DNA from: Terebella lapidaria
Taxonomy: Eukaryota > Annelida > Polychaeta > Terebellida > Terebellidae
Assembly: GCA_949152475.1 (NCBI GenBank)
Contig: OX424564.1
Location: forward strand, 2,790,001 to 2,854,000
Reading direction: 5' to 3'
Length of the DNA: 64,000 bases
This document shows positions 1 to 64,000 of the stretch, in pieces; positions within the stretch are counted from its first letter, which is position 1; each line of letters opens with the position of its first letter. The position numbers were made by a program, and so were the translations under genes. The notes beneath the pieces were generated by a model. The model saw only the letters and a program-made list of their open reading frames with translations, had not been told where the DNA came from and ran no database searches.

Positions 1-20
1 ATTTTCTACGTAGTTTGTTA

Positions 21-400
21 TTATACACTCCCGATTTTCTTGTATTTATTTACAATATTGACAGCCTTTACTGTATGGAACGCCTTAGAGTGCCATTGAC
101 ACAATTCAGCCCGGTAAATTTTCTTTGGAACGTGTATTATTTTATATTGCGGTTTATCCGAAATAAGATACTCTAATATTGTATTCTCATTGGATGATGT
201 GAGGATAACTATATCCGCGATAATTCTTTTCAATCTGTTTGCGAGCATTTTCGCGTTAGTTTTATGATCAGTGTTCAAAAGACTGATTGGTCTCCAATTT
301 CCGAGCTCGTTTCTCGGCAGATCCTTGCCCTGTGGAATTACGTAGGCCTAATTATACTCTTTCTTTGTGATACACAGGAGAGTTTCTGTCGCAAAAGACT
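21..400 (-). mobile_element. LINE reverse-transcriptase fragment
   Basis: The minus strand encodes a decayed piece of a non-LTR retrotransposon reverse transcriptase. The best preserved part, near 230-320, reads NWRPISLLNTDHKTNAK and continues into LANRLKRII, the conserved RT segment of L1/Tx1-like elements (RPISLLN, then an A-x-R-L helix). Reading frames break on both sides and no endonuclease or 3' tail is present, so this is a truncated dead copy running off the left edge. The clade is a guess; the RT assignment is firm. Confidence 0.7.
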
Positions 401-959
401 CGCTTTAGCTATTTACTGATAAATTGTTGATATTGGACCTAAATGTCCGATACCAGGCGGTAGTTAAATTGTCGCAGCCCGGACAAGAACCAGTCTTCAT
501 GTGTCTCGAAGCCGTTTCTCATCCGTGAACTGATATGGCGTCCTCACATGAATTTCTCATGTCTTCGCTTGGGGGTGGACGTTATGACCTTTTGCATGAA
601 CATTTCATACTTATCGCCATTAGGAGGGGTTTGAGTACTGTATAAATTGTATGAGTGATAGCGTTCATTTATCATTTTATTTTAGTCATACAATATCATA
701 CAACATGTTGTCATACAACATATTAAAACATCAAGCTCCAATCTGGCCCCGATCTTTCCCGGACTGCAATTTTACATTATTGGTGGTCCGGGGCAGTCTG
801 TGGTGGATCCGTGATGATCCTTGATGGTCCGGGATGAACACTTTTCTTCGACCTTCGAGTTACCATTGAGCGATTTATCAGGATTGCCCCGGATCACCCA
901 GGATCAGGGTCTTCGTTCGGGGTCATCCTGGATAGTCCGGCCTTGGTGTTACTGTAGCT
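401..959. other. No gene seen; GATCC-rich patch
   Basis: No exon can be supported. Between about 745 and 955 there is an unusual density of short, imperfectly repeated GGATC/GATCC and GGTCCGG words in both orientations, which could fold into hairpins. It may be the relic of an inverted-repeat element. Confidence 0.35.
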
Positions 960-1547
960 TTACATTCGCTGCCGCCAGGGAGGGTAATGTATGACATGAT
1001 CACCCACGCCCCGATAGGGAGAGAGGGTATTGTAATTGGGTCTGTCTGTTTGTATGTCGTCCTGAAATGAAGTCCGATCGTCCTGAAATGTATAGGGAAG
1101 AAGCGGTTTCACCGTGGCTCGGTCCTCCCAAATTTTTGTCAAAATCAGAAAAAAATTGTTGCCATGGCAACGGAAAAAGAGAAAATCACATAATTGGCTA
1201 TAACTCTAGTTCTAAGGAATATTAATTTCTTAAACTAATTTTGTATTTTTCTTTGGCCAATTCCCGACCCTATGGTGTACGGCCGATGGTCGTACGACGA
1301 AAACTCTCCATTATCGCCCGATGTCGAAATAATGGGGGTCACGAATTTGGTTATTTTTTGCCAGCGACTTTTCAGAGCAAATGCCTGCGCTCAGAACTTC
1401 AAGAAAAAACGTTTCCATCGATCTGAAATTTTTAGGACTGTAATGTAAAGGTGGTGGCTTGGTTTCTCTTAAATTTTGTCCAAATCAAATGAAAACGGTT
1501 GCCATGGCAATGGAAAAAAAGAAAAACACATAATCGGCTATAACTCA
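960..1547 (+). repeat. Dispersed repeat family R1 (left block)
   Basis: Two diverged copies of a repeat whose hallmarks are GTTGCCATGGCAACGGAAAA, then GGCTATAACTC, then the near-palindrome GTACGGCCGATGGTCGTAC and TATCGCCCGATGTCGAAA. The same blocks recur from 5205 to about 7420, so the 364-bp satellite interrupts this family. No protein is visible. A block starting CCCCGATAGGGAGAGAGGGT recurs at about 6435 and may mark an element end. Confidence 0.6.
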
Positions 1548-4500
1548 GGTGGTAATAGATTGATACTTACATTCATACCACTGAGTCGGTGTCACTGCTG
1601 GCGGACGTTAAATCTGTCCCCGAGGATACCATCAACTCAGTTGCCTTCTGGCTTGTGATTGGGTACTTTTGTACTTGTCATGTATCTATTCCATGGGGTT
1701 AGTTTCGGATTTCTAAATTATTCTCATAGGTTGTTGGGCAGTTGTATACTAATTCCATCAGGTGTACAGTAGAAACAACTACATTTAACACACTGTCTGC
1801 CCCTGATGACGCCAGTGTGTCTTTGGATAAACTATTTGGTCGGGCTTTGTTTCTATTGCAAAATCTTGTATTTTACGTTTCTTATTGGCATCATCAAAAT
1901 CTGATTGTATTGGTGGTAATAGATTGATACTTACATTCATACCACTGAGTCGGTGTCACTGCTGGCGGACGTTAAATCTGTCTCCGAGGATACCATCAAC
2001 TCAGTTGCCTTCTGGCTTGTGATTGGGTACTTTTGTACTTGTCATGTATCTATTCCATGGGGTTAGTTTCGGATTTCTAAATTATTCTCATAGGTTGTTG
2101 GGCAGTTGTATACTAATTCCATCAGGTGTACAGTAGAAACAACTGCATTTAACACACTGTCTGCCCCTGATGACGCCAGTGTGTCTTTGGATAAACTATT
2201 TGGTCGGGCTTTCTTTCTATTGCAAAATGTTGTATTTTACGTTTCTTATTGGCATCATCAAAATCTGATTGTATTGGTGGTAATAGATTGATACTTACAT
2301 TCATACCACTGAGTCGGTGTCACTGCTGGCGGACGTTAAATCTGTCCCCGAGGATACCATCAACTCAGTTGCCTTCTGGCTTGTGATTGGGTACTTTTGT
2401 ACTTGTCATGTATCTATTCCATGGGGTTAGTTTCGGATTTCTAAATTATTCTCATAGGTTGTTGGGCAGTTGTATACTAATTCCATCAGGTGTACAGTAG
2501 AAACAACTACATTTAACACACTGTCTGCCCCTGATGACGCCAGTGTGTCTTTGGATAAACTATTTGGTCGGGCTTTGTTTCTATTGCAAAATGTTGTATT
2601 TTACGTTTCTTATTGGCATCATCAAAATCTGATTGTATTGGTGGTAATAGATTGATACTTACATTCATACCACTGAGTCGGTGTCACTGCTGGCGGACGT
2701 TAAATCTGTCCCCGAGGATACCATCAACTCAGTTGCCTTCTGGCTTGTGATTGGGTACTTTTGTACTTGTCATGTGTCTATTCCATGGGGTTAGTTTCGG
2801 ATTTCTAAATAGGTTGTTGGGCAGTTGTATACTAATTCCATCAGGTGTACAATAGAAACAACTACATTTAACACACTGTCTGCCCCCTATGACGCCAGTG
2901 TGTCTTTGGATAAACTATTTGGTCGGGCTTTGTTTCTATTGCAAAATGTTGTATTTTACGTTTCTTATTGTGCATCATCAGAATCTGATTGTATTGGTGG
3001 TAATAGATTGATACTTACATTCATACCACTGAGTCGGTGTCACTACTGGCGGACGTTAAATCTGTCCCCGAGGATACCATCAACTCAGTTGCTTTCTGGC
3101 TTGTGATTGGGTACTTTTGTACTTGTCATGTATCTATTCCATGGGGTTAGTTTCGGATTTCTAAATTATTCTCATAGGTTGTTGGGCAGTTGTATACTAA
3201 TTCCATCAGGTGTACAGTAGAAACAACTACATTTAACACACTGTCTGCCCCTGATGACGCCAGTGTGTCTTTGGATAAACTATTTGGCCGGGCTTTGTTT
3301 CTATTGCAAAATCTTGTATTTTACGTTTCTTATTGGCATCATCAAAATCTGATTGTATTGGTGATAATAGATTGATACTTACATTCATACCACTGAGTCG
3401 GTGTCACTGCTGGCGGACGTTAAATCTGTCCCGGAGGATACCATCAACTCAGTTGCCTTCTGGCTTGTGATTGGGTACTTTTGTACTTGTCATGTGTCTA
3501 TTCCATGGGGTTAGTTTCGGATTTCTAAATTATTCTCATAGGTTGTTGGGCAGTTGTATACTAATTCCATCAGGTGTACAGTAGAAACAACTACATTTAA
3601 CACACTGTCTGCCCCTGATGACGCCAGTGTGTCTTTGGATAAACTATTTGGTCGGGCTTCGTTTCTATTGCAAAATGTTGTATTTTACGTTTCTTATTGT
3701 GCATCATCAAAATCTGATTGTATTGGTGGTAATAGATTGATACTTACATTCATACCACTGAGTCGGTGTCACTACTGGCGGACGTTAAATCTGTCCCCGA
3801 GGATAACATCAACTCAGTTGCTTTCTGGCTTGTGATTGGGTACTTTTGTACTTGTCATGTATCTATTCCATGGGGTTAGTTTCGGATTTCTAAATTATTC
3901 TCATAGGTTGTTGGGCAGTTGTATACTAATTCCATCAGGTGTACAGTAGAAACAACTACATTTAACACACTGTCTGCTCCTGATGACGCCAGTGTGTCTT
4001 TGGATAAACTATTTGGTCGGGCTTTGTTTCTATTGCAAAATGTTGTATTTTACGTTTCTTATTGGCATCATCAAAATCTGATTGTATTGGTGGTAATAGA
4101 TTGATACTTACATTCATACCACTGAGTCGGTGTCACTGCTGGCGGACGTTAAATCTGTCCCGGAGGATACCATCAACTCAGTTGCCTTCTGGCTTGTGAT
4201 TGGGTACTTTTGTACTTGTCATGTATCTATTCCATGGGGTTAGTTTCGGATTTCTAAATTATTCTCATAGGTTGTTGGGCAGTTGTATACTAATTCCATC
4301 AGGTGTACAGTAGAAACAACTACATTTAACACACTGTCTGCCCCTGATGACGCCAGTGTGTTTTTGGATAAACTATTCGATCGGGCTTTGTTTCTATTGC
4401 AAAATGTTGTATTTTACGTTTCTTATTGGCATCATCAAAATCTGATTGTATTGGTGGTAATAGATTGATGCTTACATTCATACCACTGAGTCGGTGTCAC

Positions 4501-5205
4501 TGCTGGCGGACGTTAAATCTGTCCCGGAGGATACCATCAACTCAGTTGCCTTCTGGCTTGTGATTGGGTACTTTTGTACTTGTCATGTATCTATTCCATG
4601 GGGTTAGTTTCGGATTTCTAAATTATTCTCATAGGTTGTTGGGCAGTTGTATACTAATTCCATCAGGTGTACAGTAGAAACAACTACATTTAACACACTG
4701 TCTGCCCCTGATGACGCCAGTGTGTCTTTGGATAAACTATTTGGTCGGGCTTTGTTTCTATTGCAAAATGTTGTATTTTACGTTTCTTATTGGCATCATC
4801 AAAATCTGATTGTATTGGTGGTAATAGATTGATACTTACATTCATACCACTGAGTCGGTGTCACTGCTGGCGGACGTTAAATCTGTCCCCGGGGATACCA
4901 TCAACTCAGTTGCCTTCTGGCTTGTGATTGGGTACTTTTGTACTTGTCATGTATCTATTCCATGGGCTTAGTTTCGGATTTCTAAATTATTGTCATAGGT
5001 TGTTGGGCAGTTGTATACTAATTCCATCAGGTGTACAGTAGAAACAACTACATTTAACACACTGTCTGCCCCTGATGACGCCAGTGTGTCTTTGGATAAA
5101 CTATTTGGTCGGGCTTTGTTTCTATTGCAAAATGTTGTATTTTACGTTTCTTATTGGCATCATCAAAATCTGATTGTATTGGTGGTAATAGATTGATACT
5201 TACAT
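1548..5205 (+). repeat. 364-bp tandem satellite, ten copies
   Basis: Ten head-to-tail copies with spacing 364-365 bp (one copy is 355 bp because of a small deletion near 2809). Copies differ by only a few bases, so the array is young or homogenised. 364 is not a multiple of three, so no frame runs through the array. On the minus strand each monomer carries a coding-looking stretch of about 80 codons (including NCPTTYENN and SSGTDLTSASSDT) with two stops in the copies checked. Single copies of the same monomer lie near 7.6-7.9, 22.0-22.5 and 25.7-25.95 kb. Confidence 0.95.
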
Positions 5206-7420
5206 CCAGTTATAACTCCATAACTATTATTCTTTCCAAATATTTTTGTATTTTTCTGTGGCCAATTTCCGATTGTATGGTGTACGGCCGATGGTCGTAC
5301 GACGGTAACTTTTCATTATCGCCCGATGTCGAAAAATTGCGGGTTCATGACTTCGGTTATTTTTTTGTCAGCGACTTTTCTGTGCGAGCGTTTGCGCTCA
5401 AATCGATCTGAAATTTATGTGACTGAAGCGCTATGTTGGTGACTCGTTTTCCTTTAAATTTCGTCAAAATCGAATGAAAACAGTTGCCATGGCAATGGAA
5501 AAAGTGAAAATCACATAATCGGCTATAAGTCCGGTTTTACTTGATATTAATTTTTCCAACTATTTCTTTTTTATTTTTCTTTGACCAATTCCCAATCGTA
5601 TGGTGTACGGCCGATTGTCATACGACGAAAATATTATTTATTATCGCCCGATGTCGAAATATTAGGGGTCACGATTATAAGAATTTTTAGTGTTCTGAGA
5701 TTCAAGGCCATAATTGTGAGGCTAGTTTTCAATCGTTTCAACCCATTTTCGTTCAGGAGATGTGCCTGGATGACAATACTGTGAAATTTCACAGCTCAAT
5801 ATTGAGCGACAAGGTCAAGGTCAGAGTAAAGATCAAAATCGAAAATTTACAATAACTCTGCTTGTATTAATGATTAATTTCCACTTTTAATTATATATTT
5901 TTCTGCGCTCAATTCCCGTCATTTGCTGTATGACCGATGGTCTTGTGATCAAAATCCCCTATTATCGCTCAAGGTAGCAAGTGCAAGGGTCATCAGCTGA
6001 AATCGCTGATTTGTAGTATTTCAAGTAGTGGTAATTCCCAATCCACTGACGATATTCAATAGAATGTTGAATTTGTGAGAGTTGGCGAAGTTTGCGTTGT
6101 CAGTGTCAAGAATTCAGGTCGTGGTCGACATATCAAGAATATGTTCAAGATAGAAAAATTGCAAGAACTCTACTTTTATTGATGAATATTTCTCCCATGA
6201 TTTTTTGTATTTTTTATGGCCAGTTTCCGATCATTTGATATGACCACTGATAGTACGGCCCAAATCCCTTATTATCGCCCAGGTCGATAGTACAGGGACT
6301 CATAATTTTAGTAACAAAATCTGGAAGGGCGAGGGTCTGCAATCTCTGACTGTCTCGTTTTTTTCTTGACTTCTGTCTCAGTTGGGTACCTCGCATTTGC
6401 TGAATCGTTAATAAACCTGATTCTAGTTACCCTCGCCCCGATAGGGGGAGAGGGTATTGCATTTGAGTCTGTCTGTTTGTCTGTCTGTTCTTCTGCGCAC
6501 ATAACTCGACAACATATGGTTCTATAGACTTCAAACTTATAGGCATGAAGCGGTATCGTAGTGGCCCGGTCCTCCTCGAATTTTGTGGGAATCGGATAAA
6601 AACTGTTGCCATGGTAACGGAAAACGTGAAAATCACATAAATGGCTAAAACTCCAGTTCTACTTGATAATAATTTTCCAACTATTTTTGTATTTTTTCTT
6701 TGGCCAAGTCCCAATCGTATGGTGTACGACCGATGATCGTAGGATGAAACTCTCTATTATCGCCCGATGTCGAAAAATTGGGGGTCACGACATTGGTTAT
6801 TTATCACAGCGACTTTTCAGTGCATGCCTGCGCTCATAACTCGTGGACATCCAATCCAATCAATCTGAAATTTATAGGGCTGTTGGTCCCCTACAAATTT
6901 TGTCAAAATCGGATGAAATAGGTTGCAATGGCAACGGAAAAAGTGAAAATCACATAATTGTCTATAACTCTACTTAACTCTACTTTCCAAATATTTTTGC
7001 ATTTATCTTTGACCAATTCCAGATCGTATGGTGTACGGCCGATGGTAGTACGACGAAAACTCTCCATTATCGCCAATGTCGAAAAATTGGGGTCACAATT
7101 TTATGACTGGGTGTTCTGAAATTCAGGACCATGACATGTTGCGAAGCCAATTTCAGTCTATTTGAACCGTTTTCGTTCAGGAGACATGCCTTGATAATAG
7201 AAACAACATTGCGAAATTTCATAGCACATCATTGAGCGACAAGGTCAAGGTCACAGAAAAGGTCAAAATCGAAAAGTCGCAATAGCTTTTCATTATCAAT
7301 TTCCCTTATTAATTGTGTATTTTTCGACATTCAATTTCACATCATTTGCTATATGATCAATGGTCGTACGAGCTAATTTCCCTTTTATCGCCCAAGGTCG
7401 ACAATGTAAGGGTCATCAGC
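5206..7420 (+). repeat. Dispersed repeat family R1 (right block)
   Basis: At least five diverged copies of the family described at 960-1547, each with the GCCATGG/AACGG block, the CGGCTATAA block and the near-palindrome GTACGGCCGATGGTCGTAC. Intervening sequence carries AAGGTCAAGGTCA words near 5811 and 7245. No open frame is convincing. The block starting CTCGCCCCGATAGGGGGAGA near 6430 looks like an element boundary. Confidence 0.55.
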
Positions 7421-7492
7421 TTCAATTTTAGTAACTGAATCTGAAAGAGCGAGGGTCTGCAATCTGTGATTGTCTCGTTAGATCTTTTGGGA

Positions 7493-7560
7493 TTGTTCAA
7501 TGGATGGATGGGTGGATGGATGGATGATACTTTATTAATCATAAAAACTTGTGTTGTACA
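7493..7560 (-). mobile_element. Retroposon 3' tail with ATCC microsatellite
   Basis: On the minus strand an AATAAA signal (7531-7536) is followed directly by several ATCC repeats (about 7499-7530). This is the usual 3' end of a LINE or LINE-mobilised SINE whose tail is a simple repeat. The body upstream merges into sequence shared with the 364-bp satellite family, which suggests that family was once carried by this retroposon. Confidence 0.5.
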
Positions 7561-7574
7561 CAATTCGATGGAAT

Positions 7575-7870
7575 TTGAATGCAATCTATTACCACCAATA
7601 CAAGTAGATCGTGATGATGCCAACATCAAACGTAAAAAATATTGACTATTGGACATGTTGAACATAACTAGATCCTGATGATGCCAACATCAAACGTAAA
7701 AAATATTGAATATTGAACATAACCAGATCCTGATGATGCCAACATCAAACGTAAAAAATATTGAATATTGAACATAACCAGATCCTAATGACGCCAACAT
7801 CAACATAAAATACAACATTTCGCAAGGCAAACAAAGCCCGAGCAATGAGATTATCCAAAGACACACTGGC
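7575..7870 (-). repeat. Solo 364-bp-family fragment with internal ~55-bp tandem
   Basis: This stretch is the reverse complement of the end of the 364-bp monomer: the CTATTACCACCAATACAA block, then CAACATCAAACGTAAAAAA, then AAGACACACTGGCG. A segment of about 55 bp centred on GATCCTGATGATGCCAACAT is repeated three to four times in tandem between 7610 and 7800. Copies are almost identical, pointing to recent local expansion. Confidence 0.7.
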
Positions 7871-7879
7871 GTAGAACAG

Positions 7880-8733
7880 TGATATTTGGTGATATTTTCT
7901 CCCAACACTGGCGTAGTACAGGGACAACTGTGTTTCTCTCTCTCTCCTCAGCTAATCGATTATTAATTTATCCTCTAAATCTTCCATACGATCATATATT
8001 TTTTTCCGGACTGAATAGACCAATTCACAGACTTTCCCGCCATCTCTTGCATGTTCGGACTTGCATGTGCAGAAAATCATGTACGCAATTAGATTCTGGA
8101 AAGTGCTAGGTATTTATCATTGTCTTGATGTGTTTTAAATAATCTGGGTCGTCCAAATATGATTCGTTATACTTCCAGTACCCGCGGCCATGCCTCGATT
8201 GACCAGGGACATCTACTATGGTACGAGATATAGGGTATTCTAATATGGCATCGTTACCAAATATATATTATTATAACCTATCCTGCGCGCAACGAATTTG
8301 TTTTAAGGGGGTACCCTCAGAATTCGAGCTGTAGCAAAAAATCCAATTATCAAAATATATTTTCCTCACTATAGTGAGATGAGGAAATGAATTAGCTAGC
8401 ATCGTATATAAGCTGCTAAGGTTCATCTTGTTCTGGGACGGAGCTATGGAGAATTTGGGCTTTTTATCATTGTTTTGTATGGCCGAAGGAATTAGTGAAA
8501 TCTGACCATATCGACCATATACGTGAAATAAGCAAACACATAACTGCATTGCATAAAAATAATCTAAGCCTATAGCAAAACCGACATTGTGAGACATCGC
8601 AGAGAAAAAAACGATCAGAAACCAAGCTGATAACTGACGATACGCTGGCTAATAAATTTATTACGAGTAGTCTAGAATATATATTGTTTCATCATCATTG
8701 ACCCACTTGCGCAGACATAGAATCTTGAAACGT
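7880..8733. other. No gene seen
   Basis: AT-rich sequence. Frames of up to about 108 codons exist on the minus strand but lack splice signals or any recognisable domain. Nothing supports a gene. Confidence 0.4.
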
Positions 8734-9274
8734 CACTGTAGATAAGCGGTGGCGCGGTAAAATAATTTCGAACGGTTGGCGATCTATTTTGAACGGTCCA
8801 CATATAAAAGTAGGTGAAAAGTATATTTGTCTGATGTTTATGTCACAAATATTTATATTTACCACCTCGCTGAAACTTTACTGACCTGTGGAATGCTTTT
8901 GAAGCACATCGGGAGTTTTAATGATTATTTATTATTTATTTTTGAATGGCGAGAAGCAGTACACATGTCATTAATATGTAATATCGTTATTAGTGTGTGC
9001 AAACGTTTGATGAGTCCGTTAAATTGAACGTGTACCTAGACATAGCTAAAGTGAATCACGTTATGCTGTTTGATTGATGCATATTTCTCAAAACGAGCCC
9101 GAATCAAGTAGAATAGAAAATTTAAATGTGGTCAATTTCGAACGCTCATAAATGACAGGCGGATAATTTCGAACGCTCATGCGAGTAATTTCGAACGGTT
9201 TGTTGATAGCTCTGCTGAACTATTTCACCGTGAAAATTGTGTATGTGTTGTGATTTCTTTTGATTTCTGTTTCT

Positions 9275-9299
9275 TGGGTGGGGGTGGGGGGTTGGGGGT
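9275..9299 (+). other. G-quadruplex-capable G-rich run
   Basis: Four runs of three to six guanines separated by one or two thymines (GGGTGGGGGTGGGGGG, TT, then GGGGG) fit the intramolecular G4 pattern. It lies inside the DNA transposon. Confidence 0.6.
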
Positions 9300-9924
9300 T
9301 ACAAATATTAGTAGGTTAGTCATTATTACTTTTCATTACTTTTTATCTCTCGGATAAGCCTATGACAAGCCAAAATTCTATTTGGTGTTTAGCATTGAGA
9401 GGATTATAATATATTATACATACACTGTACATGACACTGTAAAATTGATTAAACGCATATAATTATGTTGAGCATCTAGCCACCTCCCCTTCTCCCTCTC
9501 CTCTCCAAGTACATGAGGTGCTTAGTCTAGTAGTATGGGTGGTTATAAAATATGTCTGGAAAACGCACAATCGGTATACATATACAATGTGAAATGTATC
9601 AAATTCTGGCTCAGTATTGTCCAAAATGGAGATGTGAAAAGGACAAAAAAATGCAATGTATAATATATTGAAAGTTTACGAGGAAAACGGATGTAAAAAC
9701 TGGGTAACTGATTTTCGCATGATATTGTCTCACGGGTTTGGGGATGTGTGGTATTTATAAAGAATACAGTACTATTTGTGAATACATTTCGGCAGAGGGT
9801 AACAGATTTTGCACACAAAATTGGCATCCAAAATTGTCTGTAAAAAGTCAAACTACTACCGAAATTACAAAACAGTACTGACTCTAGAAAAGTATTTGTT
9901 CATTAATTTGTAATTAGAAACACA

Positions 9925-10351
9925 TAATATCTGTGGCCAGATTTCGATGTTCAAATCATAAACTTGGTATAGAGAAGAACAGGCACAACAAAACAAAACA
10001 AGATGCACGCTTTTGCCAGTATTGTAAATCAGTAAATAATATCAATTTAATAGAAGATGAATGTCATTTTGTCCTAATTTGCCCACTACATGTATAATTT
10101 AAGTCAGAAATACTTAAACAAATTCATTGTACCAAACTGTAGCACAGTAGCATGCTCTCAATCTAGCATGTCACACAAGAAAAATGAATGTATCAGAAGT
10201 TTAGCTGCCTTTATATATAACGCTGAAATTACTCGTGATAAATACCATTACTTGTGATGTACGCTGTATTTTATTTCTCAAACCACGATGTATTGTATGT
10301 TTCTACGCATATGGGCCCGTTGGCCTTTGTGAATAAAGCATTATCATAATC
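9925..10351 (+). mobile_element. LINE 3' end (decayed)
   Basis: The plus strand reads as the C-terminal tail of a non-LTR retrotransposon ORF2: ARFCQYCKS followed by an IEDECHFVLICP segment, the cysteine/His motif (C-x2-C with EDExHF-CP) found after the RT in many LINEs. It is followed by TGGCCTTTGTGAATAAAGC and a short AT-rich tail. Truncated and with frame breaks. It lies inside the 8734-12113 transposon, so it inserted there or was captured. Confidence 0.7.
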
Positions 10352-10510
10352 GGTATCCGCAAGCATTGAATCACTATCCCATAGTATTAAAATGTAGCTT
10401 TATATGCATGAATAATATACATGTATATGCACATACAGGTCAACATCCCAAAAAGTTACATAGGCTATGGTGTATGGTGTCCCGTCGTGGCGGGCCAGCT
10501 CATTTCGGTC

Positions 10511-11115
10511 CTTCATATAAACACTGATAGTATACTCGGATTTTTCTAACTCGTATACACTGTGTTTTGCTAATATTTTTGTGATGCCAAATGCTATCCT
10601 TCCATAACTTGGCATACTTCACCTGGGAGGCAAACGGCAGTTTTCTACCAAATTTCAGACAGCTATCTTGAAAATTGAAAAAGTTGGCAATCTACCTCAA
10701 TGTTAAATTTCAGCCCAAAACGGGATCTCGAGAATCTGAGCATATTCGAGGAATTGGCCCTGTTTACATCCTTCAGTATTCGAAATATCTTTGTAACTTT
10801 GAACTAGAAGATACACTGGGGTGTATTCTATACAAACATGTTGATTTTGAAACATTGCTCCGCTACAAAACCGAGCGAATGCACAAAATTGTGTGCGGGC
10901 CCAGAAATTAAATAATAGGGCTAAATTTAACATTGGGGTAGATTGCCAACTTTTTCAATTTTCGTGATAGCTGTCTGAAATTTTGGAGAAAATTGCCGTT
11001 TGACTCCCAGGTGAAGAATGCCAAGTTATAGAACGATAGCGTTTAGCATCACAAAAATATGAGCGAAAAACAGTGTAAACGAGTTAGAAAAATCCGAGTA
11101 TATATATATGAAGGC
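10511..11115. repeat. Large imperfect inverted repeat (~200-bp arms)
   Basis: Arms at about 10511-10716 and 10918-11115 are reverse complements with scattered mismatches. Matching words include GTTGGCAATCTACCTCAATG against its complement near 10935-10955, and ACTTGGCATACTTCACCTGG against one near 11010-11030. The 200-bp loop has no recognised content. This may be a fold-back insertion within the larger transposon. Confidence 0.8.
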
Positions 11116-12140
11116 TCTATCGTTGAATGTGATACTATATCCAATGAACATTAAACTGTTAAAAAATTCGCCTTCAACCAGCATAAAATATCTTTGAATG
11201 GACGATGATGTCACATCTGATCCCACAAAGTCGTAGTCATCGCCATCTTCATCCATTGGCAGTGGTACATCTTTAACCACCAGTCTCTTAGACACATCTG
11301 ACATTTCTAGGGGTTGACAAATACCTTTGCTCAGGTATTTTTTTCAACGGGCTTCCTGTGTCTTAAGTCTTTTGTCTGAATATCAGTCAACCCTCTTCAA
11401 CCGTGTAAACATCACTTGGCATATCCTTTGCCATACATTTGTAGTGCAAGGCTTATAGCCTTTATTATCTTTGCACAATTATGCTAATTCTCATTTCCGC
11501 GTGTTCTGTGTCATCATAAGGAATCTTACAGTGGTATCACCAAAAACTGACCATGATGACACCGATAGGAACCCATAGAAAACATTATACAGGAGGAATA
11601 AAATATTTTTTGAACGTTCGAAATTAATCGCCTATGAAAAATAACCGTTCGAAATCAACACCGCCCGTTCGAAATTGATCGCTTATCAATATTATTCTTA
11701 TCACGGTGTTAGCATCTTTATCCTTTGATCTCCATACTTCAATTTTTAAATATAGGTTGTGGACCATATGTTCTTTGAAAATCATCAATATACGATAATA
11801 AAATTGGTCTATATATTACGCAAATTGTCATCGAACTGGAATCATCAGGAAATACAAGATGACTTGTGTTTCCACGTCTACCTGGAAACCCTCAACTGCT
11901 TACAAATGACATACGATCATTTCTTTGTCCCCAAATTAAAAGTTTATGTCTATAAATCTGAAATTACTTCACAATTTACACACTTTTCACCCTGTTCCAG
12001 TGTGCGGAACACACTGACCGTCACTAACCGTTCGAAATTGATCACCAACCGTTCGAAATTGATCACCAAGCCCGTTCAAAATTATTTTACCGCGCCACCG
12101 CTTGTCTACAGTGAACGTGACATTTAGCAGACTTATTGTG

Positions 12141-12336
12141 GATATACGGAAAGCCAATGGGGACATGGGAATTAGGAAATCTGCAGTATTAAACCATGGT
12201 TCACTACGAAATACATATAGATCATATATACGATGGTAACTTGGGAGTTTTGGTAGTGGAAATTCCAGAATATTAAATCATGGTTTACTACTGCGGAATT
12301 CCCAATACTCGTGTCCCCACTGGATTTCCGTAACTA
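12141..12336. mobile_element. Short MITE
   Basis: About 195 bp with long imperfect terminal inverted repeats: left ACGGAAAGCCAATGGGGACA, right the complement of ACGGAAATCCAGTGGGGACA. Internal arms also pair (GCAGTATTAAACCATG against its complement near 12285). There is no coding capacity. Superfamily unassigned. Confidence 0.75.
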
Positions 12337-13126
12337 TATATATACATACTCTCATAATGAAATAACGGGTTAACCTGTACAATGACACATTTGTCATTTC
12401 CTAATAATATTACTACATCTTATCGTGATCAGTTTGTACTGATGTTCGAATAATGATAAAAATGAATATCAAAAATGTTTGATGACACATGACATGTCGC
12501 ATTGGACAAATAATATGTTCTTGGCCATGGGTTTGAGTATACAAAGTATGTGTTATGTTGATTTATTTATTCATAGTAAGAACTTCAATATTTTAAAAAG
12601 TTTAGTCATAATAAATAAAAAATATATTTTGTTGATTTCAAATGTGTGATGTACTAGCTAGTAACAATGATTCATTCTACCTTCAAGTACACATTTTTTA
12701 AACATATACCAGATATTATATATTGTATACTGATGCATATAGTCATTATTTGTGACTTGTAGACGTAGAAGCAAATAATGAAAGATGAAAGTTAAAAAAA
12801 AAATTAATCACCATTCGTATGTACACTATCATTCTGTTGTAACATGAATTTCATCATTTAACAATCGAACATCAGTTTGGTATTTTTAGTAGAATCTCTA
12901 TTATTATTTGAGATTCAATTTGTAATATTAAATACAAAACAATTCTGGACATTACAAAACAAATGTGGACAAACGACAGACGCAACGCCATAGGTTCGTA
13001 ACGTAGAAACCACACAAGTCCGTACATTCGCAACATAAACTGTGTCTGTATAGGTCAAATATCACACCTGTTCATACTGTCGCCAAGTATATTTGGGGTA
13101 AATGTGATACACTGTGTCTTTATGTA
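12337..13126. other. 3' flank of the GNAT gene, no other gene seen
   Basis: AT-rich sequence downstream of the acetyltransferase stop codon on the minus strand. A minus-strand AATAAATAAA at about 12562-12573 could be its polyadenylation signal, giving a 3' UTR of about 550 bases. This is an inference from position only. Confidence 0.4.
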
Positions 13127-13274
13127 TCAAAAACCACACAAGAACACACTGGTAACAGCAAACACTGCTTCTTTAAACTCGTCCAATTTCCCATTGAGAT
13201 GCATGCGGAGGACGTCAAACACTTTTACAAATCCGAATTCCTCCATCATTTTCAGACAAGCCTGGTTCGGAACC
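13127..13274 (-). CDS. Double-GNAT acetyltransferase, exon 3 (C terminus)
   Basis: Terminal coding exon. The acceptor TTTTTACAG precedes it. The first base completes a Trp codon begun by TG at the end of exon 2, and the frame runs to a TGA at 13127-13129. It encodes VPNQACLKMMEEFGFVKVFD and a short tail containing VLRMHLNGK; the GF-then-RM pattern is the usual end of YitH/HolE-type GNAT domains, where the GF strand and RM motif close the acetyl-CoA fold. The exact phase match with exon 2 is the main support. Confidence 0.85.
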
Positions 13275-13463
13275 CTGTAAAAACATAACCGCTCAATGAT
13301 GGTGGATATGATAATTCACTGTTTCTATTACACTTGCCGCCGAATGATTTACACCGAAAGATGATGTGAAACTTTGCTTTCATCTGCTCGTTCATTTGAC
13401 AAATAAAACAGTTTCTGACAATACACACCAGTTTTATGAAAAACCACAAATTTGTCTCCTCAC

Positions 13464-13765
13464 CACATGTGGACAGTGACTTGCTGGCCGGCCACATCCT
13501 GACAGAGGCGCTGAAGCAACACTCTGGCAACGGCCGGTGATTCGGCGTACAGGGGCCCGATGATGTGGCTGCGGGGCTGGTAGTGAACAAAGGGGCGTCG
13601 ACACCCAAAGCCTGCGATATCTCCGCCAGGGGTCAGGCTCACATAGGTGGCGCCATCTGGCACATGGAACCAATTCTCCAGAAACCGCCGGCGGATCGGA
13701 GAGTTCTTCACTATGAAATGTTTGTTGTCGAAGTTAACCAGGTCTTGAAAGGGGACCTCAGAGGC
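13464..13765 (-). CDS. Double-GNAT acetyltransferase, exon 2 (second GNAT-like domain)
   Basis: Encodes residues 165-264 plus two bases of the next codon. It looks like the YitH/HolE-type acetyltransferase domain: FQDLVNFDNKHF and RRRFLENW at the start, VSLTPGGDIAGFG in the middle, and the IIGPLYAES signature followed by a helix with LLQRL. The donor is ACATGTG/GTGAGGAG. I place the acceptor at CACTAAG, which keeps phase 0 with exon 1; a second AG nine bases further in is also in frame, so the first three residues are uncertain. Confidence 0.85.
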
Positions 13766-13971
13766 CTTAGTGAAGCGAGCAGAAATATTACACACACTTC
13801 ATATTACACCAACCATTTCGTGTTAATGCATTCAATGGACAGTACATGCAAACGTATTTCATAACTGGAATGCCTCAGTATGTTCTTCGTCACATAGAAA
13901 ATACTACTCAACATCATAACATTTCTACATGCCCACACATTTGGATACATATATAATCTGTCGTCACTTAC

Positions 13972-14463
13972 CTGAACTATTTCACCGTCACATGTGGCTC
14001 CGTAGTCCGCCTTGGCTTTCTCTGTCGTGTACCGTCGTGTCGTGAATGACCCCACGTAGCCATACTTGGTGGTGTTCTTCTCCTGCTCCGCCTCGACGAC
14101 GTCTCCCGCTAGGGCACCGCTCCCCATGTGCTCCTTAGCAACCTTGTGCAGGAGCCTAGTACCAAAACCCTTGGAGCGGTACTTTTTCTCCACAAAATAA
14201 TAACATGAATAAGATGCGTAGTAGATGTCATTGCCCCAGGGAAGGTTCACAGCAGATGCCACGACCTCCCCCTCATACTCGCCGATGTACAAAGCACGTC
14301 CAGGGCTATACACCTCCAAGGCCACTTCAAGGTCACCAGGCGTCACGGCACATATTTCACTGTACCACTTCAGGACGATAGGAGCATCGCTCGGTCGCAT
14401 GGCCCGGACTTTGTATCCATCCTCATAAGTTCTGTACACTTCTGGCTCGCCAGCTGAAGTCAT
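13972..14463 (-). CDS. Double-GNAT acetyltransferase, exon 1 (start and first GNAT domain)
   Basis: The three exons give a 313-residue protein with no internal stop. Exon 1 encodes residues 1-164 with a GNAT fold: YKVRAMRPSDAP starts strand 1 and helix 1, and FVEKKYRSKGFGTRLL carries the acetyl-CoA pyrophosphate loop (R96-x-x-G99-x-G101). The product should transfer an acetyl group from acetyl-CoA to a small molecule or protein amine; the acceptor cannot be read. I chose the ATG at 14461-14463 because the family begins shortly before the YKVR strand. A possible acceptor (ACTGCACTCAG) just upstream suggests a separate 5' UTR exon. An in-frame ATG at 14574 would add 37 residues lacking any domain. 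The donor CAG/GTAAGTGA is near-consensus. Confidence 0.9.
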
Positions 14464-14574
14464 AGCTAATCTTCTCTCTGTGTGCCTGAGTGCAGTAGTA
14501 ACATGTATACCGACTTCATCAGGGATGTTATTTAGGTTATTGCCGATTATGTATATTGAACCCTGTGACACCAT

Positions 14575-16570
14575 AAATGTGTCTCCAATGATGCATTGTT
14601 AGCTTTCTGTACTTCAGTGATTAGAGAATAATAATAACAGTTTGTGGATCGTAACGTGGCATGTGTTACTACATGTATGTGGTTTGACAGAGGTACAGAG
14701 TCAATTGTGTGGGAAGTAAAATAAAAAACAAAAAGGAGATACATGTACATACCCACAAATAAGGGGTTAAAATTGATATGACTCAATATGACATGACTAG
14801 ACAGTTTTAAGATTACCTGAAAGCCAGTTTGGAAACATGTGTTTTAAGATAGTTCTTGCTTGTTGGGACACCATACACCGAGAGAGCATATGAGCCAAAC
14901 TGTCGAGATACACGATCCATCACAAGTTTTAAAGGATCGCGAGGGGAGAGGAGTGTCCTGGACGACCGGTAGAGGGTGTAAATCTTCTTGGGGTAGATGT
15001 GTTCATTCAGATGGAATGGACTGTGATTTTTTTTTTGTAATCGAGAATCCGTCTCAGATAAATGTGTTTATTCAACTGTCACCAAAAGGTCGCAAAATCA
15101 ACATATTCAGTTATGATGTAAGAAAACTGCATCTATTCCAAAGTTAAATATGTTGCACAAATTCCAGAAAACATATGATCACAGCCATTACTTGAAGGTG
15201 ATCAAGTCCCCAAGTATACAATAATTTTTGCTGGAATTCGAATCATTTTCCTGCGATGAGGAAATGAAGATATAATAACCTATACTATGTTATTACTCAC
15301 CAGAGCCTCGCAATGATTGAATGAAGCAACCTCAGTCACTTAACAGTGTGTATGGAGCATGTGGTATAGTATTAGCATTAAATATGTAGGTATTTGTTTT
15401 TCAAATACAGTTTTGCATATCACTAGATGTACCTATGTACATGACGTATGCACCACCCTAACATTTGTGATTCTATATGTTGTGGTATGTTTGTACCTTG
15501 TACGAATTCACCAATAAATTTGGAATTGCAATTGTGTTTGAATGACCTGCGTGATGAATATTCAGTAGGATTTGTACATCACATTCCGCTTGACTGAAAA
15601 CTGAAAGGTCAGTGTGATGTGAAAATCATATAAATACATAAAAATTGTGTGCTGCCTTTCATGGCCCATGTAGCGCAGCTTACTATTTCTTCTAAAGTCA
15701 ATTAAGATTAAAAATGTGTCAGACGGATTAAATATGGTATACATTCAGTGGGTGAGTAGTATTAACAGAGTAAGGTGTGCTACTTGGGCCCATTTGGGCT
15801 ACACGTAGGCACACAACTCTATTATTATGTGTTAAGCCTACTCATTCGCAGCTTTTAATAATAGTATTAACACAGTATTCTCGTGTCTCATACCTTAAAT
15901 TGGCCCTCCGTCAATGATTAGAGGCTCTCCATAGCCATTGACAATGTATTTCTACTATAAATACCACTAGCTACGTATAGTCCAATGTACGTCCCCCCAT
16001 CAGATACAATTTACAATCACACAGACATTTTAACACCTTAACTATTATTAACTATTATTGATAGTCTTTTGCTGCAACAACGTCGGCCTTTGAACATATG
16101 TAATTGTATATGTTGTGACACAAGTGTTAAATTAATTTTCAATTGGTCGTATTTGTAAAGTGTCACTTACAATCCAGGTCTGTAGCCAACTACGTAGAAG
16201 TTGAACTACTTTTTGTATGGACCGATACAAACGCCATCTATTTGTGTAATCTAATCACTAGTCTTCTTGTTCATCACTAGAATTTCATGAATTGTACCTT
16301 ATCACGCTTTGATAGAAAGTTATCCAAAATCAGGCGTCGCCGACCGTGTTTTGTTAAAAAATGTGATCCATTAAAAAACACATGCTTTATGTATATGTCG
16401 CACATATCGATAATTTTTGCCCACCAGTTGCAGTATCAAAGATGGTTTGTCTTCTGTGCAGTTAAACTGACCATGTATATTCTGAACGCGAATTAACCTG
16501 GATAATAAACCATTACATTATCATTCTTCACTATCAAAGCAAAGATCCGGTAAAAATCGAGCAGAGAACC
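14575..16570. other. No gene seen
   Basis: AT-rich sequence upstream of the acetyltransferase. The 5' UTR exon and promoter of that gene probably lie here but no clear signal could be fixed. No repeat family of the window is recognised. Confidence 0.35.
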
Positions 16571-16580
16571 CATTCGTCTG

Positions 16581-16998
16581 TGACCGCCACATATCACAGG
16601 TGTTCATGTGTGACTGCCACATATCACAGGTGGTCGTGTGTGACTGCCACATATCACAGGTGTTCATGTGTGACTGCCACATATCACAGGTGTTCGTGTG
16701 TGACTGCCACATATCACAGGTGTTCGTGTGTGACTGCCACATATCACAGGTGTTCGTGTGTGACTGCCACATATCACAGGTGTTCGTGTGTGACTGCCAC
16801 ATATCACAGGTGTTCGTGTGTGACTGCCACATATCACAGGTGTTCGTGTGTGACTGCCACATATCACAAGTGTTCGTGTGTGACTGCCACATATCACAGG
16901 TGTTCGTGTGTGACTGCCACATATCACAGGTGTTCTTGTGTGACTGCCACATATCACAGGTGTTCGTGTGTGACTGCCACATCACAGGTGTTCATAGG
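16581..16998. repeat. 30-bp minisatellite, ~14 copies
   Basis: About fourteen tandem copies of a 30-bp unit (TGACTGCCACATATCACAGG then TGTTCGTGTG), near-identical apart from single-base variants; the last unit lacks TAT. Because 30 is a multiple of three, frames stay open on both strands (for example CDCHISQVFV repeats), but no initiation context or splice signal supports translation. Confidence 0.95.
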
Positions 16999-19601
16999 AC
17001 TGTCTTCTTTGTTCTGCAACCTTTATCGTCCCTGCTAGGGGCCAGTGTCACAAAGAAAGTCTGGCTTTGGATCGCGCTGACTAGCAATGAAGACAATGAC
17101 ACCATTAGGAATTAGTTATTGCTTCATTGATCCTGTGTAGTTGATGTTGTGTATTTGCATTGATTCTCTGATTTATATAAACATGAAATTGACGACTGTC
17201 ATGATTCCTCTACATAAATGGATTATACATCGCGGCCTTAGAAATATCTTGTACTGTTCAGCAACCTGACAGCCTCCTCATTGACTGACGTAATCCCTAC
17301 ATGTGTCAACACCAAGAGACAGACCAAACCCAGGTATGATAATGATCTCAAAAACTTGACATGAAATGTTTGCTGAGAAATCTGATTTTTTCGTGTGCCA
17401 TTTGCCACATTGTTTGGTGCTATTGCCACATTGTTGGTGCTATTGCCACAAACTCAATAGCTGTTTTTTTTGTGTCATTGCCACATTTTTTGTGTTATTG
17501 CCACAAACTCAATAGCTGATGAAATATGGTTCTCACTCATTATCCCGCCATGACAGTCACATTATCTTTGGGTGGTCAGGGTCGAGCATAGTTTTTTTAG
17601 CGAAATGTTACTGTTTTATTTTTCATTATGTCAGTAAAATATTGCTCCAATCATGTCACGATGAGCTTCCTTTACTAAGGCATGCTGAGCTATACACGTT
17701 TGGTTTGTGCGTGTGTCAAGAATGTGAAGTAATATATATGTAATGCCACGCGTAATATTCTAATACACGTACTGCTTCATTAGCAAGGTATGAGGTTTGA
17801 ATGTTGATGGACAACTGGAATGGCTATAATGCTATATTTGTACCTGATCTATTAGCTTTCTGGGATGTAGGTGACTCTGTTGTTCGCAACACCATTTATG
17901 TTGCACGAAGTTATCACACGCCCACTGTCTAAGACAGTTGTCGATGAATTTCTGGAAGTTTTGTTGATTACTGGTTAGTAATTGTACCATTGTTATCAGC
18001 GTAATGTAATATACATGTCAGATGACATTTACATGTATATCTGAGTTCGATGCAATTTTCTTTTTACACATAATCATCGTTTTTCACAATGCAGTTAAAT
18101 GAATAAATCCTTGTGGTGATTTCCTTATCGTTAGTGCCAATACATCAGTTAATACAATCGTTTAAATGAAATGAGATGCAATAATTAAAACCGTCACTGA
18201 ACATGTTGAAGAGTTGTGACGTATGAAAAACACAATGTAAACACAATGAAGAACTCACACGGAACGAGAATGCGACGTCTGACATTCGTTGTGGATACTG
18301 ATCCTCCCGTGTGGTAAATGATGCCATAATGTCAATTCACAAGACGCATGAGCGCCGTCGTGCGCCATCGTAGTTGTATTGCATGCCAATGTCAATTGGA
18401 AATGTTCATCAAAAAGTATGATCACACCTCGTGGTGTCAGATTGTAGGAATGAGTTTATAAATCTATGTATTGGTGAATGAATTCGGTAATAGAAAACTA
18501 CTTTTTCACCTCCACAGAGGTCAATATTGATGACATTTCACAAAATTTATCGGAATTCAGGAAATGAGGTTCCAGAATCAATCACTCTGGTTGATACTTA
18601 AGGTATGGGTTGAAGTGAGGATGCCAATAAAACTACTGGCGACAAAATAGATAATACAGACAAAATAACTCCCCAGCGCGAGGCGAATATCCCAATAGGG
18701 AGAGACCGGCCTAATATCATTGAATCAATCTCACTACCTGACTCACTTAGAATTGCCTGATGGATTTGTCCAAAAGGAGAAATGAGCGGAATTGAAGAAA
18801 TGATTCGAGATGATCAAGAAGGTCAATGATGCCTTGAGTTAACCGTTCGTTCTTAGTCGGGTGCTCTGACAACATAGCTTGCTAATTGTGCACCGCAATA
18901 ACGTTCCATTCTCCGTCATTGCATACCTGTCAGATGATCGTGCAATTTCAAAACAAAGATTACATCACAACAAAATTTTTCCGTGTCTAGGAGTCACTCC
19001 TCACCGCACGTGACTTATGACTTGCTTCCGGTTCACGACCCTTTTCGGTCTCGTGCGGACTATGCTTCAATTCTGTATACTGTCAAAAATAGCGTCGTGT
19101 TGACGGCGCTAAATGGGACTTGGAAAAGCCTAATGGGACTTGAAAAAGCCTAAAGTAATTCGTCTCAATCATCATCTAAAAAGACACCCAACCTTGAACT
19201 GTCCTCGCTGTATTACGTATTTCCATGCAATACTTCGTGATTCATAGCTGGATTTTGATACAGGGCTTCACTGAGTATAGTGAAACTCGAGCCTGAAGGT
19301 TATGGAAACTGGGAAATGTCAGGGTGTATATATTATATATATAATATGTATAGATACACTGAATGCTACATTGAGTGGCAATTTCAATGCACATTATGAC
19401 ATGGAAAATTCTCCCCCAACTATATTGTATAAACACCGACTTGAGATTTCTTGTTCGAAGTCACTCACTCATAAGTCCGTATACACTGGATGTCTTCACA
19501 CGAATGTCCTTATTTGTCTTATCTTGATGTATAATGTGACCATGATAGACCAATCAATCGTAATCATGTAACAGACCCATACAGAACAATCATTACGTAT
19601 T
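16999..19601. other. No gene seen; old repeats
   Basis: Includes short TATTGCCACA repeats near 17400-17510 and, at about 18690-19320, one copy of a diverged repeat whose marker is TGACTTATGACTTGCTTCCG followed by GTTCACG and CGGTCTCGTGCG. Related copies occur near 22780-23270 and 24660-24800. No exon is supported. Confidence 0.45.
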
Positions 19602-20130
19602 GTGAAAAGTGCATCCTACTTCCACGTGTTCTGTCTTCCATATAAAACCAAAACCGATCAACATATTTCATGCACGAGAACCCTCACAATTATTGGGAAG
19701 ATCCTAGTGACAAAAACATTTTTGGCATCTCAGTTTACATATGCTTTGCAGGCTTTAGTGTTCCCACATGATGTTCTAGATCAAATAAAATCTCTGTTTG
19801 ACAAAGTTATATGGTCACGCCCAGGAAATACTGGCGTCACCGAGAAAGTGAATAGAGTTGTGATGACACAGGAGTATTCTAATAGGGGTTTGAAAATGTG
19901 AAATATGCATGATATTTAGCTACAAATGTTAGTAAAATGGATACCAAAGTTGGAAATCTCAAGTGATGCTAGCTGGAAGATTCTAGCTAATCACTATTTA
20001 AATGAAACAACATTAGGGAAGTCAATTTTCCATTGTTCTGTAAGAAAAGAAATAATAAGGGGGTGAAACAGTTACCACACTTCTATAAAAGTCTGGTGAT
20101 AAACTGGTCAGATTTGAAATATTAGGTAGA
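19602..20130 (+). mobile_element. LINE ORF2 fragment downstream of RT
   Basis: The plus strand encodes a stretch typical of the region after the RT domain in L1/Tx1-like LINEs: TRTLTIIGKILVTKTFLASQ and FTYALQALVFPHD, followed by an IWSRP motif, NRGLKM, and further on a WIPKL segment in the same strand. Frame breaks and missing 5' and 3' ends show it is a dead fragment. Confidence 0.7.
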
Positions 20131-21960
20131 AGATAAAACCAATATCTCTGCTATTTATGGAATAATCATTGTTTTCAATATGAAGGTAATGTTTTGTTCA
20201 TCTCTCGATGGATCAGAAATGGTATACTTGAAATCAGTGACATTGTGGAAAATAACCGATTGTCTTATCAAAAAATTATACAAAAGGTTGGAGATGACCC
20301 TCTCACTGCATTTGAATTTAATGTGAACAACAACACTATTAAACGATTCAGGTGATGTATGTTTATCTGAAAAGTTACATATTAGAGGCATTGCAATTTC
20401 TGAATTGTGCTTTCACGTGAATTTTATTTATGTTTTTAATTATATTTTTTCAACCAAATGCATGTTAACTAAAACATGCATTTCAACCAAATGCTTGTTA
20501 ATGCATGTTTTTGTGCCTTTCTGCTTGTCCTATCAAAAATAACTTGGATTTCGATTAAATCACTTTGGTCAATGGGTATAGTATTTTGTGAATTTCTGGG
20601 ATAAATATATATCTACATAATAGGTCTACGTCGTTTAACAGAAATGCAAATCATTAATGATTGTATCCTCTTCCAAGACCCATTTGATTGTGTGTTGCTG
20701 GCGAACACAAAAAAAATGTTGAGAATGGTATCAGTGGCTACGTGTATCTTTGATATAACTCGAGTAATTAGTCCAGAAACAATCATTTCCGGTGTGTTAT
20801 CACCAGCCCCATACATTTTACCTGACAAGGTTACGGAAATTTAGATAAGTTCTATCAGTAGTTGCGATAGCATACAGTTTCCGCCATTAATTTAGAGCCA
20901 CCCAAAAGTAGTGACACAGTTCAAACTGTTTTACAGCCAATGGGATATTGATGTATGATATACCTGTTTCTTATTGTTTCACATATTGAGATTCTGGAGT
21001 CTACCAGACATTGTACTGATAAGTTTCCTTGTGGCTCATCAATAAAGTTTTATTGTTTCATCAGCATTGATAACTGAATAAGAAAATGGACATTCATACT
21101 CGGATCGCAGACCGTCCAAATTCTCATATCCTAAAACACACTTGTGTCATCAGGGGAGTAAAGTATTTATCATATATCGGTAGCCGTTTTTACTGTATAT
21201 CCGATACAAATAATATACCATTGCACATACAACTAACCATAATGCTGTGACCCCTGTCGTGAGCGAATGTCATGGATCATACACATTCAATCACTGACTG
21301 GATGTTCTCCCTTTTTCATGTCTATAGTGGTTGACAATAATATACTGATAATATACACTGACTGGATGTTCTCCCTTTTTCATGTCTATAGTGGTTGACA
21401 ATAATATACTAGCTTACTGTAAATATAACTGCGTGGGCTGTAATGATTCTGTAGCGCCTTACTTTTTATCTAGAAGCCAATACCCCAATCAGAGAACAGC
21501 TCGACTTCATTGAAGCCATCCCACAACGTATCTCGGTTAAACGTTTCTAAAGATTCATCTCCAATAGGGGAATTGAGTGGAAGTGAGACGTGATTATCGT
21601 GAGCAATATAAGATAACCAAGACATGATGCAGATGTCTTGAGTCACCTGTTCGTATTTTGTCGGTGGTCAAGGCATCTGTTTAATTTATTTTGCACTACT
21701 ATAACATTGTCTTGCCTATCAATAACCCACAGTCCCTGTCTGATAGTGACGAACAATTCGAAGATAGCAAAAAAGGAGAGATTATTAGCAAAGTGGATCA
21801 TTTCCAAGAACAGTGTTTGGCAGAAAGCAAGAGGAGCGTTCACAAAATCGGATGTATCATTAAATACTTCATACTCATAAGAAACTTAGTATACCACACA
21901 ATGGTCTGGTCATGAAAACTACCTATTGCATGTACACCACAGCCACAAGGGTTGACAGAG
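20131..21960. other. No gene seen; 67-bp direct duplication
   Basis: AT-rich spacer. Around 21297-21410 a ~67-bp block beginning ACTGACTGGATGTTCTCCCT is present twice in tandem. Around 21480-21660 is a further diverged copy of the repeat seen near 18.7 kb. No exon is supported. Confidence 0.4.
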
Positions 21961-22029
21961 CAGTTTCGAGCCAGTTTTCGAACACGTGACTTGAGACTTG
22001 ATTCTGCGTCAAGTTTGGTCTCGTGAATG

Positions 22030-22530
22030 TATATATCTATCACCACCAATACTGCCAAATTTTGATGATTCCAATAACAAACGTCAAATACAACATTTTG
22101 CAATAGAAACAAAGCCCGACCAAATAGTTTATCAAACGACATACTGGCGTCATCAGGGGCAGACAGTGTTTTAGATGTAGTTGTTTCTACTGTACACCTG
22201 ATGGAATTAGCACACAACTGCCCAACAACCTATGAGAATAATTCAGAAATCCGAAACAAACCCCATGGAATAGATATAAGACAAGTACATAAGTACCTAA
22301 TCACAAGCCAAAAGGCTACTGAGTGGATGGTATCCTCGGGGACAGACTTAACGTCCACCAGCAGTGATACCGGCTCAGTGGTATGAATGTAAGTATCAAT
22401 CTTTCACCACCAATACTGCCAAATTTTGATGATTCCAATAACAAACGTCAAATACAACATTTTGCAATAGAAACAAAGCCCGACCAAATAGTTTATCAAA
22501 CGACACACTGGCGTCATCAGGTATGAAGGG
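22030..22530 (+). repeat. Solo copies of the 364-bp family (reverse to the array)
   Basis: One full monomer plus about 120 bp of a second, in the opposite orientation to the 1.5-5.2 kb array. In this copy the coding-looking stretch is uninterrupted for about 80 codons (through NCPTTYENNSEIRNKPHGID and SSGTDLTSTSSDT), whereas the tandem copies have two stops in it. It may represent the older, coding state of the sequence from which the satellite arose. No start context or splice site was confirmed. Confidence 0.8.
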
Positions 22531-22779
22531 GATATCAGGCGTCATCATGTATGAAGTAGTCTGTATACTGTTGAAATGAGCGTAGTGATGTAATGACGGC
22601 TGAGCACAATCTCATTCTACAGAAACGAGACAATACTTGAACTGCAATCGCTTCATTACGTATCCTCGTACAAGAGCTCTTGGATCACAGCTGGTATTGA
22701 AATGCATATTTTGTTGAAAGAAATTGAAGTTATGCTCAGTAATCAGAAAAGAGTGAAAGATGTCAGGGTGTCATAGGCA

Positions 22780-23270
22780 ATTATTTCGACCAGACGTCAT
22801 TGAATCAATCTAACGATCTCACTCACCCAGATAATGCCTGGTATTTTTTTTTAGTCGATTGATCTGGGAATGGAGTAGCCAATGTATCTGATTTACTAAT
22901 TTCACAGTACAGGGTTATAGCCTCTCATTCTCTGTAACTGAAAACAAAAATCGTCCGGACTGTGAGTCACTCCTCACTGCATGACTTATGACTTGCTTCC
23001 GGTTCACGGCCATTTTCGGTCCCGTGCGAAACCATGTTCCTATTATGTCGAAAATACGGCATAGACGTTTTTTTTGTCAGAAAAGCCTCAAGCATTCTCT
23101 GAAAAGACACATCCTTGACTTTCCTCGCTGTATTCCGTATTTCCGTGCGACACCTCGTGATTCAGATCTGGATCTGACGGATGGGAATGATAGGCTTTAG
23201 TGAGAGAAGTGAAGGTTGTGCCCACTGATTATGGAAACTTGGGAATGTCAGGAATGTCATTTTCCTGAGT
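22780..23270. repeat. Diverged dispersed repeat (second copy)
   Basis: Aligns by eye with 18690-19320 (TCATTGAATCAATCT, then GAGTCACTCCTCAC, GACTTATGACTTGCTTCCGG and GTCCCGTGCG) and partly with 24660-24800. These look like three old copies of one element. No coding content. Confidence 0.5.
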
Positions 23271-25690
23271 ATGGAATGGGTATCTCATTAATCGCTGAGT
23301 TCGTACTTCATACTTTCCATTATGGTTGAAAAAAATGATGTATTTCATTTTTGCGTCCGAAAGTATTTCAAGCGTGATTTCATGTCTGCTTTACACATTT
23401 ATGTGTAAAATCAAACGGACTTACATCATGATTTCACTAATATATAGAATGCTAAGGTTACAGATTGAACTCAAAATTTACTCCATCTGTAGTTTTGAGA
23501 ATTAAGACTGCAAATAAAGAATGAATACTAGATTTGTCGTAACCAAACACAATTACAGGACAGTTAACATTATCACGTGTTACTGTCACAAATCACGACT
23601 TGTTTTGGATTATGTACTGCTCTTGCCAGATCGCAGTGTCGCAAATGAAGTATGTGGATCTAGATTGTGTTGACACAATGATACTACTGGGAACTAGAAA
23701 TAAGTTTTATGTAGATGGCAAACATTAACATTCACAATGTGAGACTAGCCCTGAAATTATTTGGTGGTTAGATTTAATTGAGTGATGCTAAATACCTGTA
23801 CATATCTATGTGATGAATATAATGTGTTTTTCTTATTGAGCGTCAATAGACTAGACTAGTTCAAACTCCCATCAGCAGTTTGCTCCACATCCGCGGTGCT
23901 GCCACAAGTGAGAACAATCGCACGTTGTTGTTCGGGAGTGAGACTCGTGCAGCAACGTGAAAAACGAAAACACCACTGGATTGGTTGTGAATTCTGGCTG
24001 CTCAGTTAAAAACTGCTGTTCGTACCGTAGTTGGAAAATGTCCTCTTAGAATTACATTTTGAATCACAATTCAGTCACATTCTGTAGGCATGTGTCCACT
24101 CATCATGGATGATCAGAAAATGTCATTGAGTGTTCACAGATAACTGTTCCTTTGTCTACAAGCCTGGGTCCCCTCCATTCTTGCCCAGTTCAATGACGTC
24201 AGAAAGATGTTACACTTCATCAATTAATTCCCCTGTTACTTTTCACAGCGTACGTTAGCCTCGCATACGTCGAATCAGAAAATTGACATCGCCTTGAGAC
24301 TTTTCTTCGATTTGTATTTGTATACACTAAACTTAGTACGAATCACTACGTGTTATAATTAGTACTGATTAACTACAATAAACAATTGTATCCTGATGTG
24401 GCAAAAGTGTTGAGCAGGCGGGAAAAGTGTTGAACAGGCGGGAAAGCGTTTCCTTATCCAAGGTAGCGCAGACTAATACCTTGCCCACAAGTTTCCCCCA
24501 CAATCCTTTATCACAATTTTCTACTGCTTCTCATTCGCTGGTGTCAAATCGATTTCTATGTAGACGCGTGACCATAAACAGAGAAATATTAGTATTATAA
24601 AACTCGGATGTAAAAAGAGGAAAACGTTAATGCAAAATAGTGTTGCAATATTGAACGTCTTGTGTCGTGAGTAGGAGTCATGCCTAATGGGTGACTTATG
24701 ACTTACTTCCGCCTTACGGCAATTTTCGTTCTCCTGCGAACTACGCAAATTTGTATAATGTCGAAAATACCGTCGTGTTGATGGCACTAACTGGGATTCC
24801 GTTCTTTCGATAACAACACCATAAATTTTATATTCTATGGGAAGACAAAAAGCCTTGACCTGCTCTCACCGTACCACGTATCATTGACAAAACGTGTGCC
24901 CATTTTTTATGAACAATTCCAGGTTGACGTGAGGAATGTGTTCGCGGTGATTCGTGAATCATACTTTTCAACGTTTGTTTTGGATATCAGTTTTGGATAA
25001 TCATGATTGGTACTTTATGACCACTACAGACACGACTGAACACAAAACAAGATTACATATATAGACGTGGAATCAATACCCAGTATTAAGTATTCCGAGC
25101 AAACAAAACAGGGTCCGTTATCCAATCTCATAGTCCGGGGACAGAAAGTCATATCAGGCATACGAAGTGAGAGAAAACAAAAATGACAGAGAAACTCATG
25201 AACCCCCGTAAATTTTGAAAATAAAACATTGCTACTTTTCAATTGTAGCAATGTGAATTAGTATCGAATTATCTTGGGGGTTGAATCTTTTTGAAATTTT
25301 GCACAAAAATACCCAAAACTAATTAAGAGGGAGATATTTTTTTTAATTCTCGCTTTTCCCCAAAATTGTCGAAAAAGCCAATTTAATACATTGGCACATT
25401 TAAATCGGGAAATCATATGTTATAGTTTCTGTGATGACCTTGAATTGAACTTTCAATGACCTCGAGAGGTCAAGCAGCAATTCTGTGGCCATTGTTTAAA
25501 GTCTGATCGATAATTCTTTTCTAAATTTATCCCCTGAACAAAGATCGGTAGACATTATGGGATGCTGAAAAATTGCAAAAATCTGTTGTTTTTTGTGAGT
25601 TTTGTTGTTTGAATGAATGAACGAGAATTGAAATCTCACTTCACTCACTCAAAGCATCTTCCTAATGAATATTGATCATTCACATGTGAC
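23271..25690. other. No gene seen
   Basis: AT-rich intergenic sequence with the third diverged repeat copy near 24660-24800. Frames up to 88 codons on the minus strand have no recognisable domain. Confidence 0.35.
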
Positions 25691-25704
25691 TAATGACCTA
25701 ACAT

Positions 25705-25960
25705 CCGTTCCATGGGGTTTGTTTCGGATTTCTAAATCATTTTCATAGGTTGTTGGGCAGTTGTACACTATTTCCATCAGGTGTACAGTAGAAACAACTA
25801 CATTTAACACACTGTCTGCCCCTGATTACGCCAGTGTGTCTTTGGATAAACTATTTGTTCGGGCTTTGTTTCTATTGCAAAATGTTGTATTTTACGTTTG
25901 TTATTGGCATCATCAAAATCTGACTGTATTGGTGGTAACAGATTGATACTTACATTCTAG
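25705..25960 (+). repeat. Solo partial 364-bp-family copy
   Basis: About 250 bp in the same orientation as the array (CCATGGGGTTTGTTTCGGAT to ATTGGTGGTAACAGATTGAT), more diverged than array members. It ends at the same point as the array (ACTTACATTC), which suggests a defined element end. Confidence 0.8.
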
Positions 25961-27117
25961 ATCCGGACATATTCACTATCCTGCGATCTCAAAAATACGA
26001 GACTATAATTTACACCTTTACCTTGAACTCATGTCGCATTCACGTTCAAGTTTATGAATACATGTTCACATAATATGGTCATATATACATGAAGGAATTC
26101 TGATAGGTGGTTAGGTTATGATGAGATTGTCAGTCATCCAAGATGACTTCAGATTATCACTATATAAAACGATATTGTTTCATTGATATAGACGTATAAA
26201 GAAACATGTGTTTTTTGTGCTGAAATTAAAATTAAACAGAGCTACTTGTTCCAAGTCTTTGGTATATGGACTCCAGATGATGATTCAAGTTATACCAATA
26301 ACTCAGTAAGTCAGGATAAAATTTGACTTAACACAATCTGAATATACACTTGAATGCTGAGCAACTGCAAAGTCATGGCTTAGTCGTAATACAAACACCC
26401 AAATTAACTTTCAAGAGGAATATTAATGTACGTATCAAACCTTCAGTCGCGGTGTTATTGCCTATCACTGCCAATTGTCCGATATATGTTCTGTGTGTGA
26501 ACGATGCACATTTGACTAATATGGCCTTTACTGTAACATCGTTCAAGCTTGTGACTTGTTCAGAAACAATGAGGCAATAATTTAGTCCTAAATGTAAAAC
26601 GACACAACACTGGATTACTTTTTCAGGAAAATCTTAAAGAGTTTATCCAGCTATCAAAAGGGAAACACTGATAAGGATATCATAAACATTTGCTAATTAT
26701 CTCAGTAATCAGTATATGCTTAGAGAAACTGATACATTTCACGAGACAAGCTAGTCAGATATCATCCTCATCCCGCCAAAATCTTCAATATCACAGAGTT
26801 TCAGGAACGCCCATTCCAGTAAGTGCAAAAACTTGCACGAACCAGTTACAAAATGTAACCATACGAAATATCACGGAAGGGCGAATTAAAACGATAAAAA
26901 ATTTTCAATAATCACTCACACAAGAGCCTATAATGTTTCATTTCACGTTAAATGATATAGATTCTACGTTCACATAGAAGTTGCTTATATATACATGAAA
27001 ATTCAAAGAAGCCGTACTGATAACGATGTTTTAAGGATGCATCAACTACAACAATAACCTCAGAAGTTAATAGCTCATGTAAAAACAATGTACTGTGATC
27101 AACGATGTATATCGAAG

Positions 27118-27123
<6 letters not shown>

Positions 27124-27160
<37 letters not shown>
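27124..27160. repeat. (TA)n microsatellite
   Basis: A pure TA run of about 37 bases that abuts the left arm of the palindrome at 27159-27792. Confidence 0.9.
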
Positions 27161-27162
<2 letters not shown>

Positions 27163-27792
27163 ACTATACAGAGTGGATTAGGTCATCGGTGATGGATTAG
27201 GTCAACGGTGGTGGATTGGGTCAACATCGCAATATATTGGCAAAAAATATGCTGAAATAACCCAATCGAAGTAATTTATTTTTTTAAAATACTCAAGATC
27301 AGCGTGTACATTAAAATTGTACAGATATTTTTTGTCACAAGAAATATAAGGTTGAATGTTGACTTAGTACCGTTGACTTAAAGATGTTGACCTAATGACC
27401 TTGTTACAAGTATACACTCTACTATGAAAGGTTGATTAAGTCAACATGTATATACATGGTGATTAAGTCAACATGTATGTTGACTTAATCACCATGTATA
27501 TACATATTGACTTAATCAATCTTACATATTAGCGTGTATCTTTTAATATGGTCATTAGGTTAAGGACTTCAAGTCAACGGTAAGTCAACGGTACTCAAAA
27601 TAGAATGCGAAGGTATTCCTAATGTTTCTCGTGACAAATAATATCTGTACAATTTTAATGTACACGCTGATCTTGAGTATTCTTAAAAAATAACTTACTT
27701 TGATTGAGTTATTTCACCATATTTTTTTGCCAATATATTGCGATGTTGACCCAATCCACCACCGTTGACCTAATCCACTCTGTATAGTTGTA
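27159..27792. repeat. Long near-perfect palindrome (fold-back element)
   Basis: Inverted repeat with ~300-bp arms and almost no loop, centred near 27475. The ends read TACAACTATACAGAGTGGAT and the complement at 27773-27792. The core around GATTAAGTCAACAT is an exact palindrome, with the sub-repeat GTTGACTTAATC recurring. There is no coding capacity. It could extrude as a cruciform; it is best read as a fold-back or MITE-type insertion that landed at a TA-rich site. Confidence 0.9.
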
Positions 27793-27885
27793 TACATGTT
27801 GACTTAATCAACCTTACATATATATTTTCAAATAATTAAATGCACGTGCACATGAAAGATTCTGAATAGAGAATTGAAAAAAAAT

Positions 27886-27968
27886 AATGTCCACGTCCTG
27901 AAGTCGAACCCAGGAGCCCAAGATTGCAAGACGTGTTCTCTTTCAACTAAGCTAAGGAGGACAATGTA
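27886..27968 (-). mobile_element. tRNA-derived SINE head
   Basis: On the minus strand the sequence has a tRNA-like internal promoter: A box TTAGCTTAGTTGAAAGAG and B box GGGTTCGACTTC, spaced as in a tRNA. Stems are imperfect, so this is a SINE or tRNA pseudogene, not a functional tRNA. A related copy follows about 220 bp away. Confidence 0.65.
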
Positions 27969-28104
27969 TGGCCGAAATTAATTTATCAACCCCTGCATTG
28001 ACTGCAACCCCAAGGCACAGGCTAAGTATGTATACCATTTTCAAATGAAATGAAATGCACAGTTGCATAAAAGGTTTTGAACAGGAATAAAAATTGGAAA
28101 AAAA

Positions 28105-28190
28105 ATGAATGCCCATGTCCAGGAGTCGAACTCAGGACCCCACGAGTACCGGACTCTTCCAACTGAGCGGTGACGTTTCCGCATGGTTGG
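28105..28190 (-). mobile_element. tRNA-derived SINE head (second copy)
   Basis: Minus-strand A box CCGCTCAGTTGGAAGAGT and B box GAGTTCGACTCC with tRNA-like spacing. It is followed on the same strand by GACATGGGCATTC and a poly-pyrimidine stretch, as in the first copy. The two copies share their downstream body, so they are a tandem or independent pair of one SINE family. Confidence 0.65.
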
Positions 28191-29160
28191 GGGTCCTGCC
28201 AGGCCTGAGGTTTTGTGTGTTGTTGTACTGGCGTTGTCTGGTGAGTTGATTCGTCATATGACTGGAATTATATATTCAAGTTGTTCCATTCGCTCTGGTT
28301 AGGGTAAATGTTTCTATTTTCAGATCTTGTCCAAACTCGTGTGTAGACGCGGCGCTGAGTGGCTCAGCAATATAAGTATGGCATTCTGTGTAGTGGTCAG
28401 ATAGAACAAACTTGGATTGCAGACCATGTGTCTGACGTGCATTATGTGAATGATGTGAACTGATATTGTGAAACTGTTGTGAAATATTTGGGTTTGAGAT
28501 ACTATTTGAGATGCTGCTGATTTCCTGATCATATTATTGTGGAAGCTGCATTGGGATTTTATATACAAATATTGGATATTGTGGTTTTACTGACCTAAAG
28601 AATGCCTGCCTGGTTATTGCTGTGACCAGAGACCAGTGGCCGTGAGTATTCGTATCATTTTCTCATTTCATTCATATCATTTGTACTGATTTTGTAGTGA
28701 ATAACTACACGTAGTCTCGTATTATATGACCTCGTGGGTTAGATTATGATTCCAATAAAGGTTCGGTCTACAAGACCATGTTTTGTAAACAAATATTACC
28801 ACGGCATTTATTTCTGGTTCCTAGTTTTCCTGTATATACCTAATGGTGAAGTCGCGTTTGTGACGGTGCCACTTCACCCTCCCTTTGTGTGACGAAGTAC
28901 CCTTGGTCGCGCCCAACACATGAACATTCAGTAACTGCGTCCGCGCATCATTACATCATGTGACCTCTTCGTGGGACTTCGTACTTCGTGGAATCGTCGT
29001 GGGATGGAAAGCACTGTTGGAGTGACAGTGTGTGTGTGTAGGTGTGTGTGTGTGTGCGTGTAAGTGTGTTGTGCTCTGGGACATGTCTGTTGTTGCTGAA
29101 TTTGAATTTTGATTTATCACTACTGAAATATGTCTATTTGTCTATTTTCATGTTATTCAT
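28191..29160. other. No gene seen; GT microsatellite
   Basis: Contains a GT-rich microsatellite at about 29018-29070. No exon or domain is recognised. Confidence 0.4.
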
Positions 29161-29174
29161 GACGGGTGCCACTA

Positions 29175-29630
29175 GTGGGGCCGGAAATGCTCACTCTTTC
29201 CGGACACATTTTTCCTAATATCTCACTTAATTTTGAGATTAGAGATTAAAAATCAGTTGTGGACATATAGGAAATGATATATGCTAAATATTCTCGTGAC
29301 CTTGAATTTGACCTCTGACCTCATTTGTAAGGTCAGTGCACAAAATGGATATATCTCGCTTATTATCGACTTTACAGCTGAATCAATTGTTGACATATAG
29401 AAAGTGATATATGCCGAATATTCTGATGACCTTGAATTTGACCTTTGACCTAATTTCCAAGGTCAGAGCACAAAGTCGCTGATATCTCGCTGTGAACATG
29501 TATGGAATGATATATGATGAATATTCTTGCGACCTTGGATCTGATCTTTGACCATATTTTCAAGGTACCTGAACAAATTGGCTAAGATCTAAAACATATA
29601 TTGTCCGGTAACCGCCCTTAGCCCTTGGGT
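29175..29630 (-). mobile_element. HINE-like element fragment, minus orientation
   Basis: The reverse complement begins TTAACCCAAGGGCTAAG and GGTTACCGGAC, the 5' signature of the family described at 46043-47880, and then carries about three of its ~135-bp units with AGGTCA half-sites. It is truncated on the far side. It is the one clear copy in this orientation. Confidence 0.75.
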
Positions 29631-29889
29631 TAATTTTTTTGTAAAGCAATGATTATCTTCCTTCCTCCCAAATACAAATGATCTGTGAAACTGTATAATT
29701 GCCATATAAAACAAAACGTTCTTTGATAACCAGACTCTACAAAGTTATCCAACTATATGTCAATTATAGTAGGCTACTAATAACAGGAAATAAAGTTATT
29801 TGCAATTTATTCAACCATAATTTGACAACAATGATAGTAATAGCATTATATCATTAAAATGTCAATACCATAATTATTTATCTCTCCAA

Positions 29890-31118
29890 TACGCATCTTG
29901 GCGTGGTATTGCGAGAACAACAAACATCAGAAACATCTTGGCGTTCTATTTCGAGTACAACAAGCATCAGAAATATCTTGGCGTTCCATTTTGAGTACAA
30001 CAAACATCAGAAATATCTTGGCGTTCTATTTTGAGTAAAACAAACATCAGCAATATCTCGGCGTTCTATTTTGAGTACATCAAACATCAGAAATATCTTG
30101 GCGTTCTATTTTGAGTACAACAAACATCAGAAATATCTTGGCGTTCTATTTTGAGTACAACAAACAACAGCAATATATTGGCGTTCTATTTTGAGTACAA
30201 CAAGCATCAGAAATATCTTAGCGTTCTATTTTGAGTACAACAAACATCAGAAATATCTTGGCGTACTATTTTGAGTACAACAAACATCAGACATATCTTT
30301 GCGTTCTATTTTGAGTACAACAAACATCAGCAATATCTTGGTTTCTATTTTGAGTACAACAAGCATCAGAAATATCTTGGCGTTCTATTTTGAGTACAAC
30401 AAACATCAGAAATATCTTGGCGTACTATTTTGAGTACAACAAACCTCAGAAATATCTTGGCCTACTATTTTGAGTACAACAAACATCAGTAATATCTCGA
30501 CATTCTATTTTGAGTACAACAAACTTCAGCAATATCTTGGTGTTCTATTTTGAGTACAACAAGCATCAGAAATATCTTGGCATTCTATTCTGAGTACAAC
30601 AAACATCAGTAATATCTTGGCATTCTATTTTGAGTACAACAAACATCAGAAATATCTTGGCCTACTATTTTGAGTACAACATCAGAAATATCTTGGCATT
30701 CTATTGGAGTACAACAAACATCAGAAATATCTTGGAGTACAATTTTGAGTACAACAAACATCAGAAATATCTCAGCGTACAATTTTGAGTACAACAATCA
30801 TCAGAAATATCTTGGCGTTCTATTTTGAGTACAACAAGCATCAGAAATATCTTGGCGTTCAATTGTGAGTAAAACAAGCATCAGAAATATCTTGGCGTTC
30901 TATTTTGAGTACAACAAACATCAGAAATACCTTGGCATTCTATTTTGAGTACAACAAATATCAGAGATATCTTGTCCTACTATCATGATCATTACTATTG
31001 CGAGTACAACAAACATCAGAAATAAATTGGCGTACTACTGCGAGTACAACACACATCAGAAATATCTTTGTGTACTATTATGAATACAATACACATCCGG
31101 GCGTTCTATTGCGAGTGA
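29890..31118. repeat. 39-bp minisatellite, ~31 copies
   Basis: Tandem units of about 39 bp (AATATCTTGGCGTTCTATTT then TGAGTACAACAAACATCAG). The middle units are near-identical, while units near 31000 are degenerate, as expected of an array that expands from its centre. It begins about 460 bp past the last coding exon of the SET/recombinase gene, on that gene's 3' side. Confidence 0.95.
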
Positions 31119-31580
31119 AATAAACAATTCATTTCACACAACTGTTGACCTTAAATTTACTAAGTGTTCAACATGTTCAAAAAGGTATCAGAGACCAGCA
31201 ATCAGGAGTTGAATATTCAAATTTACCTGTCTTCTAAATATTCAACTTTACATGCACAAAAAGTGTCTCAACATGAGTTTCGAAATTTTCATCAGGAGTG
31301 CATTCTGTGTCGCAACATTATGATCGACCAACAGAGCCCAAAACCTTCTTGGGTTATATACATGAGGTGAAACTTTCACATATGAAAACATTCTATTCAA
31401 ATAATTTCCCACAAGGGGGTGACATAATATTGACAAAACCTGTGAGTAAGAAGTTTTTAAACATTCAACGTTTGACATATGAAACCTTTCAGAAAAATTC
31501 TTTAAACTTTCAACACATGAAAATTTTCTTTGGAAACAAGTATTACATCTTTCGACAAACTTAAGCAAGTGTTTGAACAT

Positions 31581-31708
31581 TCAAATTTCCATTTTTTTTT
31601 TCATTTTCAGCTGGAGTGTCTTCCGTTCATTGAAAACCTTCGTCTTTATTTTTTTCCAGGAATGTTTGACACCTTTCAATGTCCTGAAAGTTTCAATTTC
31701 GTTTTGTC
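31581..31708 (-). CDS. SET/recombinase gene, terminal exon
   Basis: Preceded by a strong acceptor with a poly-pyrimidine tract (CCATTTTTTTCAG). Its first two bases complete a Gly codon opened by the last base of the 31932-32028 exon, and the frame runs 41 codons to TGA at 31581-31583. Encodes QNEIETFRTLKGVKHSWKKI and then a basic tail with KTKVFNERK. The HSW-x2-IK pattern looks like the third helix of the Myb/SANT-like domain begun in the previous exon, and the Lys-rich end could be a nuclear signal. Confidence 0.75.
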
Positions 31709-31931
31709 CTGAAAAAAATGGCAACAATGATGAAATTTGAATAGGACAAAGGAACCGCAGCATCATATAATTCACTTTTAATAATTAAGAAAGTTAGTCA
31801 CCACTGGTTACACTTTCCTATCAACACATGATCAAAACGACAATTTACAGATGTGCCACATCAAGATACTACTAGTCAGGGGAGTGAAACCTGGACCCCT
31901 AATCACCGAACATGATGAATCTCATTCATAC

Positions 31932-32028
31932 CTGGATATGTGTTCCCCTTTTTGCCCAGAATATAGGATTCGAAGTAGGTGATGACCTTCTTCGTGTCTA
32001 ATGTTGACCATCGGGTAAATCCACGGAG
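31932..32028 (-). CDS. SET/recombinase gene, Myb/SANT-like exon
   Basis: Bounded by CTTCTCAG acceptor and CCAG/GTATGAAT donor; phase 0 at entry, one base over at exit. Encodes RGFTRWSTLDTKKVITYFES and YILGKKGNTYP. The W-S-x-x-D-x-x-x-V pattern and the spacing to the HSW motif in the next exon resemble a small Myb/SANT-like fold, from my recollection of multi-copy zinc-finger/recombinase proteins in fish and invertebrates. Entry phase matches the exit phase of the tandem exons 4.7 kb upstream; the intron between holds repeats and a broken retroelement. Confidence 0.75.
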
Positions 32029-32103
32029 CTGAGAAGTATATGAGAGATGACAAAGACATACTAGAATTGACAAAGACATTCTAATTGCATGAAATATGCA
32101 TGC

Positions 32104-34585
32104 AACTAGAACGGTCTGGTCGCAGATTACCACGTGGATGTATCCCCTGACGGCCCATCATCCCCGTTGCCCGAATCCCACGAATATGTCAGTAAAATTA
32201 GCATGTCAGATTAATCAATGATTATTCAAGTCATAACATCTGTAGAGTATAAAAGATATGCTTTGTGGTCTTCAATAATAAAAGTTTCCGATCTTAACTA
32301 ATTTTATTTTGGACAGTATTAAAGTTAACTAGCATACTAAATGCTAACTTATTCAAAAAAATTAGCCCAAGGGCTAAGAGAGGTTACCGGACAAAATACA
32401 TTTTAGATATTAGCCTCTTGTCCAGTGACCTTGAAAATAAAGTCAATAATGAATTCAAGGCCATGAAATATTTAACAAATATATCACTTCTAGTATGTCC
32501 ACAATAGATTCCTAAGCTGTAAAGTCCATAATAAGTGAGATATCAGCGATTCTGTGATGTGACCTTGAAAATTAGCTCAAAGTTCAAGTTCAAGGTCATG
32601 AGATTATTCAGCATATATCATTTCTTCTATATTCGAAATTGATTCCTAAGCTGTAAAGTTGATAATAAGCGAGATATTAGCCATTTTCTTCTCTGACCTT
32701 GAAAATGAGATGAAAGGTAAAATTCTAGATCACCAAAATATTCAGCATACATCATTTCATATATGTTCACTATGGACTCCCTAAGCTGTAAATTTGATAA
32801 TAAGCGAGATATAAGTCATTTTGTATTCTGACCTTGAAAATAAGGTGACTGAGCTTGAAATTTAGGTCAAAGGTCAAATTCAAGATCATGAGAATATTCA
32901 GAATATATCATTTCCTATATATTCACAATTGATTCCTAAGCTGTAACGTCGATTATCAGCAAGGTATTAGCCATTTTGTCTTGTGACCCTGAATATGAGG
33001 TCAAAGGTCAATTCAAGGTCAAGAAAATATTCAGCATATATCATTTGCTATATGTTCACAATTGATTCCTAAGATGTAAAGTCGATAATAAGCAAGATAT
33101 CAGCCATTTTGTCCTGTGACCTTGAAAATGAGGTCAAAGGTCAAATTCAGGGTCACGAGAATATTCAGCATATATCATTTCCTGTATGTTCACAATTGAT
33201 TCCTAATCTGTAAAGTCGATAATATGCGAGATATTAGCCATTTTGTTCCGTGACCTTGAAAATGAGGTCAAAGGTCAAATTCAAGGTTAAGAGAATATTC
33301 AGCATATATCATTTCTTATATGTTCACAATTGGTTCCAAAGTTGTAAAGTCGATAATAAGCGAGATATTAGCCATTTTGTCCTGTGACCTTGAAAATGAG
33401 GTCAGAGGTCAAATTCAAGGTCATCAGAATATTCAGCGTATATCATTTCCTTTATGTCCACAATTGATTCCTAACCTGTAAAGTTGAGAATAAGCGAGAT
33501 ATTGGCCATTTCGGGCTCTGACCTTGAAAATGAGGTCAGAGGTCAAAATCAAGGTCACAAGAATATTCAGCATATATCATTTCCTATATGTCCACAATTG
33601 ATTCCTGATCTCTAATCTCAATATTAAGTGAGGTATTAGGCAAAATGTGTCCCATTATAAAGCATATGGCAATTTAACATGGGAAAGTCCCATTTGGGCC
33701 GAGTTTGGGCCCAAAATGGCCAATTTCGAGCGATTCAAGCGCAACGAAACTTCTACACATCACATGAGTATATATGAGGAGTGTTAGGCATCAATAAGAA
33801 AAAAAGTTACTGAACAGATTTTGAGAAAACGACCATCAAAGTCCAAAATTGGCAATTTTTCGTCAAAAACGGCCGCCATTTTGAAAAAAATGCGAAAATA
33901 AAAAAATAAAAAATTAAAATCCCTCTGGAAATATATTTAGGTATTTTGTGCAAAATTTCAGAAAGATTCGACCGTAAACTTTAAAGATAAAATGGTTTAC
34001 GGACGGACGACGGACGCAACGCCATGCCGATAGGTTATCGGACCAAATGTCCGGTAACCTAAAAATACTGCTGTTATAAATAGTCACCAGAGATTTGTAC
34101 ATTTGCATACAGCCAGTAATATTTGCTTCCAAACCACAAGCAATAGAGATGATCACAGATGTCAAACTGGATATTTCATACTCTTGTAATAAGTTAAAGA
34201 ATTAACTTACTAGAATTATTAATCATTCAACATTTCTGAAAAACAATAGGTTTTGTGTATTGGTCTTTACCAACACACACACACACATGTAATTTGGAAA
34301 TGTTTCATTGAAAATTGTCAACTGTAGAGTGCTTACAAGCCACATGTCCCATAAGGCCAAATTTCAGCACAAAATGTCTTGGTAATTGGCCAATTTGGTT
34401 ACCATGGCAACCAAAATCAATAGAGTCGTGCCCTTACCATAGGACATGTCCACATAAAAAATTAATAAAATCGGTTCAGATTTGCAAGCTATAGAGCGCT
34501 CACAAGAAAGTGTCTATGGCAGCAGGCGCAGCGCGACAATCGCAAATCCATAGTATCCACCAGAACTTCGTTCAGGGGATGCAAA
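32104..34585 (+). mobile_element. CTAGA-family element, interrupted by a HINE-like copy
   Basis: The left part (32104-32361) starts CTAGAACGGTCTGGTCGC with a GTATCCCCTGACGG block. The right part (34066-34585) ends GAACTTCGTTCAGGGGATGC. These ends match the better defined copy at 49664-51241. A HINE-like copy (32362-34065) sits between them, so it inserted later. No protein is coded. Confidence 0.6.
32362..34065 (+). mobile_element. HINE-like element with nuclear-receptor-site array
   Basis: Starts ATTAGCCCAAGGGCTAAG (a self-complementary hairpin) and GGTTACCGGAC; ends with the hairpin GGTTATCGGACCAAATGTCC followed by GGTAACCT and AAAA. Between 32400 and 33600 are nine ~135-bp units (ATTCAGCATATATCATTTCC ... 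CTGTAAAGTCGATAATAAGC ... ATTAGCCATTTTG), each with the AGGTCA block described at 46043-47880. It lies between the Myb-like exon and the tandem exons, in the gene's last long intron. Confidence 0.8.
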
Positions 34586-34599
34586 TATAGTATTTACAT

Positions 34600-36400
34600 G
34601 TACTTGAAAATCATAATATTTGCTTGTGTGAAATTCAGTCAAGTGTCCGGTTTCCTGTCTCCCACAAACTCAGGTAAGACCATGGGTGAGAAGGCCTTAT
34701 TGCCCTCTACATCAGCTCTAGTTTTATGGACGAACTCTCTAGTAGGGTACAAGGTGAACAAACTATTCCTGGTGAAGGAAACACACGTGAGCTAACACGA
34801 ATTAACATCTGAGCGATGTCTCCCATATGCAAGTAGCACAAACAGAACGTCTTCAACGTGACCCTCTGGATACGAACATCTGTTAAGAGGTTCTCGCAGA
34901 GGTTCAGTTAGGCAGTAAAGCACAAAACTCAAATCACACAGGGATGAGGAACAGAGGACAGAGGCGTTCCTGTCCAAGGACAAGGCAATACCTGTACACA
35001 GGCACCAGCATGGCTCGGTAACCGTCAACAGTAGCCATTTTAAGAGTCTATCAAATATAGCAGATAGCAGAGGAAGCCATTCAGGAGCCTCACAGGGGCC
35101 ATATGCGGATCAAAGCACCTTCAATACACCAACACCAACAGGTCTCGTAATTTCGGCTGTTAGACTGACCGTTTCTTCTGGACAGCTATAAGGACAACCG
35201 CTCCCGAAATCCTGTCTGCTGGAAGGATTGCCTGATAATCTCCACATGTGAAGTCTCAAGAATTGAGGGTGAATACAGTACCCACTGGCGACCAAGAAAT
35301 GGACTGAGCCAGTCGCTGGAGTAGGAATTATTCGTCTAATTCCCATGCGATCAGCTATCGCCTCTAACGCCCATTGGAAACTTGAGTATTTACCAATGGC
35401 ATGTTCGCCCACATCTTCCTCCGAATCAGAATCGGATGCAGTATGGACACTGGAACCAGCCGACCGTAGCTGTACAACAGTTAACAGTCCCTCATTGCTA
35501 CGTGCCAGAGGGACAAGATCAGTAGCCATTGTCTGGGGAACGTTTTGAGGCGATTTATCCCTGAGATCAATGGACTTGTCTGTCCAGGGGTTGGATATCC
35601 TCGAGCAGACCTACGATCAAAATCGACCACCAATGCAGTCGAATCTCGATCGGACACTGTTAAGGAACGATCGCAACGACGATTGAACCTCAACCGAGCA
35701 AACAATGAGACAGACGACTGATCAAAGGACCTGGAGTCAGATCCAACGACTGAGACGGAGGTAAAGTGTGGAAATAGATCATGCAACGTGCCATGACCCC
35801 GAGAAAAATTCGAAAAACCAGTTTCTCGACCAACAGGAGCCAACAGAGATACCTGTGTTGTCTCTGACCCAAGGGAAACCCTGGAAGAAGCCTTCTTACG
35901 AAATTTCCTACAAGCCGTCTAGGAAACAGAAGTCAACGAGGGACCTTTTTGTTGGCCAGACTAATGCTGGTCTAAACAAAGGGGAGGTAGATCCACAACT
36001 TTGACCCTCTTGACTGAGGAAGCCTTCTTAAAAGTCGTCTTGAGAGGTGTATTCTCCTGACAGGCACTGACCACAGTCAGAACTAAGGGGGTGGACACAC
36101 CGTCCGGGACACCATCTCCCATAAGGGTAGAGGTACTGGGCACCTGAAGAACCCTGGTGGGAGAATCCTAGGGACTGTTGCACTTCTAGGATACCAGTGG
36201 CCATGTTCTGATCTGCGCTCAGGAGCAGAGCAGATCCAGAACTGATATCTGAAGGAACAGGAACACTAGACACCCCAGAAGCGACGGACATAGAGACCTG
36301 CTGAGTCTTGCCAGCCTCAAGGGGCTCTATGGACGACAGAGTGATAGACTCCTGTGCGATAAACTGGAACAATAGACCGGTTGGCCGATTATATGCGCAT
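34600..36400 (-). mobile_element. DIRS-type retroelement fossil (linker and recombinase part)
   Basis: A broken DIRS-like element on the minus strand. Recognisable are the linker after the RNase H region and part of the element's own tyrosine recombinase (a DLSFVLYCLTEP helix, a YGRHRSDV box I segment and a KTRADVEGNKAFSP segment). It carries several breaks, and its recombinase end stops where a CTAGA-family element resumes near 34590. It looks old. Copy limits on the 36.4-kb side are uncertain. It lies in an intron of the SET/recombinase gene and is unrelated in detail to that gene's recombinase exon. Confidence 0.65.
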
Positions 36401-36772
36401 TTGTGAACTGAAATATAGCCTAAATACTTGGCCGGCCCAAATGAAAAGTAATGTCAATAGCTGAGGAAATGGAATAGATCTCCCGGAAGACATTAAAGCC
36501 ACAGGCAAGGGATAAAACCCCAAAACTTGCAAGCCTATGTGACTACGTCCTTTCATGATGGTGACGACAGAAAGGGGCGCCGTTTTCAGCGGAAGATACA
36601 TGGGAAACCTTTTATGTCATGTAACCTATGCATTTTTCTGGAATTAGCTCAGATCGTGGATGCAAGCAATACTACGTATTCTAGAATGGTAAGGTATTGG
36701 ATAGATGCTAAACTTGTATATTGGATGACATCAAAAAACAATATGCTTTTTGCCAAATGCGTGAGTAATCAC

Positions 36773-36895
36773 CTTTTTAGCCTTGGTGTGGGCTTCTTGG
36801 TCTGCCAGGTCACTCTCGTTCTCACTCTCAGCAGCGCTCTCCAGCTCTCCAACGTCCCGATGAGCTGTTGGCTGCCGACTGGACCTCTTGCGTTT
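36773..36895 (-). CDS. SET/recombinase gene, tandem exon copy 6
   Basis: 123-nt phase-0 exon between a TTTCACAATCAG acceptor and an AAAAAG/GTGATTAC donor. Encodes KRKRSSRQPTAHRDVGELES and a tail with LADQEAHTKAKK. It is the most diverged of the five full-length copies and the last in transcription order; its intron side also differs, as expected of an edge copy. Confidence 0.65.
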
Positions 36896-37009
36896 CTGAT
36901 TGTGAAAGGAAACCATTGAGGGACATGAAACAATTGCTAATTAAGAGCATGCTAGAACTATGTTGGAAGTTCAGAAGAATCATAGTGAAACCGTAAGGGT
37001 AGTTGGTAC

Positions 37010-37132
37010 CTTTTTAGTCTTGGTGTGGGCTTCTTGGTCTGCCAGGTCACTCTGGTTCTCACTCTCAGCAGCGCTCTCCAGCTCTCCAACGTCCCGCTGA
37101 GCTGCTGGCTGCCGAATGGACCTCTTGCGTTT
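37010..37132 (-). CDS. SET/recombinase gene, tandem exon copy 5
   Basis: 123-nt phase-0 exon encoding KRKRSIRQPAAQRDVGELES and LADQEAHTKTKK, with the same acceptor (TTCACAATCAG) and donor (AAAAAG/GTACC) as its neighbours. Confidence 0.65.
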
Positions 37133-37246
37133 CTGATTGTGAAAGGGAATCATTGAGGAACATGAAACAATTGCTAATTACGAGCATGCTAGAACTATGT
37201 TGGAAGTTCAGAAGAATCATAGTGAAACCGTAAGGGTAGTTGGTAC

Positions 37247-37369
37247 CTTTTTTGTCTTGGTGTGGGCTTCTTGGTCTGCCAGGTCACTCTGGTTCTCACT
37301 CTCAGCAGTGCTCTCCAGCTCTCCAACGTCCCGCTGAGCTGCTGGCTGCCGAATGGACCTCTTGCGTTT
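37247..37369 (-). CDS. SET/recombinase gene, tandem exon copy 4
   Basis: 123-nt phase-0 exon, near-identical to copy 5; acceptor and donor conserved. The donor side has lysines AAG ACA AAA AAG before GTACC. Confidence 0.65.
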
Positions 37370-37484
37370 CTGATTGTGAAAGGGAACTATTGAGGGACAT
37401 GAAACAATTGCTAATTAAGAGCACGCTAGAACTATGTTGGAAGTTCAGAAGAATCATAGTGAAACCGTAAGGGTAGTTTGGTAC

Positions 37485-37607
37485 CTTTTTAGTCTTGGTG
37501 TGGGCTTCTTGGTCTGCCAGGTCACTCTCGTTCTCACTCTCAGCAGTGCTCTCCAGCTCTCCAACATCCCGCAGAGCTGCTGGCTGCCGAATGGACCTCT
37601 TGCGTTT
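37485..37607 (-). CDS. SET/recombinase gene, tandem exon copy 3
   Basis: 123-nt phase-0 exon with conserved splice sites. Differs from copy 5 by an ALRD for AQRD change and a few others in the acidic middle. Confidence 0.65.
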
Positions 37608-37722
37608 CTGATTGTGAAAGGGAACCATTGAGGAACATGAAACAATTGCTAATTACGAGCATGCTAGAACTATGTTGGAAGTTCAGAAGAATCATAGTGA
37701 AACCGTAAGGGTAGTTTGGTAC

Positions 37723-37845
37723 CTTTTTAGTCTTGGTGTGGGCTTCTTGGTCTGCCAGGTCACTCTGTTTCTCACTCTCAGCAGTGCTCTCCAGCTCTCC
37801 AACGTCCCGCAGAGCTGCTGGCTGCCGAATGGACCTCTTGCGTTT
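37723..37845 (-). CDS. SET/recombinase gene, tandem exon copy 2
   Basis: 123-nt phase-0 exon with conserved splice sites. Spacing to copies 1 and 3 is exactly 238 bp. Middle reads TAESEKQSDLAD. Confidence 0.65.
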
Positions 37846-37960
37846 CTGATTGTGAAAGGGAACCATTGAGGAACATGAAACAATTGCTAATTACGAGCAT
37901 GCTAGAACTATGTTGGAAGTTCAGAAGAATCATAGTGAAACCGTAAGGGTAGTTTGGTAC

Positions 37961-38074
37961 CTTTTTAGTCTTGGTGTGGGCTTCTTGGTCTGCCAGGTCA
38001 CTCTGGTTCTCACTCTCAGCAGTGCTCTCCAGCTCTCCAACGTCCCGCTGAGCAGCTGGCTGTCGATTCTGATT
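37961..38074 (-). CDS. SET/recombinase gene, tandem exon copy 1
   Basis: First of the tandem set in transcription order: 114 nt, phase 0, encoding NQNRQPAAQRDVGELES and an acidic stretch ending in EAHTKTKK. It lacks the KRKRSI segment found in the others. The acceptor is CCCTTTCAG (or six bases further in, also in frame). Phase matches the CAG/GTAATC donor of the recombinase exon only 221 bp upstream, with no conflict. Confidence 0.7.
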
Positions 38075-38146
38075 CTGAAAGGGAAGCATTGAGGAACATA
38101 AAATCATGTGGCAGCATTAACTTTTTTGAGGAGCCATACTATACAC

Positions 38147-38215
38147 CAAACTAGAATGCTTGGTCGCCCGCGACCGCATATATGTATCTCCCAATGCCCG
38201 CGTATCAGATGCTGA
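38147..38215 (+). repeat. CTAGA-family fragment
   Basis: Short fragment starting CTAGAATGCTTGGTCGC and continuing through CCGCGACCGC (a hairpin with GGTCGC) to a degenerate GTATCTCCC block: the 5' end of the element at 49664-51241. Confidence 0.6.
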
Positions 38216-38294
38216 TCCACAGTATCCTTGGGGGACACAATTACAAAATATGTAACTGATGCACAGTTGTCACGAAACCAATTGTCATGATTAC

Positions 38295-39919
38295 CTGATT
38301 GAGGTGCTCCATCACTGGAACAACTGTGGTGAGGGCTTCAACAGCTCGAGGCACGCAATATATATTCTGGTCTATCGCCTTTGAGTGGCCCATATGTTCT
38401 ATGAATCGATCAACTGTCTTGTCATCAATGCCTTCAATTTTCCAGAAGTAGGTTGAGCATCGGTGTCGTATGCTTGTCGCTGTGATCATGGGAATGCCTA
38501 TCTTAGTACATATGGCCTTGACTTCATTATAACCGGTTATGGAATCCATTGATGCTTCTGTGTAGGCAAACAATAGATTATTGTCATTGGCAACACCAGC
38601 AAGTTTTCTTTTTTCTGGATTTATCAGCAGTTCTATCACTCTGTTGCAATCCTTGGGGAAGAAAATGGTAACTAGTCCATGTCCTTTCCCCATGAAGAAT
38701 GTCAGCGAGTATTTGGACAAAAGGGCCTTCACGTTGCCGTCAATGTCCTCTTGATTGATCCATGTGTCCCTGTGGATGTAATCGGTAACTTTGAGGTGTG
38801 CTGGTTCGCTACCTCTTCTGGCATTTATAATGGTCAACTTTGCCATAACCACTCTCCTAGCATGGATATATTCTCTCTTGGAAGTGATGTCATCTATTTT
38901 AGAAATTTCCTCATCAAGGTATGATCGAAGTTTGTCAAGATTCTTCTCGTCCGGAAGTGCTGAAGGCTTGCGGTTTTCCAGTTGTCGTTTTTCTTTGAGC
39001 TGGTACTCTGCCGAAGAAAATATTTTAGCGTAATTTGTCTTCAAAACTCTTTGGAAAAATAATACGTTGTCTAACTTTTCTTGCATTGCCAGCTTTTCTT
39101 CCTGAGTTTTCGTCCGTCGCTGTAGTATTGAGTAATGTGTAACTATGACATCTGCAGCTGTTTTGAGTAAGGTACCCATTGCGACCTTCAAGCCAGCTTT
39201 GACTTCTTCTGAATTTTCTGTCCGACACATTTCTTTCAAAGCATCTTCGACTTCATAAAAGTTAGAGCCATTGAACAGGTCAGCACACGTCGTGACTTCT
39301 TCACACAGTACGACAAGCTTCGCGAGTCTCCTCATAGCAGTGCGACTCTTGGTCTTTGCTTCTTTGACTTTGTTAGGTTTTTTCATGTCAAAAATGTGTT
39401 TCCCGATCAAGAGTATCAGGTCGTCTTTCTTGATTAGATCGAAGTACTCATCTGACTTCATATGATCGAGGACATCACACCAAGCTTGGTCAATCGCTTT
39501 GTTTGAAGCAGCAGCGTTTTTCTCACTCCCCATGCTCACAAGTACAGGCTCGAACTTCCCTTTCTGTGCTGCATGAGTCGATGGACATTTGGCGGTATGT
39601 CGTTTGGCATACTTCTTCTTGAAGTAGCCCTTGCACGCTGAACATTGCACCTTTGTGCCTGTGCATTTTCGCTCACATTGCAAATCGTTGTCGTTCCCTC
39701 CTCTCAGAATAATCTTTGTATTCTCCAATGATATACCCTCTCTTCGAATTTGATCGATTTCTTGAAGAATTTCTTTTTGAGTGATTTCGCCTTTCTCCTT
39801 CTTGTTGAGCAGCGTTTTGATGCGTTCTTCTCCATGATGCACTTCTAATAGATGCCGTCTTAAGTCGGCTTTAGGTTGGCCGCAGAAAATACATGTCCGC
39901 TTCGGCTTGGAACTTTTAC
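38295..39919 (-). CDS. SET/recombinase gene, zinc-finger and tyrosine-recombinase exon
   Basis: A single 1,625-nt exon without stops. The acceptor TTTTCATTGTCAG leaves GT, which completes a Gly with the last base of the 52575-52698 exon; the donor is AATCAG/GTAATC at phase 0. Counting that Gly as 1, residues 10-28 form a C2H2 finger (C10, C13, H23, H28) and 93-112 a C2HC knuckle (C93, C96, H108, C112). A long helical linker follows. From about 350 on lies a tyrosine-recombinase/phage-integrase-like catalytic domain: box I INARRGSEPAHL (R368/R369), a GKGHG turn (candidate Lys 412), box II TSIRHRCST (R485, H486), HMGHSKA with H512, and Tyr521 nine residues after it. Thr replaces the usual box II His. 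The nearest relatives I know are multi-copy zinc-finger/recombinase proteins of fish and invertebrates and Crypton-like recombinases. The catalytic Tyr and Arg suggest activity, or recent descent from an active enzyme. Confidence 0.85.
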
Positions 39920-40039
39920 CTGACAATGAAAAAGTATCTCATGGTACACATGCAAACTAGATGTCAAGGCCTATAGATGCCTTGGAGGCATTTTGGAACT
40001 TTTGTCTTGATCTTTGTTTCTTTATCCTGAATTTTTTCA

Positions 40040-40970
40040 CAAAGCAATTCACTCTATAATGCCGCGAGTCTGCGAGAAAAATTTGGCCCAGAGCCAAGTT
40101 CATCCAAAGTAACTCCTATGTTTTTTCATATATGACAAAGAGTCAGGAAATAACGTCCGTTTTGCTCTATGACGTACGGTTTCCGAGATATGGCCGAAAA
40201 CAATAAACGCTGACTCGACAAAAACTTTTTTGGCCCAGAGCCAATTTTGCCCAAAGTATCCCCCTAGGTTTCTTCTTCTTCTAGACCGACGAGTCCAAAA
40301 ATAATGTTTGTTTTGATCTAAGACACATCGTAACCATGGTAACCCAGGTACGGCCAAAATAGGAAACCACTGATTCAGGAAAAAAGATTAGCCCAAGGGC
40401 TAAGAAAGCTTACCGGACAATATATATTTTAGATCTTAACCTTTTGTGCCATGACCTTAAAAACAGGGTCATTGTTCAATTCAAGGTCATGAGAATATTC
40501 AAGTCATATAATTTCCTATATATTCGCAATTGATTCCTAAGCTGTAAAGAAGATAATAAGCAAGATATTAGCCATTTTGTTCTCTGATCTTGAAAATGAG
40601 GCCAGAAGTCAAATTCATGTACCTACTAGGCTTCTTCATCTGGGTCAACGAGTCAGAAAGTAACGTCCGTTTCACTCTACGACGCACCGTTTCCGAGATA
40701 TCGGCCAGAAAAAAATATGCCATTTCTGGCCCAGAGCCAACTTCAACCACAGAACTGCAGGCTGACCTAAGCAAAGAATACAAATATAACGTCCGTCCGA
40801 AATATCCTTGGAAAAAGAAAATGCCGACTCAGCAGAAATTTTTTTGAGCCAGAGCCAATTTCACCCAAAGTACCCACTAGACAAATGTACCTAGGCCGAC
40901 GAGTCCAACAATACGTCCGTTTCACTCTACAACTCACTGTTTCCGAGACACAGCCAAAAAAAAAAGTTAG
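40040..40970 (+). repeat. Fragmented CGTTTCCGAGATA repeats and partial HINE-like copy
   Basis: Several ~140-bp units marked by TGGCCCAGAGCCAA, AACGTCCGTTTCGCTCTACG-like and CCGTTTCCGAGATA words, interrupted at 40387-40620 by the 5' part of a HINE-like element. The same unit is tandem at 42.4-43.3 kb and 61.0-61.6 kb. No coding content. Confidence 0.65.
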
Positions 40971-41876
40971 CCAGGTTACCAGACAATTTTGGTTGAAGCA
41001 CGACAGGTGAGATATATGACATTCAGATCAACCCTTCGAGGTCAACTCCGTTAAATTCAATTTCACCATCAAGCGTGCACCATATAACCTTGTATATGTT
41101 CCAAATACAAATACAAGGTCTATCTACAAGTATTTTGTCATTATACAAAATTTACACATTTCAGTCCAACATTTTTTTCAAAGGGTGAACAATTTTTTTT
41201 TGCCTAGAAATGACCCAAAATGGATAGTAATGCGATTTGAGGCAAAACAATTTTTTTCCCGTCGACCCGTCAAAAATTCAAAATGGCCGCCACACGGAGA
41301 CCGCCGATTCAAGGGCAACAAAACTTATATACATCATAAAGGTACATAGGGGGAATCTTTCGAAACAAAAATCTCAAAACTGATCACACAGTTTTCGAGA
41401 AAAGACAGACAACTTGAAGGTGCAAAATTGGGCATTTTTCGACTGCAAAATGGCTGTTTTGACATTTCAAGTTCATCCAAGGTCAAATTCAAGGTAACCA
41501 CACAAGTCGCCATATATGACTTCCCATTTGAAAGTGCCAATTTCTAAGCTCTATCTTCAAGCGTTCTATGAGTACAGTTTCGGCAGCTCGTATTATGAAG
41601 GAAAAAAGTGTCGAAAATTTTCTAAGTCTGAAATTTTTTTCAAAGGGGGGGAAATTTTTTTTTGCCTAGAAATGGCCTAAAATGGATAGTATTGCAATTT
41701 GGGCCGAAAATTTTTTTTTTCGTTGACCCGTCGAAAATTCAAAATGGCCGCCATACGCAGACCGGCGATTCAAGGGCAACCAAACTTATACACATCACAG
41801 AGGTACATAAGGAGAATCTTTTGAAACAAAAACCCACGACAATAGCTTATCGGCCCATATGGGCCGGTAAGCTAAA
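40966..41876 (+). mobile_element. HINE-like element, variant copy
   Basis: Starts GTTAGCCAGGTTACCAGAC and ends with the hairpin CTTATCGGCCCATATGGGCC then GGTAAGCTAAAA. It lacks the ~135-bp array, carrying instead the block with TTCAAGCGTTCTATGAGTAC shared with 48.3-48.9 kb. Confidence 0.6.
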
Positions 41877-42419
41877 AAGCGAAAGAAAAGCAGACAAAAA
41901 CATAAGGCTGGAATCCAGATTCTTAATCGGGATGCCTAACTGCACTGATCAAAATATGTTAAGGCCCACCATCCAATGTTAATGTATCGTATAGGGCCTT
42001 GATATATTTTGAACAGTGTGCCTGTGTGCACTGTACTATGCACATGGCCGGTACTTACTGGGTGTATTCTCGGCAACGGTGACCGCATCCGCAAAACTCT
42101 GTGTGGGTCCCAGTGGCGGTGCTCGCCTCAGCGGTGCTAACCCAAAATATACAGTTTATGGCACCAAAAAGAAACTAGACATGAAGGCCAGAAGATGCCT
42201 TGGAGCATTTCGTGTGAGCTCTATTCCTACCTAACATATACCTAAGAGACCTTGTCTAGAACCATAATGACCCTGAAACTGTCCCTGGTCAAAGTTTAAC
42301 TGACATACCGCGCCCTTTAGGCATCTTTATGTTGAAGTCCGTTCTGCTTTATGACACTATTTTTGATGAAAATAAAGAATGCTGAATTAGCCGGAAACTT
42401 CAGGTCAAGGTAAGAGTTC

Positions 42420-43320
42420 ATCCCAGATACCCTTTAGACATGTTTGTCTAGGGCGATGAGTCTGAAAATTACGCCTGTTTTGCTCTACGACACACTGTTT
42501 CTGAGATATTGAAGATATTGAATCTGAGAAACAAAATTCGATACCAGGGGTCGTCGCGACCCAAGGTACCTCCTAGATTAGTTTAACTGGTGCTGTACGT
42601 TGAAAATAGACTTCGTTTCACTCTACGGTGCACCTTTTCCGAGATACGGCCAAACAGGAAATTCGGAGTTGGAGGAAAAAATCGACACCAGGGGTCATCT
42701 CGACCCAAAATGCCCCCTAGCCTAGTTTGTCTGGTGCCAGGATGCCGATATTAAGCTCCGTTTCGCTCTACGACGCACCGTTTCCGAGATACGGCCAAAC
42801 AGGAAGTGCCGAGTCGGCGAATAAATTTGACACCAGGGGTCGTCTCAACCCAAGATACCCTCTAGACAAGTCGGGTCGAGTGCCGGAAGACCAAAATTAA
42901 GCTCCGTTTCGCTCTACGACACACCGTTTTCGAGATATGGCCAAACAGGAAGTGCCGAGTCGGTGAATAAATTTGACACCAGGGGTCGTCTCAACCCAAG
43001 ATACCCCCTAGACTAGTCGAGTCTAGTGCCGGAAGACCGAAATTAAGCTCCGTTTTACTCTACGACGCACTGTTTTCGAGATACGGCCAAAGGGCCAAAC
43101 AGGAAGTGCCGAGTCAGAGGAAAAAAATTCTACACCAGGGGTCATCTCGACCCAAAATACCCGCTAGCCTAGTTTGTCTAGTGCCAGGAGGCCGAAACTA
43201 AGCTCTGTTTTGCTCTAAGATGCACGGTTTCCGAGATACAGCCAAACAGGAAGTGGCGAGTCAGAGAAAAAAAAATTCGACACCAGGGGTCATCTCGCCC
43301 AAAAATACCCTTTAGCCTAG
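42420..43320 (+). repeat. ~135-bp tandem array, about seven units
   Basis: Units marked by AAATTTGACACCAGGGGTCG, TCTCAACCCAAGATACCC, GCTCCGTTTCGCTCTACG and GTTTTCGAGATACGGCC. About seven diverged copies, with outlying copies at 40.1-40.9 and 61.0-61.6 kb. No frame or known element is recognised. Confidence 0.75.
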
Positions 43321-44050
43321 TGTGCCTGTTCCTGCACAGTGTCAGTTCGGAGATTGATCGCCCATAAAGTACACACCGTGGACCATGATTTCGTCCAAAT
43401 GGGCCAAGTTTTAACGGCCAAATCTGGCCAACGTGGGCCAGGTGAAAATGGAAGGGTGGATGTACATCTATATGATGTCAGCTGTCCACTACAACCATTC
43501 ATTCCATAGAATGTGACATCCCACGACACGGAACAGACGGACAGCTGGACAGACAGACAATGGTAAAACAATGTCTCCCACAGTATGCAGTGGAGACATA
43601 ATTTTTCTTTTCGTGCTCTGGATTTGGATCTGGATCCAGACTTGGACCAGATCCAGGCCCAGATGTGGACAAACATGGTCCTGTATCCCATCATTAATCA
43701 AAACTGTCAAACAAAGTCTTCTTCTGCCATTAAAAAGCACTGTTAACATTCTCAAACCATCAAAATCTCAATTTTGACCTTTAAAGGTTATCCAAGGTCA
43801 AGGTCACCATTGTGAAGCCCACAAGGATATCCCACAGTCTAATACAACCTTAAGCTCTATCCGTAACCATTTAAAATTTACATTTTTCCCCTGTACACGG
43901 ATAGTCAATGACTGACCGTCACGCAAATCGATAGACTTAGTGTCATAATCCCATAAGATTTGAATGTGCAAAATGAAAATGATTGATAAAACATAGGCTC
44001 AAGGGACCTGTAGCTTACCGGCTAGCCAAAAGGTGATCGGACCGATGGTC
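43321..44050. other. No gene seen
   Basis: Intronic sequence of the large gene ending in a degenerate HINE-like terminus (GTGATCGGACCGATGGTC at about 44034). Minus-strand frames of up to 125 codons here have no domain. Confidence 0.4.
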
Positions 44051-44936
44051 TGGTAAGTTCAAGGTTACAAGTATATTCAGCATATATCATTTCCTATATG
44101 TCCACAATTGATTCGTGAGCTGTAAAGTTGACAAGTGAGATATGTGCCATTTCATGGTCTGACCTTGAAAATGAGGTCAAAGGTCATATCCAAAGTCACG
44201 AGAATATTCAGTATATATTATGTCTTATATGTCCACAATTGATTCCTGAAAAGTAAATAATAAGCGATATATTAGCCATTTTGTGCTCGGACCTTGAAAA
44301 TGAGGTGAAACATCAAATTCAAGGTCATCAGAATATTCCGCATACCTGATATATTATTTCATATATGTCCACATTTGATTTCTAAGCTGTTAAGTCGATA
44401 ATAAGCGATATAATAGCCATTTTGTGCTTTGACCTTGAAAATTAGGTCAAAGGTCAATTTCAAGTTCATCAGAGTATTCGACATATATCATTTCCTATAT
44501 GTCCGCAATTGATTCCTAAGCTAAAGTCAAAAATAAGCGAGATATTAGCCATTTTGTGCTTTGACCTTGAAAATAAGGTCAAAGGTCACATTCAAGGTCA
44601 TGAGAACATTCAGCCTATATCATTTCCTATATGTCCACAATTGATTCCTAGTCTCTAATCTCAATATTGAGTGAGATATTAAACAATATGTGTCCCATAA
44701 TGAAGCATAGGAGAATTCAACATGGGAAAGTCCCATTTGGGCCGAGTTTGAGTCAAAATGGCCCACTTTGAGCGATTCAAGCACAACGAAACTTATACAC
44801 ATCATAGGAGTATATATGAGGAATGTTATGTATCAAACAGAAAAAAAGTTATCAAACAGATTTTGAGAAAATGGCCGCCAAAGTCCAAAATCAGGCATTT
44901 TTCGTCGAAAATGGTTGCCATTTTGAAAAAAATGTG
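44050..44936 (+). mobile_element. HINE-like element body
   Basis: Four ~135-bp units with AGGTCA blocks followed by the family's 3' block (GGGAAAGTCCCATTTGGGCC, GAGCGATTCAAGC, AACGGCCGCCATTTTG-like). It lacks a clean 5' end and its final hairpin; another copy begins at 44947. Confidence 0.7.
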
Positions 44937-44946
44937 AAAATAAAAA

Positions 44947-46042
44947 ATTAGGCCAAGGGCCAAAGATAGGTTACCGGACAATGTTTAATATTTTAGATGT
45001 TAGCCAGGTCACTGGTTGAATTCAAGGTCCAGAGAATATTCAGCATATATAACATTAAGCATATATCATGTCCACAGTTGATTGCTAAGCTGTAAATTCA
45101 ATAATCAGCGAGATATTAGCAATTTTGTGCTGTGGCCTTGAAAATGAAGGGGCAAAGGTCAAATTTAAGGTCATCAAAATATTCAGTGTATATCATTTTC
45201 TATATCATGTCCACAATTGATTCCCAAGCCATACAGTCAATAGAGGAGCAAGATATGAGTCAGTTTGTCCTTGGACCTTGAGAATGAGGTCAGAGGTCAA
45301 ATTCAAGGTCCGAAAATATTCAGCATATATCATTTCCTACATGTCCACAATTGATTCCTAAGCTGTAAAATCGATAATAAGTGAGATATTAGACATTTTG
45401 TCCTGTGACCTTGAAAATGAGGTCACAGGTCAAATTCAAGGTCATGACAATAATCTGCATATATCATTTCCTATATGTTCATAACTGATTCCTAAGCTGT
45501 AAAGTCGATAACAAGCGAGATATTAGCCATTTTGTCCTATGACCTTGAAAATGCCGTCAAAGGTCAAATTCAAGGTCATCAGAATATTCAGCATATATCA
45601 TTTCCTATATGTCCACAATTGATTCCTAAGCTGTAGAGTCGATAATAAGCGAGATATCAGACATTTTGTGCTCTGACCTTGAAATTGAGGTCAGAGGTCA
45701 AATTCAAGGTCACGAGAATATTCAGCATATATCATTTCCTATATGTCCACAATTGATTCCTAGTCTCTAATCTCAATATTAAGTGAGATATTAGGCATAA
45801 TGTGTCCCATTATAAAGCATAGGATAATTTAACATGGGAAAGTCCCATTTGGGCCGAGTTTGGGCCAAAATGGTCCACTTCGAGCGATTCAAGAGCAACG
45901 AAATTTGTAGACAGCTTAGGAGTACATATGAGGAGTGTTATGTATCAAAAAAAAAAAAAGTTACTGAACAGATTTTGAGAAAATGGCCACCAAAGTCCAA
46001 AATCAGGCATTTTTCATCGAAAACGGCCGCCATTTTGAAAAA
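44947..46042 (+). mobile_element. HINE-like element, 3'-truncated
   Basis: Starts ATTAGGCCAAGGGCC and GGTTACCGGAC; five receptor-site units at about 45100-45720; then the GGGAAAGTCCC block. It is cut by the next copy at 46043, inserted after CCGCCATTTTGAAAAA. It also serves as the empty-site reference for the insertion at 49664. Confidence 0.75.
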
Positions 46043-47880
46043 ATTAGCCCAAGGGCTAAGACAGGTTACCGGACAAAATATGTTTTATATTCCTGTGACC
46101 TTGAAAATGAGATCAAAGGTCAAATTCAAGGTCATCAGAATATTAGGCTTTCATCATTTCCTATATGTCCACAACTGATTCCTAAGCTGTAAAGTCGATA
46201 ATAAGTGAGACTTTAGCCATTTTGTGTTCTTGACCATGAAAATGAGGTCAGAGGTCAAATTCAAAGTCACGAGAATATTCAGCATATATCATTTCCTACA
46301 TATCCACAAGTGATCCCTAAGCTGTAAAATTGATAACAAGTGATATATTACCCATTTTGTCCTGTGAAATTGAAAAAGAGGTCAAAGATCAAATTCAAGG
46401 TCATGACAATAATCTGCATATATCATTTCCTATATGTTAACAATTGATTCCTAAGCTGTAAAGTCGATAACAAGCGAGATACTAGCTATTTTGCCATGTG
46501 ACCTTGAAAATGAGGTCAAAGGTCAAATTCAAGGTCATCAGAATATTCGGTTGATATCATTTCCTATATGTCCACAATTGATTCCTAAGCTGTAAAGTAG
46601 ATAATAAGCGAGATATTAGCCATTTTGTCTTTTGACCTTGAAAATGAGGTCAAAGGTCAAATTCAAGGTCATCAGAATATTCGGTTGATATCATTTCCTA
46701 TATGTCCATAATTGATTCCTAAGCTGTAAAGCCAGAAACAAGCGAGATATTAGCCATATTGTCCTTTGACCTTGAAAATGAGGTCAAAGGTCAAATTCAA
46801 AGTCATCAGAATATTCGGTTGATATCATTCCCTATATGTCCACAATTGATTCCTAAGCTGTAAAGTCGATAATAAGCGAGATATTAGCCATTTTGTTCTC
46901 GGACCTTGAAACAAAGGTCAGAGGTCAAATTCTCAGTCACAAGAATATTCAGCATATATCATTTCCTACATGTCCACAAATGATCCCTAAGCTGTAAAAT
47001 CGATAATAAGTGAGATATTAGCCATTTTGTCCTGTGACCTTGAAAATGAGGTCAAAGGTCAAATTCAAGGTCATGACAATAATCTGCATATATCAATTCC
47101 TATATGTTGTTAATTGATTCCTAAGCTGTAAAGTCGATAAGAAGCGAAATATTAGCCATTTTGCCGTGTGACCTTGAAATGAGGTCAAAGGTCAAATTCA
47201 AGGTCATCAGAATATTCGGCTGATATCATTTCCTATATGTCCACAATTGATTCCTGAGCTGTAAAGTCGATAATAAGCGAGATATTAGCCATTTTGTTCT
47301 CTGACCTTGAAACTGAGGTCACAGGTCAAATTCAAGGTCACGAGAATATTCAGCATATATCATTTCCTATATGTCCACAATTGATTCCTAGTCTCTAATC
47401 GCAATATTAAGTGAGATATCAGGCTTATTGTGTCCCATTATAAAGCATAGGAGAATTTAACATGAGAAAGTCCCATTTGGGCCGAATTTGGGCCCAAAAT
47501 GGCCCACTTCGAGCGATTCAAGGGCAACGAAATTTATACATGTCACAGGGGTACATATGGGGAGTGTTGTGCATCAATAAGAAAAAAAGTTACTGAACAG
47601 ATTTTGAGAAAACAACCGTCAAAGTCCAAAATTGGCCATTTTTCGACGAAAACGGCCGCCATTTTGAAAAAAATGCAGAAATCAGAAAACTAAAAAAAAC
47701 CTTTCCTGGAAATATTTTTAGGTATTTTTGTGCAAAATTTCAGAAAGATCGGACCATATACTTTAAAGATAAAAATGTGAACGGACGGACGACGGACGGA
47801 CGGACGGACGGACGGACGACGGACGACGGACGCAACGCCATGCCAATAGGTTATCGGACTATAGGTCCGGTAACCTAAAA
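46043..47880 (+). mobile_element. HINE-like element, full copy with ten receptor-site units
   Basis: Best full copy. The 5' end is ATTAGCCCAAGGGCTAAG (hairpin) then GGTTACCGGAC; the 3' end is GGTTATCGGACTATAGGTCC, GGTAACCTAAAA (hairpin). The GGTTACCGGAC and GTCCGGTAACC words form short subterminal inverted repeats. There is a GGAC/GACG microsatellite near 47780-47830 and a tandem core. This combination is the architecture of Helentron-associated (HINE/DINE-like) non-autonomous elements. Core units of ~135 bp carry TGACCTTGAAAATGAGGTCA then AAGGTCAAATTCAAGGTCA, read directly at about 46096, 46498, 46633, 47036 and others. Confidence 0.8.
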
Positions 47881-49406
47881 ATTAGCCCAAAGGCTAAGAC
47901 AGGTTACCGGACAATTTTGGTTTGGCCATGGCAGCATTGGCAGGTAACAGACCTTGAGATTTACCAATCAAGGTTCGCAGTGTGAACAAATGACCTTGAG
48001 ATTTACCAATCAAGGTCATCCGTGTGAACTTCGATGTCACCATTACATGTTCATAATACAAAGATATATCTGGGTGGAATCGTTTAGGCCGCTCAGGTCA
48101 ATTTACACATTACGAGTCAGACATTTGGCACTCAAGGTCATCTGACGTCAAGATCAAGGTCATCATTAGTTGTGCCATATATGTCTTGCTATATGTTCAT
48201 AATGCAAACATGAGTTCTATCTGCAAGCATTTCATCTATAGAGGCAAATCTGGGCACTTTTTGACCCCAAAATGGCTGTTCTGACCTTTCAAGGTCATCG
48301 AAGGTCAAATTCAAGGTCACCACACAAGTCGCCATATATGACTTCCCATTTGAAAGTGCCAATTTCTAAGCTCTATCTTCAAGCGTTCTATGAGTACAGT
48401 CCTGACAGCTCCCATTATGAAGAAAAAAAGTGCCGAAAATTTTCTAAGTCCAAAATTTTTTTCAAAGGGTGAAAATTGTTTTTTGCCTAGAAGTGGCCCA
48501 AAATGGATAGTAATGTTATTTGGGGCGAAAAATTTTTTTTTCGCCGACTCGTCAAAAATTCAAAATGGCCGCCACACTGAGATCGGCGATTCAAGGGCAA
48601 CAAAACTTACACACGTCACAGAGGTATATAAGAGGAATCTTTTTAAGGAAAAATCTCAAAACTGATCAGAGAGTTTTTGAGAAAATACAGACCAGGTGCA
48701 AGTTTGAGCGTTTTTCGACCCAAAAATGGCTGTTTTGACCTTTCAAGGTCATCCAAGGTCAAATTCAAGGTCACCACACAAGTCGCTATATATGACTTCC
48801 CATTTGAAAGTGCCAATTTCTAAGCTCTATCTTCAAGCGTTCTATGAGTACAGTCCGGACAGCTCCCATTATGAAGGGAAAAAGTGCCGAAAATTTTCTA
48901 AGTCCAAAATTTTTTTCAAAGGGTGAAAAAAATTTTTTGCCCTAGAAATGGCCCAAAATGGATAGTAATGCGATTTGGGGCGAAAAAAAATTTTTTCGCC
49001 GACCCGCCAAAAATTCAAAATGGCCGCCACACGGAAACCGGCAGATTTAGGGCAACCAAACTTATACATATCACAGAGGTATATGAGGGGAATCTTTTGA
49101 AACCAAAAACTCAAAACTGATCAGACAGTTTTTGAGAAAATGGCCGTCAAAGTCCAAAATTGAGCGTTTTTCGACAAAAACGGCCGCCATTTTGAAAAAA
49201 ATGAGAAAATCAAAAAACAAAAAAATACCTCCTTCTCAAAATATTTTTAGGCATTTTTGTGCAAAATTTCAGAAAGATTCGATCGTTAACTTTAAAGATA
49301 AAAATGTTAACGCCGGACGGACGGACGGACGGACGGACGGCTAGACGGACGACGGACGCAACGCCATGCCAATAGGTTATCGGACCAAAGGTCCGGTAAC
49401 CTAAAA
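47881..49406 (+). mobile_element. HINE-like element, variant body
   Basis: Begins head-to-tail directly after the previous copy (ATTAGCCCAAAGGCTAAG) and ends GGTCCGGTAACCTAAAA. The ~135-bp array is replaced by a ~454-bp unit present twice (about 48275-48725 and 48729 onward) with TTCAAGGTCACCACACAAGT; that unit also occurs near 41460. A GGAC microsatellite is at 49313-49350. Confidence 0.75.
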
Positions 49407-49507
49407 ATGCGAAAATCAAAAAACTAAAAAATACCTCCTTCTTGAATTATTTTTAAGTATTTTTGTGCAAAATTTCAGAAGAATTCGCTCGTAAACAAAA
49501 AAGATAA

Positions 49508-52369
49508 AATTAGGCCAAGGGCCGAAGATAGGTTACCGGACAATGTTTAATATTTTAGATGTTAGCCAGGTCACTGGTTGAATTCAAAGTCAAGAGAATA
49601 TTCAGCATATACAACATTAAGCATATATCATGTCCACAGTTGATTGCTAAGCTGTAAATTCAACTAGACGCTTCCGGTCGCCTACGACCGCTTGGGTGTA
49701 TCCCCCGTAGCCCTATCATCCCTGTTGCCCCAAATATATCACTGATGTACATTGTGAGTGTGAAACCTTTCAAGCTTATTGAAGGTCGAATTCAAGATCA
49801 CCACTAAAATCACTGCATACGAATTTCCATTTCGACATGTTCGATAAAATAACGAAATTACAGCCAGATAAAAGTTTTCACCTAAAGTTATACTTCAACT
49901 CAGAATATTTGACAAACTTGGTTCCAAGTTGAAATTCAAGCAAAAGTTGACAAAAACTGCATTTCAAGATGACTAAATTGGAGCCAGATCGAACTTTTCA
50001 CCATAAATTATATTTCAACACATACTATATGCCAAACTTGGTTCCAAGTTGAAATTCAAAGTAAAAGTTGACCAAGATCAAACTTTTCACCATAATTTAA
50101 ATTTTAATTCATAATAATTATGTGCCAAACTTGGTTTCAAGCTGAAATTCAAGTAAAAGTTTACCAAAACTGCATTTCACGATGACGAAATTGGAGCCAG
50201 ATCGATTTTTTCACCATAAATTATATTTTAATTCATAATATGTGCCAAACTTGGTTTCGAGTTGAAATTCGAAGTAAAAATTGACTTTAATGGTAAAAAT
50301 AATGTTAACTTATCCAGTTACACCCATGAAATCTCTACTGGACAAAACTTTTAAATTGTTGAGCTCAATAATAAATGTTTCTTGTCTTAACTATTTTTCT
50401 TGAGGTCAATAATAGACTTAACTAGTAAAAATGATGTTAACTTATTCGGCTACAGCCATGAAATCTCTACTGCACAGAAGCTTTACCTTGTTGAGCCCAA
50501 TAATAAATGTTTCTTGTCTTAACTATTTTTATTGTGGTCAATAATAGACTTAACTAGTGAAAATAATGTTAACTTATTTGGTTACACCTGTGAAATCTCT
50601 ACTGGACAAAACCTTTACCTTGTTGAGCTCAATAATAAATGTTTCTCATCTTAACTATTTTTATTGTGGTCAATAATAGACTTAACTAGTAAAACCAATG
50701 TTAACTTATTCAGTAATATTGTTCTGTTTTCACCAAAAACATCAGTTCTGTATTCTGAACAAGAATCCAGTGCAATTTGCTTTCATAGTACAGGTTATTG
50801 GAGTGATCACACATGTCAAAGTAGGCATTTTAATTGTTGTAATAAGTTAACCTCTCAAACTTATTAATATTTATTCGATCATTCTGAAAAACAATAGGTT
50901 TCGTGTGATGGTCTTTCTCATTGAGCCTGTGCGATTTCATCATCATTCATCGAAAACTCCCACCCGTAGAGCGTTCACAACCCATGTGTGTTAAACAGGC
51001 TAATTTGAGCACAAAATGTTACGCCAATCGGCTATTTTGGTTGCTATGGCAACCAAAATCGATAGGTGTTGAGATCTCACCATAAATCATGTCCATATAA
51101 AATATTATCAAAATCGGTTCAGATTTGTAAGCTGTAGCGCGTTCACAAGAAAGTGTCTGCGGACGCGGACGCGGCGGCGGCGGCGGCGGCGGCGCGACGA
51201 TCGTAAATCCATAGTATCCGCCGAACTTTGTTCGGGGGATACAATAATCAGAGAGATATTAGCAATTTTGTGCTGTGGCCTTGAAAATGAAGGGGCAAAG
51301 GTCAAATTCAAGGTCATCAAAATATTCAATGTATATCATTTTCTATATCATGTCCACAATTGATTCCAAAGCCATACAGTCAATAGAGGAGCAAGATATG
51401 AGCCAGTTTGTCCTTGGACCTTGAAAATGAGGTCAGAGGTCAAATTCAAGGTCACGAGAATATTCAGCATATATCATTTCCTATATGTTCATAATTGATT
51501 GCTAAGCTGTAAAGTCAATAACAAGCGAGATATTAGCAATTTTGTCCTGTGACCTTGAAAATGAGGTCGAAGGTCGTATTCAAGGTCATCAGAATATTCA
51601 GCATATATCATTTCCTATATGTCCACAATTGATTCCTAAGCTGTAGAGTCGATAATAAGCGAGATATAAGCCATTTTGTGCTCTGACCTTGAAACTGAGG
51701 TCATAGGTCAAATTCAAGGTCACGAGAATATTCAGCATATATCATTTCCTATATGTCCACAATTGATTCCTAAGCTGTAGAGTCGATAATAAGCGAGATA
51801 TAAGCCATTTTGTGCTCTGACCTTGAAATTGAGGTCAGAGGTCAAATTCAAGGTCATGAGAATATTCAGCATATATCATTTCCTATATGTCCACAATTGA
51901 TTCCTAGTCTCTAATCTCAATATCAAGTGAGATATTAGGCATAATGTGTCCCATTATAAAGCATAGGAGAATTTAACATGGGACATTCCCATTTGGGCCG
52001 AGTTTGGGCCAAAATGGCCCACTTCGAGCGATTCAAGCGCAACGAAATTTATAGATATCATAGGAGTACATATGAGGAGTGTTATGTATCAAAAAGGAAA
52101 AAAGTTACTGAACAAATTTTGAGAAAATGGCCACCAAAGTCCAAAATCAGGCATTTTTCGTCGAAAACGGCCGCCATTTTGAAAAAAATGCGAAAATCAA
52201 AAAACTAAAAAATACCTCCTTCTTGAATTATTTTTAAGTATTTTTGTGCAAATTTTCAGAAGAATTCGCCCGTAAACAAAAAAGATAAAAATGTGGACGA
52301 CGACGACGGACGACGACGACGGACAACACGCCATGCCAATAGGTTATCGGACCATAGGTCCGGTAACCT
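49508..52369 (+). mobile_element. HINE-like element split by a CTAGA-family insertion
   Basis: Starts ATTAGGCCAAGGGCC and GGTTACCGGAC; interrupted at 49664-51241; resumes TAATCAGAGAGATATTAGC and carries five receptor-site units to about 51860, then the GGGCCGAGTTTGGGCC block and the terminal hairpin at 52342-52369. Confidence 0.75.
49664..51241 (+). mobile_element. CTAGA-family element with 3-bp target duplication
   Basis: 1,578 bp starting CTAGACGCTTCCGGTCGC (hairpin with CTACGACC) and ending AACTTTGTTCGGGGGATA (hairpin CCGAAC/GTTCGG). It interrupts a HINE-like copy whose uninterrupted counterpart at about 45080 reads AATTCAATAATCAG; here CAA is present on both sides (49661-49663 and 51242-51244), so the duplication is CAA. 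Both ends carry a GTATCCCCCG word in inverted orientation. Internal ~127-bp repeats lie at 50283-50720 and a GGC repeat near 51165-51195. No protein. Unclassified. Confidence 0.75.
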
Positions 52370-52530
52370 AAAAATGTGGACGACGACGGACGACGACGGA
52401 CGCAACGCCATGCCAATAGGTTATCGGACCATAGGTCCGGTAACCTAAAAATGTGGACGATGGACGACGGACGACGACGGACGCAACGCCATGCACCTAT
52501 GGTTATCGGACCATAGTAACCTAAAAACAT
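52290..52530 (+). repeat. Triplicated HINE-like 3' terminus
   Basis: The element's last ~85 bp (GACGACGGACGCAACGCCAT, GCCAATAGGTTATCGGACC, GTCCGGTAACCTAAAA) is present three times head to tail, ending about 45 bp before the acidic exon. Confidence 0.85.
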
Positions 52531-52574
52531 ATGTATGTTTTGATTTGTAATCGCCAATATCATGAATGTGTCAC

Positions 52575-52698
52575 CTGGTTTGGCAAGCAGAGGAAGAGCT
52601 GCAGAGTGACTACTGCTATCGCTGTCGCTGGAGTCATTGCTGTTGGGGACTGCAATGTAATGTGGGTCATCCCGACTATCGTCTTCACAGTCCATATC
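52575..52698 (-). CDS. SET/recombinase gene, acidic Ser/Asp exon
   Basis: 124 nt, phase 0 at entry, one base over at exit (CCAG/GTGACACA). Encodes DMDCEDDSRDDPHYIAVPNS and a Ser/Asp tract NDSSDSDSSSHS, ending LPLLAKP. Acidic, low-complexity linkers of this kind precede the zinc fingers in related proteins. The single base left over is completed by the GT that begins the recombinase exon 12.7 kb downstream. The acceptor (GATGACATTCAG) has a weak pyrimidine tract. Confidence 0.7.
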
Positions 52699-52831
52699 CT
52701 GAATGTCATCAATCATGCAAATGCCATTTATAGCTTAATAATCAAATGTACAAAGCTTAAGTCAAAGTTCAATGCCTAAAAATGGAGACATCTTGATTTA
52801 GTATTTCTTATTATCAAAAATTTCCTCTTAC

Positions 52832-52885
52832 CGCATAGTTTGCAACTATAATCGACCTCCTCCAGCGTGCATTGTCTATGTCCTT
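52832..52885 (-). CDS. SET/recombinase gene, 54-nt exon
   Basis: Small phase-0 exon between CCTTTCAG and GCG/GTAAGAGG, encoding KDIDNARWRRSIIVANYA. No domain recognised. Both splice sites are good and both phases agree with its neighbours. Confidence 0.65.
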
Positions 52886-53089
52886 CTGAAAGGAAAATAC
52901 AAACGATATATATCTCTTGAGGATTGCTTTTCCATTTAATATTCACATTTTTAAAATCATGGTTACCAATGGTTATCATGGGAATTGATTTAAATAGTTA
53001 TCTTATTTTACTCCTGCACTGAAAAATACATTTCAACAAATACATATATTTTAAAGTACTGAGGCTTGCACAGTACTAATACTACAAAC

Positions 53090-53181
53090 CTGTGTATCCA
53101 AGCTCAGTGATTGGTGTCTTGGGGCGATATGCTTCTTTCCGACAGTTACATGTACAGGTTTGGACAGCATACTAAGTTTGG
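53090..53181 (-). CDS. SET/recombinase gene, 92-nt exon
   Basis: Bounded by TTTTCCATTCAG and ACACAG/GTTTGT. Its first two bases complete a Ser with the last base of the repeat exon; it ends at phase 0. Encodes KLSMLSKPVHVTVGKKHIAP and then RHQSLSLDTQ. No domain recognised. The other two frames contain stops, so the phase match is informative. Confidence 0.7.
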
Positions 53182-53447
53182 CTGAATGGAAAACAATATC
53201 ATCATGTTCAGAAGATGTACATGTATACTGTACACTATAAACACACAATGGAAAAAAAAACTCAGATCAGCATCACTGTATGCAGTGGTGCATGTACATA
53301 TAAAATCTGGATGTTAAAATTTTTTAAAGATTTTTTCTTTTCTATACGTTAAACCATCAAGACGATTCATTCTAGAAAACAATCTATAAACCTATGTAGT
53401 TTGTCAACTGCCATAAATGACACAGAAACCCAACGCAGTGAACGTAC

Positions 53448-55618
53448 ACATAAGCGAAAGCTGGATCTTGTCCGGGGTCTCTGCGCCATTCTGCAGCTGC
53501 GTCCCCACCTCTATCTTGTCCGAGCTCTCTGTGCCGATCTGCGGTCCCACCCCGACCTTGTCCAATCTCTCTGTGCCATTCTGCGGCTGTGTCCCCACCT
53601 CGACCTTGTCCGAGCTCTCTGCGTCCTTCTGCGGCTGTGGCCCCACATCCACCTTGTCCGAGCTCTCTGCGCCATTCTGCGGCTGCGTCCCCACCTCGAC
53701 CCTGTCCAAGCTCTCTGCGCACTGCTGCGACTGCGGCCCCACATCGACCTTGTCCGAGCTCTCTGCGCCATTCTGCGGCTGCGTCCCCACCTCAACCTTG
53801 TCCAAGCTCTCTGTGCCGTTCTGCGACTGCGGCCCCACATTGACCTTGTCCGAGCTCTCTGTGCTGTGCTGCGGTCCCACCTCGACCTTGTCCGAGCTCT
53901 CTGCGCCATTCTGCGGCTGCGGTCCCACCTCGACCTTGTCCGAGCTCTCTGCGCCATTCTGCGGGTGCGTTCCCACCTCAACCTTGTCTGAGCTCTCTGC
54001 GCCATTCTGCGGCTGCGTCCCCACCTCGACCTTGTCCGAGGTCTCTGCGCTGTTCTGCGGGTGTGTCCCCACCTCGACCTTGTCCGAGCTCTCTGCGCCA
54101 TTCTGCGGCTGCGTCCCCACCTCGACCTTGTCCAAGCTCTCTGTGCCGTTCTGCGACTGCGGCCAAACATTGACCTTGTCCGAGCTCTCTGTGCCGTTCT
54201 GCGACTGCGGCCCCACATTGACCTTGTCCGAGCTCTCTGTGCCGTGCTGCAGTCCCACCTCGACCTTCTCCGAGCTCTCTGCGTCGTTCTGCGGCTGCGG
54301 CCTCACCTCGGTCTTGTCTGAGCTCTCTGCGCCATTCTGCGGCTGCGTCCCCACCTCGACCTTGTCCGAGGTCTCTGCGCTGTTCTGCGGCTGCAGCCCC
54401 ACCTCGACCTTCTCCGAGCTCTCTGCGCCATTCTGCGGCTGCGTCCCCACCTCGGTCTTGTCTGAGCTCTCTGCGCCATTCTGCGGCTGCGGCCAAACAT
54501 TGACCTTGTCCGAGGTCTCTGCGCCATTCTGCGGCTGCGTCCCCACCTCGATCTCGTCCAAGGTCTCTGCGCTGTGCTGTGGCTGTGCCCCCAACTTGAT
54601 CTTGTCTGTGGTCTTCGCACCATTCTGCGGCCCGACCTCGACCTTGTCCGAAGTCTCTGTGCGATGCTGCAGCTGTGTCCCCACCTCGATTTTGTCCGAG
54701 GTCTCTGCGCCGTTTTGCGGCTGCGGCCATACCTCAACTTTGTCCGAGATCTCTGCGCTGTTTTGCGGCTGCGGCCCCACCTCGACCTTGTCCGAGGTCT
54801 CTGCGCTGTTCTGCGGCTGCGGCCCCACCTCGACCTTGTCCGAGGTCTCTGCGCTGTTCTGCGGCTGCGTCCTCACCTCGACCTTGTCCGAGGTCCCTTT
54901 GCCGTACTGTGGCTGTGTCCCAAACTTGATCTTGTCTGAGGTCTCTGCACCGTTCTGTGTCCCCACCTCGACCTTGTCCGAGGTCTCTGCGCGATGACGC
55001 AGCTGTGTCCCCACCTCGATTTTGTCCGAGGTCTCTGTGCCGTTGTGCGGCTGCGGCCATACCTCAACTTTGTCCGAGGTCTCTGCGCTGTTCTGCGGCT
55101 GCGGCCCCACCTCGACCTTGTCCGAGGTCTCTGCGCTGTTCTGCAGCTGCGGCCCCACCTCGACCTTGTCCGAGGTCTCTTTGCTGTGCTGTGGCTGTGT
55201 CCCCAACTTGATCTTGTCTGAAATCTCCACACCGTTCTGCGGCCCCACCTCGACCTTGTCCGAGATCTCTGCGCGATGCTGCAGCTGTGTCCCCACCTCG
55301 ATTTTGTCCGAGGTCTCTGCGCCGTTTTGTGGCTGCGGCCATACCTCAACTTTGTCCGAGGTCTCTGCGCTGCTCTGCGGTGGCGGCCCCACCTCGGCCT
55401 CGTCCTCGTCCGAGGTCTGTGCGCGATGCTGCAGCTGCATCCCCACCACGATCTCGTCTGGGGTCTCTGCATCGTTCTGCGGCTGCGTCCCCACCTCGAT
55501 CTTGTCCGAGCTCTCTGCGCCGTTCTGCGGCTGCGTCCCCACCTCAATCTTGTCCGAGCTCTCTGTGCAGTGCTGCGGCTGCGTCCCCACATCGTTTGCT
55601 TGATTGATGGTCTGGTGC
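53448..55618 (-). CDS. SET/recombinase gene, giant 16-residue-repeat exon
   Basis: About 2.1 kb open on the minus strand, built of about 44 units of 48 bp encoding VEVGTQPQNGAESSDK with variation (VEVGP, ETSDK, IEVG, some units shortened by two or three residues). Predicted to be hydrophilic, acidic and disordered; no known domain. The 3' end at 53448 uses TTATGT/GTACGTTC, leaving one base that fits the next exon. The 5' end is less certain: GACAG at 55619 is the better looking acceptor but its phase does not fit the 55956-56021 exon, whereas AATCAAG at 55599 does. Five of six frames are also largely open, a by-product of a repeat length divisible by three. Confidence 0.7.
53490..55590. repeat. 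48-bp coding minisatellite, ~44 units
   Basis: Consensus plus-strand unit: CCCACCTCGACCTTGTCCGA, GCTCTCTGCGCCATTCTGCG, GCTGCGTC. Two higher-order blocks of roughly 370 bp alternate (seen as recurring shortened units with CCTCGGTC or AACTTGATCTTGTC), so the array grew by duplication of multi-unit blocks. GC content is far above the surroundings. Confidence 0.95.
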
Positions 55619-55955
55619 CTGTCATTAAATCGGCATACATGGTAATGTCACTATAATGTACCTATGCATTGCTGAATTATGTATTATAATCAGGGTTATT
55701 GAATAATTTATTATTAGTCATGTTAGTGGTAGGCCTGGCAATCGTTGATGAGGATCAATATCGATAAACATGAACCCACTATTGATATTATCATTGATCT
55801 TTGCGATTTGGCGTGGCCTTAGCTATTTACTACTCACACTGAATTTCAATTTCTTACAAGCAGAATACTATATTTATGTGATCAAATTTAGTTGACATAT
55901 TGAATACATTGGAAAATAACTTACATATCATGCATATCTGAGTGGGTTAAGTAAC

Positions 55956-56021
55956 CCAGGCTGACTTTGTCTTTGTCCAACGACCCATCTTGTGGACTCG
56001 GCAAGGCTACACGTATGTCCT
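55956..56021 (-). CDS. SET/recombinase gene, linker exon (or 3' exon of a separate gene)
   Basis: 66 nt after acceptor CCACCTTCAG. Its first two bases complete a Glu with the previous exon. Encodes DIRVALPSPQDGSLDKDKVS then L; donor CCTGG/GTTACT is weak. If not spliced, the frame runs on to a stop at about 55922, which would make this the last exon of an elongin-A-like gene. Both readings are open. Confidence 0.5.
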
Positions 56022-56066
56022 CTGAAGGTGGAAAAAATACATCACCGTTTAACAATTTACCAGTAT

Positions 56067-58050
56067 TTACAAATTGCAGCCACGATCAAAGTTATCATCG
56101 TTCAAGACCAATATCAGGCTAATATCCAGGCGGTTTGACAAACAGAAGTAGCCAGAACCAAGGAAGCTGGGGAAGTCAGGCCTAAAGGTATTACTGATTC
56201 GAAAGGATCGACAACACTCGCACAACTCCAAGCATGGACGAGATAGATGGCGGGTCACACCCTGCGTATGGTTGTTCTTCATGAAAACTGGCTCCTCAGG
56301 GATGGGTCGCTGGACAATCACCACGCATGCAGATTGAGCAATCCAGCGTTCATGTGAAACATGCTGTCCTGTTGAAGAAGCTTGAAGATCTGTGGTAGCC
56401 CGAGAGTGCTCTCTAGCAAGAGCTCTAGAAGACGTGGGAACCAAGCCTGTGTGGGCCAATTGGGTGCAATCAAAGTCTAACCCAGAACAAGAGTCAACCT
56501 TCTTGAGATTCTCACATATCAGACAGCAGGAAGGAGGGGGGAGGGGGTGGGCATAGGCAGCCAAATGATGGCACGACTCAGAGAGTGTTCAGTCCCAATG
56601 GAACGGTCGTCAGGATAAGGTGACATAAACAATGTAGCCTGGGGTTCTCTGTGGTGGCGAAAAGTAGACGCATCCACTATCGATCAGTAGACTCATCCAC
56701 CGCCTCCAGAGGGCTTGACAAACACCCGGATGGAAGAACCATGCGCCCGGGAGAACCCAGGTCGGCTGAGCCTGTCTGCCTGTACATTCTGGCAAGCAGG
56801 GATGTGACAACTGTGGCGAGTGATGTCATGGCTGTTGGCACATAGGAGTATCTCCGCCGTCACAGCAGAGAGCTGTCGAGAATGAGTACCGCCCTGATTC
56901 TTCATGTAGCCCACCACTGTCAAACTGTCGGCCATGGTCAAGGTACAATTTGAAACGATGATCAGAAATATGGTCAAGGTACAATTTGACCGTGCGAAAA
57001 TCGCAATGTGATATTATAATATATGCTTACACTTGATATATTAGTTGACAATAAGCGAGACATAGGCCATTTTGTGATATGATATTAAGAAATGAGGTAA
57101 CTTGATGTCAAATCAAATGGCAATAACTAATCCGGAACAGTCTAATCAATGTCTTGTGGGCTGCGTGTAGCAGAGAGATAGACTGAAACACCCGTGTGAA
57201 GACATGGAGAGCTGTGAAGAGCACAAAGCAAAGGGCTCTAAACTGGTAGACAACATCATCCCACGAAAACCGGAGATAAGGCTGGGATGATGGATGAATG
57301 GGGTTGTGGAATTAGGCCTCCTAGAGGTCTATCGATGTAATCCAGTCTCCTCTCCACCGAGAGCCCCTGGTGGACCTCGGGGTCTCCATCTTGAAGTGAG
57401 ACTGCTCAACAAACATATTGAACGGGATTAAGTCAATGATTGGTCTCCAGCCCACCGATGGACCTGGGGAACACGAACATGCAACAGTAAAACCCCGAGG
57501 AGGCCCTGGGTCGAAGACCTCCAGGGTGGATCCCTTGAGTAGCATTTCTGCATTCCAGCTATGCAGTGCCAATATATCAATCAATGCCCCTAGGATATGA
57601 GCCCATGACCTGTGGTGATCTTGTGACTGGGGGAACAGACAGGAACGAGATCCTGTACCCCTCTTAGCTGGTCTGGACAGTCCAAATCTCCAGAAATCCA
57701 GTAGTCGTACACCCACCGGGGACAGTAGGGGCAGAAGTGAACCCCAATGAGTCGAGGACCCAGTACTCTCTTGTAACCCTGGACCCGTCATGTACCCTCC
57801 CTCTCGGCGGTCCTGATACCTCTGTGGCCTGGGGTCCGACCTCTTGTAGGCCATAGGCAGTGGCCCTCCTGGACTCGTCCCACAGTAAGTCCGTGGTATA
57901 GACTGGCCGCTTGCGCTGTGGCTCTGGTTTCACGGGTACAGAGGTAAACGGCTTAGGTGAGCTGGTCATCAGCTGACTAAGCTGGATGTGAGTTTACGTC
58001 AAGATTTCTTTTCGATGAGCCTCTTGTTGGGAGAGCTCATTAATTTGCTG
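56067..58050 (-). mobile_element. DIRS-type retroelement fossil (gag, RT and RNase H parts)
   Basis: A broken DIRS-like element on the minus strand. Recognisable are a gag C-terminal region near 57.9 kb, the RT start (SVGWRPIIDL and FKMET segments) at about 57.35-57.5 kb, and the RNase H region (DSLTVVGYMKNQGGTHSRQL, HIPACQNVQADRLSR) at about 56.73-56.93 kb. Several breaks; old. It lies in the intron between the 58222-58312 and 55956-56021 exons. The matching recombinase-side fossil at 34.6-36.4 kb may be a second copy or a displaced part. Confidence 0.75.
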
Positions 58051-58221
58051 GTTTAGCATGCGGACTCCGCGCTAATAGGCTGATCATAGCTGGTAGTGTA
58101 CGACAGAGAATTTGTAATTCTGCATTAATACAAATTGGCTCCTAAAAAGCAAGTTGGTTCTTAGAAAATTTTTTGATTTCGAGCCCTGTAGTACAGTTTG
58201 GTTTTGATGATGGGTACATAC

Positions 58222-58312
58222 CAGACTCATCGCTCTTGGCGTGTGATTTGCTGCTGTTTACTGTCGGGTTCTTTATATTACGCAGCGTAGCTTCCCTCTC
58301 GTCTTGCTTGCT
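58222..58312 (-). CDS. SET/recombinase gene or elongin-A-like gene, linker exon
   Basis: 91 nt between TTTACAG and TCTG/GTATGTAC, both good sites; enters at phase 0, exits one base over. Encodes SKQDEREATLRNIKNP then TVNSSKSHAKSDES. QDEREATLRNI resembles the QDAREQRLR segment that follows the BC-box region in elongin A. Its entry phase equals the exit phase of the elongin-like exon at 62220. Confidence 0.6.
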
Positions 58313-58379
58313 CTGTAAATCAACTAGACATTAAAGCCTCTCGGCTTTGTGGCATCCCGGCAATTTTGTTTTGGACCAA

Positions 58380-58800
58380 TATTCAGCTAAAAATAGCTGC
58401 TAGCCGCCATCTTGGAAATCAGATCTCCATGGAAAAAAATAAGGGGCTGTATCTAAGTATGTTGGATGAGCTCTGAAGGTTTCCAGAAGATCGCTCAAGG
58501 TGTTCTTGAGTTATCATCCGGAAATGGCAAAAACAACCAATTTTCGATTAAAAATGACTGCTGGTGGCCATCTTGGAAATCAGGTCTCGATGAAAAACGA
58601 TAGGGACTGTACATGTATCTAAGTACGATAGAGACTGTATCTGTATGTTGAATGAGCTCTGAAAGTTTCGACAAGAACAGACTTGGGAATCGGATCTCCA
58701 TGAAAAACAATAGGGGGCTGTATCCAAGTATGTTTAACATGTTTAATGAGCTCTGAGAGTTTCGAGAAGAATGGTCAAGGCGTTTGTGAGTTATCATCCG
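58380..58800 (+). repeat. ~170-bp repeat, three copies
   Basis: Three diverged units marked by CATCTTGGAAATCAGATCTC, ATAGGGGCTGTATCTAAGTA and GAGTTATCATCCGGAAA. Intronic. No coding content. Confidence 0.65.
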
Positions 58801-61020
58801 GAAACGGGCGAATGCTACATGCTAAAAGCTAAGCTGTGCGATTACGTGCAACTTGATGTTAGCATCAACTCGCATGGTGCGACCAGTGGGCACGATGCCA
58901 TCGCATCAGGCGGCCATCTTAGTTGAACAGGCGAGCATTGTCTCGCACAGATGCGCGCATCCTCTATTTCAGACACAAATACAGACTTTAATATGAACTG
59001 AACTTAAACACTGCATTTGCCCATATGAACTACATGATATAGACTGTCTATAAACCACTCGACCATATGTTTGCGAGCATATGCGAGCATATAATGGCCT
59101 TCACAAAAAAAAAACGAAATGCTTTAAGTGTGCCACAGTGCCAAGAAGCAATGCTAGCATCGGCAATGCTCGCACACATTATGCTAGCTTCAAATCACAC
59201 GATGCTAGGTCAGGCGAAGTTTGGCTAACACGTGCTAAATGCCAGGTTCAGCGTGCTAGCATTTTGGTGAGGTTCTTGCGACATCGGTACTGTATGACGG
59301 TCGGATTCGTCCGGAAGGACTGTTACCTGGTTGTAGTTTCAGTAATCACGATGCCTGCTGTGAACGTGCCACCGTGCGGGGCGCTTGCGAACTAGGTAGC
59401 GGGCGTCAAACGTTACAAAAAGTTCTATTAACTGGAATGGTGCAGCATTTCTTTCGATTGCGAGTAGTGGTCGAGTACTGTATTCATTCTAATTACAGTA
59501 CTCCCCGCTTAGAAAATTTATATTGTTGCCCTGAAACCATGAAAACACCAGTCTCTAGCGGTATTGTCAATCTATTGCCTGCCAGGCACTAAGGGGGGGA
59601 AGGGGGTGCTAGTTGACTTCTATGGCCCATTCACACCTCTCTCCCTCCCTGCTTCTGCTTACCCAGTCTCCACACACAGCACCCCATTTATATCTAAGGC
59701 AAGTTATGTGTTCCTTTATCACATTTTGCATCAGGAGGTGATGAATAAGTGGCAGTGTGCGCTTTTTAGAGCATACATGTGCGGTAATTAGAATGAATAC
59801 AGTATATCAATTGAGACCCATCGATGTGTTTCCACAGTATACATATCTCTAAAATTCACTTATTTACCCACAGATCATGCAGATGATTAACCTATCGCCA
59901 AACCAGTTTGTCCGAGTCTTTTTTCGCCATTTACGACGCATTCTGCAAAACGTTATTATTGTCCAAAGAGAAGTTTACCGACGTAATTTGTGAAACTCAG
60001 ACAACTTTTGGAGGTTTTGGCGATAGGTCGATTGATCCAGGAGAGCAAAGCTTACCATATAATGTCCTTGCCAACTCTCAAATGGACCTGTTCTTGATGA
60101 CTTAAAGTCTTTCATGCACAATTCCTCCCAAAAGTCCTCCGTTTCTCCGATTAAATGCTGAAAACATATCGGTACAGTAGAACCTGACTTTTATGATCAC
60201 CCAAGGACTAAGAAAAAGTGGTCTCACATTAATGACAGGTGGTCTCTCAGGACCGATTGGTTAACATGTTACACAAGGCAACTCCATGGAGTGATGTCCC
60301 TTGTCGAATTTCTATATACACATGTAGCAGGACATGAGTTTGGGGTGCTTGCAAAAAATATTTCTCGATTTATCTTGTTTGCAAGGCGGAAAAGTGATGA
60401 TTTTTGCCTTTAATTGCAAAGTTTAAAGTAAACTGTGAGCTTGCAAAGTTGGCCAAGGTCACCCATTGTCGAACTTGTCCAAGAATATATTCATGTGCAT
60501 GTACATGTATGGGCCTAATTTGGCATCGTTGCACAGAATATTTCTCGAGTTATTGTGTCTACAAGTGGAAAAAGTAGTGATTTTGGCATTTTGCAAAGTT
60601 CAAAGCCAGCTGTGATCTCCAAAAGTTGGCTAAGGTCACCCATTGTCAAACTTGTCCGAGAACATAGTCATGTACATGTGTGGGCCTAATTTGGCGTCGT
60701 TACGCAAAAGATTTCCCAAGTTATCGTGTTTACAAGGCGGAACAAATTATTCAGACGGACGCACGCACGCATGCACGGACAGCAGTTCCATGTCCTCGGC
60801 GTGACACAACGCGTCGGGGGACAATGACCACTTGTGTCACTGCGAGATGGTCTCAAACCTCAGGTTGGTCTCTCTCGACAGGTGATCTTTACTCAGGTTA
60901 TACTGTTCATAGTGAAATCATACGAAGCATCGAGGACTTATATTATACTAGTAATTTTTGACAGTCAATACTTCAAAAGACTATCGACTATTGACAAACT
61001 TGACTGCATGATAAACTAGA
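58801..61020. other. No exon seen; old repeats
   Basis: Intronic. A repeat near 60175-60810 starts CAGTAGAACCTGAC and ends in a GACGGACGCACGC-type microsatellite and CAACGCGTCGGGGGACAATG; a ~180-bp unit in it (AGTTATCGTGTTTACAAGGC) is repeated about twice. I looked for the missing elongin-A exon (LWK then C-rich block) here and did not find it. Confidence 0.4.
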
Positions 61021-61640
61021 CGTAGAGGCCTAGAGGCCTCGGGGCATTTCGATACACAACACAATCACAGGTGAACTGTTAATTACTGACAACCAAAATG
61101 ATTACGTAGATACATCCATTTCACTCTAAGACGATGGTTTCTGAGATATGAATGAAAATAAACCAGATTTGGCCGAAAATGAAAAACGCCGACTCAGCAA
61201 AAAAAAAAAATTTGGCCCAGGGCCAAGTTCACCCAAGATACACCTAAGACATGTTCGTCTAGTGTCACGAGTTCGAAAATAATGTCCGTTTCACTCTACG
61301 ATGCACCGTTTCCGAGATATGGCCGAAAATGGAAAAAGGCGGACTCTGCCAAAAAAAAAAATGGGCCCAAGGCCAAGTTCACCCAACATATCCCTAAGAC
61401 ATGGCTGCCTAGTGTTACGAGTCCGAAAATAACGAACGTTTCGCTCTACGACGTACTGTTTCCGAGATATGGCCGAAAATGAAAAACGCAGACTCGGCAA
61501 GAAAAAAATTTGGCCCAAGGCCAAGTTCACCCAACATACCCCTGCGAAACATGTTGCCTAGTGTTACGAGTCCGAAAATAATGTCCGTTTCGCTCTACGA
61601 TGCACCGTTTCTGAGATATGCAATGAGCCTCAAGGATGAC
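61020..61640 (+). repeat. ~140-bp CGTTTCCGAGATA tandem array, four units
   Basis: Units marked by TTTGGCCCAAGGCCAAGTTC, ACCCAACATA, GTCCGTTTCGCTCTACGA and CCGTTTCCGAGATATGGCC, related to the arrays at 40.1 and 42.4 kb. Confidence 0.8.
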
Positions 61641-61809
61641 TCACCAAAATTGTTTTCGGCCCCTGGGTCAAAGGTCATTTGAGGGATTGACCCCATAATC
61701 GATAGGGTTCCTCTGCGACACTATATCAACATATATGTCAAGTTTCAGAATGGTAGCACAAGTACTTTTTGAGTTATCATCCAGAAACCATTTGACACAA
61801 AATTCCAGA

Positions 61810-62205
61810 TTATAAAACTAGAACATGCAGTCCAGTTGCAGACGACCGCTTGGGTGTATACCCCGACGCCCCATCCTTCATCATGTTCATGTTGCCCAGA
61901 TCACCCAAGATATTACCATTATGATCATGGTGATTTGCAATGCTAACGAATTAATATCATTAAGTTTTTATTGATTCTCTTGGCGCTCACAAGCCATGTG
62001 TCTCGTAATAGCAAATTTCAGCACAAAATGCCTCGGCAACTTTGGAAAGTTTGGTTGCCATAGCAACCAAAATCGATAGGTGTCTGATCTCACCATAAGA
62101 TATGTTCACATAAAAAAATTCGTAGCATCGGTTGAGATTTGCAACTTGTGGAGCGCTCACAAGGAAGTGAACATCGTCTGAGACAATGATACAAAGACTT
62201 CTTGA
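61810..62205 (+). mobile_element. CTAGA-family fragment, internally deleted
   Basis: Starts CTAGAACATGCAGTCCAG with CGACCGCTTGGGTGTATACC; then jumps to the 3' half (CAAGCCATGTGTC, GGTTGCCATAGCAACCAAAA, ATCGGTTGAGATTTGCAA). The terminal GGGGGATA is missing. Confidence 0.65.
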
Positions 62206-62219
62206 TATCACAAGGTTAC

Positions 62220-62309
62220 CTGGTTATATTCCTCCAGTGTGGAGAGCTGCGATGCGTTGCATTGCTCCAGGATGGGCTTTAACCGCTCCGCTGGGATACC
62301 ACCAACATT
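62220..62309 (-). CDS. Elongin-A-like exon
   Basis: Encodes NVGGIPAERLKPILEQCNAS then QLSTLEEYNQ, ending at CAG/GTAACC (phase 0). The pattern VGxxP...PILExC...QL...EEYN matches the conserved elongin A segment beside the elongin BC-binding region. The acceptor is ambiguous: ATCAAG at 62310 keeps phase with the SET exon; TTTAG at 62318 adds Ile-Lys, as in elongin A, but does not fit the SET exon directly. The rest of elongin A (TFIIS-N domain, LWK block) was not found, so this is either a captured fragment in the large gene or part of an interleaved elongin-A-like gene. Confidence 0.6.
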
Positions 62310-63200
62310 CTTGATACCTAAACACCGTCAACACATTGAATTTAGTGCCAAATGTATTGTTTTCAAATAAAATTCATTTACAGTGCACTTAAAATTATAT
62401 GGAAATCACAAAATTAATCATGATGATGCAAATTTAATATATTCTGTTATGATGGCGATAGTGGCAGTGGTGATGATGATGATACTTACTGTCAATGTCA
62501 TTTGTGAGCACTTTCAAGCACGCATCAAACAGGCTTGGTACCACTGTCAAGATAATCATCATAGTATTAGCTTCCATTCATCATGTTCATCATGCACATA
62601 CAGCCATGGGCACACCACAAACTCAGCATCATCATGATCATACATGGACCATGTACACAGCCAGGGACAAAATTGTACATTACATTTATTATAAGTCTGT
62701 GTACTGTACAACAAACAGTTTGTAACTACATGACATCATAGATGTAGAGCTATGTAAGCAAAACAAACAGTAGCCCGCGGCTTTCGTACAGACTACAAAA
62801 AAACAGCAAAATGACAACAAATAATATGAACAAATTCATATTAGACTGATTAATGCACCTTTGCAAGCAGGTACTGGTTTCTAGAATGAAAAAAAGAATC
62901 GGACGTTAAGAATGATGTATGGGATTAGCCTACATGATAGATGTACAATATACACAGCATGAAAAAACTATACTTTACATTCTACATGTTCTAACCATCT
63001 ACTTAGTATGTGAAGTACACACAAAAATTGTGACCAGTGATCAGTGACCATGGTTACAACTGTAATGTACTTGGTGCAAAATTCTGGGATACATACAAAT
63101 GATATATGTATGTATGTCTAAAGCAAACTAGCATCTAAAAGACAAAGATGTGTTATAATCATGATAGAGGATGGATGGATGGATAAATAGATACACTCAC

Positions 63201-63396
63201 CCGTTTCCTCCACCAAGACTCACTAAACCCATAGTCATAGCGTAATTCGGTTTGAGGTGGAATGTCTGACACAGCAAATAAACATAAATGTGGGCGATTA
63301 TTCACATTCAGCACGCGAATGTGTGTGTTGGCTCCAGTCGACGAGTCTTTGTCATTTACGTAACGGCCTAAAGTTTCAGTCATGGTTGCATCTATG
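63201..63396 (-). CDS. SET-domain exon (C-terminal half), gene 5' end off window
   Basis: Bounded by TTTGTTTTCAG and CGG/GTGAGTGT (strong donor). Encodes IDATMTETLGRYVNDKDSST, then THIRVLNVNNRPHLCLFA, VSDIPPQTELRYDYGF and SESWWRKR. This is the SET core: LGRYVND takes the place of the GR-x-xNH motif, ANTH follows, and ELRYDYG is the E-L-x-Y-DYG catalytic/pseudoknot segment. It resembles KMT5A-like lysine methyltransferases. His after Asn is replaced by Asp (VND), as I recall from invertebrate and fish SET proteins of this type. The N-terminal SET half and any start must lie beyond 64000 or in an exon I could not find at 63.4-64 kb. Confidence 0.8.
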
Positions 63397-63466
63397 CTGA
63401 AAACAAAAATGGTGACCATGGTCATGATGGTACATATACTGAATTCATGCTAAACACACAAATAGT

Positions 63467-63667
63467 TACTGTAAATCCAGAAATATTAGCGTCCATTAAG
63501 TTTAGCGTTTTTACCAAAGTGGACGTTTTAGCGGCCATTTAATTTAGCAGGTTGATGACAGAAACAGAAAAGCAGAACCGTATTTTATGACTTAGCGTCC
63601 ATAAATATTAGCAAATTTTTACAAAACGCTAAATAAATGGAAGCTGATACTTTCCGGGTTTACAGTA
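63467..63667. mobile_element. Tc1/mariner-type MITE
   Basis: About 200 bp flanked by TA, with ends CTGTAAATCCAGAAA and the complement of CTGTAAACCCGGAAA. AT-rich body with TTAGCGTCCAT words. It lies in the first visible intron of the SET gene. Confidence 0.75.
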
Positions 63668-64000
63668 TGCCCACAATACTTATAAATTATCTCATAATTT
63701 CAATATTTTATCCGGTTAATTAGATTGGGTCATTAGGGGTGGGTATCACAGTAATTAATATTAATCAAACGCCCTCGGGGGGCCTATACATGCAACACTG
63801 CCTTAAAAACCATGGAAACTAAAGGTTACGCCGTCTGTACGCTGTACACAGACCCTTATCCATTTTTGTCATCGAAAACACCATTTTTGTCATCGAAAAC
63901 AGTGGTAAAATTGATGCTGTACGAAACGGTGAATGGCCATTTCCGCTTGCCAGAAGCCAGCAGGCGGCCAGAAAACTCAAATTTTATGACGCTGTGGAAG
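63668..64000. other. No exon seen
   Basis: Intronic or upstream sequence of the SET gene. A short direct repeat (CCATTTTTGTCATCGAAAAC, twice in tandem) is at about 63860-63900. Confidence 0.4.

Follow-up and report, generated by a model that had tools for sequence, protein, structure and literature searches.

A probable 41.7-kb DNA transposon of the annelid Terebella lapidaria and its predicted intron-rich SET, Elongin A-like and tyrosine recombinase gene

Tyrosine recombinases carry the catalytic residues R, K, (H)xxR, H, and Y in this order, and the captain recombinase of the fungal Starships has DUF3435. Animal transposons that use a tyrosine recombinase, such as the Cryptons, are known as elements lacking terminal repeats and extra C-terminal domains, neither of which was found in animal Cryptons by Kojima and Jurka (PMC3212892). 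Starships are described as giant elements with a tyrosine recombinase and sometimes inverted repeats at their ends (PMC12134995). The endogenous nimaviruses of crustaceans are giant elements whose insertion sites are microsatellites or 28S rDNA; a zinc-motif tyrosine recombinase is carried by some, and others, with inverted repeats of 46 bp, go into (TA)n (PMC10871703). Their (TA)n insertion is ascribed to a Ginger2 DDE integrase and not to a recombinase, and (TA)n insertion with inverted terminal repeats is reported for Ginger2-type DDE elements (PMC10871703).

The sequence analyzed here (the window) is a stretch of 64,000 nucleotides of the T. lapidaria genome, which contains part of a 41,737-bp element (Table 1). 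The bounds of the element were obtained by comparing copies, the 3' end in C8, C4, and C5 and the 5' end in C8 and C5. The recombinase exon, whose copy number the first-pass annotation had proposed to determine, has four genomic copies at 99 to 100% amino acid identity, on C11 (the window), C8, C5, and C4, and the three besides that of the window are on other chromosomes, each with an open recombinase exon. The exon copies differ by 4 to 14 bases per pair, the sampled DNA of the copies is mostly 96 to 100% identical, and the stretch 52575-53200 occurs four times in the genome at about 100% identity. On C8, 11 of 20 probes matched the element at 97.8 to 100%; ten of the matches are collinear with the main copy, and the remaining one falls in a local duplicate. 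The copies end at the same bases, each beside (TA)n, and their flanks are unrelated; the 5' end of the C4 copy is truncated and rearranged. A (TA)n target would hide any target duplication.

Terminal inverted repeats are present on the element. The terminal repeat (inward reading, CAGAGTGGATTAGGTCATCG) is carried by the palindrome at the 3' end, which also holds direct copies of GGATTAGGTCAACG-like motifs. With at most one mismatch, the terminal motif occurred 16 times in 762 Mb (control, 0), and 14 of these occurrences were in the terminal structures of the four copies. A fifth insertion, without recombinase, has its 5' end on C17 in (TA)n, and a short two-ended derivative lies in (TA)n on C15. 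Several near-identical copies with common ends and unrelated flanks are the pattern expected of a DNA transposon and, together with the (TA)n ends on C17 and C15 and the terminal motif count, they indicate that the element is mobile. Judged from sequence, it seems to have moved recently onto several T. lapidaria chromosomes. A domesticated single-copy gene is a poor fit to this locus, with its four near-identical copies and unrelated flanks, and an intron-rich mobile gene is the better of the two alternatives considered earlier.

Interchromosomal segmental duplication of a host gene would account for long, near-identical, intron-containing copies, and local tandem duplications do occur at C8 and C4. 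However, this explanation is highly improbable given the shared end bases beside (TA)n, the unrelated flanks, and the short two-ended derivative. A second family with SET-recombinase linkage, on C1 and C9, repeats this pattern at the 5' end, where a different terminus also abuts (TA)n.

It is also conceivable that a DDE transposase (Ginger2- or Tc1-like) moves the 41.7-kb unit in trans via the terminal inverted repeats, the SET-recombinase gene being mostly cargo. In its terminal inverted repeats and its (TA)n target, the element agrees with Ginger2-bearing sesarmid nimaviruses (PMC10871703). Its palindromic 3' end looks like a miniature transposon, and the C15 derivative is short and two-ended. 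The terminal motif count, in contrast, leaves no separate family with that terminus evident, and the C1/C9 family combines a different 5' terminus with the same (TA)n target. Moreover, among the open frames inside the element, six of at least 120 aa, other than the plus-strand frame 36497-36919, the repeat-array frames, and shorter spliced exons, contained no DDE domain. Mobilization in trans is considered unlikely. The explanation of the ends as a miniature transposon was given lower weight after the motif count.

Only one substantial gene was recognized in the element. The joined model, on the minus strand, comprises 22 exons and 21 in-frame GT-AG junctions, for which frame by itself is weak evidence because exons were partly picked for frame keeping. 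It encodes a product of 1,985 aa with a single stop, at its end, and the domain order is KMT5A-like SET, Elongin A box, 16-aa repeats, two zinc motifs, tyrosine recombinase, 41-aa repeats, and C-terminal domain. The model starts at extended coordinate 66914, outside the window, and 2.9 kb of genomic DNA past the window end was needed to complete its 5' part. The first-pass annotation had placed the gene at 31581..63396; the splice junctions it described are present, but the gene is longer, and neither the first SET half nor the Elongin A box had been noticed. The GT-AG junctions it had proposed from 53448 to the stop at 31581 all have AG and GT and keep their phases: one/two at 53448/53181, 0 at 53090/52885 and 52832/52698, one/two at 52575/39919, 0 at 38295/38074 and through the six tandem exons to 32028, and one/two at 31932/31708. 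Upstream of the repeat exon, nine more in-frame GT-AG junctions lead from 66914 through both SET halves and the Elongin_A domain. Five of the six tandem exons have their acceptor, CAG followed by AAACG, 3 bases inside the string initially assumed, with the frame unchanged. An AG resembling an acceptor precedes exon 1, so the ATG of exon 1 may not be the true start. In the alignment of relatives, the end of the recombinase exon was reached by 14 of 16 sequences, with V (a possible GT donor) in 13 and T in one. A near-full-length protein search gave one relative (28% identical, 921 aa).

Table 1. Coordinates of the element and of the exons of the gene model
Feature	Position	Strand	Content and basis
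Mobile element, 41,737 bp	27169 to extended coordinate 68905 (C11:2858905); in window 27169..64000	-	
Element 3' end	27161..27790	.	Imperfect palindrome of ~630 bp adjoining (TA)n
Exon 1	66914-66800 (beyond window)	-	With exon 2, N-terminal half of SET domain
Exon 2	66592-66427 (beyond window)	-	With exon 1, N-terminal half of SET domain
Exon 3	63201..63396	-	C-terminal half of SET; Pfam SET E 3.1e-6 alone, 2.8e-11 with N-terminal half
Exon 4	62859..62880	-	Linker; joined gene model
Exon 5	62490..62543	-	Elongin A-like region begins; similarity search and gene model
Exon 6	62220..62317	-	Elongin_A domain; Pfam Elongin_A E 1.5e-16, PDB 8oev Elongin-A E 9.4e-23
Exon 7	60056..60157	-	Elongin_A domain; similarity searches and gene model
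Exon 8	58222..58312	-	Elongin A-like region ends; similarity searches and gene model
Exon 9	55925..56021	-	Linker; gene model
Exon 10	53448..55618	-	~45 copies of a 48-bp (16-aa) repeat; repeat analysis and gene model
Exon 11	53090..53181	-	Junctions, gene model
Exon 12	52832..52885	-	Junctions, gene model
Exon 13	52575..52698	-	Acidic/serine-rich linker; junctions, gene model
Exon 14	38295..39919	-	C2H2-like and C2HC zinc motifs, helical region, tyrosine recombinase catalytic domain
Exons 15-20	36773..38074 (38074-37961, 37845-37723, 37607-37485, 37369-37247, 37132-37010, 36895-36773)	-	Six tandem exons of a 238-bp repeat, 41-aa units
Exon 21	31932..32028	-	Conserved C-terminal domain, first half; C6 paralog match E 7e-5
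Exon 22	31581..31708	-	C-terminal domain, second half, and stop; C6 paralog match E 2e-4

The paralog on C6, whose recombinase is 43 to 45% identical to that of the window, preserves the order and strand of two SET exons, the recombinase exon, and a pair of C-terminal exons, this pair being split at the same place and phase as exons 21 and 22. A reversed-sequence control gave no SET or C-terminal match. No counterpart of Elongin A, exon 1, or the acidic linker was found at C6. Outside the family, a same-strand SET domain was located upstream of a recombinase within 40 kb at 7 of 18 SET loci, compared with a mean of 0.03 and a maximum of 2 in 2,000 simulated random placements. Once duplicated pairs were merged, the seven loci represented five lineages, of which two (C13 and C15) are based on short recombinase fragments and another is the C1/C9 family. 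The other 11 loci, including a three-copy set on C5, C4, and C7, had no recognized recombinase within 40 kb downstream. Of the SET and C-terminal parts, which the first-pass annotation had proposed to look for in relatives, the C6 paralog has both and the five lineages have SET. The proposed joining of SET and recombinase is supported in that both are parts of one conserved gene architecture.

The in-frame junctions, the SET-recombinase linkage elsewhere, and the preserved C-terminal exons of C6 together argue for one gene. Two adjacent genes, one for SET-Elongin and another for the recombinase, could be proposed instead, as the one-chain model is predicted from genomic sequence, the halves are separated by the repeat exon and a 12.7-kb intron (52574-39920, between exons 13 and 14), and the C6 paralog gives order and strand and not the joining exons. 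Such a split is rather improbable, however, since every intervening junction is in frame, no stop or second start is needed, and five diverged lineages also place SET upstream of the recombinase.

The domain in exon 14 is very probably named correctly as a tyrosine recombinase, on the evidence of its sequence. R369, K412, T482xxR485, H512, and Y521 (exon 14 product numbering) are present in 19 of 19 aligned sequences, T occupying the place of the first H in (H)xxR; R369, K412, R485, H512, and Y521 are taken by us to be the catalytic residues. The exon has 16 database relatives. PHROG integrase models were matched by 2 of 15 aligned members (best, 3.3e-6) and Pfam Phage_integrase by 2 of 17 (best, 0.0013); among eight diverged recombinase proteins compared with Pfam, only P0016 matched Phage_integrase (0.0052, under the curated cutoff). 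The window's own exon gave no direct match to either set of models, and its integrase homology comes through the relatives only. An hhalign comparison of profiles with five recombinases from this genome reached no significance (E 0.47), and a restricted comparison was no better than shuffled columns. NCBIfam gave nothing relevant for the recombinase, a PDB search with the recombinase alignment gave chance-level matches only (best E, 0.24), and a viral_contigs scan found no relative.

KMT5A-type methyltransferases are characterized by a SET fold with NHS and YDYG motifs. KMT5A/SETD8 (PR-Set7), a histone methyltransferase, is the closest solved relative of the SET domain here (E 5e-17 over query residues 31 to 151), which differs in its fusion to Elongin A and recombinase parts. 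YDYG is kept, but NDK stands where KMT5A has NHS, making SET catalysis uncertain. The box region resembles Elongin A (ELOA) in its PDB and Pfam matches, the latter covering 87 of 105 profile positions, and differs in being preceded by a SET domain. No further Elongin A parts were recognized in the stretches scanned with Pfam. A genome search with the Elongin_A model gave no match anywhere, including the window's own copy, probably owing to the division of the domain among exons, and is uninformative. A separate Elongin A-like match lies at C16:10606307-10606786. The C-terminal domain, earlier called Myb-like, had no Pfam Myb match at E 1, leaving that name without Pfam support.

The gene structure, the near-identical copies with unrelated flanks, the terminal repeats, and the (TA)n target were obtained directly, and the domains by homology. 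The best explanation is that the locus is probably a giant autonomous DNA transposon mobilized by its own intron-rich multidomain recombinase. We infer that the recombinase is the mobilizing enzyme because relatives match integrase models, the catalytic residues are constant in the alignment, and the C1/C9 family shares both the linkage and (TA)n. In the proposed mechanism, the recombinase domain, zinc motifs, and C-terminal domain would bind repeated GTTGACCTAATCC-type sites at both ends, and the recombinase would pair the ends, its tyrosine cutting and rejoining DNA at a TA-rich core, so that the element would be inserted into (TA)n microsatellites. A possible role of the KMT5A-like SET domain is to mark or read chromatin at the donor or target; that of the Elongin A box may be recruitment of Elongin B/C-cullin, removing a host factor or limiting the protein itself. 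On balance, the data lean toward a superfamily of animal giant transposons in which a SET domain of the histone-methyltransferase type is fused to the transposase, an Elongin A box being added in one family; one protein would both write chromatin and recombine DNA, and several families with different termini would have a common gene plan and (TA)n target.

What looks from sequence like one gene fusing SET-like, Elongin A-like, and recombinase parts in a transposon was not turned up by the literature search, which, by title and abstract opening among the papers listed, found no SET domain joined to a recombinase transposon. A giant intron-rich transposon with its own chromatin-writer domain would, if true, be a direct test case for how histone marks and ubiquitin-ligase recruitment serve a transposon in setting the time or place of its insertion. 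The copies of the element are also alike enough for a search for ongoing movement.

The element resembles the Cryptons of animals (CryptonA and CryptonI) as a eukaryotic DNA transposon using a tyrosine recombinase and differs from them in its 41.7-kb size, terminal inverted repeats, 22 exons, SET and Elongin parts, and exons that continue after the recombinase. By profile match, the recombinase is also unlike the DUF3504-type recombinase of Cryptons, with no such Pfam match among 17 members at E 0.5. With Starships it shares giant size, a tyrosine recombinase, and inverted repeats at the ends, whereas DUF3435 had no Pfam match among the 17 members at E 0.5, the genome is that of an animal, and one gene was recognized instead of many cargo genes. 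No viral gene was noticed in an unsystematic look, in contrast to endogenous nimaviruses, with which the element has in common its giant size, microsatellite or (TA)n insertion, inverted repeats, and, for some of them, a zinc-motif tyrosine recombinase.

The assembly comprises 762 Mb in 438 contigs (C numbers denote contigs), with the window at C11:2790001-2854000. The 40 kb adjoining the window end was added, with an overlap of 1 kb; positions above 64000 refer to the window plus the added DNA. The first-pass annotation had proposed a single minus-strand gene, and its junctions from 53448 to 31581 were all GT-AG and all in frame. The same frame continued upstream through exon 9 (56021-55925) and exons 8 to 4 to the SET exon (63396-63201), and two further exons past the window end (66592-66427 and 66914-66800) led to an ATG. 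The joined gene model codes for 1985 amino acids.

The N-terminal part matched Pfam SET (2.8e-11) and Elongin_A (1.5e-16), and its best solved-structure matches were Elongin-A (9.4e-23) and KMT5A (5e-17). The Elongin A part, missing from the earlier description, was recognized here by both comparisons. For the Myb-like domain proposed there, no Myb model was matched in the Pfam scans. In the solved-structure comparison, the SET domain reads NDK at the position of NHS, which we take to be a motif bearing on activity. Because NDK replaces NHS, SET activity is uncertain. Any roles of the SET and Elongin parts are inferred.

For the recombinase exon (exon 14, 39919-38295), 16 relatives with 27 to 51% identity were found in the protein collection (7999 candidates scored), and R369, K412, T482, R485, H486, H512, and Y521 were invariant in a 19-sequence alignment. 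The PHROG integrase family was matched by 2 of 15 aligned members (best, 3.3e-6) and Pfam Phage_integrase by 2 of 17 (best, 0.0013); the window's own exon matched neither. Among eight diverged recombinase proteins, only one matched Phage_integrase (0.0052), and profile comparison with recombinases of the same genome gave no significant similarity. Short of proof, it is likely that exon 14 encodes a tyrosine recombinase.

Four near-identical open copies of this exon were found, on C11, C8, C5, and C4, differing pairwise by 4 to 14 bases, besides in-frame gaps of 6 bases in C5 and 9 bases in C4. In the 0.8 kb flanking the exon on one side, pairs differed by 0.4 to 0.9%; on the other, containing the tandem exons, they differed by 0.2 to 30%, the alignment leaving repeat units unmatched. 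The stretch 52575-53200 also occurred four times in the genome. Eleven of 20 C8 probes matched the element at 97.8 to 100%: ten were collinear with the main copy, reaching 27122, and the eleventh fell in a local duplicate upstream; seven were unmatched, and two matched solely a repeat elsewhere in the window. Sampled C4, C5, and C17 stretches matched at about 96 to 99.6%, and shorter pieces at the palindrome at near 92%. At C8, 4.3 kb comprising flank and 5' end is duplicated in tandem. The C4 copy is truncated at its 5' end, carries duplications in its interior, and shows two 3' ends about 9.4 kb apart. Intron 39920-52574, which precedes the recombinase exon, measures 12.7 kb in the window copy, whereas the C8, C5, and C4 copies have 6.2 to 6.9 kb there. 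One C8 probe places the extra DNA between 44401 and 52575, a stretch that contains 134-bp tandem arrays.

Ends of the mobile element in the window and added DNA
Feature	Position	Sequence	Basis
5' end	68905	(TA)n-CAGTGAGGATTAGGTCAACG	Comparison of copies
3' end	27169	...CCTAATCCACTCTG-TATAGTTG-(TA)n	Comparison of copies

Flanks outside these ends were unrelated between loci. A genome search for the terminal motif gave 16 occurrences at ≤1 mismatch (control, 0). Fourteen lie in the terminal structures of the four loci with the open recombinase exon, the 3' palindrome's inner arms and the local duplicates being counted among them, and one is at a short two-ended derivative on C15. The last is a fifth 5' end, on C17, with SET and part of Elongin; the genome-wide recombinase search gave no match at this insertion. 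Repeated GTTGACCTAATCC-type sites are present at both element ends and may direct recombination, in which the recombinase would excise and insert the element through a TA core.

The SET-recombinase linkage recurs in relatives. On one strand of C6, a paralog whose recombinase is 43 to 45% identical to the window's carries, in sequence, exons for the SET N-terminal half, the SET C-terminal half, and the recombinase, followed by a C-terminal pair divided at the same residue, and in the same phase, as in the window gene. Neither SET nor the C-terminal exons were matched when the sequence was reversed, and searches of this locus for Elongin A, exon 1, and the acidic linker found none. The SET-Elongin part had 61 matches in the genome: 34 from the window element's family, 2 from an Elongin A-like locus on C16, 2 that are additional exons at C1 and C9 loci included elsewhere in the tally, and 23 representing 18 loci. 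Seven of these 18 had a same-strand recombinase match ≤40 kb downstream, all 67 recombinase matches of the genome being considered, versus a mean of 0.03 and a maximum of 2 under random placement (n = 2000; 17 equal chromosomes assumed); the other 11 had no recognized recombinase in that range. Since the C1 locus is nearly identical to that at C9:14.36M, and the two linked loci on C15 duplicate each other at a distance of 112.6 kb, the seven reduce to five independent cases (C6, C1/C9, C9:10.1M, C15, and C13), those on C15 and C13 depending on short recombinase fragments.

At C15:25.63-25.85 Mb, SET and recombinase fragments recur at an interval of 112,594 bp, reflecting duplication either in tandem or in the assembly. 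SET matches of equal score at C5:8763399, C4:14753770, and C7:40288644, three chromosomes, have no recognized recombinase nearby and are perhaps a further mobile family. Distant recombinase-like matches (20 to 28%; C2:52846827, C6:18556596, C9:26057517, C11:41176059, and others) sit in long open frames of about 400 to 1856 amino acids; several have identical scores and may represent other multicopy families.

The C1 and C9 copies, with a recombinase that shares 31% identity with that of the window, are 99.98% identical to each other across 4638 bp. Five of ten paired probes were identical and five unrelated, giving a unit of roughly 23 to 29 kb. Its 5' end, TTTCTCTAGATGCGTCATTCGG, differs from that of the first family and likewise adjoins (TA)n, with differing flanks outside it. 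The SET-recombinase gene and the (TA)n target are therefore common to two families whose 5' termini differ, which favors the gene product as the putative mobilizer. This argument is tempered by the fact that (TA)n is also the target of other transposons. The chief rival is that a DDE transposase acting in trans moves the element; nimaviruses inserting in (TA)n and carrying a Ginger2 DDE provide a precedent (PMC10871703). No DDE domain was detected in six open frames scanned inside the element, a subset of all frames.

Open-frame fragments at 34600-36450 and 56000-58000 look like retroelement debris, presumably DIRS-like; in Pfam they gave just two weak irrelevant matches (0.039 and 0.082). Elsewhere in the window are a short-repeat array open in three frames (16466-17115) and a 264-amino-acid open frame (13804-14598) that we take to resemble an N-acetyltransferase. 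A single-exon frame of 411 amino acids at extended positions 100729-101961 (sequence L012) presumably resembles a seven-helix receptor.

The element departs from animal Cryptons and from Starships in the features tested. With the recombinase as mobilizer, the element would work in the manner of tyrosine-recombinase transposons.
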